Shown one piece after another: positions 1 through 64,000 of a DNA stretch of 64,000 bases. Position 1 is the stretch's first letter. Each line of letters begins with the position of its first letter. The stretch is from NCBI GenBank assembly GCA_003134435.1, contig PLBE01000053.1, positions 36,672 through 100,671 of the forward strand, in the 5' to 3' direction. Under the pieces are notes generated by a model. The model was given only the letters and a program-made list of their open reading frames with translations. It did not search any database and was not told where the DNA came from. The DNA comes from Acidobacteriaceae bacterium. GTDB taxonomy: Bacteria > Acidobacteriota > Terriglobia > Terriglobales > Acidobacteriaceae. The position numbers and the translations under genes are program-made.

Positions 1-405
1 CGCTTCCAGCGCATCCACCAGCAGGCTGGCCTTGTTGCGGCCGCCGCTTTTTTCTTCGCCGCGGCCGAGGCCGATATAAAGACCAATCTGAAGTTGCTCG
101 GCTACGCGCAGCAAATGCCGTTGCCCCACCAGATGCGCGCGAAGTTTGGAAAGATGGCCTTCCTGGAATTCGGGGAAGCGATGAAACAGCGTCTCACTGG
201 TGGCCAGCCCGAGCACCGCGTCTCCCAGAAACTCGAGCATCTCGTTATCGCCCATCGACGGACCGCTGGCCGACAAACCGCCTGCGCCCAGCGCCTCCGC
301 CTCGCGCGCTTGCGAGCTGTGGGTAAGCGCCTGCTCGAGCAACTCGGGGCGGTGAAAGTGGTGACCCAGGCTTTCTTCCAGCGCCATGATTTCACGTGAC
401 TTCAT
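1..405 (-). CDS. rnc: Ribonuclease III, N-terminal part (runs off the window)
   Basis: Reading the complement from ATG at 405 gives 135 codons open to the window edge. The translation contains the RNase III signature DNEMLEFLGDAVLG at about residues 55-68, followed by FPEFQEGHLSKLRAHLVG and LYIGLGRGEEKSGGRNK, all typical of the endonuclease domain. The acidic residues E and D of the signature bind Mg2+ in this family. The enzyme cleaves double-stranded RNA in rRNA and mRNA maturation. A second in-frame ATG lies six codons downstream (MALEESLGH) and could be the true start. The C-terminal dsRNA-binding domain lies outside the window. The family call is firm; the exact start is not. Confidence 0.93.
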   Translation of the reverse strand, partial: MKSREIMALEESLGHHFHRPELLEQALTHSSQAREAEALGAGGLSASGPSMGDNEMLEFLGDAVLGLATSETLFHRFPEFQEGHLSKLRAHLVGQRHLLRVAEQLQIGLYIGLGRGEEKSGGRNKASLLVDALEA

Positions 406-602
406 TCGGCGGCGCGGCTTCCCGCGTTTGCACTTGCTTGAAGAACGTCGAGGCTCCGCTGCGAAAAAAGAAATGACATGAGCGCGTTCGTGCCACTTCC
501 ACTGAGACCGCATTCCTGCTTTAGCGCTGGTGGCGTGCGCTTACTCTCTCGACGAATGGTTCCACCTTTCGCAACGAGGTCAGCCTCGCTCCCCACCCAA
601 TC

Positions 603-1469
603 TTAATTTTTCGGAGGCGCCTGGGGCGGAGCCGGAACCGCCGCTCCAGTGAGCTGCTGCAGGCGCTCGCGCTCGCGTCGAGCCGGGGTCCCAATCGGAG
701 TATTGTCCTGCGTCATATCCACCGCGCGGTTCGCCGCCTTCAGCGCCTCCGGATATTTCTGCTGCTTATCGAGTGCCAGCGCCAGGCGGAGAATTACTAC
801 CGGGTCGGGATTGCTGGGGAAGGCGTCGATCGATTTCTGCAGGTAATCCTGGGCCACGGGAAAATTCTCTTTCTTGAATTCGATGGTACCGAGAATCGAA
901 TACGCGTTGGAGCGCAGCAGTGCTTTGTAAGCGTCGATCTTGTCCTGCGGCGTCCCCGCCGGCACTTGGACGTCGGTGTCCACGGTCTGGGTGGCCTTCA
1001 GCGCCATCGACGTGCCTTCCGCGTAGCGCTGATCCTTATCGATATCGGTTTCGCGCGTCCGCTCCGCAATCACTTCGGCTACGATCACCAGAGCTTCGGG
1101 GTCGTCCGCGTCAAAGCTCAGAACCTTCCGGCCCATGGCCTCGGTCTTATCCGGGCTGTTGGCATTCTGATAGAGGCGCATCGCGTTCTTGTACAGCAAA
1201 ACGCGAAGCTCGCTGTCAGGGAACTTGGTGGCAAAATCGTCAGAAGCTTTCTCCAGCGCCGCTGCATCGGTACTGGCCGACGCCGCTTTGTAGGCATCGA
1301 ACTCGGGCTGGGTCTTGGCTTGTGGCGGACGCTTCGCCGCTGGTGCAGTCGTCGCACCCGCTGCCGGCGCTGTTTGGCCCGCTGCCGGCGCACTCTGCGC
1401 CGCCGCCCAAACCGCGACACTTGTGATTCCGAGACTCAGTATCGCAAGAATGACTGCTGCTCGTTTCAT
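603..1469 (-). CDS. Secreted tetratricopeptide-repeat protein
   Basis: The 288-residue protein starts with a clear signal peptide (MKRAAVILAILSLGITSVAV, then Ala-rich cleavage region). An Ala/Pro-rich linker follows, then helical repeats of TPR type; the best unit is near residues 230-265 (ENFPVAQDYLQKSIDAFPSN and the following KYPEALKAANRAVD). The reading frame is open upstream to 1571, but the ATG at 1469 has GGGAGA about 5 nt ahead and directly begins the signal peptide, so I chose it. The next gene on the same strand is another secreted TPR-containing protein. A role in envelope protein assembly is plausible but cannot be read from the sequence. Confidence 0.75.
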   Translation of the reverse strand: MKRAAVILAILSLGITSVAVWAAAQSAPAAGQTAPAAGATTAPAAKRPPQAKTQPEFDAYKAASASTDAAALEKASDDFATKFPDSELRVLLYKNAMRLYQNANSPDKTEAMGRKVLSFDADDPEALVIVAEVIAERTRETDIDKDQRYAEGTSMALKATQTVDTDVQVPAGTPQDKIDAYKALLRSNAYSILGTIEFKKENFPVAQDYLQKSIDAFPSNPDPVVILRLALALDKQQKYPEALKAANRAVDMTQDNTPIGTPARRERERLQQLTGAAVPAPPQAPPKN

Positions 1470-1661
1470 ACTGTCTCCCATAATGCAAAATGTGGACGTC
1501 AAAAGTTTCTCACTCGGAACCCGCCGCGACCGAGTTCTCGCCTCCACGCCAGCCCTGAACCAAACAGGCAATCATAGCTCAGCCGTTTGCTTCCTGTAGC
1601 GCAGGTTCCTTGGTGGTTAGTGCTTTCGCACCCGACCGGCTACCGAAATTCCATGCCTGCA

Positions 1662-3206
1662 TCACTGCGGCTGTTTCGCTACCGGAGGCTCGTAGGCCTG
1701 CTCCAACCCGCGCCGCGCCGCCAGTTTTGCCTCCGGAAGCCCCGCTCCAGCGGCATCCAGCGCCGCCCGATACTGATCGAGCGCGGCATTCCGATTTTCC
1801 TTCAAATCAAAAATACGGCCCAGATAAATGTGAGACCACGCGATTACCTTCGGTTCGCGGGCGGTCTGCAGCGCTCGTTCAAAGTAGTCGCGCGCTCCAT
1901 CCATGTCCCGATTCATGGTGGCGATTTGCGCCAAAAGAAAGAGCGCACGCCCCGAATCTTCCCCCGGCGCCTGCTGATCGAGGGCCTGCTGCGCGAGTTT
2001 CTGCGCGCTTCCCAGATCGCCCGCCGCCATTCGGCGTTCTGCGTTCAACAACAGGACCTCATTCCGCGGACGAGCCTGCACCAGTTCCGGTGTTGCCTGC
2101 TTGGCGAACTGGAGCACTGAAACTCGCTTCCTTTCCGCGCCCACGTCAATTCGCCCGATCAGGTCCGCAAACGCGTTGCGCATACCCTCCGGATCTTTTT
2201 CGAACTTCCCCAACGCGTCATAAAAATACCGCGTCAGCACGTAGCCTTCTTTGTCCGCTTCGTCGAGCTTCGCCGTCCGCTCCGTCTCCGGCGTCCTTCG
2301 CGGGAGCGTCCGCAGTTCAATCGCCCGGATCAGGCATTCCGTGGCCAGAAGCGAAACATTATTCTTGAAAGCCTCATCCATGGGAGCGTTCTGCACCTCA
2401 TCCAGCAAGGGCTCGAGGCGCTTGAACGAGCCGAAATTCTTCATCGCCAGCGGATCCAGAAGGTAGTGGAGATAGGTATGCCGAATCTGCTGCATCTTGA
2501 TCGCCGTGCTCAAGGTTGGCGAGATCACGACATAGTATTCCGACCCATAATCGCGCGCGTTGGTCTGTCCGGGCGCGCCCATCGCTTCCAGGTAGATGGT
2601 GAACTGCCGTCCCAGGTATTCCGACGAGGCCAGCTTCAAATAGATTTCCGTATCGAACGTCATCCTCGCCAGCGGCTCGTGATAGTACTCGGTCAATTCC
2701 GTGTAGCGCTGGTGGTGCCGCTCCCAGATGGCGTGCAAGCCCAGCTTCTGGTAAAAGTCCTCCATCAGCGGCACCATGTCAGCCACAGCCTCCGCATCAG
2801 GAGGGAGTTCCGCCTCTCTCACTTTCAACCTGAAAGTCGGCGGCTCCTCCAGGTACAGCGCCAGCGATACATAATGGGAGAGGTCGTGCGCGGGATCACC
2901 ACCCTGATGACGCCGGTAGAGGGCGCACATTGGGCCAATCACATCCTGCGCCCCGACGATGCTTTCAGCGGCCTTGCCCACTTCCGAGCGGATCTGCATG
3001 CGCAGCGGGTCGGATACGCTCAATTCCTGGTCATAGCCACAGGTATTGATCGCGGTCAGCACCGTGAACAACGTCTCGCTGGTTTCCAGAGTAACCTGGG
3101 GACGATTCTGCGCCCAGCCAGATGCCCCGACCAGCACCATTGCCAGGCCGAGAGCGAACGCCGGTCGAACTCGTAGTCCCAGGAAATTCCCTCGGATCTC
3201 ACGCAT
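1662..3206 (-). CDS. Secreted protein with C-terminal TPR repeats, function unknown
   Basis: The 514-residue protein has an N-terminal hydrophobic signal segment (FALGLAMVLVGASGWAQ, about residues 17-33). The central 300 residues are alpha-helical and I do not recognise the family; they include an HERHH-like cluster (IWERHHQRYTELTEYYHEP, about residues 160-178) that could bind metal but does not match HExxH. The last 110 residues form TPR-like helices (GRALFLLAQIATMNRDMDGA; HIYLGRIFDLKENRNAALDQ). A good sigma70-type promoter lies just upstream (3223-3251). It precedes the other TPR gene on the same strand, 192 bp apart. Function is unknown; similar secreted TPR proteins are frequent in acidobacteria. 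Confidence 0.7.
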   Translation of the reverse strand: MREIRGNFLGLRVRPAFALGLAMVLVGASGWAQNRPQVTLETSETLFTVLTAINTCGYDQELSVSDPLRMQIRSEVGKAAESIVGAQDVIGPMCALYRRHQGGDPAHDLSHYVSLALYLEEPPTFRLKVREAELPPDAEAVADMVPLMEDFYQKLGLHAIWERHHQRYTELTEYYHEPLARMTFDTEIYLKLASSEYLGRQFTIYLEAMGAPGQTNARDYGSEYYVVISPTLSTAIKMQQIRHTYLHYLLDPLAMKNFGSFKRLEPLLDEVQNAPMDEAFKNNVSLLATECLIRAIELRTLPRRTPETERTAKLDEADKEGYVLTRYFYDALGKFEKDPEGMRNAFADLIGRIDVGAERKRVSVLQFAKQATPELVQARPRNEVLLLNAERRMAAGDLGSAQKLAQQALDQQAPGEDSGRALFLLAQIATMNRDMDGARDYFERALQTAREPKVIAWSHIYLGRIFDLKENRNAALDQYRAALDAAGAGLPEAKLAARRGLEQAYEPPVAKQPQ

Positions 3207-3222
3207 AGGATGAGCTAGAAGT

Positions 3223-3251
3223 AGTGTACGAACTGGTCAATTCGAGGTCAA
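3223..3251 (-). promoter_or_regulatory. Sigma70-type promoter of the secreted protein at 1662-3206
   Basis: On the minus strand TTGACC (3246-3251) is followed after exactly 17 bp by TACACT (3223-3228). The expected transcript would start about 10-17 nt before the ATG at 3206, giving a very short leader without an obvious Shine-Dalgarno sequence. Confidence 0.5.
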
Positions 3252-3297
3252 ACCTTTAGAGGACAGACATTTGGAGGTCCAACATTCGAGGACAAAT
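3244..3297. repeat. Degenerate 15-bp tandem repeat, about four units
   Basis: Units beginning GAGGTCAAAC, GAGGACAGAC, GAGGTCCAAC and GAGGACAAAT start at 3244, 3259, 3274 and 3288, a period of 14-15 bp. The first unit overlaps the -35 box of the neighbouring promoter. Other tandem arrays of 12-15 bp occur in this window. Confidence 0.55.
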
Positions 3298-3364
3298 CAG
3301 AAGAAGCATCTACACGGGGACCGTCACCCGGGATTGTCCCCCGAGCGCGATACGGAGCGTCCGC

Positions 3365-4081
3365 CTACCCTTTCACGCTGATCTTCGAAAACGACAGGAC
3401 AGCCGTCCCCGCCGTCGGTCGTCCCATTGAAAGCGCGGGACGGAACGTGGTGAAGATCAGCAGGTTTTTCAACTGCGGCAGCACTGCCTGGGCATCGTCC
3501 GGCTGCGACAGGATGCGGTAATCCTCCACGCGCCCATTGGCATCCACATAGGCTTCCACCACCAAAGCATCGTCTCCCATATTGCCCAGCGACGTGCCGA
3601 ATGCCGACTGCTCCAGTTGCGGCCCGATGTAGAGCATCAGCGGCACGTCGCTGCTTGCCCGCAGTTCCGCCGGCAAAGCAAAGAAGCCCAGCAGCAGGCC
3701 GAAAAACAATATCGCGCTCACCAGTCCCGCTGTCGCCGGAACCATGAAAGCGTTGAGCGCGTTTTCCAGCCGCACCAGTATGGCTTCAAAGCGCGGACGC
3801 CGGGTTTGCGCCGCCTCCCGTGAAATCGCAACCCGCAACTTTAACGCCAGATCCGCCGGCGCCTTTTTCGCGCCGAGACCAGCCAGCAGTTGCTGCGAAC
3901 GTTGCATCGCGGCATATTCCCGCCCACAGTCCGAGCACTCTTGCAGGTGGCGCGTCAGCGCGCGCATCTCCGACCCGCTTACCCGGCCGTCGAGATAAGG
4001 CGAGAATAACTTTCTGGTCGCAGCGCAGTTCTTTGCCGCGCCGTTCATCGCAGCGTACTTCATCGCAGCGTACTGCTTCAT
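3365..4081 (-). CDS. Anti-sigma factor: zinc-finger HC2, one membrane span, TonB_C-like periplasmic domain
   Basis: The 238-residue protein has the anti-sigma zinc motif H-x3-C-x2-C (HLQECSDCGREYAAM, about residues 45-59), with a further Cys near residue 19. A single membrane segment follows at about residues 115-137 (TAGLVSAILFFGLLLGFFAL). The C-terminal 70 residues (VVEAYVDANGRVEDYRILSQ ... FTTFRPA ... VLSFSKI) resemble the TonB C-terminal fold. Its ATG overlaps the stop of the upstream sigma gene (ATGA at 4078-4081), so the two are translationally coupled, the usual sigma/anti-sigma order. The first 12 residues are a short Met/Ala repeat with three candidate ATGs. It should hold the ECF sigma factor at the membrane until an envelope signal is received. 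Confidence 0.85.
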   Translation of the reverse strand: MKQYAAMKYAAMNGAAKNCAATRKLFSPYLDGRVSGSEMRALTRHLQECSDCGREYAAMQRSQQLLAGLGAKKAPADLALKLRVAISREAAQTRRPRFEAILVRLENALNAFMVPATAGLVSAILFFGLLLGFFALPAELRASSDVPLMLYIGPQLEQSAFGTSLGNMGDDALVVEAYVDANGRVEDYRILSQPDDAQAVLPQLKNLLIFTTFRPALSMGRPTAGTAVLSFSKISVKG

Positions 4082-4788
4082 GGCGTCACCTCGACCTGCC
4101 TGCCACCACGCGAACTCTTCTGCTCATCGGCAGGAGCCTGCAGGCCCAACTCCGGGCCTACTTCCCTGACATATCCCGCTAATTTCTTGCGCAGCGCGTC
4201 GCGTCCCCGCGTAATGCGTGACTTTACCGTTCCCAGAGAAATCGCCAGAACTTCCGCAATCTGCTCGTACGACATGTCTTCCAGGTCGCGCAGAATCAAA
4301 GCCGTCCGATAAGGCTCAGGCACCTGTTGCAGCGCTTGTTCCACCGCCGCTTGCACCTCGGTATGCGCAAACATTTCAAACGGAGACTCGCCCGGGTCAA
4401 CCAGTCGCTCTTCTCCGGAGTATTCGCATTCGCCCGAGCAGATAGGATCGATCGGCGTTTCCTGCGCTTTGTGCCGGAACCACCAGCGCCGCCGGTTCGC
4501 CGCCTCGTGCAGGGCGATACGATAAATCCACGTCTTCAGGCTGGACTCGCCGTGGAAATGCTTCATCCCCCGGAACACTTTCAGAAATACGTCTTGAGTC
4601 GTGTCGGCCGCGTCCGAAGGATCGTTCACAATGCGGTAGATGAGGCCGTAAATGGGCTGATGAAATTCGCCAATCAGCCACGAATACGCTTCTTCCGAAC
4701 CCGCCTTCAGGGCAGCGATGACGGCGGATTCTTCGGCTCGGGCCCCGATCGCGCTGGCTAGATCGCCCAATGTAGTAGCTCCCGCCAT
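4078..4788 (-). CDS. ECF-family RNA polymerase sigma factor
   Basis: The 236-residue protein has region 2 (EEAYSWLIGEFHQPIYGLIY, then DAADTTQDVFLKVFRGMKHF, about residues 32-76) and region 4 with a helix-turn-helix (YRTALILRDLEDMSYEQIAE, then ISLGTVKSRITRGRDALRKK, about residues 158-203). Region 3 is absent, as in ECF sigma factors. It is coupled to the anti-sigma factor gene that follows. TATAAT with adjacent GGAGG lies just upstream of the ATG (minus strand, about 4794-4810), so a short leader is likely. The roughly 45-residue loop between regions 2 and 4 contains a CSGEC pair of cysteines, which is unusual. Target genes cannot be named from the sequence. Confidence 0.93.
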   Translation of the reverse strand: MAGATTLGDLASAIGARAEESAVIAALKAGSEEAYSWLIGEFHQPIYGLIYRIVNDPSDAADTTQDVFLKVFRGMKHFHGESSLKTWIYRIALHEAANRRRWWFRHKAQETPIDPICSGECEYSGEERLVDPGESPFEMFAHTEVQAAVEQALQQVPEPYRTALILRDLEDMSYEQIAEVLAISLGTVKSRITRGRDALRKKLAGYVREVGPELGLQAPADEQKSSRGGRQVEVTP

Positions 4789-4971
4789 GACGGCGTTGCC
4801 TCCAATTATAGAGTCACACGAGCCCCAGCGGCGGGAATCTTCCCTGCCTAAGACACGACTCCCGGACGACCTTTTCCGCTTAACTATTTAGACTCCGAAG
4901 CGTCCTCCAGAGTTCCCGCGGTAAGTCCAATATTTGCAACGCTAAAACTGGGAAGCGGAAGCGGAAACCGG

Positions 4972-5080
4972 GGTGGCTCGGCGTCGGAATTAAGACGGGT
5001 TCATCTACTTCTGGAGCCAGCCTCCGCCGACGGTAGCATGATGGTGGCTCGGCGTCGGAATTAAGACGGGTTCATCTACT
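4972..5080. repeat. Two perfect 38-bp direct repeats (71-bp period) in a 370-bp intergenic region
   Basis: The 38-bp sequence beginning GGTGGCTCGGCGTCGGAATT occurs at 4972-5009 and again, identical, at 5043-5080. The 33 bp between them are GC-rich and contain the partial palindrome CCGCCGACGG. The repeats lie between the divergently read sigma gene and the ABC exporter gene. No coding potential is seen in 4789-5158. Possible roles are operator tandem sites or a duplicated intergenic repeat. Confidence 0.75.
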
Positions 5081-5158
5081 GGGAAAGACGGTTTTCGGGT
5101 AATCTTGATCGGGATGACTTTTGCGAGGTGATCCCAGTCTGTTTCCGTTGCGTCACCG

Positions 5159-7060
5159 ATGGCCTCCAATCAGGAAGAAGAAGTATTAGGGAAAGCATAC
5201 GACGGCCGCTTGATGCGCCGTTTGCTGACCTATCTGCGTCCCTACAAGTGGCACGTTGTGGTCGCGCTCGCGGCCATCATTCTGAAGTCCGTGGCCGACG
5301 TGCTCGGTCCCTTCCTCACCAAGATTGCCATCGATAAGTACCTGGCAAAAACTCCGAGCTCCCATTCCTGGATCGGCGATCGCCTGAGCCCCACTCCGTT
5401 GACCGGCATCGCGCAGATTGGCGGCCTTTACGTCGCCATTCTTATCTCCACGTTTACGCTGGAGTTCATTCAGACCTACCTGATGCAATGGACCGGCCAG
5501 AAAGTGATGTTCGATCTGCGCCGCCAGATCTTCCGCCACTTGCAGTACATGCACGTAGCGTTTTTCGACAAGCATCCGGTCGGACGGCTGGTCACCCGCG
5601 TGACCACCGACGTCGATGCCCTGAACGAAATGTTCACCGCCGGCGTGGTCTCGATTTTCGAGGATGTCTTCGTCCTCGCCGGCATCATCGGCATCATGAT
5701 GAAGATGAACTGGAAGCTGGCCCTGATCACTTTTGCCGTGCTTCCGCTCATCATTTACGCCACCCTGATTTTTCGCGACAAAGTTCGCGATTCTTACCGC
5801 CGCATTCGCACCGCCATCGCCCGCATCAATTCTTATCTGCAGGAAGCCGTGTCGGGCATGCTGGTTCTCCAGCTTTTCAACCGTGAGAAGCGCGCCTTCA
5901 ACAAGTTCTCCGAGATCAACGCTTCACACATGGAAGCCTTCAAAGACGCCATCATGGCCTACTCGGTCTATTATCCGGTGGTCGAAATCCTGTCGGCGAT
6001 TGCCATTGCCAGTATTATCTGGTGGGGCGGCAACGACGTGATCCGCGGCGTCGCCTCCATCGGCGTGCTGGTCGCCTTCATGCAGTACGCGCAGCGTTTC
6101 TTTCGTCCCATTCAGGACCTGAGCGAGAAGTACAACATCCTGCAATCGGCCATGGCCGCCGGCGAGCGCGTCTTCAAACTGCTGGATACAAAGATTGAAA
6201 TCACTTCGCCGGCGGTGACCAAACAGCCAAAGGGCCCGGGCCGTATCGAATTCGATCACGTCTGGTTCGCCTATAACGCGGCGGGGCAAGCCAGTGGAGC
6301 GACGGGCATCCCCGCCCAAAACAACCGGCTCGACTGGATTTTGCGCGATGTGAGTTTTGTCCTCGAACCCGGCGAGACCATCGCCGTCGTCGGTCACACG
6401 GGAGCCGGCAAAACCACTTTGATCTCGCTGCTGATGCGTTTCTACGACGTGCAGCGCGGGGCGATTCGCATCGACGGTGTCGATATCAAAGAGATGAATC
6501 TCGACGACCTGCGCGGCCGGTTCGGCATCGTCCTGCAGGATCCATTCCTGTTCAGCGGCACCGTAGCCGGCAACATCCGTCTGGGCACGGCCCGCATTCA
6601 GGATGCGGACGTGGAGCAGGCAGCGGAAGATGTCAACCTCGGCGACTTTATCCGAAAATTGCCCGGCGGCTTCCAGGAAGAAGTGCGCGAGCGCGGCTCG
6701 ACGCTCTCCACCGGACAAAAGCAGCTGATTAGTTTTGCCCGCGCTCTGGCGCACAATCCGAAGATTCTGATTCTTGACGAAGCGACATCCAGTGTCGACA
6801 CCGAAACCGAATTTCGCGTCCGCGACGCGCTGAACCGCATGGTGGAAGGCCGCACGGCGCTCATCATCGCGCACCGCCTCTCGACCATCCAGCGCGCCGA
6901 TAAGATCATCGTCATGCACAAAGGCCAGATCCGCGAGATGGGGACCCACCAGCAACTCCTCGCCCAGCGCGGAATTTACTACAAGTTGTATCAGCTGCAG
7001 TACAAAGATCAGGAGATCAGTGTGGCGCGGGCGCCCTCGCCCGCGAACGCCGATGACTGA
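5159..7060 (+). CDS. MsbA/LmrA-type ABC exporter, fused permease and ATPase
   Basis: The 633-residue protein has an N-terminal six-helix ABC membrane domain (about residues 30-330) and a C-terminal nucleotide-binding domain. Visible motifs are Walker A VVGHTGAGKTTL (about residue 412), the Q-loop LQDPFLFSG, the signature LSTGQKQLISFARAL, Walker B ILILDEATSSVD and the H-loop IIAHRLSTI. It is a homodimeric half-transporter that exports lipids, peptides or drugs. The neighbour is lpxB, which fits lipid A flipping, but multidrug export cannot be excluded. An insert of about 15 residues (AAGQASGATGIPAQNNRLDW) lies between the first NBD strand and Walker A. The last 13 residues (SVARAPSPANADD) are encoded by a copy of a palindromic repeat (7020-7047), so the natural C-terminus was replaced or extended. 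Confidence 0.92.
   Translation: MASNQEEEVLGKAYDGRLMRRLLTYLRPYKWHVVVALAAIILKSVADVLGPFLTKIAIDKYLAKTPSSHSWIGDRLSPTPLTGIAQIGGLYVAILISTFTLEFIQTYLMQWTGQKVMFDLRRQIFRHLQYMHVAFFDKHPVGRLVTRVTTDVDALNEMFTAGVVSIFEDVFVLAGIIGIMMKMNWKLALITFAVLPLIIYATLIFRDKVRDSYRRIRTAIARINSYLQEAVSGMLVLQLFNREKRAFNKFSEINASHMEAFKDAIMAYSVYYPVVEILSAIAIASIIWWGGNDVIRGVASIGVLVAFMQYAQRFFRPIQDLSEKYNILQSAMAAGERVFKLLDTKIEITSPAVTKQPKGPGRIEFDHVWFAYNAAGQASGATGIPAQNNRLDWILRDVSFVLEPGETIAVVGHTGAGKTTLISLLMRFYDVQRGAIRIDGVDIKEMNLDDLRGRFGIVLQDPFLFSGTVAGNIRLGTARIQDADVEQAAEDVNLGDFIRKLPGGFQEEVRERGSTLSTGQKQLISFARALAHNPKILILDEATSSVDTETEFRVRDALNRMVEGRTALIIAHRLSTIQRADKIIVMHKGQIREMGTHQQLLAQRGIYYKLYQLQYKDQEISVARAPSPANADD
7020..7047 (+). repeat. Palindromic repeat family A, copy 1, inside the 3' end of the ABC exporter gene
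   Basis: GTGTGG is followed by an 8-bp perfect stem CGCGGGCG (7026-7033), loop CCCT and CGCCCGCG (7038-7045). Copies at 23845-23864 and 45683-45702 keep the same stem and loop lengths with paired base changes. This copy is translated in frame as VARAPSPAN. Confidence 0.75.
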
Positions 7061-7082
7061 ATCGGTCCCGTGCCCGCCCCGG

Positions 7083-7088
7083 TACAAT
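7083..7088 (+). promoter_or_regulatory. TACAAT box 6 nt before the lpxB start (leaderless-type -10)
   Basis: TACAAT is followed by six bases and then GTG at 7095. The same spacing is seen ahead of the start codons at 40570, 41016 and 48758. No clear -35 hexamer is visible. A transcript starting 6-7 nt after the box would begin at the start codon. Confidence 0.45.
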
Positions 7089-7094
7089 GCAGCT

Positions 7095-8315
7095 GTGCAG
7101 ATTCTGATCTCAGCCGGCGAAGCCTCCGGTGAAATGTATGGCGCACAGTTGATGGAGTCGTTGCGCAAGTCTTTAGTCCATCCTGCCCCTGTGGTGACGG
7201 GGCTTGGCCCCGCCTCGACACAACCTGCACAGCTTGAGTTTTTCGGCGCTGGAGGAGAGCGCATGCGCGCCGCCGGCTGTGAAATCATCGTCGACGCCAA
7301 GGATCTGGCCGTTGTCGGCATCACCGAAATTCTCAGTCACCTGCCCAAAATCCTTGGCCTCTATAAGAAATTGATTCGCGCCGCCGATGAGAAACATCCG
7401 GCCCTGGCCATCGTCATCGACGCCCCAGCCTTCAACTGGCGCGTAGCGCGTCAGATGCGCCGGCGCGGCATCCCAGTCGTCTATTACGTCTGCCCGCAGT
7501 TCTGGGCGTGGCGCCAGGGACGCGTCAAGCTGCTGCGCAAGTATGTCAACCGGGCGCTGGTGATTTTCCCGTTCGAAGAGAAGTTCTATCGCGATCGCGG
7601 AGTGGAAGCGACCTTCGTCGGCCATCCCCTGGCCAATCAGCCCGCGCCGGCCGTTACGCGCGAATCCTACGCGACTCAAAACCAGCTCGATCCCGCGAAA
7701 CAGTGGATCACGATCATGCCGGGCAGCCGCCGCAAAGAAACGCGCATGAACCTGCCCACGATGCTGCTGGCGGTTGAGCGGTTGGAGATAGAGAGCCCCC
7801 ACGCGGGTTATGAATTTCTGCTTCCAGTGGCGCGCACCCTGGATGCGACGTTTCTCAGGGACTTGATCGCGACCCCGACAAAGTCGCGGCCAGCCTCGTC
7901 TTTACACCAGAAAATTCACCTGGTGCCCGACGCGTTGCCCGCACTGTATCACTCCCGCGCCGGCATCGTAGCCAGCGGCACAGCCACCGTGGAGGCGGCT
8001 CTCATGGGCGCTCCGTTTGTCATGGTGTATCGCGTATCCAGCCTGACCTATGCCTTGGGCAAGCCACGGGTCAAAGTTCCTTATTTCGCCATGGTCAACC
8101 TGATTGCCGGGGAGGAGGTTGTCCAGGAACTGGTGCAGCACAGGTTCACTGCGGAAAACATCGTTACCGAGATGAACAAGATCATCCCTGATGGCGCTCC
8201 GCGAACCCGCATGATCGAGCGCCTGGCGACGGTGAAGGCGAAAATGCAGGGGAACAGCAGTGCCGCAAATCCCCCAGAAACCGCGGCAAGGATCATCCTG
8301 AAAATGATCGGGTAA
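7095..8315 (+). CDS. lpxB: Lipid-A-disaccharide synthase
   Basis: The protein begins with the LpxB hallmark ILISAGEASGEMYGAQL, then FFGAGGERMRAAGCE, FWAWRQGRVK and FVGHPLANQ, and near the C-terminus ASGTATVEAALMGAPFVMVY. The enzyme (GT19) joins UDP-2,3-diacylglucosamine and lipid X in the cytoplasm during lipid A synthesis. The frame is open back to 7020; I chose GTG at 7095 because the family starts with M-x-ILISAGEASGE and a TACAAT box lies 6 nt upstream; ATG at 7053 is the alternative and overlaps the exporter stop. About 21 extra residues (26-46, SLVHPAPVVTGLGPASTQPA) interrupt the first helix-strand junction and contain a GC-rich inverted repeat in the DNA. At about 406 residues it is slightly longer than usual. 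Confidence 0.93.
   Translation: MQILISAGEASGEMYGAQLMESLRKSLVHPAPVVTGLGPASTQPAQLEFFGAGGERMRAAGCEIIVDAKDLAVVGITEILSHLPKILGLYKKLIRAADEKHPALAIVIDAPAFNWRVARQMRRRGIPVVYYVCPQFWAWRQGRVKLLRKYVNRALVIFPFEEKFYRDRGVEATFVGHPLANQPAPAVTRESYATQNQLDPAKQWITIMPGSRRKETRMNLPTMLLAVERLEIESPHAGYEFLLPVARTLDATFLRDLIATPTKSRPASSLHQKIHLVPDALPALYHSRAGIVASGTATVEAALMGAPFVMVYRVSSLTYALGKPRVKVPYFAMVNLIAGEEVVQELVQHRFTAENIVTEMNKIIPDGAPRTRMIERLATVKAKMQGNSSAANPPETAARIILKMIG
7170..7232 (+). repeat. Repeat-like in-frame insert within lpxB
   Basis: These 63 bp encode residues 26-46, which have no counterpart in the usual LpxB N-terminus. The DNA contains CGGGGC (7198-7203), a 3-nt spacer and GCCCCG (7207-7212), a perfect 6-bp hairpin. 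The length is a multiple of three so the enzyme frame is kept. Confidence 0.5.
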
Positions 8316-8362
8316 GCCCGGATATGGCCAGTCCAGCCAAAGACGCAGCCAAAAGATCCGCC

Positions 8363-8392
8363 AAAAGAAAAGAGACGAGCTAAGCCCGTCTC
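8363..8392 (-). terminator. Rho-independent terminator of the amino-acid permease gene
   Basis: On the minus strand GAGACG and CGTCTC (8387-8392 and 8372-8377) enclose a 9-nt loop and are followed by TTTTCTTTT (8363-8371). It lies between the convergent ends of lpxB and the permease gene. Confidence 0.65.
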
Positions 8393-8431
8393 CATGTTGA
8401 AGGTATGTTGAAGATCAGCCGGCCGGAAACG

Positions 8432-9838
8432 CTAGGATGCCAGTTCCGGTTTCGCCGTCGCTGCCGCCCATCCCGCCGGCTTCAACGCATGATTGATCAG
8501 GAAAACCACCACGCCGCCTCCGATCACAATCAGTCCAAACAGGAGCGAACTCATGCCCAGGACCACTTCGTGTTCGCTGCGCAGGATGGCAAATCCCAAC
8601 AATAACGTTGGCGGAATGCCTACGGCGATCGCTCCAAACAGCCCGCCCGGCACGCGGAACGGCCGCTTTAATTCCGGTTCGCGAATCCGCAGACAGATCA
8701 AGGCCACAAACTCCAGCGTCAGACTCGCCCCATAAATCATGATGTCGAGAGTGACCAGCCGTTCGAAGCCAAGATTCAGAGCCAGTCCCCAGCCCACCGC
8801 CAGGGCAAGAATCGCGACCCAGGGCGCGCGCGATCTTGGATGCAGCTTGCCGAACACTTTCGGCAACATGCCATCCTGAGCCATGGCCAGCGGCAGCCGC
8901 GAGTAACTCATGACCAGGGCGTTGAACATGCCAAAGCCGCTCATCATGCCGCCCGCTACCAGCGCGATGCGAAGCACCGGGCCGCCCATCAACTGTGCGA
9001 CATCCGCCCAAGCCCCGGTCTCCCACGCGCTCGCCGGAAGGCCAGTGATCCACATCGCGGCAAACGGCAGAACATAAGTAACGCAAACGATGGCGACCGC
9101 GACCAGCATCGCCCGCGGATAAGTGCGCTGCGGGCGCTCGACTTCCGTAGCAATGGTTGAGGCGTTGTCCCAACCCATGTAGTTCCACATGCAGATGAGC
9201 AACCCGCCGAGTATGTCGACATTGGAAGTTGTCGGCTTGGTCACAGCGTTGGCGAGCGCGTGAATCTTGAACGGCGCCAGCACAAAAATGGCCGCGAAGG
9301 GCGCCGACAGGGCGAAAAACAGCCACAGCGAAGTCAGCGACACGACCTTGACGCCCAGAATATTAAGGATCGCGCAGGCGATCACGACGCCCAACGCCAC
9401 CGCCACGCCGCGATGATTCTCCTGAAACCACGGGAACATGCGCGTGAGGTACGCGACAAACAGCGTGGGATAAATCGCCATATCGAAAATGGACGCTACC
9501 AGCGAGAGCCAAGCTTCCTGAAATCCCCAGAAATTTCCCATGGCGCGCCGTACCCAGGCGTAGTACCCGCCCTCAAAAGGGAGCGCGCTCGAGAGTTCGC
9601 CAATCATGAACGCAGTTGGCAGGCTCCACAGAAGCGGGGTCAGCAGCAGGATCAAAATCGCTCTGCCATATCCGGCGCCATGCACGATGTCTTCGGTCCC
9701 ATAAGTTCCACCCGAGACCATAAAGAAGGTCGCGGCAACCAGAGGCCAAAGGGTGAGGCGGATGGACTTCGTCTTCTTGCGGGGGGCGACGGAGAGTGAA
9801 GGCTGCGGGATGTTAGCGGTTCGGGTAGCTGTTGCCAA
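8432..9838 (-). CDS. APC-superfamily amino-acid permease
   Basis: The 468-residue protein has about 12 hydrophobic segments and the APC-type first helix region (LWPLVAATFFMVSGGTYGTE, about residues 30-49) and GGYYAWVRRAMG, typical of AA_permease_2 members. It would import an amino acid or related amine by proton or solute coupling; the substrate cannot be told. The start is TTG at 9838, supported by GAGGAGGA about 10 nt upstream; no in-frame ATG gives the whole first helix. It stands alone, convergent with lpxB, and ends with a hairpin terminator. The first 20 residues are Thr/Arg-rich and cytoplasmic. Confidence 0.85.
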   Translation of the reverse strand: MATATRTANIPQPSLSVAPRKKTKSIRLTLWPLVAATFFMVSGGTYGTEDIVHGAGYGRAILILLLTPLLWSLPTAFMIGELSSALPFEGGYYAWVRRAMGNFWGFQEAWLSLVASIFDMAIYPTLFVAYLTRMFPWFQENHRGVAVALGVVIACAILNILGVKVVSLTSLWLFFALSAPFAAIFVLAPFKIHALANAVTKPTTSNVDILGGLLICMWNYMGWDNASTIATEVERPQRTYPRAMLVAVAIVCVTYVLPFAAMWITGLPASAWETGAWADVAQLMGGPVLRIALVAGGMMSGFGMFNALVMSYSRLPLAMAQDGMLPKVFGKLHPRSRAPWVAILALAVGWGLALNLGFERLVTLDIMIYGASLTLEFVALICLRIREPELKRPFRVPGGLFGAIAVGIPPTLLLGFAILRSEHEVVLGMSSLLFGLIVIGGGVVVFLINHALKPAGWAAATAKPELAS

Positions 9839-10166
9839 TTTCTATGGCTTCCTCCTCAGGCGACTCACTCTCACCACCGCGTCTCCCTTGCAATCTTTCT
9901 CGCGGCTCCCGGGTGAACTGCGATTTCCCGGACATGTCGGTGAAGTTAGTTCGCATTTGTGAGATTACGGGAAATTTCCACAGATGCAAGATTTTTTTGC
10001 GGAATTTTGAAAAGTTTTGTCAAGAAGGCCAGCGACGGAGGTAACCGCCGAACCACAGAAACACCCAGCGCGCGGCCCAAGGTGAAATTGGATGGACCCT
10101 TCCATGTGATCTGCGGTATAAAGATGCCCAATATCTGCGGTTCAATCAAGGTAGGAGGAATCAACT
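9839..10166. other. Intergenic region between divergent permease and cupin genes
   Basis: Besides the permease Shine-Dalgarno near its left end, this 328-bp stretch holds an AT-rich block (about 9970-10020) with a run of T and a TATAAA (10117-10122) that could be the -10 box of the cupin gene. No ORF with good start context was found. Confidence 0.4.
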
Positions 10167-10628
10167 ATGAGGAAAATCATGCTCGCAGTTTCATGTGTTG
10201 GCGTGGCTGTGCTGTTCGCTCAAACGGGCTCGCATCAGAATGCGTTTACTCCCGACCAGATCAAGTACGGAGTACCACCGCCGTTCGTAGCTGCAGGCGC
10301 GCGACTGGCCGTCATCGAGGGCGATCCCACCGCGAGTTCGGGAGACTTTACGATCCGCCTCAAAATGCCTGACGGCTACAAGATCGCTCCGCATTGGCAT
10401 CCCAAGCGCGAAAATGTCACGGTGATTTCCGGTGACTTCAAGGTTGGGATGGGAGACAAGTTCGACGAATCTAAGATGATGACGTTCCCGGCGGGCAGCT
10501 TCGCTTATCTCGATCCCGATATGCATCACTATGCGATGGCCTCCGGAGAGGTTGTAGTGCAGGTCCATGGAATGGCGCCGCTGCAATTTAACTATGTGAA
10601 TTCAGCGGACGATCCGAGCAAGAAATAG
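10167..10628 (+). CDS. Secreted cupin-domain protein
   Basis: The 153-residue protein has a signal peptide (MRKIMLAVSCVGVAVLFAQT) and one conserved cupin barrel. The first cupin motif is visible as HWHPKRENVTVISGDFKVG (about residues 74-92) and the second as AGSFAYLDPDMHHYAMASGE (about residues 110-129). The His and Glu residues could bind one metal. It has an ideal Shine-Dalgarno (GTAGGAGGAA, 6 nt before ATG). Such small periplasmic cupins are often annotated as DUF4437/cupin_2 proteins; no substrate is known. It is flanked by unrelated genes and appears monocistronic. Confidence 0.8.
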   Translation: MRKIMLAVSCVGVAVLFAQTGSHQNAFTPDQIKYGVPPPFVAAGARLAVIEGDPTASSGDFTIRLKMPDGYKIAPHWHPKRENVTVISGDFKVGMGDKFDESKMMTFPAGSFAYLDPDMHHYAMASGEVVVQVHGMAPLQFNYVNSADDPSKK

Positions 10629-10654
10629 GCTAAGAGGCGCCGCGGGCGGACAAA

Positions 10655-11917
10655 CTAGATCTGTTTCCAGAGTTCTTCCCGCGGATCCTCCGGGTTCAGT
10701 TTGGCCAACTCACGCAGCAGTTCCTTCGTCTTCTCGTCCCGAGGCATCGGCACGGTAATCTTCACTTCGACAATCTCATCGCCGCGCACGCCGTCCTTGG
10801 TGGCCGAGGGCACGCCCTTTTCACGCAGCCGCAGTTTCTGCCCCGACTGCGTCCCCGGAGGAATTTTCAGCATGCTCCGGCCATCAATCGTAGGAACTTC
10901 GATCTTCGACCCCAGCGCCGCTTCCACCGCCGTCACCGGCACAACGATTCGAACGTCGTCCCCTTCGCGCTGGAAAAGCGGGTGCTCGCCGATGCGGATG
11001 ATTACATAGAGGTCGCCCAGCCCGCCGCCCCTCAGCCCCGCATTGCCTTTGCCCGCGATCCGAATGCGCTGACCATCGCGCGTTCCCGCCTTGATTCGGA
11101 TCTCCAGCGGACTCGTACTCTCGACGCTGCCCTCACCATGACACACCGGGCACGTCGAAATATTCTTGCCCGTCCCATGGCAGCGCGGGCAGGTGACGTT
11201 GAACTTCATGCGCCCGCCCGTCTGTTCAATCGTCCCTTTACCATGACACTGCGGACATTCTCCTGGAGCTTCCGTAAAGCCATTGCCGTGGCAGTTTCCG
11301 CACACCTCGCGCCGGGCAATATTCAGCTTCATCACCCCGCCCCGGATCGCCGTCCAAAATGGCACGTTGACCTGATACTCCAGATCGCTGCCCGGTTCCG
11401 GTCCTTCGGCAGGCGCCTCGCCGCGCCCGCCGCCACTGAAAATACTCGAGAAGATATCCTTGAACCCGCCCCCCGAGCCGCCGGAACTCTTGCGTCCCCC
11501 GCTACGCCCCCCTTCGAACAGATCGGAAAAATCGAACCCACCGAAATCGACGTTGCTGGGCGCGCCCGGCTGACGGCCGCCGCCGGGAAAACCTCCCGAA
11601 AACCCGCCCCCAAAGTCGCCCGGGCCCGCCCCTGGCTGCCCGCCGCCCCGCGCGTAGGCGTCCGCCGTGGCCGGATCAATATTGTCGGAGTAGAACCCAA
11701 GCTGGTCGTAGATCTTTCTTTTTTTGGGATCGCTCAGGACGTCATTGGCCTCGGAGAGAGTCTTGAACTTCTCTTCCGCCGACTTGTCGCCAGGATTGAC
11801 GTCGGGGTGGTATTTGCGCGCAAGTTTCCGAAACGCCTTGCGAATCTCGTCCACCGAGGCAGACTTCTTCACCCCAAGAACGCTGTAATAATCTTTGTCT
11901 TTGGTTTGGGTCGCCAT
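10655..11917 (-). CDS. dnaJ: Chaperone protein DnaJ (Hsp40)
   Basis: The 420-residue protein has an N-terminal J domain ([23 protein letters not shown] motif in [12 protein letters not shown], residues 9-73), a long Gly-rich linker (about 85-165), four CxxCxGxG zinc repeats ([32 protein letters not shown]) and the C-terminal substrate domain ending PREELWKQI. It delivers substrates to DnaK and stimulates its ATPase. It lies downstream of dnaK on the same strand with a small ORF between. The Gly-rich region, with several [12 protein letters not shown]-like stretches, is longer than in E. coli DnaJ. Confidence 0.96.
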
Positions 11918-12033
11918 GTCAGCCGTTCAGCAGGCAGCTTAATATCATCGTCGCAGCTTGAATTTTTGTCATCCCCAGGGGAACTTTGTCATTGCCGAAG
12001 AATTCCGGAAACCGAGAACTGAGAACTGCTTCC

Positions 12034-12213
12034 TCAGTTCACGACTTCCTTCGCCTGTTCGTCCATCGCAACCGTAAACGCCTCAAAGGGCGAGGCATCC
12101 ATCGACACCGGAATGCGCTGTACCCCCGTTGCCGTGGGCGCGAAACAATACCAGCGTCCCTCCTCGGGGACGAAGTTCACAAAAAACATTTGTCCGTTGA
12201 CTTCGAATCTCAA
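12034..12213 (-). CDS. Small protein of unknown function between dnaK and dnaJ
   Basis: The likely product is 59 residues, starting at TTG 12213 with AGAGGA about 6 nt upstream: MRFEVNGQMFFVNFVPEEGR, then WYCFAPTATGVQRIPVSMD. The frame is open upstream to 12330, but that part overlaps a strong hairpin (12301-12325) and has no ribosome-binding site. The alternating pattern looks like a small beta-sheet protein. I do not recognise a named family. Its place between dnaK and dnaJ suggests co-transcription with the chaperones; whether it works with them is unknown. Confidence 0.5.
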   Translation of the reverse strand: MRFEVNGQMFFVNFVPEEGRWYCFAPTATGVQRIPVSMDASPFEAFTVAMDEQAKEVVN

Positions 12214-12300
12214 TTCACTTTCCTCTTTCCCAGCCCCAAGGGTCCTATCATCCCAGCGCTTCGCCGGGACAACAGCTCTTCCTGATGACTCAGATGCAAG

Positions 12301-12325
12301 TTGGGGGCGCTCCACGCGCCCCCAA
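12301..12325 (-). terminator. Strong hairpin after dnaK
   Basis: TTGGGGGCGC (12301-12310), loop TCCAC and GCGCCCCCAA (12316-12325) form a perfect 10-bp stem 32 bp past the dnaK stop. There is no T-run after it on the minus strand, so it may be an mRNA 3'-end stabiliser or attenuator rather than a classical terminator. Confidence 0.55.
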
Positions 12326-12356
12326 GCCAAAAGCCGATAGCGAAAGAGCCAGCAGC

Positions 12357-14300
12357 TTATTTCTTGTCTTCGACGTCCACATACTCGGCGTCGATCACGC
12401 CTTCGTCTTTCTTCTGACCCGCGCCATTGCCGCCCGCCGTCGCGCCGTGCCCATCCGTCGGACCCGCGCCCGTTCCCGCCGCGGCGCCCGCAGTCGCTTG
12501 CGTAGCCTTGTACATCTGCTCCGCAAGTTTGTGCGATGCCGCCGTCAGTTTCTCCCGCGCCGAGTCCATCTGGGCCTTATCGCCGCCTTCGATCGCCTTC
12601 TTCGCGTCCGCCAGAGCGTTCTCCACGTCGCCGCGCTCCGTGCCCGAGATCTTGTCGCCATGCTCCTTCAGCATCTTCTCGATGTTGTAGACCATCGAGT
12701 CGAGCTGATTCTTGGCCTCGATCTCCTCCCGCCGCGCCTTGTCTTCCGCGGAATGCGCGTCGGCTTCCTTCGCCATGCGCTCCACTTCGTCCTTCGACAA
12801 GCCCGAAGACGACGTGATCGTGATCTTCTGGTCCTTGCCCGTGGCGTTATCCTTCGCCGTCACGTTCAGGATGCCGTTGGCATCAATGTCGAACGTCACC
12901 TCAATCTGCGGCACGCCTCGCGGCGCTGGCGGCAATCCAATCAAGTGGAACTTGCCCAGCGTACGGTTCTGTGCCGCCAGCGGACGCTCGCCCTGCAGCA
13001 CGACCACCTCCACCGACGTTTGACTGTCGGCCGCCGTCGAAAACGTCTCCGTCTTCTTCGTCGGAATCGTCGTGTTCCTCGGAATCATCGGTGTCGCCAC
13101 TCCGCCCAGGGTCTCAATCGATAAAGTCAGCGGAGTCACGTCCAGCAGCAGCAGGTCCTTTACCTCGCCGCCCAGAACGCCGCCCTGAATCGCCGCTCCA
13201 ATTGCCACCACCTCATCCGGGTTCACGCCCTTGTGCCCTTCGCGTCCAAACAGTTCCTTTACAATCGCCTGAATGCGCGGCATGCGCGTCTGTCCGCCAA
13301 CCAGGACTACTTCGTTAATCTTGCTGGCATCGATGCCCGCATCTTTCAAACATTGCTTGGACGGGCCAACCGATCGCTGCAAAATGTCTTCGATCATGGT
13401 TTCGAGCTTCGCCCGCGTCAGCTTAATCACCAGGTGCTTGGGCCCGGAAGCGTCGGCCGTGATGAACGGCAGATTGATTTCCGTCTCCATCGTGGTCGAG
13501 AGTTCGATCTTCGCACGCTCCGCTGCGTCCCGCAGCCGCTGCAAGGCCATCTCGTTACCCTTGCCACGCAGATCGAGGCCTTCGTTTTTCTTGAATTCAT
13601 CGATCAGCCAATCCACCAGCCGCTGGTCGATGTTGTCGCCTCCCAGGTGCGTGTCTCCGTTCGTGGCCTTTACTTCGACCACCCCTTCGCCAACTTCAAG
13701 GATCGAAATGTCGAACGTGCCCCCGCCGAAGTCGTACACGGCGATCGTCTCGTCCTTGCCCTTGTCGAGCCCATAGGCCAGAGCTGCCGCCGTAGGCTCG
13801 TTAATGATGCGCTTTACATCGAGGCCTGCAATCTTGCCCGCATCCTTGGTGGCTTGCCGTTGCGCGTCATTGAAGTACGCCGGCACCGTGATGACCGCGT
13901 CCGTGACCTTCTCGCCGAGATAGTCTTCCGCCGCCTTCTTCAACTTCTGCAAAATCATCGCCGAGATCTCTGGCGGAGTGTATTTCTTCCCCTGCGCAAC
14001 GATCACGACGTTGTCCCCGTCGCGCTCGACCTTATATGGGACCATCTTCAATTCTTCGCTGACCTCGTCATAGCGCCGTCCCATGAAGCGCTTGATCGAG
14101 TAAACCGTGTTCTCAGGATTGGTAATGGCCTGCCGTTTAGCCACCTGCCCCACCAGCCGTTCGCCGGTCTTGGTGAAGCCAACCACTGACGGTGTGGTCC
14201 GCCCACCTTCTTCGTTAGCAATGACTTTGGGTTCTCCCCCCTCCATAACCGCAACGCAGGAGTTGGTAGTCCCAAGGTCAATTCCGATAATCTTTCCCAT
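12357..14300 (-). CDS. dnaK: Chaperone protein DnaK (Hsp70)
   Basis: The 647-residue protein starts with [20 protein letters not shown] and has the Hsp70 signatures [19 protein letters not shown] and [14 protein letters not shown], then the substrate-binding domain ([35 protein letters not shown]) and a lid. A Gly-rich tail ends in [15 protein letters not shown], close to the conserved DnaK terminus. It is the ATP-driven cytoplasmic chaperone. CGGAGGAT lies 6 nt ahead of the ATG. A candidate promoter is at 14364-14392. No CIRCE element is visible. The dnaK - small ORF - dnaJ order places dnaJ downstream; grpE is not adjacent. Confidence 0.98.
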
Positions 14301-14363
14301 ATCCGTATCCTCCGATACTATAAGTGCCTTATAATCAATGCGATGATGATTATGTTCTAGGCC

Positions 14364-14392
14364 ATCCTATAACCTGAGCGAATCATTGTCAA
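14364..14392 (-). promoter_or_regulatory. Candidate dnaK promoter
   Basis: On the minus strand TTGACA (14387-14392) is followed after 17 bp by TAGGAT (14364-14369), leaving a leader of about 55 nt before the dnaK ATG. The -35 box is perfect, the -10 weak. A second TA-rich stretch (GATTATAAGG, about 14328-14337) is closer to the gene. Confidence 0.5.
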
Positions 14393-14491
14393 GGTTTAGA
14401 TGCTGGCGCGGCTTCTGGGGATTCCGACAAACTCACGCGCGTTGACGTTCTACTAGGGGGACCAACTGCACAGTGCCAAAGGAGAAAAAAT

Positions 14492-14698
14492 CTATGAACC
14501 GGTTAAGTGCTGATCCTGGTGACTATCAAGAAACCGACACGGACGAAGCAAGAATCCTCCTTGGTGTCGCCGTCCCCTGCCGACTCTGCGAGCCCGCCTT
14601 CTGAAGATCTGTGTTGCGTTTGCCGGAACCGCAGATCCACAGGCAGCACAAAAATTCGCCTGTCCTTCCAGTGCACGTCCGCAATTTCGGCAGAACAT
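14492..14698 (-). pseudogene. Short zinc-ribbon protein, probably truncated
   Basis: From ATG 14698, preceded by GGAGGG about 8 nt upstream and TAGAAT further up, the frame encodes MFCRNCGRALEGQANFCAAC, then GSAVPANAT. This is a canonical four-Cys zinc ribbon (C-x2-C ... C-x2-C) as found at the start of many membrane proteins. After about residue 30 the sequence becomes Arg-rich and low in sense (IFRRRARRVGRGRRHQGG) and stops at 68 residues. A -1/+1 shift would give a more ordinary Ser/Glu/Asp-rich continuation (SSEGGLAESAGDGDTKED), so a frameshift or decay of a longer zinc-ribbon membrane protein is likely. It overlaps a small plus-strand ORF. Confidence 0.45.
14494..14604 (+). CDS. Possible 36-residue small protein, antisense to the zinc-ribbon ORF
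   Basis: ATG at 14494 is preceded by AAAGGAGAAAAAATCT, a near-ideal Shine-Dalgarno at good spacing. The product is MNRLSADPGDYQETDTDEAR, then ILLGVAVPCRLCEPAF. It ends with a C-x2-C pair. It is too short for family assignment and lies fully opposite the zinc-ribbon ORF. The good initiation context is the only support. Confidence 0.3.
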   Translation: MNRLSADPGDYQETDTDEARILLGVAVPCRLCEPAF

Positions 14699-14828
14699 AT
14701 CACGACCCTCCAAATTCTAGGTTCGCTTTACCGCGCCTACACCCGCCACCCGAGGAGCCGGGTGCCCCGTTCTTGCGGTTCTGGTGCGCATGGGTGGGCC
14801 TCCACTCCGCCCCGGCCTTGTGGGGTCC

Positions 14829-15101
14829 TCACTCCCGCGGTTTTTTTCGCTCCTCCATCATTACCTTCCGCAGCGCCCGGTTGATTCGCGTCTGGTAGCC
14901 CCGGCCGCCCCGCTGGAACCACGCTAGCACGTCCGCGTCCACCCGCATCGTCACCGGTTTCTTCACCGGCTTGTACATGCCCGCCCAATCCTCTGGCAGG
15001 TAGCGCGGGTGCCGGCTCGAAGAAGCCTCGATCCTGGTCACTTTTCGCGTCACTTTCACGCGCTTCTTAACTGCTTTGCGTCGTTGGGTTTGAGTCTTCA
15101 T
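14829..15101 (-). CDS. BrnA-like antitoxin / DUF4415 DNA-binding protein (orphan)
   Basis: The 90-residue protein has a Lys/Arg-rich N-terminus and a C-terminal ribbon-helix-helix-like segment MRVDADVLAWFQRGGRGYQT, then RINRALRKVMMEE, the signature of BrnA_antitoxin/DUF4415 proteins. In the usual pair brnT (toxin) lies immediately upstream of brnA, but here the upstream 83 bp hold a divergent promoter region and no BrnT-like ORF. It could be a solitary regulator or a remnant. Its promoter places TATAAT 8 nt from the ATG, so the mRNA may be nearly leaderless. About 115 bp downstream on the minus strand are GC-rich palindromes. Confidence 0.75.
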   Translation of the reverse strand: MKTQTQRRKAVKKRVKVTRKVTRIEASSSRHPRYLPEDWAGMYKPVKKPVTMRVDADVLAWFQRGGRGYQTRINRALRKVMMEERKKPRE

Positions 15102-15109
15102 GTCCGTAC

Positions 15110-15139
15110 ATTATAATACCAACACAACTACGCGTACAA
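15110..15139 (-). promoter_or_regulatory. Promoter of the brnA-like gene
   Basis: On the minus strand TTGTAC (15134-15139), 18 bp and perfect TATAAT (15110-15115) lie 8 nt before the ATG at 15101. The -35 end touches the parS-like palindrome, so a protein bound there could affect transcription. Confidence 0.6.
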
Positions 15140-15155
15140 CGTTCCACGTGGAACA
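15140..15155. other. parS-like ParB-binding site
   Basis: CGTTCCACGTGGAACA contains the perfect 14-bp palindrome GTTCCACGTGGAAC (15141-15154). It matches the widely conserved parS 16-mer TGTTTCACGTGAAACA at 13 of 16 positions; the GTTCCACGTGGAAC variant is known from Pseudomonas parS sites. It lies in the divergent promoter region between the brnA-like and methyltransferase genes. A single site is seen in this window. ParB-dependent centromere function is inferred. Confidence 0.6.
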
Positions 15156-15170
15156 TTTCTTCGAAAAGCA

Positions 15171-15176
15171 TAGAAT
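15171..15176 (+). promoter_or_regulatory. TAGAAT box 8 nt before the methyltransferase start
   Basis: TAGAAT is followed by CTCCCTCT and ATG at 15185. The position suits a leaderless or near-leaderless transcript; no clear -35 box is seen and the parS-like site lies 15 bp upstream. Confidence 0.35.
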
Positions 15177-15184
15177 CTCCCTCT

Positions 15185-15967
15185 ATGGAACCGCACGCCT
15201 TTGTCAAAGAAGTATATCGAAGGATGAGTCTGCGCCACGCGGCGACCCAGCCGCCCATCCCCTGGACCGCCATGCAGAATCAGCCCCAGGTGCTGCAGGC
15301 GGCCCATGAACTCCGCGACATACTGCCGCCCGACAGGAATGCCGCCATCCTCGACATCGGCTTCGGACAGGGCTGGTTTCTGGCCGCTTGCCTCACCCTG
15401 GGATACCGCGAACTTTCCGGCGCCGACTTCGACATCGCGCAAAAAAACTACATCCGCTCCTGGAGCGAGCCCCCCATTCAGCTCCATGAGATCGAGGACA
15501 ACATCGGAGATTTCCTGGCGGACCGCGAACAGCAGTACGACTTCATCCACCTGTCGCACGTCATCGAGCACATCCCGAAGTACTCGTTGCTCTGGGTGGT
15601 CGATGCTCTCTACCGGGCGCTGAGGCCGGGCGGCATGTTAATGCTGCGCACTCCCAACATGGAAGGACCCTGCGCCAATTCCAGTTTTTTCGTCACGCTG
15701 GCCCATGAGTACGGGTTCTGCGGTTCGAACCTGGAGTCGCTGCTGGATATTTGCGGATTCGACGATATCCGCTTTTGCCGGCCAACCACGTTCCGCCCCA
15801 CCCTCAAGCAGCGGGCAGGAGCCCTGCTGCGCCGCTTCTTCCTGAAGGAAAATGAAATCCGGCACCGCCTGTTCGGAGTGAATACGGGAGGAGTCTTCGA
15901 CGCGGAGTTGGTGATAACGGCAAAGCGAGGCGCCATGCCTCCGTTCTTTGATCCGAAGTACCGGTGA
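15185..15967 (+). CDS. Class I SAM-dependent methyltransferase
   Basis: The 260-residue protein has the Methyltransf_23/11 motif I AAILDIGFGQGWFLAACLTL (about residues 53-72), the acidic loop SGADFD, motif II-III FIHLSHVIEHIPKYSLLWVV and motif IV LRPGGMLMLRTPN. The LSHVIEH form is common in methyltransferases linked to surface polysaccharide and glycolipid modification. It has no operon partner: brnA diverges and the peroxiredoxin gene converges 4 bp away. The substrate is unknown. Confidence 0.85.
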   Translation: MEPHAFVKEVYRRMSLRHAATQPPIPWTAMQNQPQVLQAAHELRDILPPDRNAAILDIGFGQGWFLAACLTLGYRELSGADFDIAQKNYIRSWSEPPIQLHEIEDNIGDFLADREQQYDFIHLSHVIEHIPKYSLLWVVDALYRALRPGGMLMLRTPNMEGPCANSSFFVTLAHEYGFCGSNLESLLDICGFDDIRFCRPTTFRPTLKQRAGALLRRFFLKENEIRHRLFGVNTGGVFDAELVITAKRGAMPPFFDPKYR

Positions 15968-15971
15968 CGAA

Positions 15972-16673
15972 CTAGCGAGTGTTCTCGACGGCAGCGAGAA
16001 TCTGCAGCGGCTCAGGGCGTTCGCTGTAATCTTCGTCGGCAGCGGCGAAGAGGATGGCGCCGTCCCGGTCGATGACGAAGCTCGCGGGGATGGGCAGTTC
16101 CCAGCTCGGGTCGCCGTTGACGTGAGGCAGATTGATAAAGGTGCTGCGGTAAAGACCCTGCTGTTCCTCGGGAACGCGGTAGACGAGTCCAAACTGGCGG
16201 GCGAGCTGATTGCGGGCGTCGACCAGCAGAGGGAAGGCGAGCTGGTGCTGGTCGCGCATGAAGAAAGACTGCTTCTCGGTTTGCGGGGAGACGGCGACGA
16301 GCGACGCTCCGGCAGCGGAGATTGCGGCGGCGATGCAGTTCATCGCTTCCATTTGCGCGACGCAGAAGGGACACCAGCGTCCGCGGATGAACACGAGCAC
16401 GAAGCGGCCCTTGCCTAGAAGGCTGGCGGAAGAAACGAGTTTGCCGTTGTGGTCGGGAAGTTCGAAGGCCGGAGTCATGGCGCCGATTCCGATGACGTTG
16501 AGTGCCTGCGCTGCAATGCCCTGAGCTTTGAGAGCGGCCACGGCGCGGGCATGGACGGCTTGCACGTCGGCGGGAACATACTTGGCGATCGCTTCCTTGC
16601 GCTCGGCAAAGATTTCGCGCAGCGGGCGAAGGTCAGGGCCCGAGCTGGATTCGTTGAGGGATCGCCACTTCAT
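15972..16673 (-). CDS. AhpC/TSA peroxiredoxin-like protein
   Basis: The 234-residue protein has a thioredoxin fold with FVLVFIRGRWCPFCVAQMEA (about residues 101-120), giving a C-x2-C active site in the AhpC/TSA family position, then LVAVSPQTEKQSFFMRDQ and PASFVIDRDGAILFA. An N-terminal helical stretch of about 60 residues precedes the fold. It probably reduces peroxides or disulfides in the cytoplasm, since no signal peptide is seen from the chosen ATG at 16673. The frame extends to 16814 but that extension would overlap the neighbouring gene. Confidence 0.85.
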   Translation of the reverse strand: MKWRSLNESSSGPDLRPLREIFAERKEAIAKYVPADVQAVHARAVAALKAQGIAAQALNVIGIGAMTPAFELPDHNGKLVSSASLLGKGRFVLVFIRGRWCPFCVAQMEAMNCIAAAISAAGASLVAVSPQTEKQSFFMRDQHQLAFPLLVDARNQLARQFGLVYRVPEEQQGLYRSTFINLPHVNGDPSWELPIPASFVIDRDGAILFAAADEDYSERPEPLQILAAVENTR

Positions 16674-16737
16674 AAAAGATTCCCGCTGGGGACTATACCG
16701 ACAGTTGGAGCCGCGTAAGCAAGGGATCAACTCCGAC

Positions 16738-17409
16738 TCACTGTGTGCGTTCGAGCGGATGCATGTAGTAGCGAACCCCGCGCGGGAAGGCGCCAGGATG
16801 ATTCCTGAAGCCAACTCGCACTACTGTGCTGGTGTGATTGTGTTGACCGGCCTGGATGATCTGGGGGCCGTCCCGCTCGAGGGCGCGCATGGATTTCTCC
16901 GACGGCCGGACGATCGCGACATGGCCGGGCTCATGTTTATCCGGATTGGCATACACGACGACGACAAAGTTGCCTCGATTGGCTTCCGCCTGAGCGGCGC
17001 GGGCGTTCCCCACTTTTCTCCAGCCCTTGCTCGCGGCTTCTTCGCCGCGCAGCCACTCGGCCTGGGCGTTGGCCAGCAATAGTTGACCATGCTCGGGTGG
17101 CCGCAACAGATAAATGCCCAACCTCTTGGCCGCCGAGGCTGTGAAGGCGCTGCAATGGGTATGCTTGCCTGGACCTTCGTAGTTGGCGCTCCGGTCGGGC
17201 TCTCCCGTCTCCCAATTGATATGTTCGTTGGCGAGCCAGAGGGACTCGACGTTCATGCCGTCCAGCAATTGTTCCAGGCGATGGCCGGCCGGAGTAATGC
17301 CTCCGCAGCAGCGAGGGCCATTGACGGCAGTGTAGGCGGGCACCATGGGCAACAGAATCAGCAACGCCACGAGCGCCGAAGAGTGCAATCGAGATAAACA
17401 CATTTTCAT
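16738..17409 (-). CDS. Secreted NlpC/CHAP-like cysteine amidase or peptidase
   Basis: The roughly 223-residue protein has a signal peptide (LHSSALVALLILLPMVPAYT). The mature part contains KHTHCSAFTASAAKRLGIYL (about residues 82-101), where the Cys sits before a helix, and EPGHVAIVRPSEKSMRALE (about residues 158-176), where the His follows a beta strand. This Cys-helix ... G-H-V-A-I pattern is that of the NlpC/P60 and CHAP papain-like amidases, which cut peptidoglycan peptides. Overall similarity is low, so the fold is inferred. ATG 17424 is an alternative start. Confidence 0.5.
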   Translation of the reverse strand: MKMCLSRLHSSALVALLILLPMVPAYTAVNGPRCCGGITPAGHRLEQLLDGMNVESLWLANEHINWETGEPDRSANYEGPGKHTHCSAFTASAAKRLGIYLLRPPEHGQLLLANAQAEWLRGEEAASKGWRKVGNARAAQAEANRGNFVVVVYANPDKHEPGHVAIVRPSEKSMRALERDGPQIIQAGQHNHTSTVVRVGFRNHPGAFPRGVRYYMHPLERTQ

Positions 17410-17448
17410 CCGGACCCATTCCATCGATTGAGATTGAGAACGGCTTTC

Positions 17449-18807
17449 CTACATTCCCGGAAACTTCATGCCTGCCATGCGGCGGGCGAAGCTGGGCTTG
17501 CCCATCTGCTTGAACATTTTTTTCATCTGGGCGTATTGGCGGAGCAGATTGTTGACTTCCTGCACGCTGGTGCCGGAGCCGCGGGCGATGCGTTTGCGGC
17601 GGCTGCCGTTGATGGCTTCGTGATGATTGCGCTCGTATCCGGTCATCGAATTGATGATGGCCTCGACCCGGTTGATCTGTTTTTCGTCGACTTTGTCGGC
17701 GGCTTTCTGCAGGCCGGAGAAGGCGCCGACGCTGGGCAACATGCCGATGAGACTTTGCAGGGATCCCATTTTGCGAACCTGTCGCAACTGGTCGCGGAAG
17801 TCTTCGAGCGAAAAACCGTCGCCGCTGAGCGCTTTGGAGGCGAGCTCGCTGGCTTTCTTTTTATCGATCTGGGACTCGGCTTTTTCGATGAGCGACATAA
17901 TGTCGCCCATGCCGAGAATGCGGGAGACGATGCGGTCGGGATGAAAGGGTTCGAGCGCATCGTACTTTTCGCCGATGCCGATGAACTTGATGGGCTGGCC
18001 GGTGACCTGGCGAATGGAGAGGGCCGCGCCGCCGCGGGCATCGCCGTCCATTTTGGTGAGAATGACGCCGGTGAGGGTGAGCTTCTTGTGGAATTCATCG
18101 GCCGAGTTGACGGCGTCCTGGCCGGTCATGGAATCGGCGACAAATAAAATTTCCTGCGGATTGAGCAACCGCTTGAGCGACTGCATCTCGTCCATGAGTT
18201 GGTCGTCGATGTGAAGACGCCCGGCGGTATCGACGATGAGCACATCGCAACCGGAGTTGATCGCTTCGCGGCGCGCCTCTTTTGCCAGGCGCTCGACGGT
18301 CGCGGTATTGGCTTCGCCAACTTCGCCTTCGTAGAGGTTGGCCTTGATGGCCGCTGCCACTACTTTCAGTTGCTCGCGCGCGGCGGGGCGGTAGACGTCG
18401 ACCGAGACCAGCAGCGGACGGTGTCCGCCATTCTTGAGCCAGTTGGCGAGTTTGCCTGAAGTCGTGGTTTTGCCGGACCCTTGCAGGCCCGCCATGAGCA
18501 CGACGGTGGGCGGTTGCGAAGCGAACTTTAATTTAGCGGTGTCTTGGCCGAGGGTAGCGACGAGCTCATCGCGGACGATCTTGATGACCTGTTCGCCGGG
18601 CGAAAGCGCGGTCAGGACTTCCTGTCCGACGGCCTTGCCCTGGATGCGGTCGATGAGTTCTTTGACAACTTTAAAGTTGACGTCGGCCTCAAGCAGCGCC
18701 AGACGAATCTGTTTCAGCGCCTCGGAGATGTTCTCTTCGGTAAGGACGGCTTGTCCGCGAAGAGACTTGAAGGCGCGCTGGAGTTTTTCCTGGAGATTCT
18801 CGAACAT
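17449..18807 (-). CDS. ffh: Signal recognition particle protein Ffh
   Basis: The 452-residue protein has the NG GTPase domain, with P-loop GLQGSGKTTTSGKLA (G1), DVYRPAAREQLKV (G2), DTAGRLHIDD (G3) and TKMDGDARGG (G4), followed by the Met-rich M domain (ending KMFKQMGKPSFARRMAGMKF) with the RNA-binding GSGTSVQEVNNLL motif. With 4.5S RNA it targets nascent membrane proteins to FtsY. I chose ATG 18807, where the conserved MFENLQEKLQRAF begins; the upstream open frame is repeat sequence. The SRP RNA gene was not found here. Confidence 0.97.
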   Translation of the reverse strand: MFENLQEKLQRAFKSLRGQAVLTEENISEALKQIRLALLEADVNFKVVKELIDRIQGKAVGQEVLTALSPGEQVIKIVRDELVATLGQDTAKLKFASQPPTVVLMAGLQGSGKTTTSGKLANWLKNGGHRPLLVSVDVYRPAAREQLKVVAAAIKANLYEGEVGEANTATVERLAKEARREAINSGCDVLIVDTAGRLHIDDQLMDEMQSLKRLLNPQEILFVADSMTGQDAVNSADEFHKKLTLTGVILTKMDGDARGGAALSIRQVTGQPIKFIGIGEKYDALEPFHPDRIVSRILGMGDIMSLIEKAESQIDKKKASELASKALSGDGFSLEDFRDQLRQVRKMGSLQSLIGMLPSVGAFSGLQKAADKVDEKQINRVEAIINSMTGYERNHHEAINGSRRKRIARGSGTSVQEVNNLLRQYAQMKKMFKQMGKPSFARRMAGMKFPGM

Positions 18808-18850
18808 AGCGTAAGCAGCTATTTTAGCAGTCGCGACGGTTGGGGAGGCG

Positions 18851-18889
18851 TTGGTTGATGGTCGTTGGTTGATGGTCGTTGGTCGATCG
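18851..18889. repeat. 14-bp tandem repeat upstream of ffh
   Basis: TTGGTTGATGGTCG occurs at 18851-18864 and 18865-18878, followed by a partial third unit (TTGGTCGATCG). It lies in the 190-bp intergenic region before ffh. Confidence 0.75.
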
Positions 18890-18997
18890 CTGCTCGTCGT
18901 TCGCAAAACCTTAGGTGTGACGCTGAGCGAGGCGAGGAACCATGCAGTTTGCGCACGTCGCCTGTGAGAAGCGACGCTGACATGAGCTCCGGTCCCC

Positions 18998-19678
18998 TCA
19001 CTCCACCTTCGGCCTCACGATGTCAAAGCGCTCGGTGGTCCGTGTGTATTGCATGCCGCCCAGGCGTCCGATCAGGTCGAGCGAGGTCCGGTCGAGGCGG
19101 CCTTCCTTCAAGTGGCGGTCGTCAATGTGAATGCAGACGATTTCGCCGAGGACCAGGCTGCCGCCTTCGGGGGCGGGATTGAAGTCGAGAATCTGGTGCA
19201 GCTTGCATTCGAAGTTGACGGGAGACTCGGCCACGCGTTGCGGGCGCACGAATTTCGATGGCGCGGAGGCGAGTTTCGCGACTTCGAATTCGTTGATGGA
19301 TGCGTCGTAGTCGCCGCTGGTCAGGTTCATGGCTTCGGCCAGTTCGTAGGTGACGACGTTGACCACAAATTCCCTGGTCTCGCGAATGTTGCGCAGCGTG
19401 TCTTTGGGTAGTCCTGCGGGTAGTCCTGCGGGCAGTCCTGCGGGCAGTCCCGCGCCCTCTGCTGTCGCCGCTTGCGATTTCTTCGGGGGGCGCATTCCCG
19501 GCGCAAATGCCAGCAAGGGAGGATTGGCGCAGACGGCGTTGAAAAAAGAAAAGGGCGCGAGGTTGGGTTGTCCGGAAGCGCTGAGGGTCGAAACCCAGGC
19601 GATCGGACGCGGGGCGACGGCGCCGATCAGAATGCCGTAGAGTTCGCGGTGCGCGAGTTGCGAAGGGAGTACATCCAT
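18998..19678 (-). CDS. Flavin reductase-like FMN-binding split-barrel protein
   Basis: The 226-residue protein matches the DIM6/NTAB (flavin_reduct) family: YGILIGAVAPRPIAWVSTLS (about residues 14-33), NLAPFSFFNAVCANPPLLAF and REFVVNVVTYELAEAMNLTS. It would bind FMN and reduce it with NAD(P)H, or act as a flavin-dependent oxidoreductase component. Between the two core strands there is a four-fold GLPA peptide repeat (about residues 77-92) encoded by a 12-bp tandem repeat, not expected in this fold. TATACT sits exactly 6 nt before the ATG, suggesting a leaderless mRNA. Neighbours give no pathway. Confidence 0.85.
   Translation of the reverse strand: MDVLPSQLAHRELYGILIGAVAPRPIAWVSTLSASGQPNLAPFSFFNAVCANPPLLAFAPGMRPPKKSQAATAEGAGLPAGLPAGLPAGLPKDTLRNIRETREFVVNVVTYELAEAMNLTSGDYDASINEFEVAKLASAPSKFVRPQRVAESPVNFECKLHQILDFNPAPEGGSLVLGEIVCIHIDDRHLKEGRLDRTSLDLIGRLGGMQYTRTTERFDIVRPKVE
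19407..19454 (-). repeat. Four 12-bp tandem units inside the flavin reductase gene
   Basis: Four units of GG(T/C)AGTCCTGCG-type sequence (one base differs in the last) begin at 19407, 19419, 19431 and 19443. They encode repeated GLPA on the minus strand. The 3n unit length lets copy number change without frameshift. Confidence 0.85.
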
Positions 19679-19684
19679 AGCGCG

Positions 19685-19690
19685 AGTATA
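19685..19690 (-). promoter_or_regulatory. TATACT box 6 nt before the flavin reductase start
   Basis: On the minus strand TATACT, CGCGCT and ATG (19678) follow directly. This matches the spacing of the TACAAT boxes before lpxB, rfbD and phoB. Confidence 0.45.
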
Positions 19691-19787
19691 GCTTCATTTC
19701 TTGCGGTTTTACTGAGGGCCGGCGGCGCGCAGAAAACCTTTTACCACGGAGTACAAAGAGGGGAACGGAGGAAGAGCAGAAGCTGGG

Positions 19788-20798
19788 TTATCCGCCAAAG
19801 ACTTCCTTGGCGGCGACTACGGTGTTGCAGTGGATGGTGATGGTGTCTTCGAGTTTCAGGGCGTAGCCGCCGGCGAGCGTGACCATGACGGGGATGGCGC
19901 GCGCTTTGGCGACGCGGAAGACTAACTCGTCGCGCTTTTTTAATCCTGCAATGGTCAGCGACAGGCCGCCGAGCTGGTCTTCGCGATAAGGATCGGCTCC
20001 GGCGAGGTAGCAAAGCAACTCCGGATCGCACTGGCGCAAGCCGGAACTGAGCGCGTTGTCGAGCCAGGCGAGATAGTAGTCGTCGCCAATTTCGTCGGGG
20101 AGATCGACGTCGATCGATGAGGGAGGCTTCCACACCGGGTAGTTATTTTCCTGGTGAAGTGAAATGGTGAAGACGTCTCCGGCAAAGCCGGCGTGCATTC
20201 TTGATTTGGGGGGCGTGAAGGCGGGCGCAGACTGGTGGAGCCGGGGAGTGGGGATGGAGGGCAGAGGCTCACTGGCCATGTGCATGCCCGCGAAAATCAC
20301 GGCGGTGCCATTGCCTTGATGCACGTCGCAGTCAACTGTCATGGCGGTGCGGATCTTACCGTCATGCTGCATGCGGCGGATGGCGACGGCCACATCATGA
20401 ATCACGCAGAAGCCTTCTCCATGGTCGGGAAACGCGTGATGGAACCCGCCGCCGATGCTGATCGCGGCACCGTCGTTGAGGGCGTGATCGGCGGCCAGGA
20501 TGGAGCCGCCGGCGGCCAGCCAGAAGGCTTGCACCAACTCCGGCGAGTAGGGGACTTCGAGTTCCAACTCTTCGCGGGCGCTGAGGGTGCCGGTCTGCAA
20601 TTTCTCGACATACTGCGGAGTGTGCACCAGGAGTATGTCCCGGTCGCTGGCCGGACGCGGAGTGACAAAGTCAGCGGGTTCGGCGACTCCGGATGCGAGC
20701 AGACGATCATGAATGCACCGGTATTTCTCGGCGGGAAATACGTGGGAGCCGATGGGCAGGTAATAGTCGTCACTGTAGATCAGCTTGAAGGGCAGCAT
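19788..20798 (-). CDS. Histone deacetylase-like zinc amidohydrolase
   Basis: The 336-residue protein has the HDAC/AcuC/AphA family core: LVHTPQYVEKL, SIGGGFHHAFPDHGEGFCVI, the zinc-ligand motif VDCDVHQGNGTA, FTISLHQENNYP, and near the end YLAGADPYREDQLGGLSLT and LAGGYALKLEDT. The family deacetylates acetyl-polyamines or acetyl-lysine. I start at ATG 20798 (MLPFKLIYSDDYYLP); an upstream ATG at 20849 is possible. A segment of about 36 residues, absent from relatives, interrupts the run between HQGNGTAVIFAG and DVFTISLHQ (20178-20285). It is upstream of nothing obvious and divergent from polA. Confidence 0.9.
   Translation of the reverse strand: MLPFKLIYSDDYYLPIGSHVFPAEKYRCIHDRLLASGVAEPADFVTPRPASDRDILLVHTPQYVEKLQTGTLSAREELELEVPYSPELVQAFWLAAGGSILAADHALNDGAAISIGGGFHHAFPDHGEGFCVIHDVAVAIRRMQHDGKIRTAMTVDCDVHQGNGTAVIFAGMHMASEPLPSIPTPRLHQSAPAFTPPKSRMHAGFAGDVFTISLHQENNYPVWKPPSSIDVDLPDEIGDDYYLAWLDNALSSGLRQCDPELLCYLAGADPYREDQLGGLSLTIAGLKKRDELVFRVAKARAIPVMVTLAGGYALKLEDTITIHCNTVVAAKEVFGG
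20178..20285 (-). repeat. Repeat-like in-frame insert in the deacetylase gene
   Basis: These 108 bp encode MHMASEPLPSIPTPRLHQSA, then PAFTPPKSRMHAGFAG, a Pro-rich stretch between two adjacent core motifs. One end carries the hairpin CCGGC-AAA-GCCGG (20179-20191). The compositional break and multiple-of-three length suggest an inserted element. Confidence 0.5.
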
Positions 20799-20919
20799 GG
20801 GGGCTCGGTATTCAGCACCCAGCGTGGTGTGGAGTGCTGAAAACTTCATATGATACGCGATTACTGGAATCTTGCAGTGACGGTTCGGGTGGCAGGGCGG
20901 AGGGTCGCGAGTATCGACC

Positions 20920-23781
20920 TTGGTGGTGTCCTATGGGTCGCCGGTAGTGGAGGATTCGCGAGCTGCTAAACTGGGCTGCTTGCCTCCGAAGAAGAAATCG
21001 CCGCCGCCGGTCAGGGAAGCATCTCCGCCGCCGGTTTCCGCGTCCGCAGAAGGCAGGGGGCGGATTTTCCTGATCGATACGATGTCGTTCATTTTTCGGG
21101 CGTATCACGCGATGGCGCGGCAGCGTCCGATGTCGACCAAGACCGGGCTTCCGACGGCGGCGACTTTTGTGTTCGTTAATATGCTGCGCAAGCTGCGCGA
21201 CGATTTTTCGCCGGAGTATCTAGCGGCGGTGTTTGATGTGGGGGCGCCGACGATTCGGAATCAGCAGGCGGAAGCGATTACGACCATCCGGAAGTTCGAT
21301 ATCAAGACGCAGACCTTCAAGGAATCGCAGTACGACGGTTACAAGGCGAACCGGGCGGAGATGCCGGGCGATCTGGCGCAGCAGATTCCTTATATTCGGC
21401 GGGCGCTGGAGGGGTATCGCATACCGATTCTGCAGCTGGAAGGTTATGAGGCGGACGATGTGATTGGAACGCTGGCACGGAAAGCGGCGGCGGCATCGTA
21501 TTCCGTGTTTGTAGTGTCGAGCGATAAAGACATGCTGCAGTTGGTGAACGACAAGGTGTGGGTGCTGAACCCGCCGAAAGACAATCTGATTTGCGATGCG
21601 GCGAAGGTGGAGGAATTACTTGGCGTGCCTCCGTCGAAGGTGGTGGATGTGATGGCGCTGCGGGGCGATTCCGTGGACAACATTCCGGGAGCGCCCGGGA
21701 TCGGCGACAAAGGTTCAGTGGACTTGATTCAGCGCTTTGGCAGCGTGGAGCAGGCGCTGGAACATGCGGCCGAGGTGGAGAAGAAGACGTATCGGGAATC
21801 GCTGCAGAACAATCGCGACAACATTTTATACAGCAAACAGCTGGTGACGATTGATACCGATGTGGCCGTGGGATTGGATGTGGCCGCAATGAAAATGGGA
21901 GAACCGGATGTTGAATCTTTGCGTGGGCTGTTCGCCGAGCTCGAGTTCACGTCGTTGCTGAAAGAGTTGCTTCCAGTGGTGGAAGTGAAGGATGGCGAGT
22001 ACGGGGAGATCAAGTCGAAGGCCGAATTCGAAGCGTATTTGAAGGGCCTGGGCGGGAGCGCGGCGCTGGCGCTGGCAATTCCGGCGGAGCAGGGGGAGAG
22101 CCTCTACGGCGACAGCAATGGGGAGGATGATGAGCCCCAGGCGGCGCAGTCGGGGTTTCTGGCTTTGCAGCCCGCGGATGCGGAGGATCGGAGTGTCGCG
22201 GTAACGCGCATTGCGATTTCGAATGCGGGTGGCGCTGGGGCGATGGTGGCGCTGGAACAAGCGGACCTGGCCGGCCGAGTAAGGGGCGTGCTCGAAGATT
22301 CGACTGTGTCCAAGACGGTTCATGATTTGAAAGCAGCGCTGCATTATTTTTCAGACCGGGGAATTGCTCTGACCGGAGTAAAGCACGATCCCATGCTTTA
22401 TTCCTATTTGCTCGATCCCACTTACTCTTCGCATTCGTTGGCGGAAGTCGCGTTGCGGAGATTCAATGTGAAACTGAGCGGCAACCTGGCGGAAGCGGCG
22501 GATGTGACCGGCAGGCTGGCGAGCGCTCTGCGAAAGGAAGTAGACGAGCAGGAATTGACGTCGGTGTACGAGGAAATCGATGCGCCGCTGGTGCCGGTGC
22601 TGGCGCGGATGGAAGACGCGGGAGTGAAGCTTGATCCGGCGGCGCTGGGCGAGATGTCGGTGAAGTTGCGGGGCGAAGCGGAAGGCAAGGCGCGCGACAT
22701 TTATGAGCGGTGCGGGCTGGAGTTCAACATCAATTCGCCGAAGCAGTTGGGCGATGTGCTGTTCAACAGGCTGGCGCTTCCGATGCCGGTGAAATATGGC
22801 AAGGGCAAAAAGATTTCGACGGCGGTCGATGTGCTGGAGGGATTGGCGGCGGATCACGAAGTTCCGCGGCTGGTGCTGGAGTACAGGCAGCTGACGAAAT
22901 TGAAATCGACATACGTAGATGCCTTGCCGATGCTGATTCGCGGCGAGAGCGGCCGCGTGCACACTACGTTTGGGCAGACGGGGACGGCGACGGGAAGATT
23001 ATCGTCGGCGAATCCAAATCTGCAGAATATTCCGATTCGGACCGAACTGGGGCGAGAGATTCGGGCGGCCTTTATTGCCGAGCCGGGGCACGTACTGCTG
23101 GCGGCGGATTATTCGCAGATTGAGTTGCGGTTGCTGGCGCATTATTCGAAAGACAAGCTGCTGGTGGAGGCGTTTCGGCGTGGCGACGACATTCACACAC
23201 TGACCGCGTCCCAGGTGTTCGGCGTGCCGCCGTTGATGGTTACGGCGGACCACCGGCGGGCCGCGAAGGTGGTAAATTTCGGAATTGTCTACGGGCTGTC
23301 GGCGTTTGGACTGTCGCAACAGTTGGGGATTGAGCCGGGGGAGGCGAGGAAGTTCATCGATGCGTATTTTGAAAAATACGCAGGCGTGCGAGCATTCATC
23401 GATGCGACGATCGAACGGACGCGGCGCGATCAGAAGGTGAAGACGCTCTTCGGACGCATTCGACCGATTCCCGACATCAACAGCAAGAACGCGACCCAGC
23501 GCGGGTTTGCGGAGCGGACGGCGGTGAACACTCCGCTGCAGGGAACGGCCGCCGACCTGATTAAGCTGGCAATGATTCGGATCGACGAAGAAGTCCGAGA
23601 GCGCGGGCTGAAGTCGCGGATGACGTTGCAGGTGCATGACGAACTGGTTTTTGAAGTACCGGAGAATGAAGTGGAAGTTATGAAACCGCTGGTGCGGGAG
23701 CACATGGAGAAGGCATATACGCTGGAGGTTCCACTGCTGGTGGAAATCGGAGTAGGAACCAACTGGCGGGACATGGAGTAA
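20920..23781 (+). CDS. polA: DNA polymerase I
   Basis: The roughly 953-residue protein has a 5'-3' exonuclease domain (RIFLIDTMSFIFRAYHAMAR, then SSDKDMLQLV and the H3TH RGDSVDNIPGAPGIGDKG), a 3'-5' exonuclease-like domain and a family A polymerase domain with motif A LLAADYSQIELRLLAHYSKD, motif B RRAAKVVNFGIVYGLSAFGL and motif C LQVHDELVFEVP. The exonuclease DxE and YxxxD residues are missing, so proofreading is probably lost, as in Taq and Bst polymerases. It removes primers and fills gaps. An N-terminal Lys/Pro-rich extension (about 45 residues) precedes the domain. No ATG is suitable: TTG 20920, GTG 20923, GTG 20926 and GTG 20947 are candidates. Confidence 0.95.
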   Translation: MVVSYGSPVVEDSRAAKLGCLPPKKKSPPPVREASPPPVSASAEGRGRIFLIDTMSFIFRAYHAMARQRPMSTKTGLPTAATFVFVNMLRKLRDDFSPEYLAAVFDVGAPTIRNQQAEAITTIRKFDIKTQTFKESQYDGYKANRAEMPGDLAQQIPYIRRALEGYRIPILQLEGYEADDVIGTLARKAAAASYSVFVVSSDKDMLQLVNDKVWVLNPPKDNLICDAAKVEELLGVPPSKVVDVMALRGDSVDNIPGAPGIGDKGSVDLIQRFGSVEQALEHAAEVEKKTYRESLQNNRDNILYSKQLVTIDTDVAVGLDVAAMKMGEPDVESLRGLFAELEFTSLLKELLPVVEVKDGEYGEIKSKAEFEAYLKGLGGSAALALAIPAEQGESLYGDSNGEDDEPQAAQSGFLALQPADAEDRSVAVTRIAISNAGGAGAMVALEQADLAGRVRGVLEDSTVSKTVHDLKAALHYFSDRGIALTGVKHDPMLYSYLLDPTYSSHSLAEVALRRFNVKLSGNLAEAADVTGRLASALRKEVDEQELTSVYEEIDAPLVPVLARMEDAGVKLDPAALGEMSVKLRGEAEGKARDIYERCGLEFNINSPKQLGDVLFNRLALPMPVKYGKGKKISTAVDVLEGLAADHEVPRLVLEYRQLTKLKSTYVDALPMLIRGESGRVHTTFGQTGTATGRLSSANPNLQNIPIRTELGREIRAAFIAEPGHVLLAADYSQIELRLLAHYSKDKLLVEAFRRGDDIHTLTASQVFGVPPLMVTADHRRAAKVVNFGIVYGLSAFGLSQQLGIEPGEARKFIDAYFEKYAGVRAFIDATIERTRRDQKVKTLFGRIRPIPDINSKNATQRGFAERTAVNTPLQGTAADLIKLAMIRIDEEVRERGLKSRMTLQVHDELVFEVPENEVEVMKPLVREHMEKAYTLEVPLLVEIGVGTNWRDME

Positions 23782-23872
23782 GTGCTCGCCTGATTCGGCA
23801 GCGGTATCAGGGGCTGAAGTGGCATCAGTAATGCGCAGGCTTTTCGCGGACAGGAGTGTCCGCGCCACACCA
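23782..23872 (-). repeat. Palindromic repeat family A, copy 2, directly after polA
   Basis: The element starts at the polA stop. Its core is the perfect hairpin CGCGGACA (23845-23852), GGAG, TGTCCGCG (23857-23864), followed by CCACAC. Its first 28 bp (GCTCGCCTGATTCGGCAGCG and following) resemble the sequence just after phoR (51191-51245). Confidence 0.75.
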
Positions 23873-24034
23873 GTAGGAGGATGGAGCGGGCTGAGGAAAA
23901 CTATTCCGGTGATTCCGATATACTCGCGGCATCGATTTTTGAAGGACACGGTATTCGCTTTGAGCCGGATGATTTGGGCCGGCTGATTCCAGCCGCGTGA
24001 CACGCGATTGTTCGATTCTGCGGAGGCAGTCGGA

Positions 24035-24910
24035 ATGAGTGCAGCTCCAGCGCTGGCGTTGGAAGAGACGTCACAGCGTAGTTCTCGGCGACAACCCATC
24101 AAAGTAGCACTGGATCTGGTCGCGTTGCGGTCGGGAGTCCCGGAAAATCTCCCGGGACGTTGCACTGACATCAGCGAAACCGGGGTGGGGGCGGTGGTGT
24201 CGGGTGAACTGGCTGCGGGCCAGCAGGTGGCGGTGGAATTGCGGCTGCCGAATTTTGGAGTTCCGGTGCGCGCGCGCGCGCTGGTGCGTCACCAGTCACG
24301 GTTGCATTGTGGGCTTGAGTTCGTAGGGCTGACGCCGGAACAGCGTGAGATGATCCGTTACTGGGTGCGGCTTTCGGCTGCCGAGTCGCGGGCGGTGACG
24401 GCTGCCATGCAAGGGGGTAAGAGTGTTGCCGGAAGTGTGGAGGAAAGAGCGCCGATTCCCGCCGCCAAGCCCAGAGTGGCTGGCAGGGCGAGCCGGCGGG
24501 TTCGCATCGGACGGCGCGGAATCTATCTTCTGCTGGCATTCATGCTGACGCTGGCCGGTCTCGGATGGTGGCAGTGGCAGAGATCGTGGAACGAACTGGA
24601 AAAGCGACTGCCAGCGGGAAAATTGGGGTTGCGAGTGTCTCCCGAAATCATGGAGAAGCGGATTGTTACGAAGGCGGAGCCGGTTTATCCGGAAGCGGCG
24701 CGAAGCGCGGGAACTGCGGGGTTAGTGGTGTTGGACGCGGTGATTGCGCCGGATGGGAGTGTGACACGATTGCGGCCTTTGGCAGGACCCGATCTGCTGG
24801 TGCGATCGGCGACCGCGGCGGTGCAGTCCTGGAGATTTGAACCGTACGTGGCCAGCGGCAAGGCGGTTGAGGTGGAAACCACGATTTCGGTTGAGTTCCG
24901 GCTGAATTGA
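24035..24910 (+). CDS. PilZ domain - transmembrane - TonB_C fusion protein
   Basis: The 292-residue protein begins with a PilZ-like domain (SSRRQPIKVALDLVALRSGV, then the GRCTDISETGVGAVVSGELA motif and ARALVRHQSRLHCGLEFVGL, about residues 15-110). A linker, one membrane span (IYLLLAFMLTLAGLGWWQW, about residues 168-186) and a C-terminal TonB_C domain (KAEPVYPEAARSAGTAGLVV ... WRFEPYVASGKAVEVETTIS) follow. PilZ domains often bind cyclic di-GMP through an RxxxR and D/NxSxxG pattern; RRQPIK fits the first part loosely, and DISETG the second. The cytoplasmic sensor could therefore be joined to a periplasmic TonB-like output. ATG 24035 has GGAGGCAG upstream and was preferred over TTG 24008. Confidence 0.75.
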   Translation: MSAAPALALEETSQRSSRRQPIKVALDLVALRSGVPENLPGRCTDISETGVGAVVSGELAAGQQVAVELRLPNFGVPVRARALVRHQSRLHCGLEFVGLTPEQREMIRYWVRLSAAESRAVTAAMQGGKSVAGSVEERAPIPAAKPRVAGRASRRVRIGRRGIYLLLAFMLTLAGLGWWQWQRSWNELEKRLPAGKLGLRVSPEIMEKRIVTKAEPVYPEAARSAGTAGLVVLDAVIAPDGSVTRLRPLAGPDLLVRSATAAVQSWRFEPYVASGKAVEVETTISVEFRLN

Positions 24911-24917
24911 TGCGGCG

Positions 24918-25475
24918 CTAGTCGAATTTTTCAATCTGTTGAAAAGGCACGCCCCGCTGGTCTTTGGGGGATAGAATCGGTTTGCTGTCGCGTCCCCGCG
25001 CAGCGAGCTTCCAATCGATGTTCAGCGCAGGATCGTTCCAGGCCACGGTGCGTTCGTGTTCAGGGGCATAAAAATCCGTCGTCTTGTACAGAATGTGGGC
25101 GGTGGGGGACAGGACTCGAAAGCCGTGAGCAAAGCCACGCGGAATCCATAAAATCTGCTTGTTCTCGCCGGAGAGTTTGAAGGATTCCCATTTACCAAAG
25201 GTGGGAGAACTGCGGCGGAGATCGAGCGCCACATCGAGAATCTCGCCGGTGATGGCGCGGACCAGTTTTCCCTGGGGCTGGTGAAGCTGGTAGTGCAAGC
25301 CGCGGATCACATTCCTTTCGGAATAAGAATGATTATCCTGAACGAAGAGGTCGGGGATGCCGAGGTCGGCAAACGTGCGCTGGTTGTAGCTTTCGAGGAA
25401 GAAGCCGCGGTCGTCGCCGAACACGCTCGGTTCGAGGAGCAGAAGGCCGGGAAGCGTGGTGGGGATTGTTTTCAT
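24918..25475 (-). CDS. rfbC: dTDP-4-dehydrorhamnose 3,5-epimerase
   Basis: The roughly 185-residue protein has the RmlC motifs PSVFGDDRGFFLESYNQRTF, QDNHSYSERNVIRGLHYQLH (catalytic His) and ILWIPRGFAHGFRVLSPTA. It epimerises C3 and C5 of dTDP-4-keto-6-deoxyglucose in dTDP-L-rhamnose synthesis. It is the last gene of the rfbB-rfbA-rfbC run, with gaps of 46 and 14 bp (measured between ORF ends). ATG 25475 (MKTIPTTLPG) matches the family start; ATG 25505 would add ten residues. Confidence 0.95.
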   Translation of the reverse strand: MKTIPTTLPGLLLLEPSVFGDDRGFFLESYNQRTFADLGIPDLFVQDNHSYSERNVIRGLHYQLHQPQGKLVRAITGEILDVALDLRRSSPTFGKWESFKLSGENKQILWIPRGFAHGFRVLSPTAHILYKTTDFYAPEHERTVAWNDPALNIDWKLAARGRDSKPILSPKDQRGVPFQQIEKFD

Positions 25476-25521
25476 GACACGGTTTTCATCGAAACTTTCT
25501 TCCATCAGAAGCTGCTTTCAG

Positions 25522-26421
25522 TCAGAAGACACGTTCCCGCAGCAATTGAAGCAGGTAGGCGCCATAGCCATTGTTGCGCATGGATTGCGCCAGAGTTTCC
25601 AGTTGGGCGGCGGTAATGTAGCCGGAACGGTAAGCGATTTCCTCGGGGCAGGCGACCATAAGGCCCTGGCGTTTCTGCAGGGTCTGAATGAATAAAGCTG
25701 CATCCATCAAGGCTTCGTGCGTGCCCGTGTCAAGCCAAGCCGTGCCTCGGCCCATCACGCAGACGTTGAGTTGATGGCGCTCGAGGTAGATGCGATTGAC
25801 GTCGGTGATTTCAAGTTCACCGCGTTTGGAAGGCTTAAGACTCGCGGCAATTTCGACGACGTGGCGATCGTAGAAATAAAGTCCGGTGACAGCGTAACGG
25901 GATTTCGGGTGCTTTGGTTTCTCTTCAATACTGAGCGCCTTGCCGTGCGCGTCGAACTCGACGACGCCATAGCGCTCGGGGTCGTTGACGGGATAGGCAA
26001 AAACACGGGCGCCTTTTTGCTGAAGAGTGGCCGCTTGCAGTTCCTTGACCAGGTCGTGTCCGTAAAAAATGTTGTCGCCCAGCACCAGCGCGCAACCGCG
26101 GTTGGCGAGAAATTCTCTGCCGATTAGAAAGGCCTGGGCAATGCCTTCGGGCTTGGGTTGCAGCGCGTACTCGAAATGGACGCCGAAGCGGGAGCCATCG
26201 CCAAGCAGATGTTGAAATCGCGGCAGGTCGTCGGGGGTGGAGACGATCAGGATTTCGCGGATCCCGGCCAGCATCAGTGTGGTGAGCGGGTAGTAGACCA
26301 TCGGTTTGTCATACACCGGCAGCAGGCTCTTGGCGATGCCGTGGGTTACGGGATAGAGGCGCGTGCCCGAGCCGCCCGCGAGAATGATGCCTTTGTAAAT
26401 TGATTGCGCTGTTCTGGTCAT
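25522..26421 (-). CDS. rfbA: Glucose-1-phosphate thymidylyltransferase
   Basis: The 299-residue protein has the RmlA signature [70 protein letters not shown] and [19 protein letters not shown]. It makes dTDP-glucose from dTTP and glucose-1-phosphate, the first rhamnose-pathway step, and is the usual point of feedback inhibition. It sits 14 bp downstream of rfbB. Confidence 0.97.
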
Positions 26422-26435
26422 GTCGAGTTTCGGTT

Positions 26436-27506
26436 TCAGCGTTGGGCGTAATTCTTAGCCATCCATTGCCGATAGCTGCCGCTGGTGACGTCGTGGACCC
26501 AGTCTTGATGTTCAAGATACCAGCTGACGGTTTTGCGGAGGCCGCTTTCGAATGTCTCCTGCGGTTGCCAGCGCAGTTCGCGTTCGATTTTCCTGGTGTC
26601 CATGGCGTAGCGCCGGTCGTGGCCGGGACGGTCTTTGACGAATGTAACGAGCCGGCTGTAGGAAGCGCCGGAATCGTTGGGATGGAGTTCGTCGAGCAAG
26701 CGGCAAATGTCGCCAACAATCTCGAGGTTCTTTCTTTCGCTGCGGCCACCGATGTTGTAGGTTTCTCCAACGCGGCCGTCAGCGAGCACGGTACGAAGGG
26801 CGCGGCAGTGGTCCTCGACATAGAGCCAGTCGCGAACGTTTTCGCCGTCGCCATACACCGGGAGCGGCTTTCCGGCGCAGGCATTGAGAATCATGAGCGG
26901 GATCAGTTTTTCCGGAAACTGACAGGGGCCGTAGTTGTTGGAGCAGTTGGTGGTGACCACTGGAAGGCCGTAAGTGTGGTGATAGGCGCGGACGAGATGA
27001 TCGGAAGCGGCTTTGGAGGCGGAGTACGGGCTGTTGGGCGCGTAGGGAGTGGTTTCGCTGAACGCCGGGTCGTCAGGGCCGAGCGATCCGTAGACTTCGT
27101 CGGTGGAGACATGCAGAAAACGGAATCGGGTGCGATCGGCCTCGGCCAGCCCGGTCCAATAGGCGCGTGTTTCTTCGAGCAGGTTAAATGTGCCGTTGAC
27201 GTTGGTGTGGATGAAATCATCGGGGCCGTGGATGGAGCGGTCGACGTGGCTCTCGGCGGCAAAATGAACGATGGCACGGGGTTGCTGGTGTTGGAATAAA
27301 CCGCGCAAGCATTTGCGATCAACGATGTCGCCTGGTTCGAAGCGATAGCGCGGATGGCCGGCAACGGCGCTCAGGTTATTGAGATTGCCGGCGTAGGTCA
27401 GTTTGTCGAGATTGAGGAGGCGCGAGGATTCAGAGGGAATCCACTGGAGAATGAAGTTCGAACCGATGAAGCCGGCGCCGCCGGTGACGAGGATAAGATC
27501 TTCCAT
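26436..27506 (-). CDS. rfbB: dTDP-glucose 4,6-dehydratase
   Basis: The 356-residue protein is an extended SDR enzyme with the NAD motif [14 protein letters not shown], the catalytic STDEVYG and [20 protein letters not shown] (YxxxK), and [13 protein letters not shown]. It forms dTDP-4-keto-6-deoxyglucose. It is first in the rfbBAC set. A TATAGAAT is found about 30 nt before its ATG on the minus strand (about 27541-27548), a possible -10 box. Confidence 0.97.
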
Positions 27507-28202
27507 GCAAAGTGAGCGGCGACACGCAACCGCGTTTTGATTCTATAGCGTTTCCACGGTTGGTGTACTTCGCCCCTGCGCCGGAGCTCGAAGCGGGAGG
27601 CTTGGCAGTTGTCGACGTCGAAAAAATAATTCTCGCGCCGCTTTTCTCGCCGCTCGGGGATGGTGGCTCGAGCCCTGATTGCGACTATGTTTACTATTTG
27701 GTACTGGTACCCCCCTCCCCCCCTGTCTATAGGAATCATGGGGTTAGGAGGAATTTTCGGACTTGGTCTTTGAAAAATAAGGACTTATATCAAAGTATTC
27801 CGGAATAAGGAGTTAGCTCGATTCTTCGTTCAAACTCTCCCAAAATGGGAAATTTCGGCGGTTCTCGATGAGCCTTTGACCCGCTCAAGAACGAAATGGC
27901 CACCCGCCTTTAGAATCAGGGAGTTGGACTTACTAAGTTGAGCAAAGTCAGATTTCAAAGAACTTAGGTCAAATGCAACCACGGCCACACTGGACTGTAG
28001 ATTAGCCTCTATTATATCAAGTGATGTCAAGGGAGCTGCTGCGGTAGTGGCTTAATTTGTTCAGCCACTACCGTTGTTGCTCCGTGTGGAGTCAAGTCAG
28101 TGGCCGACGAAAACCCCCGCCCAAGCGGAGCTTGGACGGGGCACCCTGAAGCGTGGCGGCAGTTAGGCTGGGCCAGTCCCCAGAACCGTTTCCCATTTTA
28201 TT
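27507..28202. other. Low-GC non-coding stretch between rfbB and the secreted-protein genes
   Basis: This 696-bp gap is clearly richer in A+T than its surroundings. It holds a C-rich tract (CCCCCCTCCCCCCC, about 27711-27724), the near-repeats AATAAGGACTTAT and AATAAGGAGTTAG (about 27776-27816), a strong hairpin at 28043-28072 and a GC-rich palindrome at 28114-28139. A 66-codon minus-strand frame (27830-28030, TTG start) has no ribosome-binding site and I do not accept it. Confidence 0.5.
28043..28072. terminator. Strong 10-bp hairpin, candidate terminator or RNA element
   Basis: GGTAGTGGCT (28043-28052), a 10-nt loop and AGCCACTACC (28063-28072) pair perfectly, and C28042-G28073 extends the stem. 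It lies 130 bp past the stop of the secreted protein at 28203-28946. There is no long T-run on either side. Confidence 0.5.
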
Positions 28203-28946
28203 TCAGTTAGGTCCTGTCGCGAGCACGCCAGGAGAAGTGTTCATAAATTGTTGGACTGTGTTCTCCTTCTTTATGAACTCCAGCTCGCGTGTAGCTACGA
28301 TTGTGCCAACGGCTGCTTGGGCCCTGGTTACGAGCAGTACTTCCTCTGGGACCGTCTTACCGTCGTCCATATCGACCCAGCATTGTGCCGTCTCTTTCCA
28401 CAGTTGAACGAGAGTCGATGTAGAAAGGTTGTTTCGTCCAGACTCATCGCTGAGCTGACTCAGTACGTTCTTAGCCCCGGTTTTGCACCTGTCACTGATG
28501 TGGCCGCTCGCTGTCGAAGGACTTGCTGTGTTTTGGTCGGCAGCCGCAATTAGGTCGTTGCTCCAGAGGGTATTTTCCACAATTTGCCATGCGGGTTTTC
28601 CCTTATCCAGAGCGTGGCCCGCGAGGTACGTCCTCGTAGCCGTGATAACGTCGAACGGGGACTTTATCAAGGCCAGCCGGATGTTGTACTTGACCAGCTT
28701 GCCCTGTTCGTTCACTGTCTGGAATCCGTCCATGCCTTCAATGATCCCTTGGACGTAACCCATGCAATATCCAGCTTCGATGGCGTCTGACGACCTTTTG
28801 TACACGGTTTGGCCGTGTTTCTTCTCCGTTGCCGACCATGCGTTCGCGCATTCGTCGTCCAAGTCCGAAGCGGTGATGTAATGCATTTGCGCGTATGCTA
28901 TCGAGGACAAAATCAGCAAGAAGAGCATTAGTAATGGATTTTTCAT
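28203..28946 (-). CDS. Secreted Rap1a/Tai immunity-like protein
   Basis: The 247-residue protein has a signal peptide (MKNPLLMLFLLILSSIAYAQ). Residues about 26-130 resemble Rap1a/Tai-type proteins: DLDDECANAW, EAGYCMGYVQGIIEGMDGF and TRTYLAGHALDKGKPAWQIV, with the two conserved cysteines. In Serratia and Enterobacter such periplasmic proteins neutralise type VI secretion amidases, but many family members are unlinked to T6SS, and none is visible here. About 110 unassigned residues follow, with two more Cys. It sits in a lower-GC island within the polysaccharide locus and has a leader (AATCAAGGAGA) shared with the next gene upstream. Confidence 0.6.
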   Translation of the reverse strand: MKNPLLMLFLLILSSIAYAQMHYITASDLDDECANAWSATEKKHGQTVYKRSSDAIEAGYCMGYVQGIIEGMDGFQTVNEQGKLVKYNIRLALIKSPFDVITATRTYLAGHALDKGKPAWQIVENTLWSNDLIAAADQNTASPSTASGHISDRCKTGAKNVLSQLSDESGRNNLSTSTLVQLWKETAQCWVDMDDGKTVPEEVLLVTRAQAAVGTIVATRELEFIKKENTVQQFMNTSPGVLATGPN

Positions 28947-29060
28947 TCTCCTGTCTCCTTGATTGGGCTTGGACTTACTCGCTGTATTCCTGATGCAGCA
29001 GCAACAAGAACGTGATAATCAGGATCGCCGTCATCAGCATTAGCACCGTGACCGCATAGA

Positions 29061-29720
29061 CTACGGGGCATCCCGGTCGTTCTCAACGGCCAGAAGGGCG
29101 GACTTAAGCATCCTGCCTCTAGCATTGATGTTCGACAAGGCAGAACCCATGTTATAGCCGAAAGTGCTAGACGCATCTCCTCCGGTTCTGCTTCTGTAGA
29201 GATGCCAGTCGCTCCGGATTATCCGACCAGTTGAGTCGTAGGTCTTCGCAAATAGTCCCACGGTTCGGTCCGTGTAACGCACGTTTTCGTTGACCGTCGT
29301 CGCAGTCGTTGTCTGAGCATCTCCTGTAGCCGTGTAGTTCCACCGGTTACCGTATTGATCCGTGGCTGAACCGTCTGCACTAAACGTAGTCGAGCTAGCG
29401 CTCGTGTACGTGTGAGTCGTCGGCATCAGACCGCTGTAATAGCCCTCTGAAGTAGAGAAGACCATCAGATAATTACGTGCCGCCGGGTTGGGCTTGGAGG
29501 ACAGACACACCCCCGGATAGTTCTTTGCGTTCTTCTTCCACCAATGGGTCACAAAGTCCGGAAACAGCGTCTCCGCTCCGTTGGACGTTGCAATCGCGGA
29601 GGATACGCTCTTCGTGCAGGGGCCGGTGTAGACTTCCTTCTTCTTGGCCCATGCGACTGAATGAATCGCCAGCAGAACTACAGCCAGGACAGGAACGAAT
29701 GACATAACGAACTTCTTCAT
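29061..29720 (-). CDS. Secreted protein of unknown function in the polysaccharide locus
   Basis: The 219-residue protein has a signal peptide (FVMSFVPVLAVVLLAIHSVA then WAKKK). The mature part has two Cys (GPCTKSVSSA and YPGVCLSSKPN), a Thr/Ser-rich middle (HTYTSASSTTFSADGSATDQ) and YGNRWNYTATGDAQTTTATT, suggesting a beta-rich extracytoplasmic domain. I do not recognise a family. The gene starts 14 bp after the stop of the glycosyltransferase fusion, and its Shine-Dalgarno (AAGGAGA) overlaps that intergenic gap, so it is likely co-transcribed. Lower GC than neighbours suggests recent arrival. Confidence 0.6.
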   Translation of the reverse strand: MKKFVMSFVPVLAVVLLAIHSVAWAKKKEVYTGPCTKSVSSAIATSNGAETLFPDFVTHWWKKNAKNYPGVCLSSKPNPAARNYLMVFSTSEGYYSGLMPTTHTYTSASSTTFSADGSATDQYGNRWNYTATGDAQTTTATTVNENVRYTDRTVGLFAKTYDSTGRIIRSDWHLYRSRTGGDASSTFGYNMGSALSNINARGRMLKSALLAVENDRDAP

Positions 29721-29734
29721 AAACTTCTCCTTGA

Positions 29735-32185
29735 TTAAGCTTGGTTTGAGCGGACGGTGAGATTGTGTGCGATCTGATCACGTGGCATGTCTGCGTTCGT
29801 GCTCCAACCCAGCACGTTGTAATAGGCTTTTTCGATCGAGCGGGCGATTGCCGGCCAGAGATATTGGCCCTGTATACGCTCGCGTTCCCGGGAGGCGGAC
29901 TGACGGCGAAGTTCGGGATTGTGGATGAGCAAGTCGAGCATGCGCTCCAGATCTGCCTGGTCGCCGCGATGGAAAGTGAAGCCGGCGCCATCGACTACCT
30001 CGTTATTTTCCGGAATATCGCTGGTCAGCACGCAGACTCCGGCCGCCATGGCATCGAGAAGCGCCAGGGACAAGCCCTCAAGCTCCGATGGAAGCACGAA
30101 GAGCGCGGCATTGGAGAGAAGCTCTTCAAGATCGCTGCCCGAGACCCAGGGAAGAAAACGGATCTGGTCAGATTCGTGACGGCGCAAGCTCTCGGCGTAG
30201 GCATCGGAGTGACTCGATCCTCCGCTCGACCCCCCAGCGAGTACGAGTTTCATGGAGCTGTTGAGGGATTCGAAGGCATTGATCAGGAGATGGCAGTTTT
30301 TTTCCGGCGAAAATCTGCCTAGAAAGAGGACGTAGTTGTCGGCGAGCAGATCCCACTCAATCAGCTTCCGGGGAACGCGCCGGGGTGTCAGAGCGGCTCC
30401 GTTCGGAACGTAGACAGTATCGCGATTGTGTTGCTGGCGGTAGTGCTGCTGCAGGGTGCGGGAGACGACCATGGTGGCATCGGGCGCGAAGACAGCCGCG
30501 GTTTCTCCCCAGCGCAGTACGCGCGAGGCCAGCCAGCCCCACTTGCCGCGCTTCCAGTCCAGGCCCTGCACGGTGACGACGGTCTTTTTGCCGGCCAGCC
30601 GGGGGAGAAAAGAGAACAATGCGGGTCCCAGGCAGTGGTAGTGGATGACATCGTAGTCTGAAGTCATGGCATGGGCCGTGCTTAGGAGCGTGTGGACGAC
30701 AGTTTCCAAATGTTTGGAGCGGATCGTCGGCAAGCGCCTTACGCACATGCCGTTGTGGGACTTCATTGGAGGAGTGAAATAGCTGCGGCAATAGACTGTG
30801 ACTTCGTGGCCCAGGCGAGCCAGTTCAAAGCCCGCTTGCTCGTAGAAGGACTCGATGCCGCTGTATTTGGAAACTACGCCCCGGCCTCCGATGAAGGCGA
30901 CCCGGACGCTGCGGCGTGGGCGCGGGTTTTCGGGTGCGGCGGGGAAGGATAGAAGCTTCTGGACGGAGGTGAGACGGTAATAAAGTTCGAGCAGTTTCTC
31001 CACGTGCTGATCGGGGTCGTGGTTTGTTATTACGCGGCTGCGAGCGGCCGCACCCATCCTCTCGATCAGGTCTGGGCGGTCAAAGAGAAATCCGATGGAA
31101 TGGGCAAGCTGCTGGCGGTCTTCGTGGGCGTAAAGCAGGCCGGTGACGCCATGCTGGACGACTTCCCGGCGCGAACCCAGATCGGAAGCGATGACAGGTC
31201 GTCCCCAGGCATAAGACTCGAGAATGGATTTACCCAAGGTCTCGTAGGCGTGGGATGGAAACACCGAGAAGGAGCAACCAGCGATGAGTTTCTGGAGTTT
31301 CTCGCCGTGGACCATGCCCGCGAATAGCACTTGGTTCAGGTTCAACTCTCGCGCCAGCGCTTCGAGGCGGGGGCGCTCGGGACCGTCTCCGGCAATGACG
31401 AGGGGAATGTGGGGTAGACGGACCATGGCGCGCAAGAGTTCATACACGCCTTTTTCTGGAGACAGGCGTCCGAAGTAGAGCAGGTAGCCTTCATCGGGGG
31501 TGAGCAGTTTGTCGTCCGGCACAGCCTGGAAGTGGGGCAAGACCTCGATGTGCGTTGCGGGGAAACCGCCGGCGATCAGTTTGTGGCGCACGAATTCGCT
31601 GGGCGCAAGGAACATGTCCACGCAGCGTTCGTAGGTTCGCAGAAATTTGTGGAGATAAGCTTCAGCGGCTAGAACCATCGCGCTGGAACGCGGACCCTTA
31701 TAGCAACCCCTGGTGGCGGCGTGGTGGAACGCGCCTAGACTGCAGAGTTCGCAGGGGCGTCCTTCGGCGACAAAATTGTAAGTAGGGCACAGAATTTTGA
31801 AGTCGTTGAGGTGGTAGAGGACGGGAATTCCCTGACGCTTCAGTTCCCAAAGAATCGAGGGCGAGAGGTGGTGATAGATGCCGCGAATGTGGGCCAGATC
31901 GGGTGAAAAATCGGCGAGGCAGCGGCGCATCGCCCGGCGGGCGGAAGGGGAATAGAGGGCGTGGGCGGCCATCCCGACCTTCTTGAAGAAGCCGGCGCTC
32001 GGATCCTTGAAGTCAATTCGAGGAATGCGATAGCTGCGGCCAGCGAACGCGGGAGTCTGGCCGTGGTGCATGCTGAACAGAGCGGTTTCCTGACCGCGGT
32101 GATCCATCTGGCGGATGAGGTCGAAGAGGTACGCTTCGGTACCGCTAAACGGATAGTCGTATTTGTTGCAATACAGGATACGCAT
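29735..32185 (-). CDS. Tandem fusion of two GT4 glycosyltransferases
   Basis: The roughly 816-residue product contains two complete GT4-type proteins. The first (about residues 1-400) begins MRILYCNKYDYPFSGTEAYL and has LYFGRLSPEKGVYELLRAMV and FPSHAYETLGKSILESYAWG. The second (about 430-790) begins VRVAFIGGRGVVSKYSGIES, which resembles the DUF1972 start of rhamnosyl- and glucosyltransferases, and has LFLGRFSPEKNCHLLINAFE and LPSELEGLSLALLDAMAAG. Each has the EPEK-like SPEK and E-x7-E motifs, so both may be active, adding two successive sugars. ATG 32185 lies inside the upstream glycosyltransferase gene (41-bp overlap). Frameshift-free fusion is unusual for this family. Confidence 0.88.
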   Translation of the reverse strand: MRILYCNKYDYPFSGTEAYLFDLIRQMDHRGQETALFSMHHGQTPAFAGRSYRIPRIDFKDPSAGFFKKVGMAAHALYSPSARRAMRRCLADFSPDLAHIRGIYHHLSPSILWELKRQGIPVLYHLNDFKILCPTYNFVAEGRPCELCSLGAFHHAATRGCYKGPRSSAMVLAAEAYLHKFLRTYERCVDMFLAPSEFVRHKLIAGGFPATHIEVLPHFQAVPDDKLLTPDEGYLLYFGRLSPEKGVYELLRAMVRLPHIPLVIAGDGPERPRLEALARELNLNQVLFAGMVHGEKLQKLIAGCSFSVFPSHAYETLGKSILESYAWGRPVIASDLGSRREVVQHGVTGLLYAHEDRQQLAHSIGFLFDRPDLIERMGAAARSRVITNHDPDQHVEKLLELYYRLTSVQKLLSFPAAPENPRPRRSVRVAFIGGRGVVSKYSGIESFYEQAGFELARLGHEVTVYCRSYFTPPMKSHNGMCVRRLPTIRSKHLETVVHTLLSTAHAMTSDYDVIHYHCLGPALFSFLPRLAGKKTVVTVQGLDWKRGKWGWLASRVLRWGETAAVFAPDATMVVSRTLQQHYRQQHNRDTVYVPNGAALTPRRVPRKLIEWDLLADNYVLFLGRFSPEKNCHLLINAFESLNSSMKLVLAGGSSGGSSHSDAYAESLRRHESDQIRFLPWVSGSDLEELLSNAALFVLPSELEGLSLALLDAMAAGVCVLTSDIPENNEVVDGAGFTFHRGDQADLERMLDLLIHNPELRRQSASRERERIQGQYLWPAIARSIEKAYYNVLGWSTNADMPRDQIAHNLTVRSNQA

Positions 32186-33407
32186 GGTTACCGTCCGATC
32201 GGGGGATGCGGGCCAGAAATTGCTCCGCAAAGGCGCGAAGATTACGCTGGCGATTGTAAGAAGCGGCGATGCTGGCCGCGGCCGCGCGCTGGATTCCAGT
32301 CAGGGAAGCATGGTGGTCGTGAATCCAACTGACGGCACTGACGAAATCGGGCAGAGAACCGGGTTGGTACAGAAATCCATTGTTCTGGTGGTCGACCAGT
32401 TCGGGGATACCGGTGAGGGCGGGAGCCAACACCAGTTTTTCGTGAGCCATGGCCTCCATCAGGACTACGGGGATGCCTTCGCTTCTGCTGGTCATGACGA
32501 CCAAGTCGGCATAGCGGTAATAGCCGGGCAAGTCGCTGCGAGGCACTTGACCGATCAGGTAAACATGGCCTTGGAGGCCCAACGTCTTGATCTGGCACTG
32601 GAGAGCCGCGCGCTCCGGCCCCTCACCGACGATCCAACAAAGAAAGTCGAGACCCTGATCGCGGAGGCCGGCGCAGGCGTCGATGAGAAAGCCGTAATCC
32701 TTGACTCGATGAAGGCGCCCCACCGACAGAAGGCAGAAACGCCGGCGGTTGGGCTCGGCCGCGGGGGCGAGCGTGGGCCAGGAAAGGACGCGATCCACGC
32801 CCAGCCGTTGCAGGATGATTTTGTCTGGAGGGACTGAGGGATAGTTGTGCAGAATGTGCTGACGGTTGAAATTGGAAACCGTCATACAGAACTGGCACGC
32901 GCGCAGTTTGGTGGAGAGCAGATCCGCGCGCTGCAGCAGATCGGAGCCGTGCAGGGTGAAACTGAAACCGATGCCCAGCAGGCGGGCGGCCGTCAAGGCC
33001 ATCCATGAAGCGAAATATCCGTGATGAGCGTGGATGTGTTCGACAGCGAGTGGGGCCAGTTGTTCCGCCAGCGCGGCACCCATCACCGTATGACCGAGGG
33101 TGCGAAGGCGGCGGATTGGGGAAGAGCCGCGCTCCCACAGCAGGGGCCGCAGCAGTTGCCAAAGACGGCGACGATCGGCGGCCAGGTGTCGAACGGCCCG
33201 CACCAGTTCATCATCGGAAAGGGGCTGGAAAAATAGTGTCTCTTTCCAGAACGCGCGTTCCGCCAAACTGAGGTCGTTTGGCGAGACGCGCTTACCGCTG
33301 CAACAGATCACTTGCGCTCCGCAGCGGCGTAGTTCAGTGATTTCATCGATTACGTAGGGCTCGAGCGGCGAAGGAAACTGATTGGCGATGTAGGCGATGG
33401 TGGTCAC
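32145..33407 (-). CDS. GT4 glycosyltransferase
   Basis: The 420-residue protein has the GT4 two-domain layout: N-terminal acceptor domain (MTTIAYIANQFPSPLEPYVI, then HIHAHHGYFASWMALTAARL, FTLHGSDLLQRADLL) and C-terminal donor domain with LLSVGRLHRVKDYGFLIDAC, CWIVGEGPERAALQCQIKTL and MTSRSEGIPVVLMEAMAHEK. It transfers a sugar from a nucleotide donor in the exopolysaccharide pathway; the sugar is not known. Its start overlaps the stop of the ligase gene by 4 bp, and its end overlaps the GT4 fusion. Confidence 0.92.
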   Translation of the reverse strand: MTTIAYIANQFPSPLEPYVIDEITELRRCGAQVICCSGKRVSPNDLSLAERAFWKETLFFQPLSDDELVRAVRHLAADRRRLWQLLRPLLWERGSSPIRRLRTLGHTVMGAALAEQLAPLAVEHIHAHHGYFASWMALTAARLLGIGFSFTLHGSDLLQRADLLSTKLRACQFCMTVSNFNRQHILHNYPSVPPDKIILQRLGVDRVLSWPTLAPAAEPNRRRFCLLSVGRLHRVKDYGFLIDACAGLRDQGLDFLCWIVGEGPERAALQCQIKTLGLQGHVYLIGQVPRSDLPGYYRYADLVVMTSRSEGIPVVLMEAMAHEKLVLAPALTGIPELVDHQNNGFLYQPGSLPDFVSAVSWIHDHHASLTGIQRAAAASIAASYNRQRNLRAFAEQFLARIPRSDGNHAYPVLQQIRLSV

Positions 33408-34690
33408 GCGACGGACTCCTCGGACGCGCAGAGCATCCCGGCAACCGTGAACATGAGTCCAATGACGAACTGGTACGCCATGTCGACGAAGAAAGCGTTG
33501 AACAGATAGACGCTGAGCAAGATGGGCCAGACTTTGCGGAGTTCGGCGACGGGGCGGGACTCAGCGGGAGGACCGCGCCAGGAGAGTCGGAAAAGATTAA
33601 AGAAAAGAATCGCGTACAGAGCCAGACCGGGGGCTCCGAACTCAACCAGCAAAGCGAGGTAAGTGTTGTGCACGTAATAGGTGCGGAGGTGGTAGCCCTC
33701 CATGCGGCGGGCAAGTTCGCCGTACATGCTGAGCGGAGCCCAACCGGTCAATGGGCGTTCCTGAAACATAGCCCAGCCAGCTTGGTATACGGCCATGCGC
33801 ACGTCCACCGGCCCCCGTTCGGCGGTGCGGTCCCACAGCGCAGCTTTCAGAGAGTGGTTACTGAAGCTGAGCGCCAGGCCGGCCAGGAGTCCAGCCACCG
33901 CCAACAGGCTGCACAGCGCCAGCCGGCGTCGTTCGATCACGCGCCATCCGAGAACCATGGTGGAGACGGCGAATGAGATCCAAACTGCTCGCGTCATGGT
34001 GGCGAGCACGGCCAGAGGCAGGACCAGCCAAAGCAACCTGACGATGTCTCTGCGCTCCTTCGCAAAGGCAAGGAGAAGAATTCCCAGGATGTTCAACGAA
34101 ACACCGTTGGCAACGGCCTGGAGGAAGGGGCCTCGGGCGCGGTCGGCGTGAAAGCCGAGGCTTTCGTCAAGAATGAAGCGTGGATAAATGAGTGCTTGGG
34201 CATTCGCGAGGAAGGCGACGGCGATGAACACGAGATAGGCCAGAGTGAGGATGACGAAGATCTCGAAGTGCCTTCGTTGGGATGGACCGCGAAACACGAG
34301 TACGGCGATGTGAAACAAGGTAAATGGGACGATGAACTTACTGGCGATGATGCTGTAGGCTTGCGCGTCGAAGGGCTCGCGAAGGGCGCGGAGCAGGGCG
34401 AGCGCCATGAGACTGAGCATGGGCAAGCTGAGTCCGGCAAAGAACGGGAGTTGGTCGCGCAATGCCATGGTGCGCAGAGCGACAAAGAAGAGCAGGATGC
34501 CGAAAGCGAGGCGGTCGGCGTAAAAGGAGAACAGGTCGGGTGGTCGAAACAGGAAGATGGTCATCGCGCCCAGGTAGAGCACCGAGGGAAAGGCCAAGGC
34601 CAGGTGAAGTGGGCGAAGCAGCAGGCCGGTGACGACCCAAAGCGGGGTGTCGCCGGTATCCCGGGCTAAGGCTAAGGTGCGGCTGCTCAT
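33404..34690 (-). CDS. O-antigen ligase / polysaccharide polymerase (Wzy/WaaL type)
   Basis: The roughly 428-residue protein has about 10-12 membrane helices and a large periplasmic loop with AVYQAGWAMFQERPLTGWAP and YYVHNTYLALLVEFGAPGLA, the typical Wzy_C/O-antigen-ligase signature (RP ... GxG ... HNxYL). It would polymerise lipid-linked repeat units or attach the polymer to its carrier. I chose ATG 34690; the open frame upstream to 34792 would overlap the upstream gene. It overlaps the following gene by ATGA. Confidence 0.85.
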   Translation of the reverse strand: MSSRTLALARDTGDTPLWVVTGLLLRPLHLALAFPSVLYLGAMTIFLFRPPDLFSFYADRLAFGILLFFVALRTMALRDQLPFFAGLSLPMLSLMALALLRALREPFDAQAYSIIASKFIVPFTLFHIAVLVFRGPSQRRHFEIFVILTLAYLVFIAVAFLANAQALIYPRFILDESLGFHADRARGPFLQAVANGVSLNILGILLLAFAKERRDIVRLLWLVLPLAVLATMTRAVWISFAVSTMVLGWRVIERRRLALCSLLAVAGLLAGLALSFSNHSLKAALWDRTAERGPVDVRMAVYQAGWAMFQERPLTGWAPLSMYGELARRMEGYHLRTYYVHNTYLALLVEFGAPGLALYAILFFNLFRLSWRGPPAESRPVAELRKVWPILLSVYLFNAFFVDMAYQFVIGLMFTVAGMLCASEESVA

Positions 34691-34697
34691 AGCGAGG

Positions 34698-36260
34698 TCA
34701 GGCTCCTTCTGGCGCGAACAGGACGCGAAGTGTGGTCGCGAGAATGTGCAGGTCGAGCCGCAAACTCCAGTTCTCGATGTAGGTGAGATCAAGGTGCATG
34801 TTGAGTTCGAACGACGGACAGTCGCGCGCCGTAACCTGCCAGAGACCGGTGATGCCAGGCTTCACATCGAGGCGCCGGAAGTGGTGAAGTTCGTAATGGT
34901 TGACTTCGTCAACGGGATGAGGGCGCGGTCCCACCAGACTCATCTCCCCCCGGAGCACGTTCCAGAGTTGCGGCAGTTCGTCGAGGCTGTAGCGGCGAAG
35001 CAGACGGCCGACGCGAGTGATTCTGGGGTCGTCGACGATCTTGAAGATTGGCCCTTGCCTCTGGTTGCGGGAGCGCAGGTCTTCCTTTAGTTGGGCCGAG
35101 TCGCTCACCATGGAGCGGAATTTGAAGCATCGAAAACGGCGGCCTTTGGCGCCCGTCCGTTCGGCGGCGTAGATTACCGGGCCGGGCGAATCCAATCGTA
35201 TGAGCATGGCAGCCATCGCCATGAAAGGGCTGACCAACAAGAGACCGAGCGTCGCACCGGTGAGATCGAGCAAGCGCTTCAGGAATAACGTGGCGCTCGG
35301 CGATGGCTCGCGATGTAGAGTGACGATCGGTACTTCCCCAATGCGATCAATCCCCGAGTCTGGCCAGGGGCCTTGAGGCAGATCGGGTACCGCGCGAATG
35401 TCAAGGTGGTTGCGGAATGCGGCTTCAGCGGCCTTTCGCGTCTGCTCGATTCGACCGGGAAGAGCGAGGATGACTTCGTCAATGAATTCGGCGCGCGCGA
35501 GCCATTCGAGGTCGGCGATTCGTCCCAAGACGGCTGGGGAAAGAGGTTGCTCGTCGTCCAGGAAACCGCAGACGGTGGCGCGTTGAAGAGGATCATTGCG
35601 CAGGGCGCGGGCGATGGAGCGGGCAACCGGACCGCCGCCAATGATGAGGATCTTGCGCGCTTCGGTTTCGCACCGGCGGCGCTTCCATTCCATTTGCCTC
35701 AACCTTCGCAACAGCGCGAGGCCGGCCAGACTGCTGGCAAATATTCTGGCAGCGGCGAGGAGATGGACTCCGTCCCACGCTGCGATGAAAACGAGTCCGA
35801 TCGCGAGCAGGGTTGAGCGCGCGAGTGCGGGGACGATTCCGGGGGGAGACGGATCGCCGGCGTGCTGGTAGAGACCTTCACAGAAGCCGAAGAGAGTTAC
35901 CAGAACCGCAAAGACAGGTAAGAAAGCCCAAGGCAGGCCCCAAGCGGAGGAGGAAAAAGACAACGCACCGCACACGAGCATGAGAACGAAGAAGTCGGCC
36001 GCCACCAATTCCCAAAAAGTGAAGCGATCAACGGAGGATTGCGGCAGAATCGGCCGGCCTAGCCTTCGTTCCGTAGTGTGTCGAATGGTGGTTCCGTCAG
36101 CCGGGTCCACGGGATGGGTCGAGGTGGCGTTGGTTGTCGGCGCGACCCGGTAGAGTGGTTTTGCGGATGTCCCAAGAATCATGCGGGCATACCGCGAGGG
36201 AGACTCTTTGGGTAGGGTGTTCCACAGACGATTTGTGGCGCTTTCACTCATAGCATTCAC
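34698..36260 (-). CDS. Undecaprenyl-phosphate sugar phosphotransferase (WbaP/EpsE-like)
   Basis: The 520-residue protein has about four N-terminal membrane helices, a CoA-binding-like domain (ARKILIIGGGPVARSIARAL, about residue 200) and a C-terminal bacterial sugar transferase domain: KRLLDLTGATLGLLLVSPFM, RCFKFRSMVSD, YSLDELPQLWNVLRGEMSLV, GPRPHPVDEV and LDVKPGITGLWQVTARD. It loads the first sugar-1-phosphate onto undecaprenyl phosphate and so starts the repeat unit. It overlaps the preceding kinase-like gene by ATGA. Confidence 0.94.
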   Translation of the reverse strand: MNAMSESATNRLWNTLPKESPSRYARMILGTSAKPLYRVAPTTNATSTHPVDPADGTTIRHTTERRLGRPILPQSSVDRFTFWELVAADFFVLMLVCGALSFSSSAWGLPWAFLPVFAVLVTLFGFCEGLYQHAGDPSPPGIVPALARSTLLAIGLVFIAAWDGVHLLAAARIFASSLAGLALLRRLRQMEWKRRRCETEARKILIIGGGPVARSIARALRNDPLQRATVCGFLDDEQPLSPAVLGRIADLEWLARAEFIDEVILALPGRIEQTRKAAEAAFRNHLDIRAVPDLPQGPWPDSGIDRIGEVPIVTLHREPSPSATLFLKRLLDLTGATLGLLLVSPFMAMAAMLIRLDSPGPVIYAAERTGAKGRRFRCFKFRSMVSDSAQLKEDLRSRNQRQGPIFKIVDDPRITRVGRLLRRYSLDELPQLWNVLRGEMSLVGPRPHPVDEVNHYELHHFRRLDVKPGITGLWQVTARDCPSFELNMHLDLTYIENWSLRLDLHILATTLRVLFAPEGA

Positions 36261-36949
36261 AAACTCCGGTAAAGGCCTTGCGGCACGGGAAAGCGACGGT
36301 CGGCGAGGACGGTTCCGAGCAGCGGGACTCGCGCCTTGGTCAGGTGGTCCTTAATCTGAGCAGCGACCAGGCGTCTAGTTTTATTGGCGGTTAGTACCAG
36401 AACCAAGCCGTCGCAGGTTTGGCCGATGCAAGCGGTTAACCAGGAAGCCGGAGCGCAAGACAGAATGGAAAAGTCGAACTCGGTCATGATTTCGCGGAGG
36501 CGCGATAGATTCTGTTCAGTGATCCGTTGTGCGGAGCCTTGGGGCAACCAGCTTTGGCGAGGGACCAACCAAAGCCGCGGCGCTATGGGCCAGGTGAGCT
36601 CCGCTCCAATGGGGGATGGAATTTGTAGTTTAGTTTGTAGAGGGAGCGAGTCGGGGTGGGCATCGAATAGCCCGATGTCGTACCTGTCTTCTTCAGCCAG
36701 AGCCTTGGCGACCTGCAGGCATAGGGTGGCGGTTTCGCTGCAGGCTTCGATGGCGACAAAGCCGACATGGCGCACTGGCTTCGATTCCTGCTGGAAGAAG
36801 AGCTGATGAACCAGGGCATGGATCTGTTCCGTGTGGAGCAAGGCTGTGGGAGAAGCAGAATGGCGCGTAGAGCGGTCGCGAATCGGAGTTGCGCGCGGCT
36901 GTTCAGCGGGGGACGGGATTTCGTCAAGCAGTCCGAGGAGGGTGTTCAC
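36257..36949 (-). CDS. Degenerate CpsD/Wzc-type tyrosine-kinase-like protein lacking the P-loop
   Basis: The 230-residue protein aligns by layout with bacterial tyrosine kinases of capsule loci: HVGFVAIEACSETATLCLQV where GEGKS/T would be, DRYDIGLFDAHPDSLPLQTK at the Walker A' position, and a last part ILSCAPASWLTACIGQTCDG, then LVLVLTANKTRRLVAAQIKD. The P-loop Lys and Ser/Thr are absent and there is no C-terminal tyrosine cluster. It may act as a scaffold with Wzz rather than as a kinase. It lies between wzz and the WbaP-like gene with 4-bp overlaps on both sides. Confidence 0.7.
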   Translation of the reverse strand: MNTLLGLLDEIPSPAEQPRATPIRDRSTRHSASPTALLHTEQIHALVHQLFFQQESKPVRHVGFVAIEACSETATLCLQVAKALAEEDRYDIGLFDAHPDSLPLQTKLQIPSPIGAELTWPIAPRLWLVPRQSWLPQGSAQRITEQNLSRLREIMTEFDFSILSCAPASWLTACIGQTCDGLVLVLTANKTRRLVAAQIKDHLTKARVPLLGTVLADRRFPVPQGLYRSL

Positions 36950-38463
36950 GAAACCACCGCCTTGGGCGGGCCGACCCGGAAGAGAGGCGGATGGACGGTG
37001 GGATCAGGTGCAGGCAACCAGGCCAGCACCGGCACTTCCAATAGGCCGCGAGCCTCGGCGGGCGTGCGAATGGTCGGGTCAAAGTACTCCCTGATGAAGG
37101 CAACGCTCACGCTGAAGCCGGTGGCCAGTCCGAAAGCGAGCAGGGAATAAATCAGCCCGGAGTGGGCGGGAAGAGCAGACGCTACTGGCGGTTCCACAAT
37201 CGCCACATTGAGGATGCGACGTTGGTCGAGCGCATCGCCGATGCGCGCTTCCTCGCGTTTGTGGAGGTAGAGCAGGTAGTTGTCTTCCTCGACTTTGGCG
37301 TTGCGCATCAGATCCTGTTGATCAAGCGAGTCCGATTGCCTCTGCTGGGCAAAACTACGGAGCGACGCGACCTGGGTGGAAGCGACGGCTTGGCGGGCCC
37401 GCAAGCCATCGCACTGCACCTGGGCTTTTTCCATTTCCATGCTCGCCCACTCGTAATGGGGATCCTGGTCGGTGGTTTCGTCGCGCACCGGGGTAAGCGC
37501 TTCGGCGGCAATTGACGTCCGGGTTTGCTCGATTTCCTGTTCCACTTCCTGGACCAGCCGGTAAGACGGTTCAAAGCGGCTGAGCAGGTCGGTGCGTTTC
37601 AGTTGGAGTTCCAGGAGACGAGTTTTCATCTTTTCGAGAACTTCCGGGTTGTCAGCCCAGCGCTTGAGGGTGACGGAACGAGTGGGAAGCGACTTGAGTT
37701 GTTCGCGAAGCGACGAAATGCGGCGTTCGGTTTCGACGCGGTCCTGGTCCACCTGGCGATAGGACGCGTCCGCCTCGCCTAGTTTCTGGAGCGCGATGTC
37801 GCGCTCGAGCGCCGCCGAGACCACGCCGCGAGCCCGAGTAAAATGGACCAGTTCAGCTTCAGACTGAAGCAGACGCTTCTCGTATTCGGCAGTTTGCTGG
37901 GCGAAGAACTCGATTTCTCCCGGGGGCCGCTGCAGATTGGTATGTCTCCGAACGTAGAGGGTCGACAGGGCCGAGAGTATACGGGCGGCTTGCTCCGGAT
38001 TGGCATCTTTGTAGGTGACCTGAATGAGGTTTGATTTCTTCAGGGCTTCGACATCCAGACCGCTCGAGAGCATGCGCACGGCATGTTCGGTGGCGGCCGG
38101 GCGGTCGATGTCCGGGACGTCGGCGGGAACAAGCCCGACCGTTTTCACGACTTGCTTGAGGAGATCTTCGTCGCGCAGGAGTTCGACTTCGGAGTTGAGT
38201 TCTTCCTCAGTAATATCGGGACGAATGAAATCCATGGCGCTGGCGGGCTGGGAGGAGACGACGGGATCAAAGCGTCCGCGGCGCAGCAGGATCTTGAAGT
38301 GCGATTGGTAGCGGGGCGAGAAGAGCGCCACGAGCAGCGTGGCGAGGAATACGAATACGAAGGAAGAAGCAACCAGTCGGGGACTCCGGAACAGCGTGGC
38401 CGCCAGTTCGCGAGGCGTGGGAGAAGCGGGGCGGTGCGAGTTTGTGTTCCATTCCGCGGACAT
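36946..38463 (-). CDS. Wzz/GumC chain-length determinant
   Basis: The roughly 505-residue protein has an N-terminal membrane span (LVASSFVFVFLATLLVALFS, about residues 31-50), a long coiled-coil periplasmic region (about 90-400, many Leu/Glu/Arg heptads such as ETERRISSLREQLKSLPTRS), and a C-terminal span (LIYSLLAFGLATGFSVSVAF). This is a polysaccharide co-polymerase of the GumC/EpsG class. A small adjacent CpsD-like protein follows, the split arrangement known from Gram-positive and some Gram-negative loci. ATG 38463 (MSAEWN) is chosen over 38487. Confidence 0.88.
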   Translation of the reverse strand: MSAEWNTNSHRPASPTPRELAATLFRSPRLVASSFVFVFLATLLVALFSPRYQSHFKILLRRGRFDPVVSSQPASAMDFIRPDITEEELNSEVELLRDEDLLKQVVKTVGLVPADVPDIDRPAATEHAVRMLSSGLDVEALKKSNLIQVTYKDANPEQAARILSALSTLYVRRHTNLQRPPGEIEFFAQQTAEYEKRLLQSEAELVHFTRARGVVSAALERDIALQKLGEADASYRQVDQDRVETERRISSLREQLKSLPTRSVTLKRWADNPEVLEKMKTRLLELQLKRTDLLSRFEPSYRLVQEVEQEIEQTRTSIAAEALTPVRDETTDQDPHYEWASMEMEKAQVQCDGLRARQAVASTQVASLRSFAQQRQSDSLDQQDLMRNAKVEEDNYLLYLHKREEARIGDALDQRRILNVAIVEPPVASALPAHSGLIYSLLAFGLATGFSVSVAFIREYFDPTIRTPAEARGLLEVPVLAWLPAPDPTVHPPLFRVGPPKAVVS

Positions 38464-38557
38464 GGATCGTACAGCAAAGCCGATCACACCCGGCGGGCCT
38501 CAGGGTAACTCGCCAGATTTTGCAGACGCAATCAGTGAATGCTGCCACTCCTTTCCG

Positions 38558-39382
38558 CTAGAACTGCAATGGGTTCATGTACCAGCTCATGGAGTTGGTT
38601 GGAACATACCTGCGGATTTTTGAGATCCGGCTCTGGGGCACAAAAATGAAGTCACCCGGTTGAAGATGGAGATCTTCGCGAAGATTGCGGGAATCCAGCA
38701 TCCTTTTAAGGTCAATGACATGAGACTCGGCGACGTTCGCCGAGACTCGACGAAACAGAACCACCTGCGAGTGACGGGCCTGCTGGGTGAAGCCGCCGGC
38801 AATGGCCACGGCTTCAGTTACGGTCAGATCCCCACGCAGCTCGTATTTTCCCGGCCGTACTACTTCACCTGAAGCGAGGAAGTAAGGCTTGTCGAAGTCC
38901 TTCAAGGTCACGGTGACCTCGGGATCGCGCAGAAATTTGCGGTAGGCATTGACAACCGCCCGCTGCGCTTCGGGAACGGTGAGTCCTTCCAGGAGCAGAA
39001 GGCCGGCACCTTTCAGCACTACGAAGCCGTCGGGCTGGACGGTCAACGTCTGGTTGAAATCGGCGGAAAAAGTGAAATTGACGTCCACGGTGTCCGATTT
39101 TGAAAGCCGATAAAGCGGATGGCGTTCCCCTCCGAATGCAGGATCTCCCATGCCACCCGCTCTTCCGGGTTGTGCAATCGTTCCGCCGGGGGAAGCTTCC
39201 GGCCCGCTGCGGTCCTGGCTCTGCGAGCTCTCCGCCGGCTCGATCTTTGCGGCCGGCGGAGCAGAAGACACAGGGGCCGCAGCAGGCGACGGTAGAGTCT
39301 CCTGAGCGAAGGCGATCACGGCTAGTTGCAGGATGAGCATGCCCGCAGCTTCCAAAACGACGTGTTGAGTAATTACATGCAT
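38558..39382 (-). CDS. Polysaccharide export outer-membrane protein (Wza/SLBB)
   Basis: The roughly 274-residue protein has a signal segment (MLILQLAVIAFAQ), a Pro/Ala/Ser-rich linker, the Poly_export domain (LYRLSKSDTVDVNFTFSADF, then PDGFVVLKGAGLLLLEGLTV) and an SLBB domain (KPYFLASGEVVRPGKYELRG, then LHLQPGDFIFVPQSR). It would form the outer-membrane export channel. It has no lipobox. ATG 39382 (MHVITQHVV) is chosen because the open frame up to 39895 is Arg/Pro-rich and has no signal. It is the first gene of the minus-strand run that ends at rfbC. Confidence 0.85.
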   Translation of the reverse strand: MHVITQHVVLEAAGMLILQLAVIAFAQETLPSPAAAPVSSAPPAAKIEPAESSQSQDRSGPEASPGGTIAQPGRAGGMGDPAFGGERHPLYRLSKSDTVDVNFTFSADFNQTLTVQPDGFVVLKGAGLLLLEGLTVPEAQRAVVNAYRKFLRDPEVTVTLKDFDKPYFLASGEVVRPGKYELRGDLTVTEAVAIAGGFTQQARHSQVVLFRRVSANVAESHVIDLKRMLDSRNLREDLHLQPGDFIFVPQSRISKIRRYVPTNSMSWYMNPLQF

Positions 39383-39720
39383 CTCCGGACTCTCACCGTT
39401 GCTCCGAACGGCGAACCTACTGAGCAACTCGATGGTTTGAGCTGGTACCTCGAAGTTACTGGCGTGTAGCGAGCGCAACAAGACTTGGAAAGTACTGTCC
39501 ACGGCGGTACCGGGCACCTGGCAGCCACTGGAAAGGTGAGGAAGTTCGCAGATGGGCCGCCGGGGTGCGGTTGGCGGGCTCGAACACGCGCGGCAGGACC
39601 GAGCGCCCGCGCGCGAGTTGTGCCCAAGAGTAGATCTGCCAAAGTAGACAACGGAGGAGCCATTCATCACCAACGGGCTGTGACGGGGCCTACATCTGGT
39701 CCATGCGCTTGTTGGGCATA
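39383..39720. other. Divergent control region of the polysaccharide operon and LuxR gene
   Basis: These 338 bp between the Wza and LuxR genes contain no credible ORF. I find no convincing -35/-10 pair for the minus strand and no sigma54 -24/-12 pattern. Short inverted repeats (CCGTTGCTCCGAACGG, about 39394-39409) lie close to the Wza start. A regulator bound here could control both directions. Confidence 0.4.
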
Positions 39721-39722
39721 AT
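39717..39722 (+). promoter_or_regulatory. CATAAT box 7 nt before GTG start of the LuxR gene
   Basis: CATAAT, seven bases and GTG (39730) mirror the TACAAT-6-start pattern seen elsewhere. If used, the ATG at 39721 would be within the promoter and the GTG would be the true start. Confidence 0.35.
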
Positions 39723-39729
39723 GACAAGC

Positions 39730-40461
39730 GTGAAAACGACTCGCCGCACAAAGCAGTTGACGGAAAACGGATCAGCCGAAACGGAATTGGTGCACGTTCT
39801 GGTTGCCGATTCGGGCCCGATTCAGTCGCAACTCTTGACCCGGGCCTTGAAAGGCCGCCGCGAATTTGAGGTTTCAGCGGTGGCGCTCGAAACATCCGCC
39901 CTCCGCGACTTCATGCAGTCGAAGCGCGCCGACGTGGTGTTGATAGCCGGAAATCACTTGCCCGATCTCGGCTTGCTGCGCTGGTTGCGCGTTTCGTATC
40001 CCAAAGTCGCTCCTATTCTGCTGGCGGAGAACGAGGACCGCGAACTGGTTGTGAACGCCTTCCGTGCGGGGGCCAAGGGCATTTTTCTTTTTACCCACAC
40101 GCCTTTTCCGATGCTCTGCAAGTGCATCCATTGCGTTTTCCAGGGACAGGTGTGGATCAACCGCCAGCAGATGAACTATGTGCTCGATGCATTGTCGGAA
40201 GTGCCGACGCTGCGGGTCGTCAATTCCAATGGCAGGTTCCTGTTGACGCCTCGTGAGGAGCAGGTAGTCGCGCTCGTCGCCGACGGCTTGACCAACCGCG
40301 GAGTCGCCGTCGAGTTGGGACTCAGCGAACACACCATCAAGAAATATCTGTTACGCATCTTCGATAAGGTCGGAATCTCGAGCCGGGTGGAACTGGTGCT
40401 CTATGCCATGGCGCACGGCGAACACCGGCCGTCGGAATGGATGCCGAGCAGCAGCGCCTGA
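39730..40461 (+). CDS. LuxR-family regulator with a degenerate receiver domain
   Basis: The roughly 243-residue protein has a receiver-like N-terminal domain (VHVLVADSGPIQSQLLTRAL, VVLIAGNHLPDLGLLRWLRV, GAKGIFLF) and a C-terminal LuxR helix-turn-helix (LTPREEQVVALVADGLTNRG, then HTIKKYLLRIFDKVGISSRV). The position of the phosphorylated Asp is Ala or Gly, and the conserved Lys is Phe, so it is probably not controlled by phosphorylation. It is divergent from the polysaccharide operon and may regulate it. The start may be ATG 39721 or GTG 39730. Confidence 0.85.
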   Translation: MKTTRRTKQLTENGSAETELVHVLVADSGPIQSQLLTRALKGRREFEVSAVALETSALRDFMQSKRADVVLIAGNHLPDLGLLRWLRVSYPKVAPILLAENEDRELVVNAFRAGAKGIFLFTHTPFPMLCKCIHCVFQGQVWINRQQMNYVLDALSEVPTLRVVNSNGRFLLTPREEQVVALVADGLTNRGVAVELGLSEHTIKKYLLRIFDKVGISSRVELVLYAMAHGEHRPSEWMPSSSA

Positions 40462-40557
40462 CGGGCTGGAGCGCGCACGGGTGGGTGTGATGAATCGAAG
40501 TCCTTGAACCGGCGAATGAGTTCCTCCGCAGCTACGATGCGGAGGGAAGGGTCGAAG

Positions 40558-40563
40558 TACAAT
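40558..40563 (+). promoter_or_regulatory. TACAAT box 6 nt before a short leader ORF
   Basis: TACAAT, GTCTGC and ATG (40570) repeat the exact spacing seen before lpxB, rfbD and phoB. The ORF it would start is only nine codons. Confidence 0.45.
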
Positions 40564-40569
40564 GTCTGC

Positions 40570-40599
40570 ATGCGGAAAAGCGAGGAGATCTGCCGGTGA
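40570..40599 (+). CDS. Nine-codon leader ORF overlapping the start of the membrane-protein gene
   Basis: The frame MRKSEEICR ends in TGA at 40597-40599, overlapping GTG at 40596 (GTGA). Within it, GAGGAG (40582-40587) is a Shine-Dalgarno for the GTG. The arrangement suggests translational coupling from a leaderless leader peptide, though it may be a chance frame. Confidence 0.35.
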   Translation: MRKSEEICR

Positions 40600-40994
40600 C
40601 GGATTCGGCGTTGCAGTCCAGGGTCGCGCGCCGATGGACGGTGATCGCTTCGGGCCTGCTGCTGCTGGCCCTGGGGCTGGTGGTGATCTATACGGGGCCC
40701 AACGCCTTTTACAGTCCGGTTGCCTTGGTAGTGGTGTCCGCGATCGGGCTGGCGGCACTGCTACTGCAGGTGCGGTTTCGCCGCGACCTTCCCATTTATT
40801 CTCCGCTCTGGCTTAACGTTCTCGGCATTGTTTGCGCCACGGTGTCGCTGTTCGCCGACCTTCTCCGGATGCCAAGCCGCCTGCTCGATCTGGTAGCGTT
40901 TGTTGCGGTGGTCTGCTTCGGCATCAGCGGATTGCTCATCCTGCATGCCCTGCGACGCCGGGTACAGGTGCCGCAATCGACAGAGACGCAATAG
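40596..40994 (+). CDS. Small four-helix membrane protein of unknown function
   Basis: The 132-residue protein has four hydrophobic segments, including VIASGLLLLALGLVVIYTGP, FYSPVALVVVSAIGLAALLL, LWLNVLGIVCATVSLFADLL and LVAFVAVVCFGISGLLILHA. The C-terminus is basic (LRRRVQVPQSTETQ). No family is recognised. Start is GTG 40596, preceded by GAGGAG. It is 21 bp upstream of rfbD but rfbD has its own TACAAT box. Confidence 0.6.
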   Translation: MTDSALQSRVARRWTVIASGLLLLALGLVVIYTGPNAFYSPVALVVVSAIGLAALLLQVRFRRDLPIYSPLWLNVLGIVCATVSLFADLLRMPSRLLDLVAFVAVVCFGISGLLILHALRRRVQVPQSTETQ

Positions 40995-41003
40995 CCGGGC
41001 ATT

Positions 41004-41009
41004 TACAAT
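41004..41009 (+). promoter_or_regulatory. TACAAT box 6 nt before the rfbD start
   Basis: TACAAT, TCCAGC and ATG (41016) follow directly. No Shine-Dalgarno is present, as expected for a leaderless mRNA. Confidence 0.5.
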
Positions 41010-41015
41010 TCCAGC

Positions 41016-41909
41016 ATGCGCGTCACGTTGTTCGGAGCTTCCGGGCTGCTCGGCCGGGAACTGGTTCGCGAGTTGAGCGGAAACGATCGAAGAGGGGAAG
41101 ATCGAAGCGGTGAGGATCGAAGCGGCCAGCAAGATCTGTTAATCGCTCCGTCCTCGCAAGACGCGGATCTGCGAGACCGGGCCCGCGTCCGCGAATCGAT
41201 CGGCGGGACCAAGGGCGATTTCCATTCCGACTGGGTGATCCTGGCCGCCGCCTATACCGATGTAGATGGTTGCGAGTCGAATCGTGATTTGGCCTTCGCC
41301 GTGAATTGCGAGGGCGCGGTCCATGTGGCCGAGGCTGTCCGCGAGTTCGGATCGCGACTGCTGTTTCTCAGCACCGATTATGTTTTCGATGGCAGCAAAC
41401 GATCGCCGTACCAAGCGAGTGATCCGAGAAATCCGACTAGCGTTTATGGTGAGAGCAAGGCCCGCGCCGAGGAGCGATTGCTGGAGATTCTGCCCGAGGT
41501 TTGCATCGTACGGACTTCATGGCTGTTCGGGCACGGAGGCAAGTGTTTTCCGGCGACGATTCTGAAGCTGGCGGCCAATCGCGCCGAGCTTTCCGTGGTC
41601 AACGACCAGCGCGGCAGTCCGACTTTCACGCGCGATTTAGCAAGCGCTCTGGTGCAGCTTTGCCGCGCCTCCGCCCGCGGGGTGGTGCACGTTACCAACT
41701 CGGGCAACTGTACCTGGTACGAATTCGCCCGCGAAATCGTGCTAGCCTCGGGCCTGCCGGCGAAAGTCAAGCCGGTGACCACCGCCGAATTCCCGCGACC
41801 GGCTCAACGTCCGGCATACTCGGTTCTGTCGCCGGACAGTCTGCACGCGTACAACATCGGGATGCCGGATTGGCGGGATGCATTGCGGCGCTATCTGGCC
41901 GACGCGTAG
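41016..41909 (+). CDS. rfbD: dTDP-4-dehydrorhamnose reductase
   Basis: The 297-residue protein is a short-chain reductase with VTLFGASGLLGRELVREL (nucleotide-binding), VNCEGAVHVAEAVREFGSRL, FLSTDYVFDGSKRSPYQASD, YGESKARAEERLLE and RPAYSVLSPDSLHAYNIGMP near the end. It makes dTDP-L-rhamnose and completes the pathway with rfbB, rfbA and rfbC, which lie 14-16 kb away on the other strand. The N-terminal region carries a short Arg/Glu/Asp/Ser/Gly tandem repeat (GEDRSGEDRSG, about residues 27-37) from a 15-bp DNA repeat. It has no ribosome-binding site and a TACAAT box at -12. Confidence 0.92.
   Translation: MRVTLFGASGLLGRELVRELSGNDRRGEDRSGEDRSGQQDLLIAPSSQDADLRDRARVRESIGGTKGDFHSDWVILAAAYTDVDGCESNRDLAFAVNCEGAVHVAEAVREFGSRLLFLSTDYVFDGSKRSPYQASDPRNPTSVYGESKARAEERLLEILPEVCIVRTSWLFGHGGKCFPATILKLAANRAELSVVNDQRGSPTFTRDLASALVQLCRASARGVVHVTNSGNCTWYEFAREIVLASGLPAKVKPVTTAEFPRPAQRPAYSVLSPDSLHAYNIGMPDWRDALRRYLADA
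41085..41129 (+). repeat. Three 15-bp tandem units inside rfbD
   Basis: Units starting GATCGAAGAGGGGAA, GATCGAAGCGGTGAG and GATCGAAGCGGCCAG begin at 41085, 41100 and 41115. They encode repeated EDRSG-like peptides without disturbing the frame. Confidence 0.75.
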
Positions 41910-41922
41910 TGACCAGGCCGCT

Positions 41923-42150
41923 TCAGTGGGTGCCGCCGCTCAACAGAGTGAGCGACCAGATGCTTAGGCGCAAGCTCTGCCGGGTGGTATCTCCGCCGCA
42001 ATGATGGCATCGTCCATCGGATTGGGCGAGCAAGATGCTGTGTTCTGTGGGAGCTGATGTCATTCTGCGACTGGGGAGGCGTCCTTGATTAAGACGTTTC
42101 AAACTTTCGGTCAATTCATCGAATGATTGCGGAGTGGAAAGCTTGTTCAT
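41923..42150 (-). CDS. Possible small protein, unknown
   Basis: The 75-residue frame MNKLSTPQSFDELTESLKRL ... contains a C-x2-C pair (RCHHCGG). ATG 42150 is preceded by GAGGA at a short 4-nt spacing. No family is recognised and composition does not strongly favour coding. It is convergent with rfbD. Confidence 0.35.
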   Translation of the reverse strand: MNKLSTPQSFDELTESLKRLNQGRLPSRRMTSAPTEHSILLAQSDGRCHHCGGDTTRQSLRLSIWSLTLLSGGTH

Positions 42151-42457
42151 CGGGTCCTCAGTTGGGATTGGTTTTGGGAATGCGCCTCAATTCCTTGAAC
42201 GTCGCGGTTAAACTACCGCGATGCGGCGTGGCGGTTCGATTGATGTTGCGCATCTTTGTTTCTGCTTCTGAGGACTGCAAGCGCATCGCCATTGACGGCG
42301 ACGTTTGATTAGCCTTTGGGACGTAGCGGCAGAAACGTAGGGTTGGCCTTGGCGTCGGTTGCATTGACTGCCTGTGCCGTGGCGTGGTGGGGCGTTATGT
42401 TGCTGTCTAATCTCTGCCACGGTGGTTTATCCTTAAAAATTCTTTGTGGGGACCAAC
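42151..42457. other. Intergenic region before the BNR-repeat gene
   Basis: No credible gene is seen in these 307 bp. A Shine-Dalgarno-like GTGGGGA (42446-42452) serves the GTG at 42458. The stretch has moderate A+T and several short inverted repeats but no clear promoter. Confidence 0.4.
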
Positions 42458-45400
42458 GTGATTCAAAGATTCTTGCGGATTGTATCTGTCATCCTCTGCA
42501 TTGTGCTTTTGCCGTGCTCCGTTTTGGCCCAGGATTATGATCCGGCGATGTTTCGGGAATTACACTGGCGGCTGATTGGCCCATTTCGGGGCGGGCGAAC
42601 GGTTGCGATCTCCGGAGTTCCGGGCCAGCAAAATGTCTTCTACATGGCTCCGAACAATGGAGGAGTCTGGAAGTCGACGGACTACGGGCGAACCTGGACT
42701 CCGATCTTCGACGATCAGCCGACCGGTTCCATCGGCGCTCTGGCCGTGGCACCGTCCGATCCCAACACGATCTATGTGGGAAGCGGAGAAGGCTTGCGTC
42801 GACCCGATCTGTCGGTCGGCAACGGGGTTTACAAATCCAGCGACGGGGGGCGAACCTGGCAGCATCTCGACCTGCAGGATGCGCAGCAGATTGCATCGAT
42901 CATTGTCGACCCCAAGGACGCCAATCGTGTTTTCGTTGCGGCCCAGGGACACCCTTACGGTCCGAACGAGCAGCGCGGGATTTTCCGCTCGCTCAACGGT
43001 GGTCGCACCTGGGAGAAGGTTCTCTATAAGGATGAAAACGCCGGAGGCATGGACCTGGTTTTCGATCCGCGTAATTCGCAGGTAATTTTTGCAAGCCTGT
43101 GGGCCTCCCGCCGTCCGCCGTGGACAACGGGTGGCGGCTACGACGGCCCGGGCAGCGGACTTTACAAATCCAGCGACGGGGGGAGTAGTTGGCGGCAACT
43201 CACCAGAGGGTTGCCCGGAGCAACCGAAGGCATCGGGCGCATCGGTCCCACGGTTTCCCCCAGCGATCCCGACCGCATGTATGCCTGGGTGAACGCGAAG
43301 AAGGGAAGCGGCATCTATCGCTCCGACGATGGTGGCGAAAGCTGGCAGCAGGTGAATGATGAAGAACGCGTCTGGGGGCGAGGCGATGATTTTGGCTGCG
43401 TGCGCGTCGATCCGCGAAACAAAGACGTGATCTATGTAGCCAACACTTCGACCTACCGCTCGACCGACGCCGGCAAGGATTTCACCGCCATCAAGGGCGC
43501 GCCGGGCGGCGACGACTACCACACCATCTGGATCAATCCCGAAAACCCGGACATCATCGCGCTGGCTGTCGACCAGGGGGCGACCATCAGCGTGAATGGT
43601 GGCCGGACGTGGAGTTCGTGGTACAACCAGCCGACGGCGCAGTTTTACCACGTGATCACGGACAGCGAGTTCCCTTACTGGGTGTATGGCGGGCAGCAGG
43701 AAAGCGGCTCGATCGGCACGGCCAGCCGCAGTGATTTTGGCGAAATTACGTTTCGCGACTGGACCACGGTGGGAGTTGAAGAATATGGCTACGTGGCGCC
43801 CGATCCGCTGCACCCTAATCTGATTTACGGTGGCAAGGTTACGGTGTTCGATCGCAGTACGGGACAGACAAGGGATGTTTCGCCGGTGGTTCTGCGCACC
43901 GGGCAGTATCGCTTTAATCGCACCGCGCCGCTGATTTTTTCGCCGGTGGATCCGCATGTACTTTATCTGGGATCGAACGTTGTGTTTTCGACTCGCGACG
44001 GCGGCAACAGCTGGCAGATCATCAGTCCCGACCTGACGCGGGCAGATCCTGGCGTGCCAGAGACTCTGGGGCCGTTTGTCGCGGACGATCCAGCGAAGGG
44101 CAAGCACCGCGGCGTGATCTATTCCGTAGCTCCGTCGCCGAAAGACGCCAACCTGATCTGGGCGGGAACGGACGATGGCCTGATTCAGGTGACCCGCGAC
44201 GGCGGCAAGAAATGGGAGAACGTGACTCCGGCTGAGCTGACGCCGTGGAGCAAGCTGGCGCAGGTGGACGCATCACATTTTGACACCTCAACTGCTTACG
44301 CGGCAGTGAACCGCTTTCGACTTGACGACCTGCGTCCTTATATCTATCGCACCCACGACGGCGGAAAGTCGTGGCAGAAGATCGTGAGTGGCCTGCCGCG
44401 GGACGAGCCCGTCAACACGGTGCGGGAAGATCCGGAGCGCAAGGGGTTGCTTTTTGCCGGCACCGAACGATCGGTCTACGTGTCGTGGGACGACGGCGAT
44501 CACTGGCAGTCGTTGCAGATGAACCTGCCGCCGACTTCGATCCGAGATCTGGTGGTTCATCACGACGATGTCGTGGTCGGAACTCACGGGCGGTCATTTT
44601 GGATCCTGGATAACATCACGCCGCTGCGGCAGTTCAGCCGGGAGGTGGCGGATTCCCCGGCGCATCTTTTCGCGCCGCAGTTGACGTATCGCGTGCGTCG
44701 CAACAACAATACCGACACCCCACTGCCGCCGGAAGAGCCGGCGGGACAGAATCCTCCCGACGGCGCGATGATCGATTATTTTGTGAAGACGCCAGTTTCC
44801 GGGCCCGTCACGCTGGAAATTATCGATGCCGCATCGGGGGAGTTGGTACGCCATTTTTCGAGCGCCGACAAGCCCGAAGCGGTAAATCCGAGAGATTTCA
44901 ACGTGCCCATGTACTGGGTCCGTCCGGCGCGAACCCTGTCGGTGGAAGCGGGAATGCACCGTTTCGTGTGGGACCTGACCTACCCCGCGCCCGAGGTGCT
45001 GACGCGTGACTATCCAATTTCAGCGATCTACCATGACACTCCTCTCTATCCGATGGGAGCGACCGTGCTGCCGGGACAATACAGAATTGTCCTTACAGTG
45101 GGGGGCAAGAGCTACAGCCAGATACTCGAGTTGAAGATGGATCCGCGGGTCAAGACCTCGCCGGAAGACCTGCGCCGGCAATTCGAATTCGACCGAAAAA
45201 TTGCGGGCGCACTTCACCAGGATTTCGAAGCGCTGCAACAGGTGCGCAGCTTGCGCGCGCAGCTAAAAGCGCTCGGGGGCAGTCCGGATGCGATCCAGAA
45301 ACCGGCGGCTGCATTGGAGGGCAAAGCCGCGTCCATCGAAGGCGAGGAAGGCGGGTATGCCACGCTCTACTTGAGCACGCCTGAAGGGCGCAGCCTGTCG

Positions 45401-45673
45401 CGCCTCAATGGGGGTCTGAACGCACTCGTCAGCGCTGTCGATACGGCCGACGCGGCACCGACGACGCAGCAATTCGCGATGTTGGTGGAATTGGAGAAGG
45501 CGCTGGAAGAGCAGTTAGCGGAGTGGGCACGGCTCAAGGCGAAAGATATTCCAGAGCTGAACGAGGGGCTGAAGAAAGCGGGATTGCCTCCGATTGATCT
45601 GGGGAAACCCGTGCCGGGTTGGGCCGACGCGACCAAGGCAACGACGCTGGATCGGGACAGGAACGAAGAATAG
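42458..45673 (+). CDS. Large secreted BNR/sortilin-like beta-propeller protein
   Basis: The roughly 1071-residue protein has a signal peptide (FLRIVSVILCIVLLPCSVLA) and many Asp-box repeats of the S-x-D-x-G-x-T-W type: STDYGRTW, SSDGGRTW, SLNGGRTW, SSDGGSSW, SDDGGESW, SVNGGRTW, TRDGGNSW, THDGGKSW. They build one or two beta-propellers (Sortilin/VPS10-like). The last 350 residues are a beta domain then a helical tail (PEDLRRQFEFDRKIAGALHQ). Relatives in acidobacteria are annotated as glycosyl hydrolases without proven activity. GTG 42458 with GGGGA upstream is preferred to GTG 42446. Confidence 0.85.
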   Translation: MIQRFLRIVSVILCIVLLPCSVLAQDYDPAMFRELHWRLIGPFRGGRTVAISGVPGQQNVFYMAPNNGGVWKSTDYGRTWTPIFDDQPTGSIGALAVAPSDPNTIYVGSGEGLRRPDLSVGNGVYKSSDGGRTWQHLDLQDAQQIASIIVDPKDANRVFVAAQGHPYGPNEQRGIFRSLNGGRTWEKVLYKDENAGGMDLVFDPRNSQVIFASLWASRRPPWTTGGGYDGPGSGLYKSSDGGSSWRQLTRGLPGATEGIGRIGPTVSPSDPDRMYAWVNAKKGSGIYRSDDGGESWQQVNDEERVWGRGDDFGCVRVDPRNKDVIYVANTSTYRSTDAGKDFTAIKGAPGGDDYHTIWINPENPDIIALAVDQGATISVNGGRTWSSWYNQPTAQFYHVITDSEFPYWVYGGQQESGSIGTASRSDFGEITFRDWTTVGVEEYGYVAPDPLHPNLIYGGKVTVFDRSTGQTRDVSPVVLRTGQYRFNRTAPLIFSPVDPHVLYLGSNVVFSTRDGGNSWQIISPDLTRADPGVPETLGPFVADDPAKGKHRGVIYSVAPSPKDANLIWAGTDDGLIQVTRDGGKKWENVTPAELTPWSKLAQVDASHFDTSTAYAAVNRFRLDDLRPYIYRTHDGGKSWQKIVSGLPRDEPVNTVREDPERKGLLFAGTERSVYVSWDDGDHWQSLQMNLPPTSIRDLVVHHDDVVVGTHGRSFWILDNITPLRQFSREVADSPAHLFAPQLTYRVRRNNNTDTPLPPEEPAGQNPPDGAMIDYFVKTPVSGPVTLEIIDAASGELVRHFSSADKPEAVNPRDFNVPMYWVRPARTLSVEAGMHRFVWDLTYPAPEVLTRDYPISAIYHDTPLYPMGATVLPGQYRIVLTVGGKSYSQILELKMDPRVKTSPEDLRRQFEFDRKIAGALHQDFEALQQVRSLRAQLKALGGSPDAIQKPAAALEGKAASIEGEEGGYATLYLSTPEGRSLSRLNGGLNALVSAVDTADAAPTTQQFAMLVELEKALEEQLAEWARLKAKDIPELNEGLKKAGLPPIDLGKPVPGWADATKATTLDRDRNEE

Positions 45674-45676
45674 CTG

Positions 45677-45702
45677 GTGTGGAGCGGGCGCTCCTGTCCG
45701 CT
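45677..45702 (+). repeat. Palindromic repeat family A, copy 3
   Basis: GTGTGG is followed by AGCGGGCG (45683-45690), loop CTCC and TGTCCGCT (45695-45702), an 8-bp stem with two G-U pairs. It begins 4 bp after the BNR gene. Confidence 0.65.
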
Positions 45703-45790
45703 GCTTATGCCGTTGGTGTTGGACTTAGTTGTTCAGGCGGGACCAAAACGGGCCGATCACAGCTATAAGAATCAAAGCAAAAGCAAGGGC

Positions 45791-45816
45791 AGCGGGCCGA
45801 GAGTGTCCGCTCTACA
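45791..45816 (-). repeat. Palindromic repeat family A, copy 4 (decayed)
   Basis: On the minus strand GTGTAG, AGCGGACA, CTCT and a partly matching right arm (GGCCCGCT) resemble copies 1-3. It lies 4 bp past the end of cca. Copies 3 and 4 occupy the convergent gap between the BNR gene and cca. Confidence 0.5.
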
Positions 45817-45819
45817 CGA

Positions 45820-47274
45820 TTAAGGCAGGGGGAACTGGCGGGCCAATAGTTTCAGCGCCGCGTCGTGGGAGGTGATGCGGCCTTCCAGTTGCGCATCTTC
45901 GATGGCGGTCAGAATTTCTTTGAAGCGGGGGCCGGGTTGATAGCCGGCTGCGATCAGGTCGCGCCCGGTAATCAGCGGAGTGGGCCGGATCGCTTCGGGC
46001 GGGATCGAACGCAACTGCTCGCGCGAATACTCGTAGGAGTCGAGATTGCCGTGGCTGGAAAGGCAGTCGAGGCGGTGCAATTCCAAGTGCTCGTCGAAGG
46101 CGGACAGGCGCAGAAACTTCTTGAGCGTCGATTGCTTCATGCGCTGAACGTCTCCAAAGCGCATGTGATTGTCGATTAGAGCCAGAATCTGGCCGGTCTC
46201 GTGGTTGGAGAAGCGCAGACGGCGGCAGACTTCGGCGGCCATTTTCACACCTACATCCACGTGTCCATCGAAGCGGATGCGGTCGGGCGCGATGCGGAAA
46301 GTAGGCGGCTTGCCCACGTCGTGCAGCAGCGCTCCCCAGGCCAGGGTCTTGGAACAGCCGGCAGGAAGCTTTTCGAGCAGCAAGAGTGTGTGCACGAAGA
46401 CATCGCCTTCGGGATGGTGCTGGGGGGACTGCCCGACTGCTTTCATCGCGGCGATTTCCGGCAAGACTTCGAGTAGGAGGCCGGTTGTATCGAGCAGTTC
46501 GAAGGCTTGGCGGGCGCGGCCCTCGGTGAGCATCTTCGTGAGTTCTTCGCGGACCCGTTCGCGGGAGACCTGTTGAATTTGGGGAGCAAACTTCTGGATT
46601 GCCGCCATGGTGGCGGGTTCGATCTGGTAGTCGAAGCGGGCGGCGAATCGCACGGCGCGCAACATGCGCAGTTTGTCTTCCGCGAGGCGGCGGCTGGGAT
46701 CGCCGATGGCGCGGATGATCCCGGCCTTCAGATCTTCGCGGCCGCCGACAAAATCCAAAACCTCGTTTGTTTCTGGATCGAGCATCATGCCGTTGATGGT
46801 GAAGTCGCGGCGCTCGACGTCTTGGCGCGGGTCTTTGGTAAAGCGGACATGGTCGGGATGACGGCCGTCCGAGTAGCCTACATCGGAGCGGAAAGTCGCC
46901 ACCTCGACAGACTTCTGCAGAGATGTCGGCAAGAACAGGTAGCGCTGTTTCAGCGATCCGCCCATCGCGCCCGGTAGGGCTCGCCCCTCGAAGGAGTCGG
47001 TTCGCGCAGGTTCGTCGCCTTCGTGTTCCTTCGTGTCCTTTGTGGCATCAGTGTGGAAGGGCACCAGAACGACTCCGAATTGCTCGCCTACGGCGAAGGT
47101 CTGGGGGAAGATTCGCATGACCTGCGGCGGAGTTGCGTCGGTGGCTACGTCGTAGTCGGCGGGTTCGCGGCCGAGAAGAAGATCGCGGACGCATCCTCCG
47201 GCGAAGTAGGCCTGGTGGCCGCGTTGACGGAGGGTGCGGACGATCTCCGTGGCGAGTTGTTTTGCGTTAGACAT
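45820..47274 (-). CDS. cca: CCA-adding tRNA nucleotidyltransferase with HD domain
   Basis: The 484-residue protein has the class II nucleotidyltransferase head (AYFAGGCVRDLLLGREPADY, then DYDVATDATP with the catalytic D-x-D), the RRDFTINGM motif (RxDF(T/A)IN), LRMLRAVRFAARFDYQIEPA and an HD domain (GALLHDVGKPPTFRIAPDRI). It adds or repairs the 3' CCA of tRNA. A roughly 49-residue insert (about residues 74-122) separates GVVLVPF from VEVATFRSDVGYSDGRHPDH, which are usually nearly adjacent. Confidence 0.93.
   Translation of the reverse strand: MSNAKQLATEIVRTLRQRGHQAYFAGGCVRDLLLGREPADYDVATDATPPQVMRIFPQTFAVGEQFGVVLVPFHTDATKDTKEHEGDEPARTDSFEGRALPGAMGGSLKQRYLFLPTSLQKSVEVATFRSDVGYSDGRHPDHVRFTKDPRQDVERRDFTINGMMLDPETNEVLDFVGGREDLKAGIIRAIGDPSRRLAEDKLRMLRAVRFAARFDYQIEPATMAAIQKFAPQIQQVSRERVREELTKMLTEGRARQAFELLDTTGLLLEVLPEIAAMKAVGQSPQHHPEGDVFVHTLLLLEKLPAGCSKTLAWGALLHDVGKPPTFRIAPDRIRFDGHVDVGVKMAAEVCRRLRFSNHETGQILALIDNHMRFGDVQRMKQSTLKKFLRLSAFDEHLELHRLDCLSSHGNLDSYEYSREQLRSIPPEAIRPTPLITGRDLIAAGYQPGPRFKEILTAIEDAQLEGRITSHDAALKLLARQFPLP
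46909..47055 (-). repeat. Repeat-like in-frame insert in cca
   Basis: These 147 bp encode HTDATKDTKEHEGDEPARTD, then a second part (SFEGRALPGAMGGSLKQRYL and following). The plus strand contains TTCGTGTTCCTTCGTGTCC (within 47021-47039), a direct repetition of TTCGTGT(T/C)C that looks like intergenic boilerplate rather than coding sequence. Confidence 0.5.
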
Positions 47275-47335
47275 CGGCAGTCGTAAACTAGGGCGTGTTC
47301 CTCACGGGTTTTGCGGTGAGGGATTCAAGCCTTCA

Positions 47336-47389
47336 GGGGCTAAAGCCCCCGGTTTGAGTGGCTCCAAACGGCGCGTCTAAAGCCGCGCC
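47336..47389. repeat. Two GC hairpins with CTAAAG loops between cca and tsaD
   Basis: GGGGC-TAAA-GCCCC (47336-47349) and GGCGCG-TCTAAAGC-CGCGCC (47370-47389) form adjacent hairpins sharing the (T/G)CTAAAG core. The remaining 47390-47459 contains GCGAACAGCGAACAG-type low-complexity repeats. Confidence 0.65.
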
Positions 47390-47459
47390 CCTTCAAAGAA
47401 GTTATGAAGCGCGTCGTCGAAAGCCAAAACAGCCAAGAGCGAACAGCGAACAGCTAATT

Positions 47460-48626
47460 ATGCCTGACGCGAATATCCTCGGCATCGAGAGTTCCTGTGA
47501 TGAGACAGGGGCGGCGGTGGTGCGTTCGGGACAGACGGTTTTGTCGAATGTGGTGGCTTCGCAGATAGCAACTCATCAGCCGTATGGCGGGGTGGTTCCG
47601 GAACTGGCGTCGCGCGAGCACTTGCGGGCGATTGTTCCGGTGGTGCGTCAGGCGCTGGTTGAAAGCGGACAAACCTATGAGTCCGTCGATGCCATCGCGG
47701 TCACGCAGGGGCCGGGACTGGCAGGCGCGCTGCTGGTGGGCATCAGTTTCGCCAAGGCTCTAGCCTTCGGGCTGGAGAAGCCGCTGATTGCGGTGAATCA
47801 TCTGGAGGGGCATATTCATGCGGTATTGCTCGAGCAGCGGCAACGAGAGAACGGCGAACTGCAGTTTCCGGTGCTGGCGCTAGTGGTGTCGGGCGGGCAC
47901 ACGCATCTTTATCTGGCACAGTTGCGCGAAGATCTCTGGACCTATCGCAACATCGGCCACACTCGCGACGATGCTGCGGGAGAGGCGTTCGATAAAGTTG
48001 CCAAGCTATTGGGACTGGGCTATCCCGGAGGCCCCATCATCGACCGACTGGCGGTGCATGGAGATCCGCGGGCGGTCAAATTCCAGACTTCGCAAATGAA
48101 GCACGCGGACCGGCGCGACCACAAGCGCGACAGTTCCAGACAGGTGATCGTAGAAGATGAAGGGCCACACTTCGATTTTTCCTATAGCGGAATTAAGACG
48201 GCGGTATTGCGCTACCTCGAGACGCAGCGCCTGACGGCTGCGATTGAGGCTCGCCGGCAAGCGCTGGCGGAGATTGACCAACCGGGGCTCGAAGCGGTTC
48301 TCGGCTTATGCGACCGGCAGACGCTCAACCTGGTGGCCTCGTTCCAACGTTCGATGGTCAGCGATCTGGTTTTGAAGACGCTGGCCGCGGCGCGCGAGTA
48401 TGAGGCGCGGACTCTCTTTGTGAGCGGCGGGGTGGCGGCGAATCAGGAATTGCGGGCGACGTTTGAGCGCGAGGCGGGAATGCAGGGGCTCCCCGTTTTC
48501 TTTCCTGCGCGGGCCCTTTCGACCGACAATGCGGCGATGATCGCAGCGGCGGCGTTTCCGAAGTTTCTGCGCCGTGAGTTTGTGGCGATGGATTTCTCGG
48601 CGGAGGCGGGGATGGCGCTGCGCTAG
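47460..48626 (+). CDS. tsaD: tRNA N6-adenosine threonylcarbamoyltransferase
   Basis: The 388-residue protein begins [20 protein letters not shown], with [16 protein letters not shown], the metal motif [41 protein letters not shown]-like [20 protein letters not shown] and [14 protein letters not shown]. It transfers threonylcarbamoyl to A37 of ANN-decoding tRNAs with TsaB/E partners, which are not in the window. Between the KF of the family and [11 protein letters not shown] there is a hydrophilic extra segment of about 20 residues. ATG 47460 is chosen because the upstream frame is repeat sequence. Confidence 0.95.
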
Positions 48627-48745
48627 GGGTCCGAGGAATCAGTTCCGGAATGAAGAAACCGCCGCGCCAGCAACTTAATCAGAGGCCAGCGCCGTAATGG
48701 AGCGCAGGGTGCCGGTGCGAGTACCGAATTGAAACCTTTCCCAGT

Positions 48746-48751
48746 TACAAT
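48746..48751 (+). promoter_or_regulatory. TACAAT box 6 nt before the phoB start
   Basis: TACAAT, GGTCGC and GTG (48758) follow directly, the same layout as for lpxB and rfbD. No Pho box could be identified upstream. Confidence 0.5.
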
Positions 48752-48757
48752 GGTCGC

Positions 48758-49450
48758 GTGAAACCGACGATCTACGTAGTAGAAGACGACCCTGATATTT
48801 CGCGACTAGTACGTCATCATCTAGAAGGGGCGAGCTTCAGCGTGCGGCTGTACTCGACTGGGAACCTGGTGGTGACCGACGCGGAGCGACAGCGTCCGGC
48901 ATTGTTCCTGCTGGACATTATGGTGCCGGGAAAAGATGGTCTGGAACTGTGCCGCCAGATTCGGCAGTCGGTGGCGCTGGCTTCGGTGCCCGTGATTTTC
49001 CTGACGGCCAAGAGCAGCGAGGCGGATCGCGTGCTGGGGTTGGAGTTGGGCGCGGATGATTATATCCCCAAGCCTTTTAGTCCGCGCGAACTCGTGGCCC
49101 GGGTGAAGGCGGTGCTGCGGCGTTTTGAGCGGCCGCTGCCGCCGCTCCCGACCAAGATTGATGAAATTCACATTGACCCGAGCGCGATGACCTTGACGGT
49201 GCGCGGGAAGCAGGTCCCGACGACGGCGACGGAGTTTCGATTGCTCGACCACTTCATGCGGCACGCCGGGCGCGTTTTCACTCGCGATCAGTTGCTCGAC
49301 TCGGTCTGGCGGGATACGGCTTATGTTACGCCGCGTTCGGTGGACGTTTATGTGCGGCGCATTCGGGAAAAGATCGAGCCCGATCCGGAGAATCCACGTT
49401 ACCTGAAAACGGTGCGGGGGGCCGGCTATCGCTTTGAGGTCGCGCGGTGA
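48758..49450 (+). CDS. phoB: OmpR/PhoB-family response regulator
   Basis: The 230-residue protein has an intact receiver (IYVVEDDPDISRLVRHHLEG, phospho-acceptor Asp in LFLLDIMVPGKDGLELCRQI, Lys in YIPKPF) and a winged-helix DNA-binding domain (VTPRSVDVYVRRIREKIEPD, then YLKTVRGAGYRFEV). Overlap with the histidine kinase gene (GTGA at 49447-49450) marks a two-component operon. The Pho assignment rests on the gene order with phoU 4 kb downstream and on PhoR-like kinase layout, so it is likely rather than certain. Confidence 0.85.
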   Translation: MKPTIYVVEDDPDISRLVRHHLEGASFSVRLYSTGNLVVTDAERQRPALFLLDIMVPGKDGLELCRQIRQSVALASVPVIFLTAKSSEADRVLGLELGADDYIPKPFSPRELVARVKAVLRRFERPLPPLPTKIDEIHIDPSAMTLTVRGKQVPTTATEFRLLDHFMRHAGRVFTRDQLLDSVWRDTAYVTPRSVDVYVRRIREKIEPDPENPRYLKTVRGAGYRFEVAR

Positions 49451-51174
49451 GAAGCCGCATTTTCTTTAAATTGATGTTTGTGTTTCTGCTGGTGATCGGC
49501 GCCACCGCCATCACTCTGCAGTTGACGGTGCACAAGGTGTGGGAGCGCACTCTGCATGAGCAGATCGAGCGCAATCTGAGGCAGAAGACCTTGATGTTCG
49601 CCTATCGCGTGGAGGCGGACCGGCAACACTCGCTGGCCGATATTACCTCGCAGGAGGGCCAGGCGGCTGGGGCTCGCGCCACGGTTATCGATCCCACGGG
49701 CAAGGTGCTGGCGGATTCGGAAGCGGATCCCAGCACCATGGAGAACCACGCGGGTCGCAAGGAGTTTGCCGCGGCACTGGCTGGGCAAATGGGCGTCGAT
49801 GAGCGCGGCAGTCGCAGTGTGAGCGTTCCATTCTTGTATGTAGCAGCGCCGGTTTCCGGAGGGGCGGTTCGATTGGCGTATCCGTTGCCCGAGATGGAGA
49901 TTACGGATCGTCCGCTGGCGGTGGCGTTGTTCTGGGGATCGCTGGCTGCGTTTGTGTTCGCGATGGCAGTGGCGGCGGCGGCTTCCCAATATGTGGGGCG
50001 GCGGCTGCAGCGCATCGTGAATTTTGCCGAGCGGGTGGCAGGTGGCGATCTGACGGCGCGGATTGCGTCCTCTTCGACCGACGAAATCGGGCAGGTAGCG
50101 GCCGCGCTCGATAAGACGACGCGGGGGGTGGAGGAAAGCTACGCTCGCGTGCAGACCAGCCAGCGCGAACTGGAAACCCTTCTGAACAGCATGCAGGACG
50201 CGGTGATTGCGGTCGATGTCGACGGGCGGGTGCAGTGGGCGAATCGGGGCATGGATCGGCTGCTGTTGCGCGCTCCGCGACTGAATGCGCCGTTGATTGA
50301 CAGCGTGCGCGACCCGGAGTTTCTGGCTGCGATCCAACAAGCGGCGCGGGAGCAAGTAGTGACTTCGGCGCGCTCGAATACGATCGCGTCGGGACGTACA
50401 TTCGATGTGACGGCGGCTCCGATGCCGGGAGGCGGCGCGGTCGCCGTGTTGCGCGATCTGACCGAGACGGAGCGAATGGAGAAAAGCCGCCGCGATTTTA
50501 TCGCGAACGTCTCGCATGAACTGCGCACGCCGCTGACATCCATCCAGGGATACACGGAGACGCTGCTCGACAGTCCGCTGGCGGACAATCACGTACGCGA
50601 GTTTTTGGAAATCATTCGCAAGAACTCGGCGCGCATGTCGCGCCTCACGGAAGATTTGCTGACTCTGGCTCGGGTCGAATCAGGGGAGCAACGCTTTGAC
50701 ATCCAGCGGGTGAGCACCGAGGAATTGCTGCAGGATGCGTGGGAAAGTTTTCGTGAGGTGGCGCGCTCGTACGGGGTCGAACTGGAGATGGAGAATTCGG
50801 TTCCCACGGTTTACGTGAATGCGGATCGCGAGGCCATCCATCAGATTTTTTCCAACTTGATCGAAAATGCGCTAAAGTACGCGGCGTCAGGAAAGAAGGT
50901 GATTCTTGGAGCCCGCGAATCGGAGATTGGCGTCGAATTCTATGTGAGGGACCTGGGACCCGGCATTTCCTCCGAACACCTTCACCGTCTTTTCGAGCGT
51001 TTTTACCGTGTAGATAAGGCTCGCTCGCGGGAATCCGGAGGCACTGGACTGGGGCTGGCCATTGCGAAGCACATCGTGCTGGCGCACGGAGGAACGATTC
51101 GTGCCGAGAGCGAACTGCACCACGGCTCGAGCTTCCTGTTTAACCTGACTGCTTCCGAGGCGAATGCAGACTAA
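49447..51174 (+). CDS. phoR: PhoR-like sensor histidine kinase
   Basis: The 575-residue protein has two membrane spans (FFKLMFVFLLVIGATAITLQ and FWGSLAAFVFAMAVAAAASQ) around a periplasmic sensor of about 130 residues. HAMP (GRRLQRIVNFAERVAGGDLT), PAS (LLNSMQDAVIAVDVDGRVQW), HisKA with the phosphorylated His in FIANVSHELRTPLTSIQG, and HATPase (NLIENALKYA, DLGPGIS, GGTGLGLAIAKHIV) follow. It phosphorylates the upstream regulator. The start is GTG 49447. The large periplasmic domain is bigger than in E. coli PhoR. Confidence 0.9.
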   Translation: MRSRIFFKLMFVFLLVIGATAITLQLTVHKVWERTLHEQIERNLRQKTLMFAYRVEADRQHSLADITSQEGQAAGARATVIDPTGKVLADSEADPSTMENHAGRKEFAAALAGQMGVDERGSRSVSVPFLYVAAPVSGGAVRLAYPLPEMEITDRPLAVALFWGSLAAFVFAMAVAAAASQYVGRRLQRIVNFAERVAGGDLTARIASSSTDEIGQVAAALDKTTRGVEESYARVQTSQRELETLLNSMQDAVIAVDVDGRVQWANRGMDRLLLRAPRLNAPLIDSVRDPEFLAAIQQAAREQVVTSARSNTIASGRTFDVTAAPMPGGGAVAVLRDLTETERMEKSRRDFIANVSHELRTPLTSIQGYTETLLDSPLADNHVREFLEIIRKNSARMSRLTEDLLTLARVESGEQRFDIQRVSTEELLQDAWESFREVARSYGVELEMENSVPTVYVNADREAIHQIFSNLIENALKYAASGKKVILGARESEIGVEFYVRDLGPGISSEHLHRLFERFYRVDKARSRESGGTGLGLAIAKHIVLAHGGTIRAESELHHGSSFLFNLTASEANAD

Positions 51175-51190
51175 GGACCCTCTGAACACG

Positions 51191-51245
51191 TACTCGCCTG
51201 ATGGGGCAACGGTATTCGTGCGGCGCGGGCTTTTCGAGGACGGAC
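51191..51245 (+). repeat. Degenerate copy 5 of the family A element after phoR
   Basis: TACTCGCCTGATGGGGCAAC, then GGTATTCGTG and GCGCGGGCTTTTCGAGGAC, parallels the element after polA (TGCTCGCCTGATTCGGCAGC ... GCGCAGGCTTTTCGCGGAC). It starts 17 bp past the phoR stop. Confidence 0.55.
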
Positions 51246-51272
51246 CTGAGCGCGTTCCAAGCCTGCTTGCCT

Positions 51273-53459
51273 TCACTTTGTCGCCGCCGCGTACTTGACG
51301 CCCAACTGATGCCACAAGAAGCTGAGGATGTCGGCGGTCTGCTCGACCTCTTCGTCGAGTGCGGTGCCCATGCCGTGGCCGGCGCTGGAAGTGGTGCGTA
51401 AAAGGACGGGATGGCCGGAACGGTTGGCCGATTGCAGGCGGGCGATCATCTTGCGCGATTGCATGGGATTGACGCGATGGTCGTTTTCGCCGGTGAGGAA
51501 GAGAATGGCAGGATAAGCGGCGCCATTTTTCACGTGGTGATACGGAGAGTATGCGTAAAGCGCTCCGAATTGATCGGGGTCCTTGACGGTCCCGAACTCG
51601 GTGACGTTGAAAGCGCCGTTAGGATCGAGTTCGACGCGCAGCATATCGTAGATGCCCACTTCGGAGACGACAGCGCGAAACAGGTCAGGACGCTCGGTGA
51701 GAGCGGCGCCCATCAGTAGTCCTCCATTGCTGCCGCCGAGAATCGCAAGGTGCGCAGGGGAGGTGTATCTCTGGTCGATCAGGAACTGAGCGGAGGCGAG
51801 GAAATCGTCAAAGACATTTTGTTTACGAGTCAGATTGCCGGCGTGGTGCCATTCCTCGCCGTACTCGCCACCGCCGCGAAGGTTGGCGTCGACATAGACG
51901 CCTCCCTGATCGAGCCAAAGGCGGGCGAATGATCCTAGAAAAACGGGCTTTTCGCTGATGCCATAACCGCCATAGCCATACAGCAGAGTGGGGTTTCCGC
52001 CGTCCAGTTTTGTTCCCTTGCGGCGGATGATATTCAAGGGGACCCGCGTCCCATCCTTGGAGACGGCGAATTGGCGGACGACCTCGATATCGTCGAAGTT
52101 CAGCGGAGAAGTCTCGAACAGGGCGGTGCGCGAGGCTTTGCCGCTGGCAGCCTCGAAGCGGTACCAGGCGGGCGGTTGAAGATAGGTGGAAGTGTGGAAC
52201 AGCACGTCGCCGCCCCCGATGGAAAGCAACTCGCTGACGGCGGAGACCGCCGGCAGCGGCGGGGCCGCCAGAGCTTTGCCATGATTGTCGAAGACGCGCA
52301 CCCGCGATGGGCCACCGTCAATGTCGATCACATACAGGTGGTCGGTAGCGGGTACGAAGTCTTCGATGGAAGCTCGTTCGCTCTCGCCGGAACTCGCGCC
52401 ACCAACGGAGAATTGCGGAACCACGAGCCGGGCTTGCGCGAGATCGAGTTGCGCCAGCGGCAGGCGGAGGATCTGGCCGCGCGGCGCATTCTTGCGCGAG
52501 AGCAGGTAGAGGGCTTGATCCGGGCCGAACTTAGCCGAGACAACTCCATCTTCAAAGTGGGTGAGCTGGGTCCATTGGCCGGAGGGATCCATGACATAGT
52601 GCGCGAACTGGCCGCCGTCGCCGTTGGCAACTGCAGCCAGCAGCCAGCGTCCGTCGTCGCTAGCGTCAAGGTGAATTTCGGCGATGCGAGGAAAATCCCT
52701 GCCGATCACGTAGGTGTCTTGCTTCGGATCGGCGCCGAGCTGGTGAAAGTAAACCTGCTGGTAGAAGTTCGCGTCCTCGGGCGGGCGCTCGCTGCCTTGG
52801 GGATAGCGGGTGTAGTAGAAGCCGGAGTTATCGGCCTTCCAGTCGATACTGCCGCCGGCAGTCGCGAAGTTGACGCGCGGGACGACGTCGGTGAGCTCCC
52901 TGCCGGTGGCGACTTCAAAGATGTGAGCGGAGCTGTCTTCGGAGCCATTCTCCGAAAGGGCGACGGCAACGTATTTGCCGCCGAACGAAGGCACATAGAA
53001 ATCTACGGCGACTGATCCTCTGGTGCCAGCGGTGTTGGGATCGAAAACGATCTTCGCGCTGGCAGGATCGTCGGCGGAACTTAGGGCGACGAGCGCGGGC
53101 TGCTGCTGGGGTGGCTGGTATTTCATGGCAAACAGCATGCCGTCGCGGCATCGCATATCGTAATAACCGGCGGACGTGGCAGCGATGAGTCGATGAAGGC
53201 GCTCCTTGATGGCAGGGCGCGCGGGCAGGTGGTCGAGATATTCACGAGTGCGGGCGTTCTGGCCGGCACTCCACAGTTTCACGGCGGGGTCGTCTGAGTT
53301 CTCAAGCCAGCGGTAATCATCTGTGACCTTGACGCCGTGGTACACGTCAGTGACTGGGCGTTTGGGCGTGGCGGGCGGACCTGGAATGGTGGGACTCGGC
53401 GCCGCAACGGCCAGGGTCAGCAAGAGGATCGCGGGGGAAATTGTGAAAGTGCTTTTCAT
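51273..53459 (-). CDS. Secreted prolyl oligopeptidase (S9A)
   Basis: The roughly 728-residue protein has a signal peptide (STFTISPAILLLTLAVAAPS) and the S9A layout: N-terminal beta-propeller (VYHGVKVTDDYRWLENSDDP through about residue 430) and alpha/beta hydrolase. Catalytic residues are Ser in LGGSNGGLLMGAALTERPDL, Asp in TGENDHRVNPMQSR and His in TSSAGHGMGTALDEE. It cleaves short Pro-containing peptides in the periplasm. ATG 53459 has GGAGGG upstream; the open frame to 54080 is antisense to phoU and is ignored. The gene sits between phoR and phoU on the opposite strand. Confidence 0.93.
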   Translation of the reverse strand: MKSTFTISPAILLLTLAVAAPSPTIPGPPATPKRPVTDVYHGVKVTDDYRWLENSDDPAVKLWSAGQNARTREYLDHLPARPAIKERLHRLIAATSAGYYDMRCRDGMLFAMKYQPPQQQPALVALSSADDPASAKIVFDPNTAGTRGSVAVDFYVPSFGGKYVAVALSENGSEDSSAHIFEVATGRELTDVVPRVNFATAGGSIDWKADNSGFYYTRYPQGSERPPEDANFYQQVYFHQLGADPKQDTYVIGRDFPRIAEIHLDASDDGRWLLAAVANGDGGQFAHYVMDPSGQWTQLTHFEDGVVSAKFGPDQALYLLSRKNAPRGQILRLPLAQLDLAQARLVVPQFSVGGASSGESERASIEDFVPATDHLYVIDIDGGPSRVRVFDNHGKALAAPPLPAVSAVSELLSIGGGDVLFHTSTYLQPPAWYRFEAASGKASRTALFETSPLNFDDIEVVRQFAVSKDGTRVPLNIIRRKGTKLDGGNPTLLYGYGGYGISEKPVFLGSFARLWLDQGGVYVDANLRGGGEYGEEWHHAGNLTRKQNVFDDFLASAQFLIDQRYTSPAHLAILGGSNGGLLMGAALTERPDLFRAVVSEVGIYDMLRVELDPNGAFNVTEFGTVKDPDQFGALYAYSPYHHVKNGAAYPAILFLTGENDHRVNPMQSRKMIARLQSANRSGHPVLLRTTSSAGHGMGTALDEEVEQTADILSFLWHQLGVKYAAATK

Positions 53460-53753
53460 CGAAGCCAAACCCTCCAGGGCATAGGGCGGAAAGTAAATAT
53501 ATGGGTTGATCTGAGGTTGCCATAGTAACCCAGAAGCGAAAGAGGCGTACAGGGCGGAGAGACGGGAGTGAGGCGGGCAGAGCGGCGTCTCCAAGCCCGC
53601 AGCGGCCCGGCGATTTTGTTGTTGGAGCCAGATCAGGTTGGCTAGGCAATGAAAATTCACCGGCTTGTAACCAGCGCAGGGCAGCTTGGGAGTATGCTTT
53701 TGAAGGGAGTGTGTGTATAGGCGGCACTCCAAACGCAGCAGGGTGGTATGGGT

Positions 53754-54482
53754 ATGAGCACGGCCAGCATAAAAACGACTTCGCCGGATCCTTCGCACTC
53801 GATCCTGGTGCAGCGGACGGTAGAGGCATGTGAACTTGCACGCGAGGCGGCGGCCATTGCGGCCGAGGGAATTGCCACGGGATCGATGTCTCGTCTGAAC
53901 GCCATACGGCAGTGCGAAAAGGAACTCGACGCCATTGATGTGGAAGTGGACACCGGTGTGACCTCGACCATCACCCGGGTTCCGGAGGCCGAGACGCGGC
54001 AACTGCTGGCGTGCATGAAGGTAATGATCGGGCTGGAACGGATCGGGGACCTGCTTTTGAGTTTTGCCACGAGCGCGCAAGCTGCGGGAGGGCGGATCGA
54101 TGCGCAGGATGCGCGCGACTTGACCCAGATGGCGACGGTTCTGGAAAAAATGCTGGCCGACGTGGGCCAGTCTTTTTCACAACGCGACGTCAAGAAGGCG
54201 ATTGACGTATTGCGGGCCGATGCGGAAATGGACCGGCTGCGCAATATTATCTTCCTGCGCCACATTGAGAATCCGGAGAACGTGGCGCATCACTCCAGCC
54301 TGCAGATCATTTTCATGACGCAATCTCTTGAACGCGCCGGCGATCATGCCAAGAATCTGGCGGAAGAAGTTTGCCACTTTGTCAGTGGGCGCAGCATTCG
54401 CCATCTGCTCATGGCGTACGACAAACCCAAAGAACAGATGTTCATCGAATGGCTGCGACACAAGGACGAAAAGGCGCAGTAG
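53754..54482 (+). CDS. phoU: PhoU-domain phosphate-signalling protein
   Basis: The roughly 242-residue protein has two three-helix PhoU repeats with the metal-binding E/D-x3-D motifs: MIGLERIGDLLLSFATSAQA and TQSLERAGDHAKNLAEEVCH. PhoU links the Pst phosphate transporter to PhoR/PhoB control. No pst genes are present in the window. ATG 53748 is a close alternative start. It is separated from phoB-phoR by a peptidase gene on the other strand. Confidence 0.88.
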   Translation: MSTASIKTTSPDPSHSILVQRTVEACELAREAAAIAAEGIATGSMSRLNAIRQCEKELDAIDVEVDTGVTSTITRVPEAETRQLLACMKVMIGLERIGDLLLSFATSAQAAGGRIDAQDARDLTQMATVLEKMLADVGQSFSQRDVKKAIDVLRADAEMDRLRNIIFLRHIENPENVAHHSSLQIIFMTQSLERAGDHAKNLAEEVCHFVSGRSIRHLLMAYDKPKEQMFIEWLRHKDEKAQ

Positions 54483-54799
54483 GCTTCAACGCACCCGCGC
54501 TTTGCTCGGATCCAAGCCGACCAAGTGATTCCACTTGTCCCACCCTCCGCAGACGCTGACCACGGACGCCGTGGCTGATAATTTGAAGAATTATTAGCGC
54601 CGGCGGGCTTTGATCGAATAGCAAGCGCCACCGAGCTCTCCAGGGTGCGTTCAACAGTCCAACCTCTTGACAGTCGGAGTCTCCGTTGCGAGACTCGGTC
54701 TAGCCTTTCGGTGTAATCTTTGGGTGTCTCCCGGACCATGGCTCGAAGACGATGGCTTGAAGACTGTGGTTTGAAGATTGTGGCTTGAACGACGATTGC
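54483..54799. other. Intergenic stretch with hairpin and tandem repeat
   Basis: These 317 bp contain the hairpin GAGTCTC-CGTTGC-GAGACTC (54677-54696) and a four-unit 14-bp tandem repeat at 54739-54794. No promoter of good quality or ORF with a supported start is visible. Confidence 0.45.
54739..54794. repeat. Four 14-bp tandem units just upstream of the GAF-domain gene
   Basis: Units TGGCTCGAAGACGA, TGGCTTGAAGACTG, TGGTTTGAAGATTG and TGGCTTGAACGACG start at 54739, 54753, 54767 and 54781. The array ends 5 bp before the ATG at 54800, so it occupies the leader or promoter region. Confidence 0.8.
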
Positions 54800-55837
54800 A
54801 TGCAGGGGTCCCCCCATCCCGACGATCGGTTTCCGTCCAGCAACGCCATCGCGGGCGCGCTGGAAGAATCGGAGTTGGAGTCTGCCCTGCAGTTGCTGGT
54901 GGAACGTGCTCAGTACATCACGGGGGCAACCGGCACTGCCCTGGCTCTGCCCCATGGTGACGAAATGGTTTGCCGGGCCAGTGCGGGCTCTTGCGCGCCG
55001 GCGGTCGGAGCGCGCCTGCAGGTTCGTTCCGGACTAACGGGCGAAAGCATTACCCGCCGGCAATTACTGCGCTGCAACAACGCCGAGACCGATCCGCGCG
55101 TGAATCTGGAAACCTGCCGGGCTCTGGGGATTGCCTCGATTGTGGTGTTGCCATTGCTGCGGCAGGACGGTGAGGTGCGGGGATTGTTCGAGTTGTTTTC
55201 CGATCATCCCTACGCTTTTGAAGAACGCGATTTGATTGCGCTGGAGAGGATGGCGGACCTCACCTTGACGGCTCTCGATCTGGCGGAGCGGCGGCCGCGG
55301 TCCGAACCCGCTGCAGAACTCGAACCAGCCCCGGAAATGCTTGCGGAAGCTGCCGTGGCGAGCGGGACGCCAGAGGCTGCGGAGGTTGCGGCGAATGAAA
55401 GACTGGCCGAGTTCAGCGTTCCTGCCGAGCCTCTCGCTGCTTCGCCGGAGACCACGATCGCTGCCGAATTATCGCCAACGCCGCTCGCAGTTGCTTCGGT
55501 TCCAGAGGCGATGCGCCGCGTGCAGAAGTGTGAAGTCTGCGGTTTTCCTGTTTCAGCAGGAAGAACGCTTTGCCTGGATTGTGAGAAAAGGGACCGTGAG
55601 AAGAAGGACGCCGAGAAGAAGGATTTCGATACGAAGCAGCGCGAGCGGGAACATCGGGAGTTCGCGCCGGGCGAGCCGGGGCAGGGCGCGACCTCCGGGG
55701 GTCCGGCGCCAGAGGAATTTGTCCCGGCCTTTCTGGCCAAGCCCGCAACCGAATCGTGGCTGGCGAGGCACGCCAATCTATTGGCGATCGTTATCCTGCT
55801 GGTGGGTATCGTGGTTGCGGTTGCGGTATTTCGATGA
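54800..55837 (+). CDS. GAF domain - zinc ribbon - membrane anchor protein
   Basis: The roughly 345-residue protein has an N-terminal GAF-like domain (LVERAQYITGATGTALALPH through LGIASIVVLPLLRQDGEVRG and GLFELFSDHPYAFEERDLIA, about residues 30-165), an Ala/Glu-rich linker, a zinc ribbon (CEVCGFPVSAGRTLCLDCEK, two C-x2-C pairs), a highly charged Lys/Glu/Arg stretch and a C-terminal membrane span (ANLLAIVILLVGIVVAVAVF). This is a tail-anchored cytoplasmic sensor-like layout. I find no kinase or output domain. ATG 54800 is preferred to TTG 54785. Confidence 0.75.
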   Translation: MQGSPHPDDRFPSSNAIAGALEESELESALQLLVERAQYITGATGTALALPHGDEMVCRASAGSCAPAVGARLQVRSGLTGESITRRQLLRCNNAETDPRVNLETCRALGIASIVVLPLLRQDGEVRGLFELFSDHPYAFEERDLIALERMADLTLTALDLAERRPRSEPAAELEPAPEMLAEAAVASGTPEAAEVAANERLAEFSVPAEPLAASPETTIAAELSPTPLAVASVPEAMRRVQKCEVCGFPVSAGRTLCLDCEKRDREKKDAEKKDFDTKQREREHREFAPGEPGQGATSGGPAPEEFVPAFLAKPATESWLARHANLLAIVILLVGIVVAVAVFR

Positions 55838-55947
55838 GGTCCGATAACTACTCTTGCACCGGTGGATGCCGTTTTCCTTGACAAGTCGGCGAGGGAAGCC
55901 ATAGTCTGCGCTTAATCCTTGTGACAACATAAAAAGGTGCCCAGGCA

Positions 55948-56202
55948 ATGAAAAATGTGTACGAAGTTTTGCGGCAAAAAGAACTGGAACTGACGCGGTT
56001 GGAGAAAGAAGTTGAAGCCCTGCGCGTCGCCGCTCCGCTGCTTTCCGAAGAAAAAGAGTCGATGGCGGAAGCGCCCAAGCCGAGTTTAGCGGCTTCCGCG
56101 CCACCGCAGCCGGTTCGGATTCCACCCGTGGTAGCGGCGCAAGCGGCTCCCGCTCCGGCACGCGTTGCGGGCTGGGAAGATGCGGCTAAGCGCTGGCCCT
56201 AA
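55948..56202 (+). CDS. Small coiled-coil protein, function unknown
   Basis: The 84-residue protein starts with a heptad-like helix (MKNVYEVLRQKELELTRLEK, then EVEALRVAAPLLSEEKE), continues with a Pro/Ala-rich tether and ends GWEDAAKRWP. Similar N-termini (MxNVYEVLRQKExEL) are common in acidobacterial small proteins, as far as I can recall. It has no signal or membrane segment. CCCAGGCA precedes the ATG. Confidence 0.6.
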   Translation: MKNVYEVLRQKELELTRLEKEVEALRVAAPLLSEEKESMAEAPKPSLAASAPPQPVRIPPVVAAQAAPAPARVAGWEDAAKRWP

Positions 56203-56305
56203 ACCAGATGCAAGCCAGGATTTCTCGCGGTAGAGACGAGGCACTTGCGCCGTATCTACCGTGTTGTTTCACCCAGCCGCAACGATCCTGAACGCCACGA
56301 ACGTT

Positions 56306-58828
56306 TCAGTCCAACGTGGTGAATGCCAGCGCCAATAATGTCTTCTGTTCAACCTCGTGCGCTTTTGCCGAACCGGTAGCCGGGCTTGCACTCGCCGAGC
56401 GTTTCACGGAATGCACGGGCCGATCATTGGCGATATGCTTCAGGCGCGGCAGCATATATGAGAGAGCGCCCATATTGGCCGGCTCCTCCTGCACCCAGAC
56501 AATATCCCGGGCTGAACTGTGGCGCTCGATCTCGGCAGTCAGTTCCGCCTCCGGGAACGGGTACATCTGCTCGAGGAAGACGATAGCGGCGCTGAAGTCC
56601 TGCCGCTTCTGGCGCTCGGTACGGAGTTCGTGTCCAATCTTTCCGGTGCAGATCAGAATGCGCTTGGCGTTCTGCGCTTCGGTGTCGGGGATGACCGGTA
56701 AGAACCGCTGGTGCGTCAGATCTTCGAGGGGAGACAGGGCATCGGGATGGCGCAGCATGCTTTTGGGCGAGAACGCGATCAGCGGCTTCCTCCACTGGCG
56801 CAGCGCCTGCCGCCGCAACAGATGAAAATACTGGGCAGCATTCGAAGGTTGGCAGATCTGGATGTTGTCGCGCGCCGCCAGTTGCAAAAAGCGCTCGATG
56901 CGCGCGCTGGAATGCTCCGGACCCTGGCCTTCATAGCCGTGTGGCAGCAACAGCACCAGGCCTGACAGCAGGTTCCACTTATCCTCGCCGGCGCAGACAA
57001 ACTGATCAATCACGGCCTGCGCCACGTTGGCAAAATCGCCAAACTGGGCTTCCCACAAAACCAGGGCTTCGGGATAATCGCGGCTGTAGCCGTATTCGAA
57101 TCCCATGACGCCGGCTTCGGAAAGCGTGGAGTTGTAGATATCGCACGCCGCCTGGCCTGGGGCGATGTGGCGCAGTGGAACGTATTCCGTTTCGTCCTCG
57201 ATATCGAGGAGCACGGAGTGGCGCTGATTGAAGGTGGCGCGGCGCGCGTCTTGACCGCTGAGGCGCACGGGAATTCCCTGCTTGACCAGGCTGGCGAAGG
57301 CCAACGCTTCAGCCATGCCGTAGTCGACAGGCTTCTGCCCGGTGCCCATTTCGTGGCGCTGCTCCAGCAACTTCTTCACTTTAGGGTGGATGTGAAAACC
57401 CTCTGGATACGTGGTCAAACGTTCGGTGAGTTCGAGCAACTCTTCGCGCGCGATGCCCGTGGGCCGCTCGTAATCGGGTTTATAGCGGCCTCCAAAATAG
57501 TTGTCCCAGTAAGACGGCAGATCGCGCATGAGTTGCTTCTTGGTGAACTGGGTCGCGCTCTTCTGGGCGGCCTCATATTCGCTCTTGATGGCCGCGAATC
57601 GCTGGGCGACATTTTCAACTCCGATGAGCTTCGCGTAAATCTGATAGAGCGGCGGATGTTCTTTGATGGCCTTGTACATCAGCGGCTGGGTCACCGTAGG
57701 ATCATCGACCTCGCTGTGCCCGTGGCGCCGGTAGCCGATCAGGTCGACGACCACGTCGGTGCCGAACTTGTACCGGTACTCGGTGGCGATGCGCGCGATT
57801 CGCATTACGGCGTCCACATCTTCACCATTGACGTGAAAGATGGGAATCGCCTGCCGCCGCGCCAGTTGCGCGGAGAAGCGGGAGGAGTGCTCTTCGCGGG
57901 CATTGGTCGTGAATCCGATCAGGTTGTTGACGATGATGTGAATGGTGCCGCCGACGGTGAAGCCGCCGAGGTCGGCGTAGTTCAGCGTCTCCGCCGTAAT
58001 GCCTTGTCCTGCGAAGGCGGCGTCGCCGTGCACCAGTACGGGAAGGTACTTCGCTTTTCCGCCTTCGCCGGCGCGATCCTGCTTGGCGCGGGTGCGTCCC
58101 ACCGTCACCGGATCGACGGCCTCGAGGTGACTGGGATTGGAGGCGAGATGGATATGAATTTTGTTGCCGCTCCGGGTGAGGTACTCGCCGGTGGCGCCGG
58201 TGTGATACTTCACGTCGCCCGAACCCAAAACGCTGCGGGGATCGACATCCTCAAATTCGGCAAACACCTGCTCAGGAGGGCGCTTGGCAAGATGAATAAT
58301 GACGTTCAAGCGGCCACGATGGCTCATACCCATGACCAACTCGATGGCGCCGTGCTCGCCAGCTACATCCAGAACCTCATCCATCGCGGGCAACAGGGAA
58401 GTGTTGCCTTCGAGCGAGAACCGTTTGTTACCCAGGTAGCGCTGTTGCAGCGTCTGTTCAAACAAGTCGGCGCGCATCAGCAAGTCGAGGGCACGTTCAT
58501 GGTTTGCAATCACTGCGGACGATTCTGGCTGGATGAGGTCTTCGAGTTGGCGCTGGATCCAGCGGCGTCGTTCCGGGTCGGCGATGTGCATGAACTCGGC
58601 GCCCACGCTGCCGCAATAGATGCGACGCGCTTCGCGAGCCCATTCGTTGTCGATCTCAAGGTCAGGATGGGGCTGCGGGGGCAGCAAGCCGAGCGGGTTC
58701 AGTTCGGCCTCCAGGTATCCAAACTGTCGAAACAGGCCAAAGACACGTTCCCGCTCGTTGTTTTCGGCGATGGTCTGATTGGTTGCAGGAGCGGCGCCCC
58801 TACGAGGATTTCGAGTTGAAGTAGCCAT
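56306..58828 (-). CDS. sucA: 2-oxoglutarate dehydrogenase E1 component
   Basis: The 840-residue protein has the thiamine-diphosphate-dependent E1o motifs: GAIELVMGMSHRGRLNVIIH, VHGDAAFAGQGITAETLNYA, IGYRRHGHSEVDDPTVTQPL, ISFSPKSMLRHP-like FSPKSMLRHPDALSPLEDLT and VWVQEEPANMGALSYMLPRL. It decarboxylates 2-oxoglutarate in the TCA cycle with E2 (SucB) and E3, which are not adjacent. It is about 90 residues shorter than E. coli SucA, mainly at the N-terminus. ATG 58828 has TACAAC 5 nt upstream and no Shine-Dalgarno, so a leaderless message is possible. Confidence 0.95.
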   Translation of the reverse strand: MATSTRNPRRGAAPATNQTIAENNERERVFGLFRQFGYLEAELNPLGLLPPQPHPDLEIDNEWAREARRIYCGSVGAEFMHIADPERRRWIQRQLEDLIQPESSAVIANHERALDLLMRADLFEQTLQQRYLGNKRFSLEGNTSLLPAMDEVLDVAGEHGAIELVMGMSHRGRLNVIIHLAKRPPEQVFAEFEDVDPRSVLGSGDVKYHTGATGEYLTRSGNKIHIHLASNPSHLEAVDPVTVGRTRAKQDRAGEGGKAKYLPVLVHGDAAFAGQGITAETLNYADLGGFTVGGTIHIIVNNLIGFTTNAREEHSSRFSAQLARRQAIPIFHVNGEDVDAVMRIARIATEYRYKFGTDVVVDLIGYRRHGHSEVDDPTVTQPLMYKAIKEHPPLYQIYAKLIGVENVAQRFAAIKSEYEAAQKSATQFTKKQLMRDLPSYWDNYFGGRYKPDYERPTGIAREELLELTERLTTYPEGFHIHPKVKKLLEQRHEMGTGQKPVDYGMAEALAFASLVKQGIPVRLSGQDARRATFNQRHSVLLDIEDETEYVPLRHIAPGQAACDIYNSTLSEAGVMGFEYGYSRDYPEALVLWEAQFGDFANVAQAVIDQFVCAGEDKWNLLSGLVLLLPHGYEGQGPEHSSARIERFLQLAARDNIQICQPSNAAQYFHLLRRQALRQWRKPLIAFSPKSMLRHPDALSPLEDLTHQRFLPVIPDTEAQNAKRILICTGKIGHELRTERQKRQDFSAAIVFLEQMYPFPEAELTAEIERHSSARDIVWVQEEPANMGALSYMLPRLKHIANDRPVHSVKRSASASPATGSAKAHEVEQKTLLALAFTTLD

Positions 58829-58972
58829 AATGAGTTGTATTTAGAATAACTGATGACAGGCTCGGTGGGATCGATTCGCGCGGGAGAAGGAATGCCAGTA
58901 GCAAGAGGCTGTGTCGGCGGTCACAGCGGGACGGGCTGGGAGCGAATAATTTTGCACTAGAGGCATAAAGCC

Positions 58973-59794
58973 ATGACTCTTCGTCCAGAGGCTGCCAAGC
59001 CCGGAACACCGGTAATTCTCGGCGTTCCCTTTGACGCCAATTCTTCGTGGTTGCGCGGGGCGGCGGGAGCGCCGCCGATCATTCGTGTAGCCCTTCATTC
59101 CATTTCGTCAAATTTGTGGACGGAAACTGGTGTCGACCTGGGCGCCGAGGGTGCGTATTGCGATGCCGGCGATCTGAAATTCACGTTTCAGGAGACTTTT
59201 CCGGCGATTGAGGCCAAGGTTGGCGAATTGCTGGACCATGGCCTGCGCCCGCTCTGCCTTGGCGGGGACCACTCGATTACGCTGCCCATCGTGCGGGCTT
59301 TTGGCAAGCATGTCCGCGGCTTGACGATTATCCACTTTGACGCCCATCCCGATCTTTACGACGAACTGGAAGGCAACCGTTTGTCGCATGCTTGCCCCTT
59401 TGCCCGCATCATGGAAGAAGGCGCGGCCAAGCGACTGATCCAGGTAGGCATTCGAACCATGACGGGACATCAGCGCGAGCAAGCCCAGAAGTTCGGCGTC
59501 GAAGTTATCGAAATGCGCCACTTGCCGGCGCTCGACCGGATGAAGGTCGATGGACCCATCTACATTTCGTTCGACTTGGACGCGCTCGATCCCGCTCATG
59601 CACCCGGCATTTCGCACCGCGAGCCGGGAGGATTGTCGGTGCGGGAAGCGATCGCGCATATTCAGGCCATCACCGGGAAAATCGCTGGGGCTGATATCGT
59701 GGAGTACAATCCCGCACAAGACAATACCCAGATGACCGCCGCGGTTGCCGCCAAGCTGCTCAAAGAAATTCTTGGAAAGATGATTTTGAATTAA
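58973..59794 (+). CDS. speB: Agmatinase/arginase-family ureohydrolase
   Basis: The 273-residue protein has the binuclear manganese motifs of the family: LCLGGDHSITLPIVRA, IIHFDAHPDLYDE (D-x-H-x-D) and IYISFDLDALDPAHAPGISH (D-x-D). It hydrolyses a guanidino compound to urea; agmatinase and formimidoglutamase-like enzymes share this pattern, so the substrate is inferred. It is divergent from sucA. The N-terminus matches family starts (PVILGVPFDANSSWLRGAAG). Confidence 0.88.
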   Translation: MTLRPEAAKPGTPVILGVPFDANSSWLRGAAGAPPIIRVALHSISSNLWTETGVDLGAEGAYCDAGDLKFTFQETFPAIEAKVGELLDHGLRPLCLGGDHSITLPIVRAFGKHVRGLTIIHFDAHPDLYDELEGNRLSHACPFARIMEEGAAKRLIQVGIRTMTGHQREQAQKFGVEVIEMRHLPALDRMKVDGPIYISFDLDALDPAHAPGISHREPGGLSVREAIAHIQAITGKIAGADIVEYNPAQDNTQMTAAVAAKLLKEILGKMILN

Positions 59795-59906
59795 GTTTCG
59801 TGGGAGGGCGCAGCGGCCCACCCGGCAAGAGCGGCACGAATCTTCAGCGGACTTATTCAATAAACATCGACGGAATCGCTGCGCTGGTGGAGAAGGCTGT
59901 GGAATA

Positions 59907-60614
59907 ATGGCGGAACAAATCATGACTCATTCACAGGGAGCTCATTCCCAGGAAAAGGAAGCGGCGGGCCGCGCCGCCGCAAAGCTGGTCAGCGATGGCG
60001 AGATCGTGGGATTAGGCACGGGATCAACCGCCTATTTCGCGGTGATTGCCCTGGGCGAGCGCGTGCAAGCGGGATTGAAGATTATCGGGATACCGACCTC
60101 CGTTCAGACGGGCGACTTGGCGCGTACGGTGGGCATTCCGCTAACCACGCTCGACGAAAATCCGGAAATCGACATCACCATCGATGGTGCGGATGAAGTT
60201 GACCCTAACCTGAATCTGATTAAAGGCGGCGGCGGAGCGTTGCTGCGCGAGAAGGTCGTGGCTTCGGCATCGAAAAAGATGGTGGTGGTGGCGGACTCGG
60301 GCAAGGTGGTTCCCGGGCTGGGAAAATTTCCCCTGCCGGTGGAAGTGATCCCGTTTGCGCGAACCTTGATTGAGAAAAAAATCGTGTCGCTCGGCGCTTC
60401 GCCAAGATTGCGCATGAGGCCCGACGGCAGTCTCTTTATCACCGACAACGGCAATCAGATTCTTGATTGCAGCTTTGGAAGGATCGACAATCCACCCGCG
60501 CTGGCTGTGCTGTTGAGCAATATTCCCGGCATCGTTGAACATGGCCTCTTTATCGGGCTGGCAAAGCTGGCGATTGTCGGACGCGGGGATGGGGTGGAAG
60601 AATTGCGCCGCTAG
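59907..60614 (+). CDS. rpiA: Ribose-5-phosphate isomerase A
   Basis: The 235-residue protein has VGLGTGSTAYFAVIALGERV, the substrate loop DITIDGADEVDPNLNLIKGG, GGALLREKVVASASKKMVVV and PVEVIPFARTLIEKKIVSLG. It interconverts ribose-5-phosphate and ribulose-5-phosphate. ATG 59907 has no clear Shine-Dalgarno; a second ATG (59922) preceded by GGCGGA is possible and would remove five residues. It follows the ureohydrolase gene by 112 bp on the same strand. Confidence 0.95.
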   Translation: MAEQIMTHSQGAHSQEKEAAGRAAAKLVSDGEIVGLGTGSTAYFAVIALGERVQAGLKIIGIPTSVQTGDLARTVGIPLTTLDENPEIDITIDGADEVDPNLNLIKGGGGALLREKVVASASKKMVVVADSGKVVPGLGKFPLPVEVIPFARTLIEKKIVSLGASPRLRMRPDGSLFITDNGNQILDCSFGRIDNPPALAVLLSNIPGIVEHGLFIGLAKLAIVGRGDGVEELRR

Positions 60615-60690
60615 CGTTGCCGGGCTGCGCCTGACTGGACCGCCGTGGGCGAGCTGTCCAAGCGTGAAAGGTACGGGCGCCTTCGTGAGG

Positions 60691-61971
60691 TCAACTCACA
60701 ATTTCCCGCAGCGCCTCGAGCAGTCGTTCCACTTCTTTCATCGTGTTGTAATGCACCAGTCCGATGCGCAGGAAGCCTCCCATGCGCTCAACGCCTAACT
60801 GCTCGGTAAGGTTGAGCGCATAGTAGTTGCCGTCCCAGGTGAAAAATCCGCGCTCGCCGAGCTTGGTTGCCAGTTCCAGCGGTGGGTGGCCGGCGGTGCG
60901 GACGGCGAACGTGGCACAGCGATGTTCGAAGCGGCGCGGGTCGCTGATCCCGTAGAGCTTCAATCCCGGAATTGCCAGTAAGCCTGCGATCATCTTCTCC
61001 ATCAGGTTGCGCTCGTGCCGGTGAATCGCTTCGTGAGCGGCCAGGATGGTGGCGCGTGGGGTTTTGGCCGCGGGTTGCGCGCGCTGGCCCAACTCTTGCC
61101 AATAGTCGACGCAGGCTTTGATTCCGGCAATGCATTCGTGGTTCAACGTTCCCCACTCCCAGCGGTTCGGAACGCTGTTGCTGCTGGGCCGGACTTTATA
61201 GGGGTGCAACTGCTTCAAGTGCTCACGCTTGCCGTAGAGAACGCCCATGTGGGGACCGAAGAATTTGTAGGTTGAGGAAACCAGAAAATCGCAGTCGAGG
61301 GCGCGCACGTCAATGGGCCCGTGGGGAGCGTAGTGAACGGCATCGATGTAACTGAGCGCTCCGGCTTGCCGCGCCAGGCGCACGACTTCGGCGACGTTGT
61401 TGATCGTTCCTACAGCGTTCGAGGCATAGCCGACTGCGACCAGTCGCGTGCGAGCGCCAATCTTCCGCGCCAGATCCTGCATGTCGAGCGTGCAATCGTT
61501 TTCGTTGAGCTTCACGGTGCGGATCGTGACGCCTTTTTCTTCCAGCGCCTTCCACGGGGAGAAGTTCGCGTCGTGATCGAGCAGCGTGAGCACGATTTCG
61601 TCGCCGGGACCGAATTCGCGTCCAAGGGCGCGGCTCAAGGCGAAAGTCAGCGTGGTCATGTTCGGGCCGAAGACGATCTCGTCGGCATCGCAATTGAGAA
61701 AGTCGGCCATCGCCGACCGCGCTTCCGCGATCATGCCGTCGGTGTTGCGACTGGTGAGGTAGGCGCCGCCCGTGTTGGCGTTGTTGCGCGCCAGATAATC
61801 CGCGATGGCGTCAATCACGCGCTGCGGCACCTGCGTGCCACCGGGGCCATCCAGAAAGACCGCGGGACGGCCATCGACGGACTGTGCGAGTGCCGGGAAC
61901 TGGGCGCGGACCCAATCCAGGTCGAGCGCGGTGGAGGGCGTTGGCGCAGCGGTTCGTTCCGCGATGGGCAT
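60691..61971 (-). CDS. Class V aminotransferase, cysteine desulfurase-like
   Basis: The roughly 426-residue protein belongs to the PLP-dependent class V family: AVFLDGPGGTQVPQRVIDAI, MTTLTFALSRALGREFGPGD, LLDHDANFSPWKALEEKGVT, YIDAVHYAPHGPIDVRALDC and the PLP Lys in LVSSTYKFFGPHMGVLYGK. No catalytic Cys in the loop typical for IscS/SufS could be assigned, so true desulfurase activity is unproven. ATG 61971 is chosen because TAGAAT lies 7 nt upstream; ATG 61980 is in frame. It is convergent with rpiA. Confidence 0.88.
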   Translation of the reverse strand: MPIAERTAAPTPSTALDLDWVRAQFPALAQSVDGRPAVFLDGPGGTQVPQRVIDAIADYLARNNANTGGAYLTSRNTDGMIAEARSAMADFLNCDADEIVFGPNMTTLTFALSRALGREFGPGDEIVLTLLDHDANFSPWKALEEKGVTIRTVKLNENDCTLDMQDLARKIGARTRLVAVGYASNAVGTINNVAEVVRLARQAGALSYIDAVHYAPHGPIDVRALDCDFLVSSTYKFFGPHMGVLYGKREHLKQLHPYKVRPSSNSVPNRWEWGTLNHECIAGIKACVDYWQELGQRAQPAAKTPRATILAAHEAIHRHERNLMEKMIAGLLAIPGLKLYGISDPRRFEHRCATFAVRTAGHPPLELATKLGERGFFTWDGNYYALNLTEQLGVERMGGFLRIGLVHYNTMKEVERLLEALREIVS

Positions 61972-61978
61972 AGCGAAC

Positions 61979-61984
61979 ATTCTA
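61979..61984 (-). promoter_or_regulatory. TAGAAT box 7 nt before the class V aminotransferase start
   Basis: On the minus strand TAGAAT, GTTCGCT and ATG (61971) follow. It fits the leaderless pattern seen before lpxB, rfbD, phoB and the flavin reductase gene. Confidence 0.4.
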
Positions 61985-62186
61985 ATCCGGATTGCAAGAA
62001 TCTTTACCGGGGAGGGCAGAGACGACCACAGGGGAAGGCCCCTGCTCGATGGATGCCTAGGCAAGCCTTTGCAACACGGGCAGGTCCTGTTCTACCGGGC
62101 TGCGGAGGGAAGATCTTTTTTACGCCGCGTTTCCTTAAATCACCATCTAACGGTAAAATGGGGCTAAGCAGCGACTTGGGGATTTC

Positions 62187-62492
62187 ATGTTGAGGGTCTT
62201 GGGAAATCGGGGCGGATTTGTCAGAGCTGTGTGCCTGCTCTCGATCGCCCTGGTGTGCGTCATGGGGACGTTGCAGGCGACGCACTCCCATCCTGAGAAC
62301 TCGACCACATCCCATCACACGTGCACGATTTGCGCGACCGCCCATGCGGGAGTCAAAACGCAAACGGTCGTATCCGCGCCAGTATTGGCTACGGCCGCGC
62401 TGGCGATTCCGGTTGCAGAAATTACTCTGATTTTCCGTCCCGCCGCTACCCAGTTTATCCGTCCTCCACCACAGACTTCTCCGTCGTTCTGA
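62187..62492 (+). CDS. Small His/Cys-motif secreted protein (DUF2946-like)
   Basis: The 101-residue protein has an N-terminal hydrophobic signal (AVCLLSIALVCVMGTLQATH) and the motif HSHPENSTTSHHTCTICATA, then HAGVKT, with several His and a C-x2-C pair, as in DUF2946-type proteins thought to bind copper or another metal outside the membrane. A second hydrophobic segment follows (VLATAALAIPVAEITLIF). It is 95 bp upstream of a TonB-dependent receptor, which suggests metal or metal-complex uptake, but this is inference. Confidence 0.65.
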   Translation: MLRVLGNRGGFVRAVCLLSIALVCVMGTLQATHSHPENSTTSHHTCTICATAHAGVKTQTVVSAPVLATAALAIPVAEITLIFRPAATQFIRPPPQTSPSF

Positions 62493-62587
62493 TCTCAAGC
62501 CAATTCAGCAGGCATCTCACGAGACCGCGATACTCGATCGGGTTTTTGCGATCGAATTCGCTCTAGAACTTTTCATTTGGAGGAGTC

Positions 62588-64000
62588 ATGTATTTGTTTA
62601 ATCGGAGTTGGGAGGCCGCAGCCATGGCGGCGGTGGCTTTCGCATTAAGCCTTGGGTCGGCGAAGGCGCAGTCAAGCGCCAGTTCGGGCACGATCAACGG
62701 CAGCGTGCTTGATCCTTCGGGCGCAGTGGTGGCAAAGGCTAGCGTTGAGATTCACAACGCGGTTAGCGGTTACGACCGGACAACGACCACCGACGGCAAG
62801 GGTAATTTCATCTTCTCGAATGTGCCTTTCAATCCGTATCACCTCACGGTGACGGCCACGGGGTTCGCTGCATATATGCAGGACCTAGAGATTCGTTCGG
62901 TGGTTCCCGAGACGGTTCAAATCAATCTTCAAGTTTCTGTTTCTTCGACCACGGTCTCGGTCGAGGCGGCGGGGGACCTGGTGGAGAACGATCCTACCTT
63001 TCATTCCGACATCGACAAGGAACTGTTCGACAAAGTTCCATTAGGGAGCGCGTCCTCATCCATGAGTTCGCTGGTGGGCGCCGAAACGCCGGGGATTGCT
63101 TCCGACTCCAACGGGCAACTCCACGGGCTCGGCGATCATGCCGAGAATTCATTCAACATCGACGACCAGCCCGATACGGACCAGCATAGTAAGACGTTTT
63201 CGAACCAGATTTCGGTCGATTCCATTCAATCCATGGAGGTCATTTCGGGCGCGCCGCCCGCTGAATATGGCGGTAAGACGAGCGTCGTGATTGTCGCGAC
63301 GACGCGCTCCGGTCAGGGAGTAACTACGCCCCACGGCAGTGTCAGTGCTTCCTACGGATCGTTCGGGTCATCGACTGGGGCTGCCGATGTCGCCTATGGC
63401 GGCAAGAACTGGGGGAACTTCATTTCCGTGGGCGGTTTGAATACCGGCCGTTTTCTGGACGCGCCGGAGTTCGCGGTGATGCACGACCGAGGGAACGAAC
63501 AGAACCTGTTCGACCGGGTTGATTTCCAACTCTCGGGCGCGGACTCAATTCATCTGAACTTCAGCTACAGCCGGAGCTGGTTCCAGACGCCGAATTCGCT
63601 GGACGCGCAAAACGCGGCTGCCTGGAATGGCTTGGATGGCATCCTTCCGGCGGCGGAAAATTATGGCGGTGTGGCTCCCAACGGAGAGACTGTGGGAGCG
63701 ACCGATCAACGTTCCAAGATCGGGACTTTTAACATCGCCCCGTCGTGGACTCATCTGGCGAGTACCAACGCGGTGTTTACCCTGGGAGCGTTCGTGCGCC
63801 GGGATGATTACAACTATTACCCAAGCAACGACCCGTTCGCGGATCTTGGACCACCGAGTCTGCAGCGGCAGTCGGTGGGACAGAACCGGATTCTTACGAA
63901 CACCGGGATTCGGTCCGACATCTCGTACGTAAAGGGGATGAATAACATCAAGGCTGGAGCCACGTACGAACAGACTTTTCTCAACGAAAACGATGCGATC
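62588..64000 (+). CDS. TonB-dependent receptor with N-terminal carboxypeptidase-regulatory-like domain (runs off the window)
   Basis: From ATG 62588, with GGAGGAG about 3-9 nt upstream, 471 codons are open to the window end. A signal segment (MAAVAFALSLGSAKAQ) is followed by a CarboxypepD_reg-like beta domain (SGTINGSVLDPSGAVVAKAS, about residues 35-115) and the plug domain, with ENSFNIDDQPDTDQHSKTFS and ISVDSIQSMEVISGAPPAEY, then VVIVATTRSGQG. This Oar-like layout is characteristic of acidobacterial outer-membrane receptors, which often number dozens per genome. The beta-barrel is incomplete here. The ligand is unknown. Confidence 0.9.
   Translation, partial: MYLFNRSWEAAAMAAVAFALSLGSAKAQSSASSGTINGSVLDPSGAVVAKASVEIHNAVSGYDRTTTTDGKGNFIFSNVPFNPYHLTVTATGFAAYMQDLEIRSVVPETVQINLQVSVSSTTVSVEAAGDLVENDPTFHSDIDKELFDKVPLGSASSSMSSLVGAETPGIASDSNGQLHGLGDHAENSFNIDDQPDTDQHSKTFSNQISVDSIQSMEVISGAPPAEYGGKTSVVIVATTRSGQGVTTPHGSVSASYGSFGSSTGAADVAYGGKNWGNFISVGGLNTGRFLDAPEFAVMHDRGNEQNLFDRVDFQLSGADSIHLNFSYSRSWFQTPNSLDAQNAAAWNGLDGILPAAENYGGVAPNGETVGATDQRSKIGTFNIAPSWTHLASTNAVFTLGAFVRRDDYNYYPSNDPFADLGPPSLQRQSVGQNRILTNTGIRSDISYVKGMNNIKAGATYEQTFLNENDAI

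Follow-up and report, generated by a model that had tools for sequence, protein, structure and literature searches.

Four copies of a short hairpin, built as GT(G/A)G followed by an 8-bp stem and a 4-nt loop, lie in the window, the 64-kb stretch of acidobacterial DNA analyzed here (Table 1). By the gene calls of a simple codon-usage caller, copy 1 is inside the 3' end of an ABC-transporter ORF (5159-7060), 12 bp before its TGA, where its in-frame translation is VARAPSPAN, copy 2 is 63 bp downstream of the stop of a DNA polymerase I gene, copy 3 is 4 bp past the stop of a gene at 42446-45673, and copy 4 is 3 bp past the stop of a minus-strand gene at 45820-47274. The initial annotation had counted five copies, all at or within 50 bp of a stop codon and all at the 3' ends of genes. 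The first four are there as described, including the decay of copy 4, whose stem is broken in the fold, but copy 2 lies beyond 50 bp and copy 1 within coding sequence, and the fifth (51191-51245) was rejected as a hairpin, as it gave no covariance-model match and folded no better than shuffled sequences (z +0.77).

Table 1 Repeat features in the 64-kb window
Feature	Position	Strand	Evidence
Copy 1, REP hairpin, GGGCG/CGCCC type	7021-7045	+	Covariance model, E 1.2e-6
Tail of ~102-bp unit, continuing copy 2	23773-23844	-	Profile R1, G000:C82:60444-60515, E 2.0e-9
Copy 2, REP hairpin, GGACA/TGTCC type	23845-23869	-	Covariance model, E 9.1e-8
Copy 3, REP hairpin with G-T pairs	45678-45702	+	Covariance model, E 2.8e-6
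Head-out inverted REP doublet (REPIN-like), copies 3 and 4	45678-45816	.	Fills convergent gap
Copy 4, REP hairpin, broken stem	45791-45816	-	Covariance model, E 0.0023
Tail of ~102-bp unit without hairpin (fifth match)	51172-51234	-	Profile R1, G000:C82:87843-87905, E 9.3e-12

Copies 1 and 2 fold with a perfect 8-bp stem, and the stretch 45677-45816 has a folding energy of -70 kcal/mol (z -6.2). With a covariance model built from 27 hand-picked copies (copies 1-3 among them), the next match in the window after copies 1-4 already falls at E 1.1. Scans of the window returned no Rfam match over the gathering threshold and no tRNA, and the 14-base head by itself, with 3 mismatches allowed, occurs there as often as chance predicts (83 matches vs 83.4 expected).

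An abundant hairpin family across the genus

The window's own genome (a 5.75-Mb draft in 261 contigs) contains 109 pattern matches vs 1 for the reversed pattern. The family is clearly present in 23 of 24 genomes of the genus, at 26-230 copies each (controls 0-2), with a single exception, G021 (2 matches vs 1 in its control). Heads among 91 own-genome copies are mainly TGTGG (47) and TGTAG (12), and the others are variants. Most own-genome copies are single and doublets are a minority; in the loci examined, 14 inverted pairs are head-out and 1 is head-in, vs 0.12 expected under random placement genome-wide. These counts allowed partners up to 5 mismatches (both halves have at most 3 in 10 of the 14 head-out pairs) and omit 3 overlapping or abutting pairs. 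Occupancy also differs at orthologous sites: a hairpin is found at the position of copy 1 in 6 of 16 comparable relatives, and the 260 bp that follow the gene orthologous to that preceding copy 2 hold none in any of the 20 fully comparable relatives.

Transposase partners in relatives

A search for a RAYT-type transposase, which the initial annotation had proposed, succeeded in relatives, where the same hairpins flank RAYT genes (REP-associated tyrosine transposases, NCBIfam NF047646), and recovered no close member of that clade from the window's genome. Two of three proteins exceed the NF047646 cut-off of 80 (91.7 and 86.5 bits; the third scores 78.9), TnpAREP (4er8) is matched at E 5e-8, and H70/H72 of the HUH motif and the catalytic Y135 are invariant in 11 proteins. 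Of 80 RAYT loci, at least 12 of which are contigs also present in the genus set, 68 have hairpins with the GT(A/G)G tag on each side, vs 223 of 2800 control windows. Among 104 RAYT-type ORFs (from 113 RAYT loci, leaving out 8 without a recognized motif and 1 without an ORF), 17 have this REP within 250 bp at up to 2 mismatches, and 11 have at least 2 copies nearby, 10 of these in one clade. A nearby copy is also seen at six RAYT-type ORFs that fall outside the clade. RAYT and hairpin divergence are correlated in Mantel tests on 61 loci (r 0.54; those of the 80 with a 24-nt hairpin) and on 23 loci (r 0.55), and none of the 2000 and 5000 permutations reached the observed value.

With a clade model built from 11 of the proteins that it then recovers, 9 of the 24 genus genomes, the window's own included, gave no match below 1e-40. 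G019, one of the nine, has 198 copies, so the number of copies does not follow the presence of a RAYT, with the caveat that most assemblies are drafts. Other own-genome candidates were set aside: the RAYT-type genes L031, L032, and L034 have no REP copy nearby at 4 mismatches, nor does L033, a C-terminal fragment of another transposase type that has a REP-like inverted pair about 140 bp before it. With no close clade RAYT found there, the copies in the window's genome may be orphaned.

Paired stem changes and probable REP subfamilies

The initial annotation had read paired changes in the stem as selection on structure. The stem does covary: across the 91 own-genome copies, which form the unselected test, the outer pair is C-G in 61, G-C in 9, and A-T in 8, and it is Watson-Crick in 78 copies vs 49.8 expected under independence of the two sides. 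Pair counts from the 80 RAYT loci are no evidence of covariation, because the hairpin finder used there requires pairing. The changes themselves appear mostly to distinguish two REP subfamilies adjoining different RAYT groups, judging in part from 22 hand-chosen RAYT loci. GGGCG-type hairpins lie beside L108, L110, L111, L113, L114, and L115, and GGACA-type hairpins beside L104, L107, L109, and L119; L107, L109, and L119 share 72-83% protein identity with L104, vs 57-62% for the four aligned GGGCG-type proteins. A GGACA copy also lies 714 bp from L115. That the paired changes arose instead by compensatory mutation in a single lineage of copies would fit the three Watson-Crick forms of the outer pair within a single genome, but this adjoining of the two inner types to different RAYT groups makes it unlikely. 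Transposase recognition explains the paired changes without any role in gene expression.

A ~102-bp unit carrying the hairpin

Though not a hairpin, the fifth match, which follows a histidine-kinase gene and overlaps the stop codon at 51174, is nonetheless related, being the tail of the same longer repeat that holds copy 2. This unit of ~102 bp has the REP hairpin just inside its left end, a conserved tail, and imperfect terminal inverted repeats (AAGG..CTCTGA.CAAGT). The consensus ends were drawn from 15 copies (of the 28 loci, 19 were supplied and 4 of these skipped), some with poorly placed left ends. Counted by eye, the two ends agree as inverted repeats in 16 of 20 positions, for which chance is about 4e-7 before choice of register, and the five copies that have both ends are 101-103 bp long. 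A profile search, which scored 150 of 1109-2397 first-look candidates per genome, gave 28 tail matches in the own genome (E up to 0.01) and none in 23 congeners among the candidates scored, so the zero in relatives is strong without being absolute. Searched as a 65-base DNA query, the tail had been located in only 4 places, and the profile was used in its stead. Four copies of the unit fold at z -1.5 to +0.7, giving no support for an RNA structure.

It is improbable, in our view, that recent spread here was mainly by this unit, acting as a MITE-like element whose decayed remains are the single hairpins, rather than by RAYTs. The confinement of the tail to this genome among the candidates scored, the matching ends, and the uniform span of the both-ended copies would agree with such spread. 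Against it, GAAAA follows only 21 of 91 hairpin copies and a smaller number have retained the longer tail, tailless hairpins of the family are found across the genus, no clear target-site duplication was seen by eye, and the 35 end matches include no inverted pair separated by 0.5-3 kb (a control gave 9, so about 9 of the 35 may be chance). RAYT-moved hairpins remain the preferred reading for the family; about 28 places carry the tail of the unit, which spread in this species by some route. With that many places reached and no cognate RAYT found, we tentatively suggest that the REP was captured in a new ~102-bp mobile unit and so may have come to depend on another mobilizing system in place of its own transposase.

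Gene context and the 3'-end bias

Context was assessed for 91 of the 109 own-genome copies (7 unclassifiable, doublet halves counted separately) against random positions drawn from the same REP-bearing loci and the window. Of 84 classifiable copies, 67 are intergenic (vs 11.8% of random positions) and 15 lie wholly within called genes. The predicted association with stop codons holds, with 49 of the 67 intergenic copies nearest to a stop vs 42% of random intergenic positions, and copies are oriented with the gene whose 3' end is nearest in 40 cases and opposite in 20 (p 0.013). Four T's follow the hairpin in only 2 of 91 copies, and in none on the other strand, which is not the T-run of an intrinsic terminator, and a terminator scan of 42000-52000 gave 11 sites vs 9.7 expected, none at the hairpins. 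Retention of the hairpins for function as cis-acting mRNA 3'-end elements (terminators, RNase barriers, or attenuators) is therefore very improbable despite the stop-codon bias, the orientation skew, and the stem covariation, given the scarcity of T-runs and terminator-like sites, the copies entirely inside genes, the absence of copy 2 after its orthologue in 20 of 20 relatives, and the same bias among mobile REPs in the available text of PMC3733652. A secondary role at mRNA 3' ends, beside mobility, is possible.

Discussion

The hairpins are, with high confidence, a REP family, that is, non-autonomous single-strand mobile DNA moved by a RAYT in trans. Supporting this are their abundance, the tag and hairpin, the inverted doublets, the RAYT genes that they flank in relatives and with which they diverge, the stem covariation, the intergenic and 3'-end bias, and the presence/absence differences at orthologous sites. 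By analogy with published work on the E. coli, Stenotrophomonas, and Marinomonas enzymes, a RAYT (an HUH/tyrosine transposase) supplied in trans would recognize, in single-stranded DNA, the folded hairpin together with its GT(A/G)G tag, then cut the hairpin DNA and move it, the movable form probably being the head-out inverted doublet (REPIN). Selection on the stem would act through this recognition, and 3' ends may be where insertions harm least. As no close clade RAYT was found in the window's genome, its copies are probably now immobile, or were moved by a RAYT since lost from the species or the assembly.

The kind of element is thus already known, namely REP elements spread by a dedicated transposase, and the hairpin family is real but mostly ordinary. 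The initial annotation took the family and its 3'-end placement for undescribed, but the available text of PMC3733652 already reports GTAG-tagged REPs with convergent and tandem placement near stops, copies within ORFs, and GTGG heads, so that the 3'-end bias is genuine yet a published REP property. As far as the accessible portions of the reports on GTAG-tagged REPs and REPtrons go (PMC2817692, PMC3733652, PMC6006769, PMC8266576), the present family shares with them a short stem-loop tagged GT(A/G)G, dispersal in many intergenic copies, placement in convergent or tandem gaps by stops with some copies in ORFs, and hairpin-flanked RAYT genes that change together with their REPs. It differs in a hairpin sequence that we did not find in print, in its host (acidobacterial MAGs), in a head that is mostly GTGG in this genome (as in Opitutus terrae GTAG-20), and in a genome where no cognate RAYT was found. 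Head-out inverted, hairpin-forming doublets with compensatory changes recall REPINs as described in the available part of PMC3116915, although doublets are a minority here.

What is new is that some copies are embedded in a longer repeat not found in relatives. In the accessible text of PMC3733652, P. putida and P. fluorescens have a degenerate GTAG-1 unit adjoining an unrelated stem-loop and flanking TIRYT genes, likewise combining a REP with other sequence in a longer dispersed repeat; unlike these, the ~102-bp unit holds its REP internally, has imperfect terminal inverted repeats of its own, and was found in 1 of 24 genus genomes with no transposase gene bearing its ends found. Y1 transposases with dispersed structures are likewise on record in the phylum, as TIRYTs in Koribacter, Terriglobus, Acidobacterium, and Granulicella (PMC3733652) and as class 3 genes in Solibacter usitatus, accompanied by about 600 CnGA structures (PMC6006769), but in the available text these are characterized by long TIRs or CnGA feet instead of GT(A/G)G hairpins.

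Together, these results add a well-populated RAYT/REP radiation in Acidobacteriota to the long-TIR and CnGA-foot relatives in the accessible parts of the 2013 and 2018 surveys. They also caution that stem covariation and 3'-end placement alone do not make a regulatory RNA. The RAYT-hairpin pairs with paired stem differences are a natural dataset on how an HUH transposase reads a folded DNA hairpin, and the ~102-bp unit poses a small puzzle as to how a REP spreads on without its own transposase.

Distribution of the hairpin family

The four hairpins of the window are present in sequence as the initial annotation wrote them, and all were recovered by a covariance model whose next-best match in the window reached only E 1.1. 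The REP unit is 25 nt long and consists of TGT(G/A)G, an 8-bp stem, and a 4-nt loop. Its proposed standing as a dispersed family held up when searched genome-wide: the own genome assembly (5.75 Mb, 261 contigs, with the window at C82:36672-100671) contains 109 matches to TGTRGMGCGGRCRCTCNNGNCCGC at up to 3 mismatches versus 1 for the pattern read backward, and at 2 mismatches 23 of the 24 genomes of the genus set have 26 to 230 matches, with 0 to 2 in controls. The 24th (G021, 95% complete) is almost without copies (2, control 1) and also has no match to the transposase clade described below. At the family level, 56 of 150 sampled genomes have at least one match at 1 mismatch. No publication that we found names the hairpin, and none was returned on Acidobacteriota REP-associated tyrosine transposases (RAYTs), Sulfotelmatobacter palindromic repeats, or acidobacterial miniature inverted repeats with REPs, in a search with supplementary tables and most subscription journals outside its reach.

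Repeat copies and related features with their locations
Feature	Location	Strand	Record title
REP hairpin	7021-7045	+	
REP hairpin	23845-23869	-	
REP hairpin	45678-45702	+	
REP hairpin	45791-45816	-	
Head-out pair	45678-45816		
~102-bp unit match	23773-23869	-	
~102-bp unit match (tail, hairpin gone)	51172-51234	-	
RAYT-type ORF of own genome	L034 (G000:C216), 1456-2139	+	
GTGGCACAGCCGCCC(T/C)CGGCTGTG hairpin	L238, L247, L261		Planctomycetota or planctomycete
GTGGCACAGCCGCCC(T/C)CGGCTGTG hairpin	L273		Deltaproteobacteria
GTGGCACAGCCGCCC(T/C)CGGCTGTG hairpin	L246, L267, L270		Acidobacteriota

Stem pairing and doublets

Among 91 own-genome copies, the outer stem pair is C-G in 61, G-C in 9, and A-T in 8, and is thus Watson-Crick in 78 versus 49.8 expected with independent sides; pairs 11-20 (79/91, 63.5 expected) and 13-18 (76/91, 60.4 expected) also show an excess. 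The stem is thus maintained as paired. Inverted pairs in the examined loci were head-out in 14 cases (26-91 bp between halves, a count that omits three overlapping or abutting pairs) and head-in in one, with both halves within 3 mismatches in 10 of the 14, while random placement of 123 copies would give 0.12 head-out neighbors. The window's single head-out pair fills a convergent gap and folds at -70 kcal/mol (z -6.2). Head-out inverted pairs are shared with REPINs, as characterized in PMC3116915, whereas most copies in the own genome are single.

Placement and turnover

Gene calls made in this analysis place 67 of the 84 copies that could be classified between genes, versus 11.8% of random positions, 15 inside called genes, and 2 at a gene edge; 7 further copies were unclassifiable. 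The intergenic copies occupy convergent (23), tandem (37), and divergent (7) gaps, for which the null shares are 16, 52, and 32%, and those in tandem gaps are concentrated near the stop codon of the upstream gene (relative position averaging 0.305 vs 0.50, 0/10000 permutations), 22 of them within 30 bp of it where 10.4 are expected. Compared with the gene whose 3' end is closest, 40 copies have the same orientation and 20 the opposite (p 0.013), and a T-run follows the hairpin in only 2 of 91. The 3'-end bias first noted from the window is real, but not undescribed as had been supposed: PMC3733652 describes a like pattern for the REPs of P. entomophila and S. wittichii. As background, PMC6006769 gives REPs roles in stabilizing mRNA and in termination.

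Orthologous sites differ in occupancy. Copy 7021-7045 lies in frame in an ABC-transporter gene (domain search), where it is translated VARAPSPAN within the variable C-terminal tail; the copy occurs at the same position in 6 of 16 comparable relatives and is absent from ten, in nine of which the gene ends in ADD or ADN, as do genes that carry the copy or are close to it in sequence. Copy 23845 has no counterpart in any of the 20 relatives that are fully comparable over the 260 bp following the orthologous gene, and a 21st, partly aligned, has a weak 3-mismatch match. Copy 45678 recurs at the same offset in one of nine comparable relatives, one other having a copy 9 bp further on, and on the opposite side of this gap the distance from copy to gene end is 16-22 bp, rather than 27, in 4 of 21 relatives. 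Such differences are what a mobile repeat would give.

A ~102-bp unit embedding the hairpin

GAAAA follows the hairpin in 21 of the 91 copies, many of which have a longer tail in common. A profile of 14 such tails matches at least 28 places in the own genome at E up to 0.01 (loci L370-L397) and nowhere in the remaining 23 genomes of the genus set, with 150 of the 1109-2397 first-look candidates scored per genome. The unit, which embeds one REP hairpin, spans 101-103 bp in five copies with both ends, and its consensus ends (AAGG..CTCTGA.CAAGT) form imperfect terminal inverted repeats, identical at 16/20 positions (chance about 4e-7 before choice of register). This end pattern has 35 matches in the own genome versus 9 for the reversed pattern; no two of the 35 lie in inverted order 0.5-3 kb apart, and no target duplication around unit copies is clear by eye. 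The fifth, longer-range match that the initial annotation placed after phoR is related to the family, because the sequence there is the tail of this unit, though without its hairpin.

Associated transposases

IS200-type transposases (PF01797) occur in 22 of the 24 genus genomes. The window's REP, at up to 2 mismatches, lies within 250 bp of 17 of 104 motif-bearing ORFs; 11 ORFs have at least two REP copies nearby, ten of these in one clade, at whose loci hairpin doublets often flank the gene on both sides. Clade proteins carry the HUH motif and an invariant tyrosine, score 91.7, 86.5, and 78.9 bits against the RAYT model NF047646 (NCBIfam; cut-off 80), and align with E. coli TnpAREP (4er8; E 5e-8). 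Several related RAYTs have other GT[AG]G hairpins arranged likewise; same-genus RAYTs at L112, L116, L118, L173, L174, L176, and L122 each have their own, unlike the window's.

In the own genome, rated 100% complete and 4.4% contaminated, the RAYTs are all distant ones, the best scoring E 1.9e-16 with the clade model, versus 1.8e-66 to 1.8e-88 for REP-flanked clade members in relatives, most of which were in the model's building set. The REP copies of this genome may therefore be orphaned. Nine of the 24 genus genomes, own included, have no clade-model match below 1e-40, yet one of them, G019, has 198 REP copies; loss of the gene and draft-assembly gaps at repeat-rich loci are both possible. 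In one own RAYT-type ORF (L034), two copies of the peptide SQVSAQRTGANLGH separate the HUH motif from the tyrosine motif, and the flanking DNA can be read to give similar peptides. The arrangement looks as if another repeat family had inserted in frame; PMC6006769 describes comparable REP insertions for TnpAREP subclass 2.4.

A scan of species genomes for related RAYT stretches found 201 loci, the best 80 of which were kept (at least 12 being contigs also in the genus set). Both flanks have GT[AG]G hairpins within 400 bp at 68 of these best 80, versus 223/2800 control windows, and hairpin divergence correlates with protein divergence both overall (Mantel r 0.54, 61 loci; no permutation of 2000 as high) and among 23 loci with the window's hairpin class (r 0.55; none of 5000). 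The best 80 are mostly Acidobacteriota MAGs, others being titled Planctomycetota, Deltaproteobacteria, etc. A near-identical hairpin is found beside RAYTs in records from several phyla (table), a sharing that suggests transfer of RAYT-REP pairs or common ancestry, with MAG binning errors also possible.

The GGGCG/CGCCC stem adjoins RAYTs at L108, L110, L111, L113, L114, and L115, and the GGACA/TGTCC stem at L104, L107, L109, and L119; identity to the L104 protein is 72-83% for the other three GGACA-type proteins and 57-62% for four aligned GGGCG-type proteins. Changes inside one subfamily also happen, because the outer pair has three forms among the mainly GGACA-type own-genome copies. The paired stem changes had been taken as a sign of selection on structure, and pairing is indeed kept; with the contrasted stems adjoining different RAYT groups, the simplest reading is that they represent two REP subfamilies, each putatively matched to its own transposase.

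Follow-up and report, generated by a model that had tools for sequence, protein, structure and literature searches.

The cca gene in the window analysed here, a stretch of 64,000 nucleotides, carries a long in-frame segment inside the nucleotidyltransferase head of its product, and this raises the question of where such a segment comes from and how an essential enzyme can accommodate it. The initial annotation placed a 49-residue insert directly before VEVATFR, and its coordinates proved exact, being confirmed by orthologs and by Pfam alignments (Table 1). It also proposed that the insert stems from repeat-like DNA and must be tolerated by the enzyme, two claims that hold in part and are taken up below.

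Results

The window belongs to a 5.75-Mb draft genome of 261 contigs (G000 in the comparisons with congeners). On the basis of motifs, domains and fold, its cca frame is predicted to encode a class II CCA-adding enzyme; it has a motif A (GG-x-VRD...DxD), a motif B (RRD), a motif D (EDxxR) and a mostly helical body, and Pfam and NCBIfam assign a PolyA_pol head, an RNA-binding domain and an HD domain. The fold, the domain order and the DxD, RRD and EDxxR motifs are common to the window Cca and the class II enzymes 1miv, 6ibp/7otr and human 4x4w. The G26-D31 motif, D40, D42, R155-D157 and E199-R203 are conserved in 47 orthologs. The named orthologs nearest to the window Cca carry the labels Acidobacteriaceae and Candidatus Sulfotelmatobacter, which makes the genome an acidobacterial one. 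Between cca and a divergent tsaD-like gene, positions 47418-47458 hold a low-complexity string of the AGCCAA/GCGAACAGC type that resembles non-coding boilerplate.

Table 1. Position of cca, of the parts of its insert, and of in-frame repeat copies in other genes
Feature	Position	Strand	Description and basis
cca	45820..47274	-	Intact frame of 484 aa; predicted tRNA nucleotidyltransferase (CCA-adding enzyme) of class II; ORF, Pfam, NCBIfam, fold match to 1miv and 7otr
49-residue insert (residues 74-122)	46909..47055	-	Beta-hairpin turn linking strands 4 and 5 of the head, disordered in the model; ortholog comparison, AF2
Repeat T copy (CCTTCGTGTTCCTTCGTGTCCTTTGTGG)	47018..47045	+	One arm of the usual inverted pair; minus-strand reading (A)TKDTKEHEG
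Rest of insert, 109 nt	46909..47017	-	Encodes DEPARTDSFEGRALPGAMGGSLKQRYLFLPTSLQKS; no dispersed match
GEQF, residues 63-66	47077..47088	-	Counterpart of human GEKH, the beta-turn that positions the primer
AtpG, G008	L277:719-1852	+	In-frame X copy; family model
RecG, G008	L301:1-2205	+	In-frame X copy; family model
PrmC, G008	L267:711-1631	-	In-frame X copy; family model
MetH, G001	L338:758-2500	-	In-frame T copy, about 9 residues; family model

The insert (HTDATKDTKEHEGDE...LQKS) stands between FGVVLVPF and VEVATFR, and the alignments of Cca with Pfam and with solved CCA enzymes are interrupted at this position; the enzymes of Bacillus stearothermophilus and Planococcus have few residues between the two aligned segments, whereas the window Cca has 49 extra. 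In the AlphaFold2 (AF2) model of the protein, which has a mean pLDDT of 90.5, the insert connects strands 68-72 and 122-127, and residues 77-107 score below 50. In the human CCA enzyme, the 3' end of the primer is positioned by a beta-turn, GEKH, between strands 3 and 4 (PMC7730189). Since the counterpart of this turn in the window Cca is GEQF, the model places the insert at the opposite end of strand 4. The K89 insertion tested in the same study presumably falls in the insert's own turn.

The ortholog comparison found the insert present relative to the other orthologs and common to one genome only: it is complete in the sister genome G016 (93% nucleotide identity; 89% amino acid identity for Cca) and was found in no other congener. 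A protein identical to the window Cca, encoded at L061 (PMBA01000182.1), was not counted separately because it probably comes from the same genome. The turn has 4-6 residues in most enzymes of other orders, with G038 and G050 as exceptions; in all members of the genus examined it is longer and strongly different between species. It is the most length-variable segment of Cca, with 0-45 residues between gap-free columns, followed by a segment with 0-20. In a tree of the remaining Cca protein, the window genome and G016 form a sister pair (100/99), as do G004 and G010 (92/94), and G029 falls in another group. The relatives are draft or metagenome-assembled genomes. The cca gene of G013 (L053) has an apparent frameshift immediately behind VEVATFR, where a frame of 103 aa is followed by a separate one; this is either an assembly error or a real break.

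The duplicated TTCGTGT(T/C)CC motif, which the initial annotation regarded as typical of non-coding boilerplate, is indeed present in the insert. Positions 47018-47045 read CCTTCGTGTT CCTTCGTGTC CTTTGTGG, that is, about 2.8 head-to-tail units of 10 bp, and the motif is not expected by chance, as it was seen in 0 of 100 shuffles of the window. The window genome holds one perfect copy of this 28-mer, named repeat T here, which is the copy inside cca, plus one with three mismatches; matches to a short 16-mer of T at two mismatches are not clearly above the reversed control. Congeners hold tens of matches (44 in G001, 36 in G003 and 29 in G023), T is present in 30 of 60 genomes of the family against 0 matches for the reversed-letter control, and of 101 copies sampled just one is in an open coding-like frame, compared with about 64% of random positions. 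T is therefore a true dispersed family found mainly between genes, of which the window genome has a single good trace, the copy in cca. Many copies form inverted pairs about 20 bp apart, and the pair that was folded gives a long hairpin; T measures 28 bp as an arm and about 80 bp as a pair. The view of the motif as non-coding boilerplate is thus borne out in congeners, where it is mostly intergenic, but not in the window genome with its one perfect copy. The initial annotation had named two observations that would speak against it, absence of the motif elsewhere in the genome and conservation of the insert in the whole phylum; the former nearly holds, and the latter does not.

T makes up 28 nt of the 147-nt insert, about a fifth, and for this part the proposed origin from repeat-like DNA stands. 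It does not extend to the further 109 nt listed in Table 1, for which no dispersed family was matched, whether among 24 congeners or among 298 genomes of the order, and an origin of the whole insert from one dispersed element was rejected because the match is confined to the T segment. The one recurrent match concerns positions 46953-46973, which are identical over 21 nt, and in the same frame, to the GAMGGS codons of a prolyl-tRNA-synthetase-like (proS-like) gene in several congeners; since this is a conserved proS-like coding site wherever it was read, the match is most likely a coincidence and was discarded as a source. We also considered a complete T inverted pair, in which a downstream CCTTCG could be a relic of the second arm, and rejected it, the fold being not clearly better than that of shuffles (z -1.3).

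Three further families, X, Y and Z, were obtained by reading palindromes in the loop DNA of orthologs and searching them as patterns genome-wide; because they are pattern-derived, all repeat copy numbers are approximate. X is a palindrome, GACGGGCG-N-TCGCCCGTC, with 93 copies in G008 and 48 in G004, one of them inside cca in each genome (C27:50048 and C72:39146, respectively), 173 copies in G010 and 7 in the window genome. In the loops, X appears intact or decayed, as (E/A)TGALARH-type peptides in G004 and G008 and as similar strings in G003, G006, G010 and G014. Y (CTTCGRC-N-GCTCAGGGCAGG) has 33 copies in G010, one of them in cca (C81:22799), and 27 in G029, whose cca loop also encodes Y (ACPERSRR). 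Z (GGTGACGGGGC-N-GCCCCGTC) has 8 copies in G017, one of them in cca (C136:15637), and 16 in G003; a first Z pattern, based on the other hairpin, matched only once, and the second gave the dispersed copies. The Z element of G017 folds as a stem with two hairpins (z -7.8), and CTCGCCCGTCAC beside it may be a remnant of X. In the window itself, a palindrome resembling Z at positions 7194-7215, GGTGACGGGGCTTGGCCCCGCC, differs from the Z pattern by one mismatch. All four families are dispersed in the carrier genomes or their congeners, with 0 matches for reversed-letter controls. For the long loops of G026 and G024, a dispersed source was rejected, being not supported in a sample of 0.26 Mb and weak in one of 0.39 Mb, respectively.

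No sequence relationship links the four families, and they entered the loop at different points. An alignment of G010 with its sister G004 revealed an exact 24-nt (eight-codon) in-frame insertion of Y inside X, with the empty site kept in G004, and the Y of G029 is separate from that of G010. The loops thus record at least five insertion events from four families, namely X, Z, Y in X, Y in G029, and T; we count at least five rather than ten because X may have entered once, in the common ancestor of G003, G004, G006, G008, G010 and G014.

All seven cca repeat copies tested lie in an open coding-like frame, compared with 5 of 39 sampled genomic copies of X, 0 of 20 of Y and the single T copy given above, against 58-64% of random positions in the same loci. 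It should be noted that the coding call is a simple home-made codon-usage test, applied to a sample of T, X and Y copies. Copies of these repeats are found mostly outside genes, but a single turn of cca has received four families. T and X are open in six of six frames, and the Y and Z copies in five of six. Four of the coding-like exceptions, in RecG, AtpG, PrmC and MetH, were called real genes on the basis of family models; in RecG of G008, about 30 residues stand between DEQHRFG and TATP, and the alignment with 1gm5 breaks there. The frame at L300 had no family match and was taken as spurious. Y lies near a Y1_Tnp (RAYT-like) gene in 4 of 30 loci (L236, L241, L247 and L251), on both sides of it in L236 and L241, which suggests that Y is probably mobilised by a Y1/RAYT transposase; T, X and Z were near a Y1 transposase gene in 0 of 30 loci.

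Outside the insert, cca diverges from that of G016 with a dS of 0.54 and a dN/dS of 0.1, and the insert shows 1 synonymous and 10 non-synonymous differences (counted on codons 73-121, which is one codon off). A simple vertical neutrality based on the whole-gene dS was rejected because codons about 60-206 form a low-divergence tract that covers the loop (permutation p < 0.001, windows of at least 80 codons). This tract, including the insert, suggests a recent homologous exchange between the window and G016 lineages. Relative to the neighbouring tract, first and second codon positions of the insert have changed about four times faster (10 of 98 differ versus 5 of 198; p = 0.009), and all insert sites together (11 of 147) are not different from third positions of the tract (13 of 99; p = 0.19), counts that are small and depend on how the tract is delimited. 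The insert thus changes at about the silent rate of the tract, a pattern that fits relaxed constraint with an open frame being retained. As to the claim that the insert must be tolerated, predicted disorder and this apparent relaxation indicate that it probably is.

Discussion

Based on these results, we consider it probable that the turn between strands 4 and 5 of Cca is a permissive, neutral safe harbour for short dispersed, mostly palindromic repeats in this family of Acidobacteriota; from sequences and models we infer that the loop is translated, is tolerated and does not alter activity. The turn, which seems able to accept nearly any sequence, would be structurally permissive, exposed and away from the active site, and repeat copies that happen to be in frame and free of stops would be kept as a disordered loop, while others would be lost. 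Because a loop of this kind would leave the enzyme working, such copies could persist, and each insertion would add dispensable sequence and so offer a larger neutral target for the next one, giving rise to nested layers. In the window lineage, a piece with one T arm would have entered the turn, and its being common to G016 was possibly aided by the recent homologous exchange.

The meeting of four families at one site, although repeats are rarely found in genes, together with the Y copies that flank some Y1 transposase genes, would also be expected if mobilised repeats favoured a sequence or structure at the cca site and tolerance were secondary. We regard such a target preference as unlikely, given that the families are unrelated in sequence and enter the loop at different points, and that no transposase was linked to T, X or Z across 30 loci. 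It is also conceivable that the loop is functional, in that repeat-derived, often charged sequence was co-opted to adjust how tRNA or some other partner is bound, while selection keeps the loop long in this family; no genus member examined has a short loop, and residues near the turn region influence the tRNA affinity of other CCA enzymes (PMC7730189). However, species have no loop sequence in common, the divergence of the insert is close to the silent rate around it and the loop is predicted to be disordered, which makes a selected role quite unlikely.

Ordinary drift in loop length, by slippage and small duplications, would make the likeness to dispersed repeats incidental, and the 109 nt of the window insert without a repeat source, as well as several congener loops without a recognisable element, agree with it. 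As a general account it is very unlikely, as it is faced with exact copies of elements that have tens of genomic copies and 0 control matches, and with a clean nested insertion whose empty site is known; it is contradicted for G004, G008, G010, G017, G029 and the T segment, and may apply to the rest of the window insert. Finally, all assemblies are draft, and repeat-rich contigs could have been misjoined inside cca, but the frame is kept in every case, the window genome and G016 both carry the insert at 7% divergence, and five further genomes have their own copies in intact frames, which leaves an assembly artefact extremely improbable.

If the safe harbour in Cca is part of a wider pattern, then in some Acidobacteriota several mobile repeat families would have settled time and again, one layer upon another, in permissive loops of essential enzymes (Cca above all, and RecG, AtpG, PrmC and MetH), amounting to a system-wide translated repeat load. 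We give this wider view an even chance; if it is true, such loops would serve the repeats as neutral safe harbours and would steadily supply the proteins with new disordered sequence. The cca loops provide a natural replicated experiment, in which one site of one essential enzyme has received different families in related species, and in which sites with and without a repeat can be compared. This makes it testable whether the insertions are neutral or adaptive and whether their recurrence reflects target choice or survival, and the Cca loop becomes a candidate permissive site for tagging CCA-adding enzymes.

In a broad sense, the cca copies are protein-coding repeat insertions: they are in frame in a conserved gene that has orthologs without the insert, and their families are dispersed elsewhere, mainly between genes in congeners in the case of T, X and Y, with Z dispersed and T nearly absent from the window genome. 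Such insertions were first described in Rickettsia, whose palindromic elements (RPE; Ogata et al. 2000, reviewed in PMC2229807) are 105-146 bp long and interrupt protein genes with housekeeping roles without shifting the frame. The R. conorii guanylate kinase with an RPE is translated and active, and repeats in protein genes of Wolbachia are also known (PMC2229807). Like RPE, the cca repeats are short, dispersed and palindrome-forming, have open frames, are inserted in frame and are apparently tolerated, but they are about 22-55 bp long and occur in Acidobacteriota, with at least four unrelated families at one site, some nested. Organism and size set them apart from RPE proper.

GTAG/CGTC REPs have been described inside conserved genes, including repair and RNA-modification genes, where flexible linkers or loops were suggested as their location, and different REPs occupy about the same recB site in two Xanthomonas species (PMC3733652). 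The main text of that study mentions no tRNA nucleotidyltransferase, and for Acidobacteria only transposase-flanking repeats of Koribacter. The stem-loops of X and Z begin with GACG and end with CGTC as CGTC-type REPs do, a feature of the X hairpin and of one Z hairpin, whereas T and Y have no GTAG or CGTC end tag and do not fit. Y resembles the REP/RAYT system in adjoining several Y1_Tnp genes, but its 22-nt copy does not fold stably. The enterobacterial small mobile sequences RU-1 to RU-3 are MITE-like units of 103-168 bp; like the cca repeats, they lie between genes, have open frames and also occur as in-frame fusions to genes (PMC2759123). The recurrent filling of one site by different families is not described in the parts of that account consulted. 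We found no earlier report for Acidobacteriota or for cca in the literature searched. In-frame repeats in protein genes are already known; what appears to be new is the unusually recurrent filling of one Cca turn by at least four families, and the phylum, apparently, is also new for protein-coding repeats.
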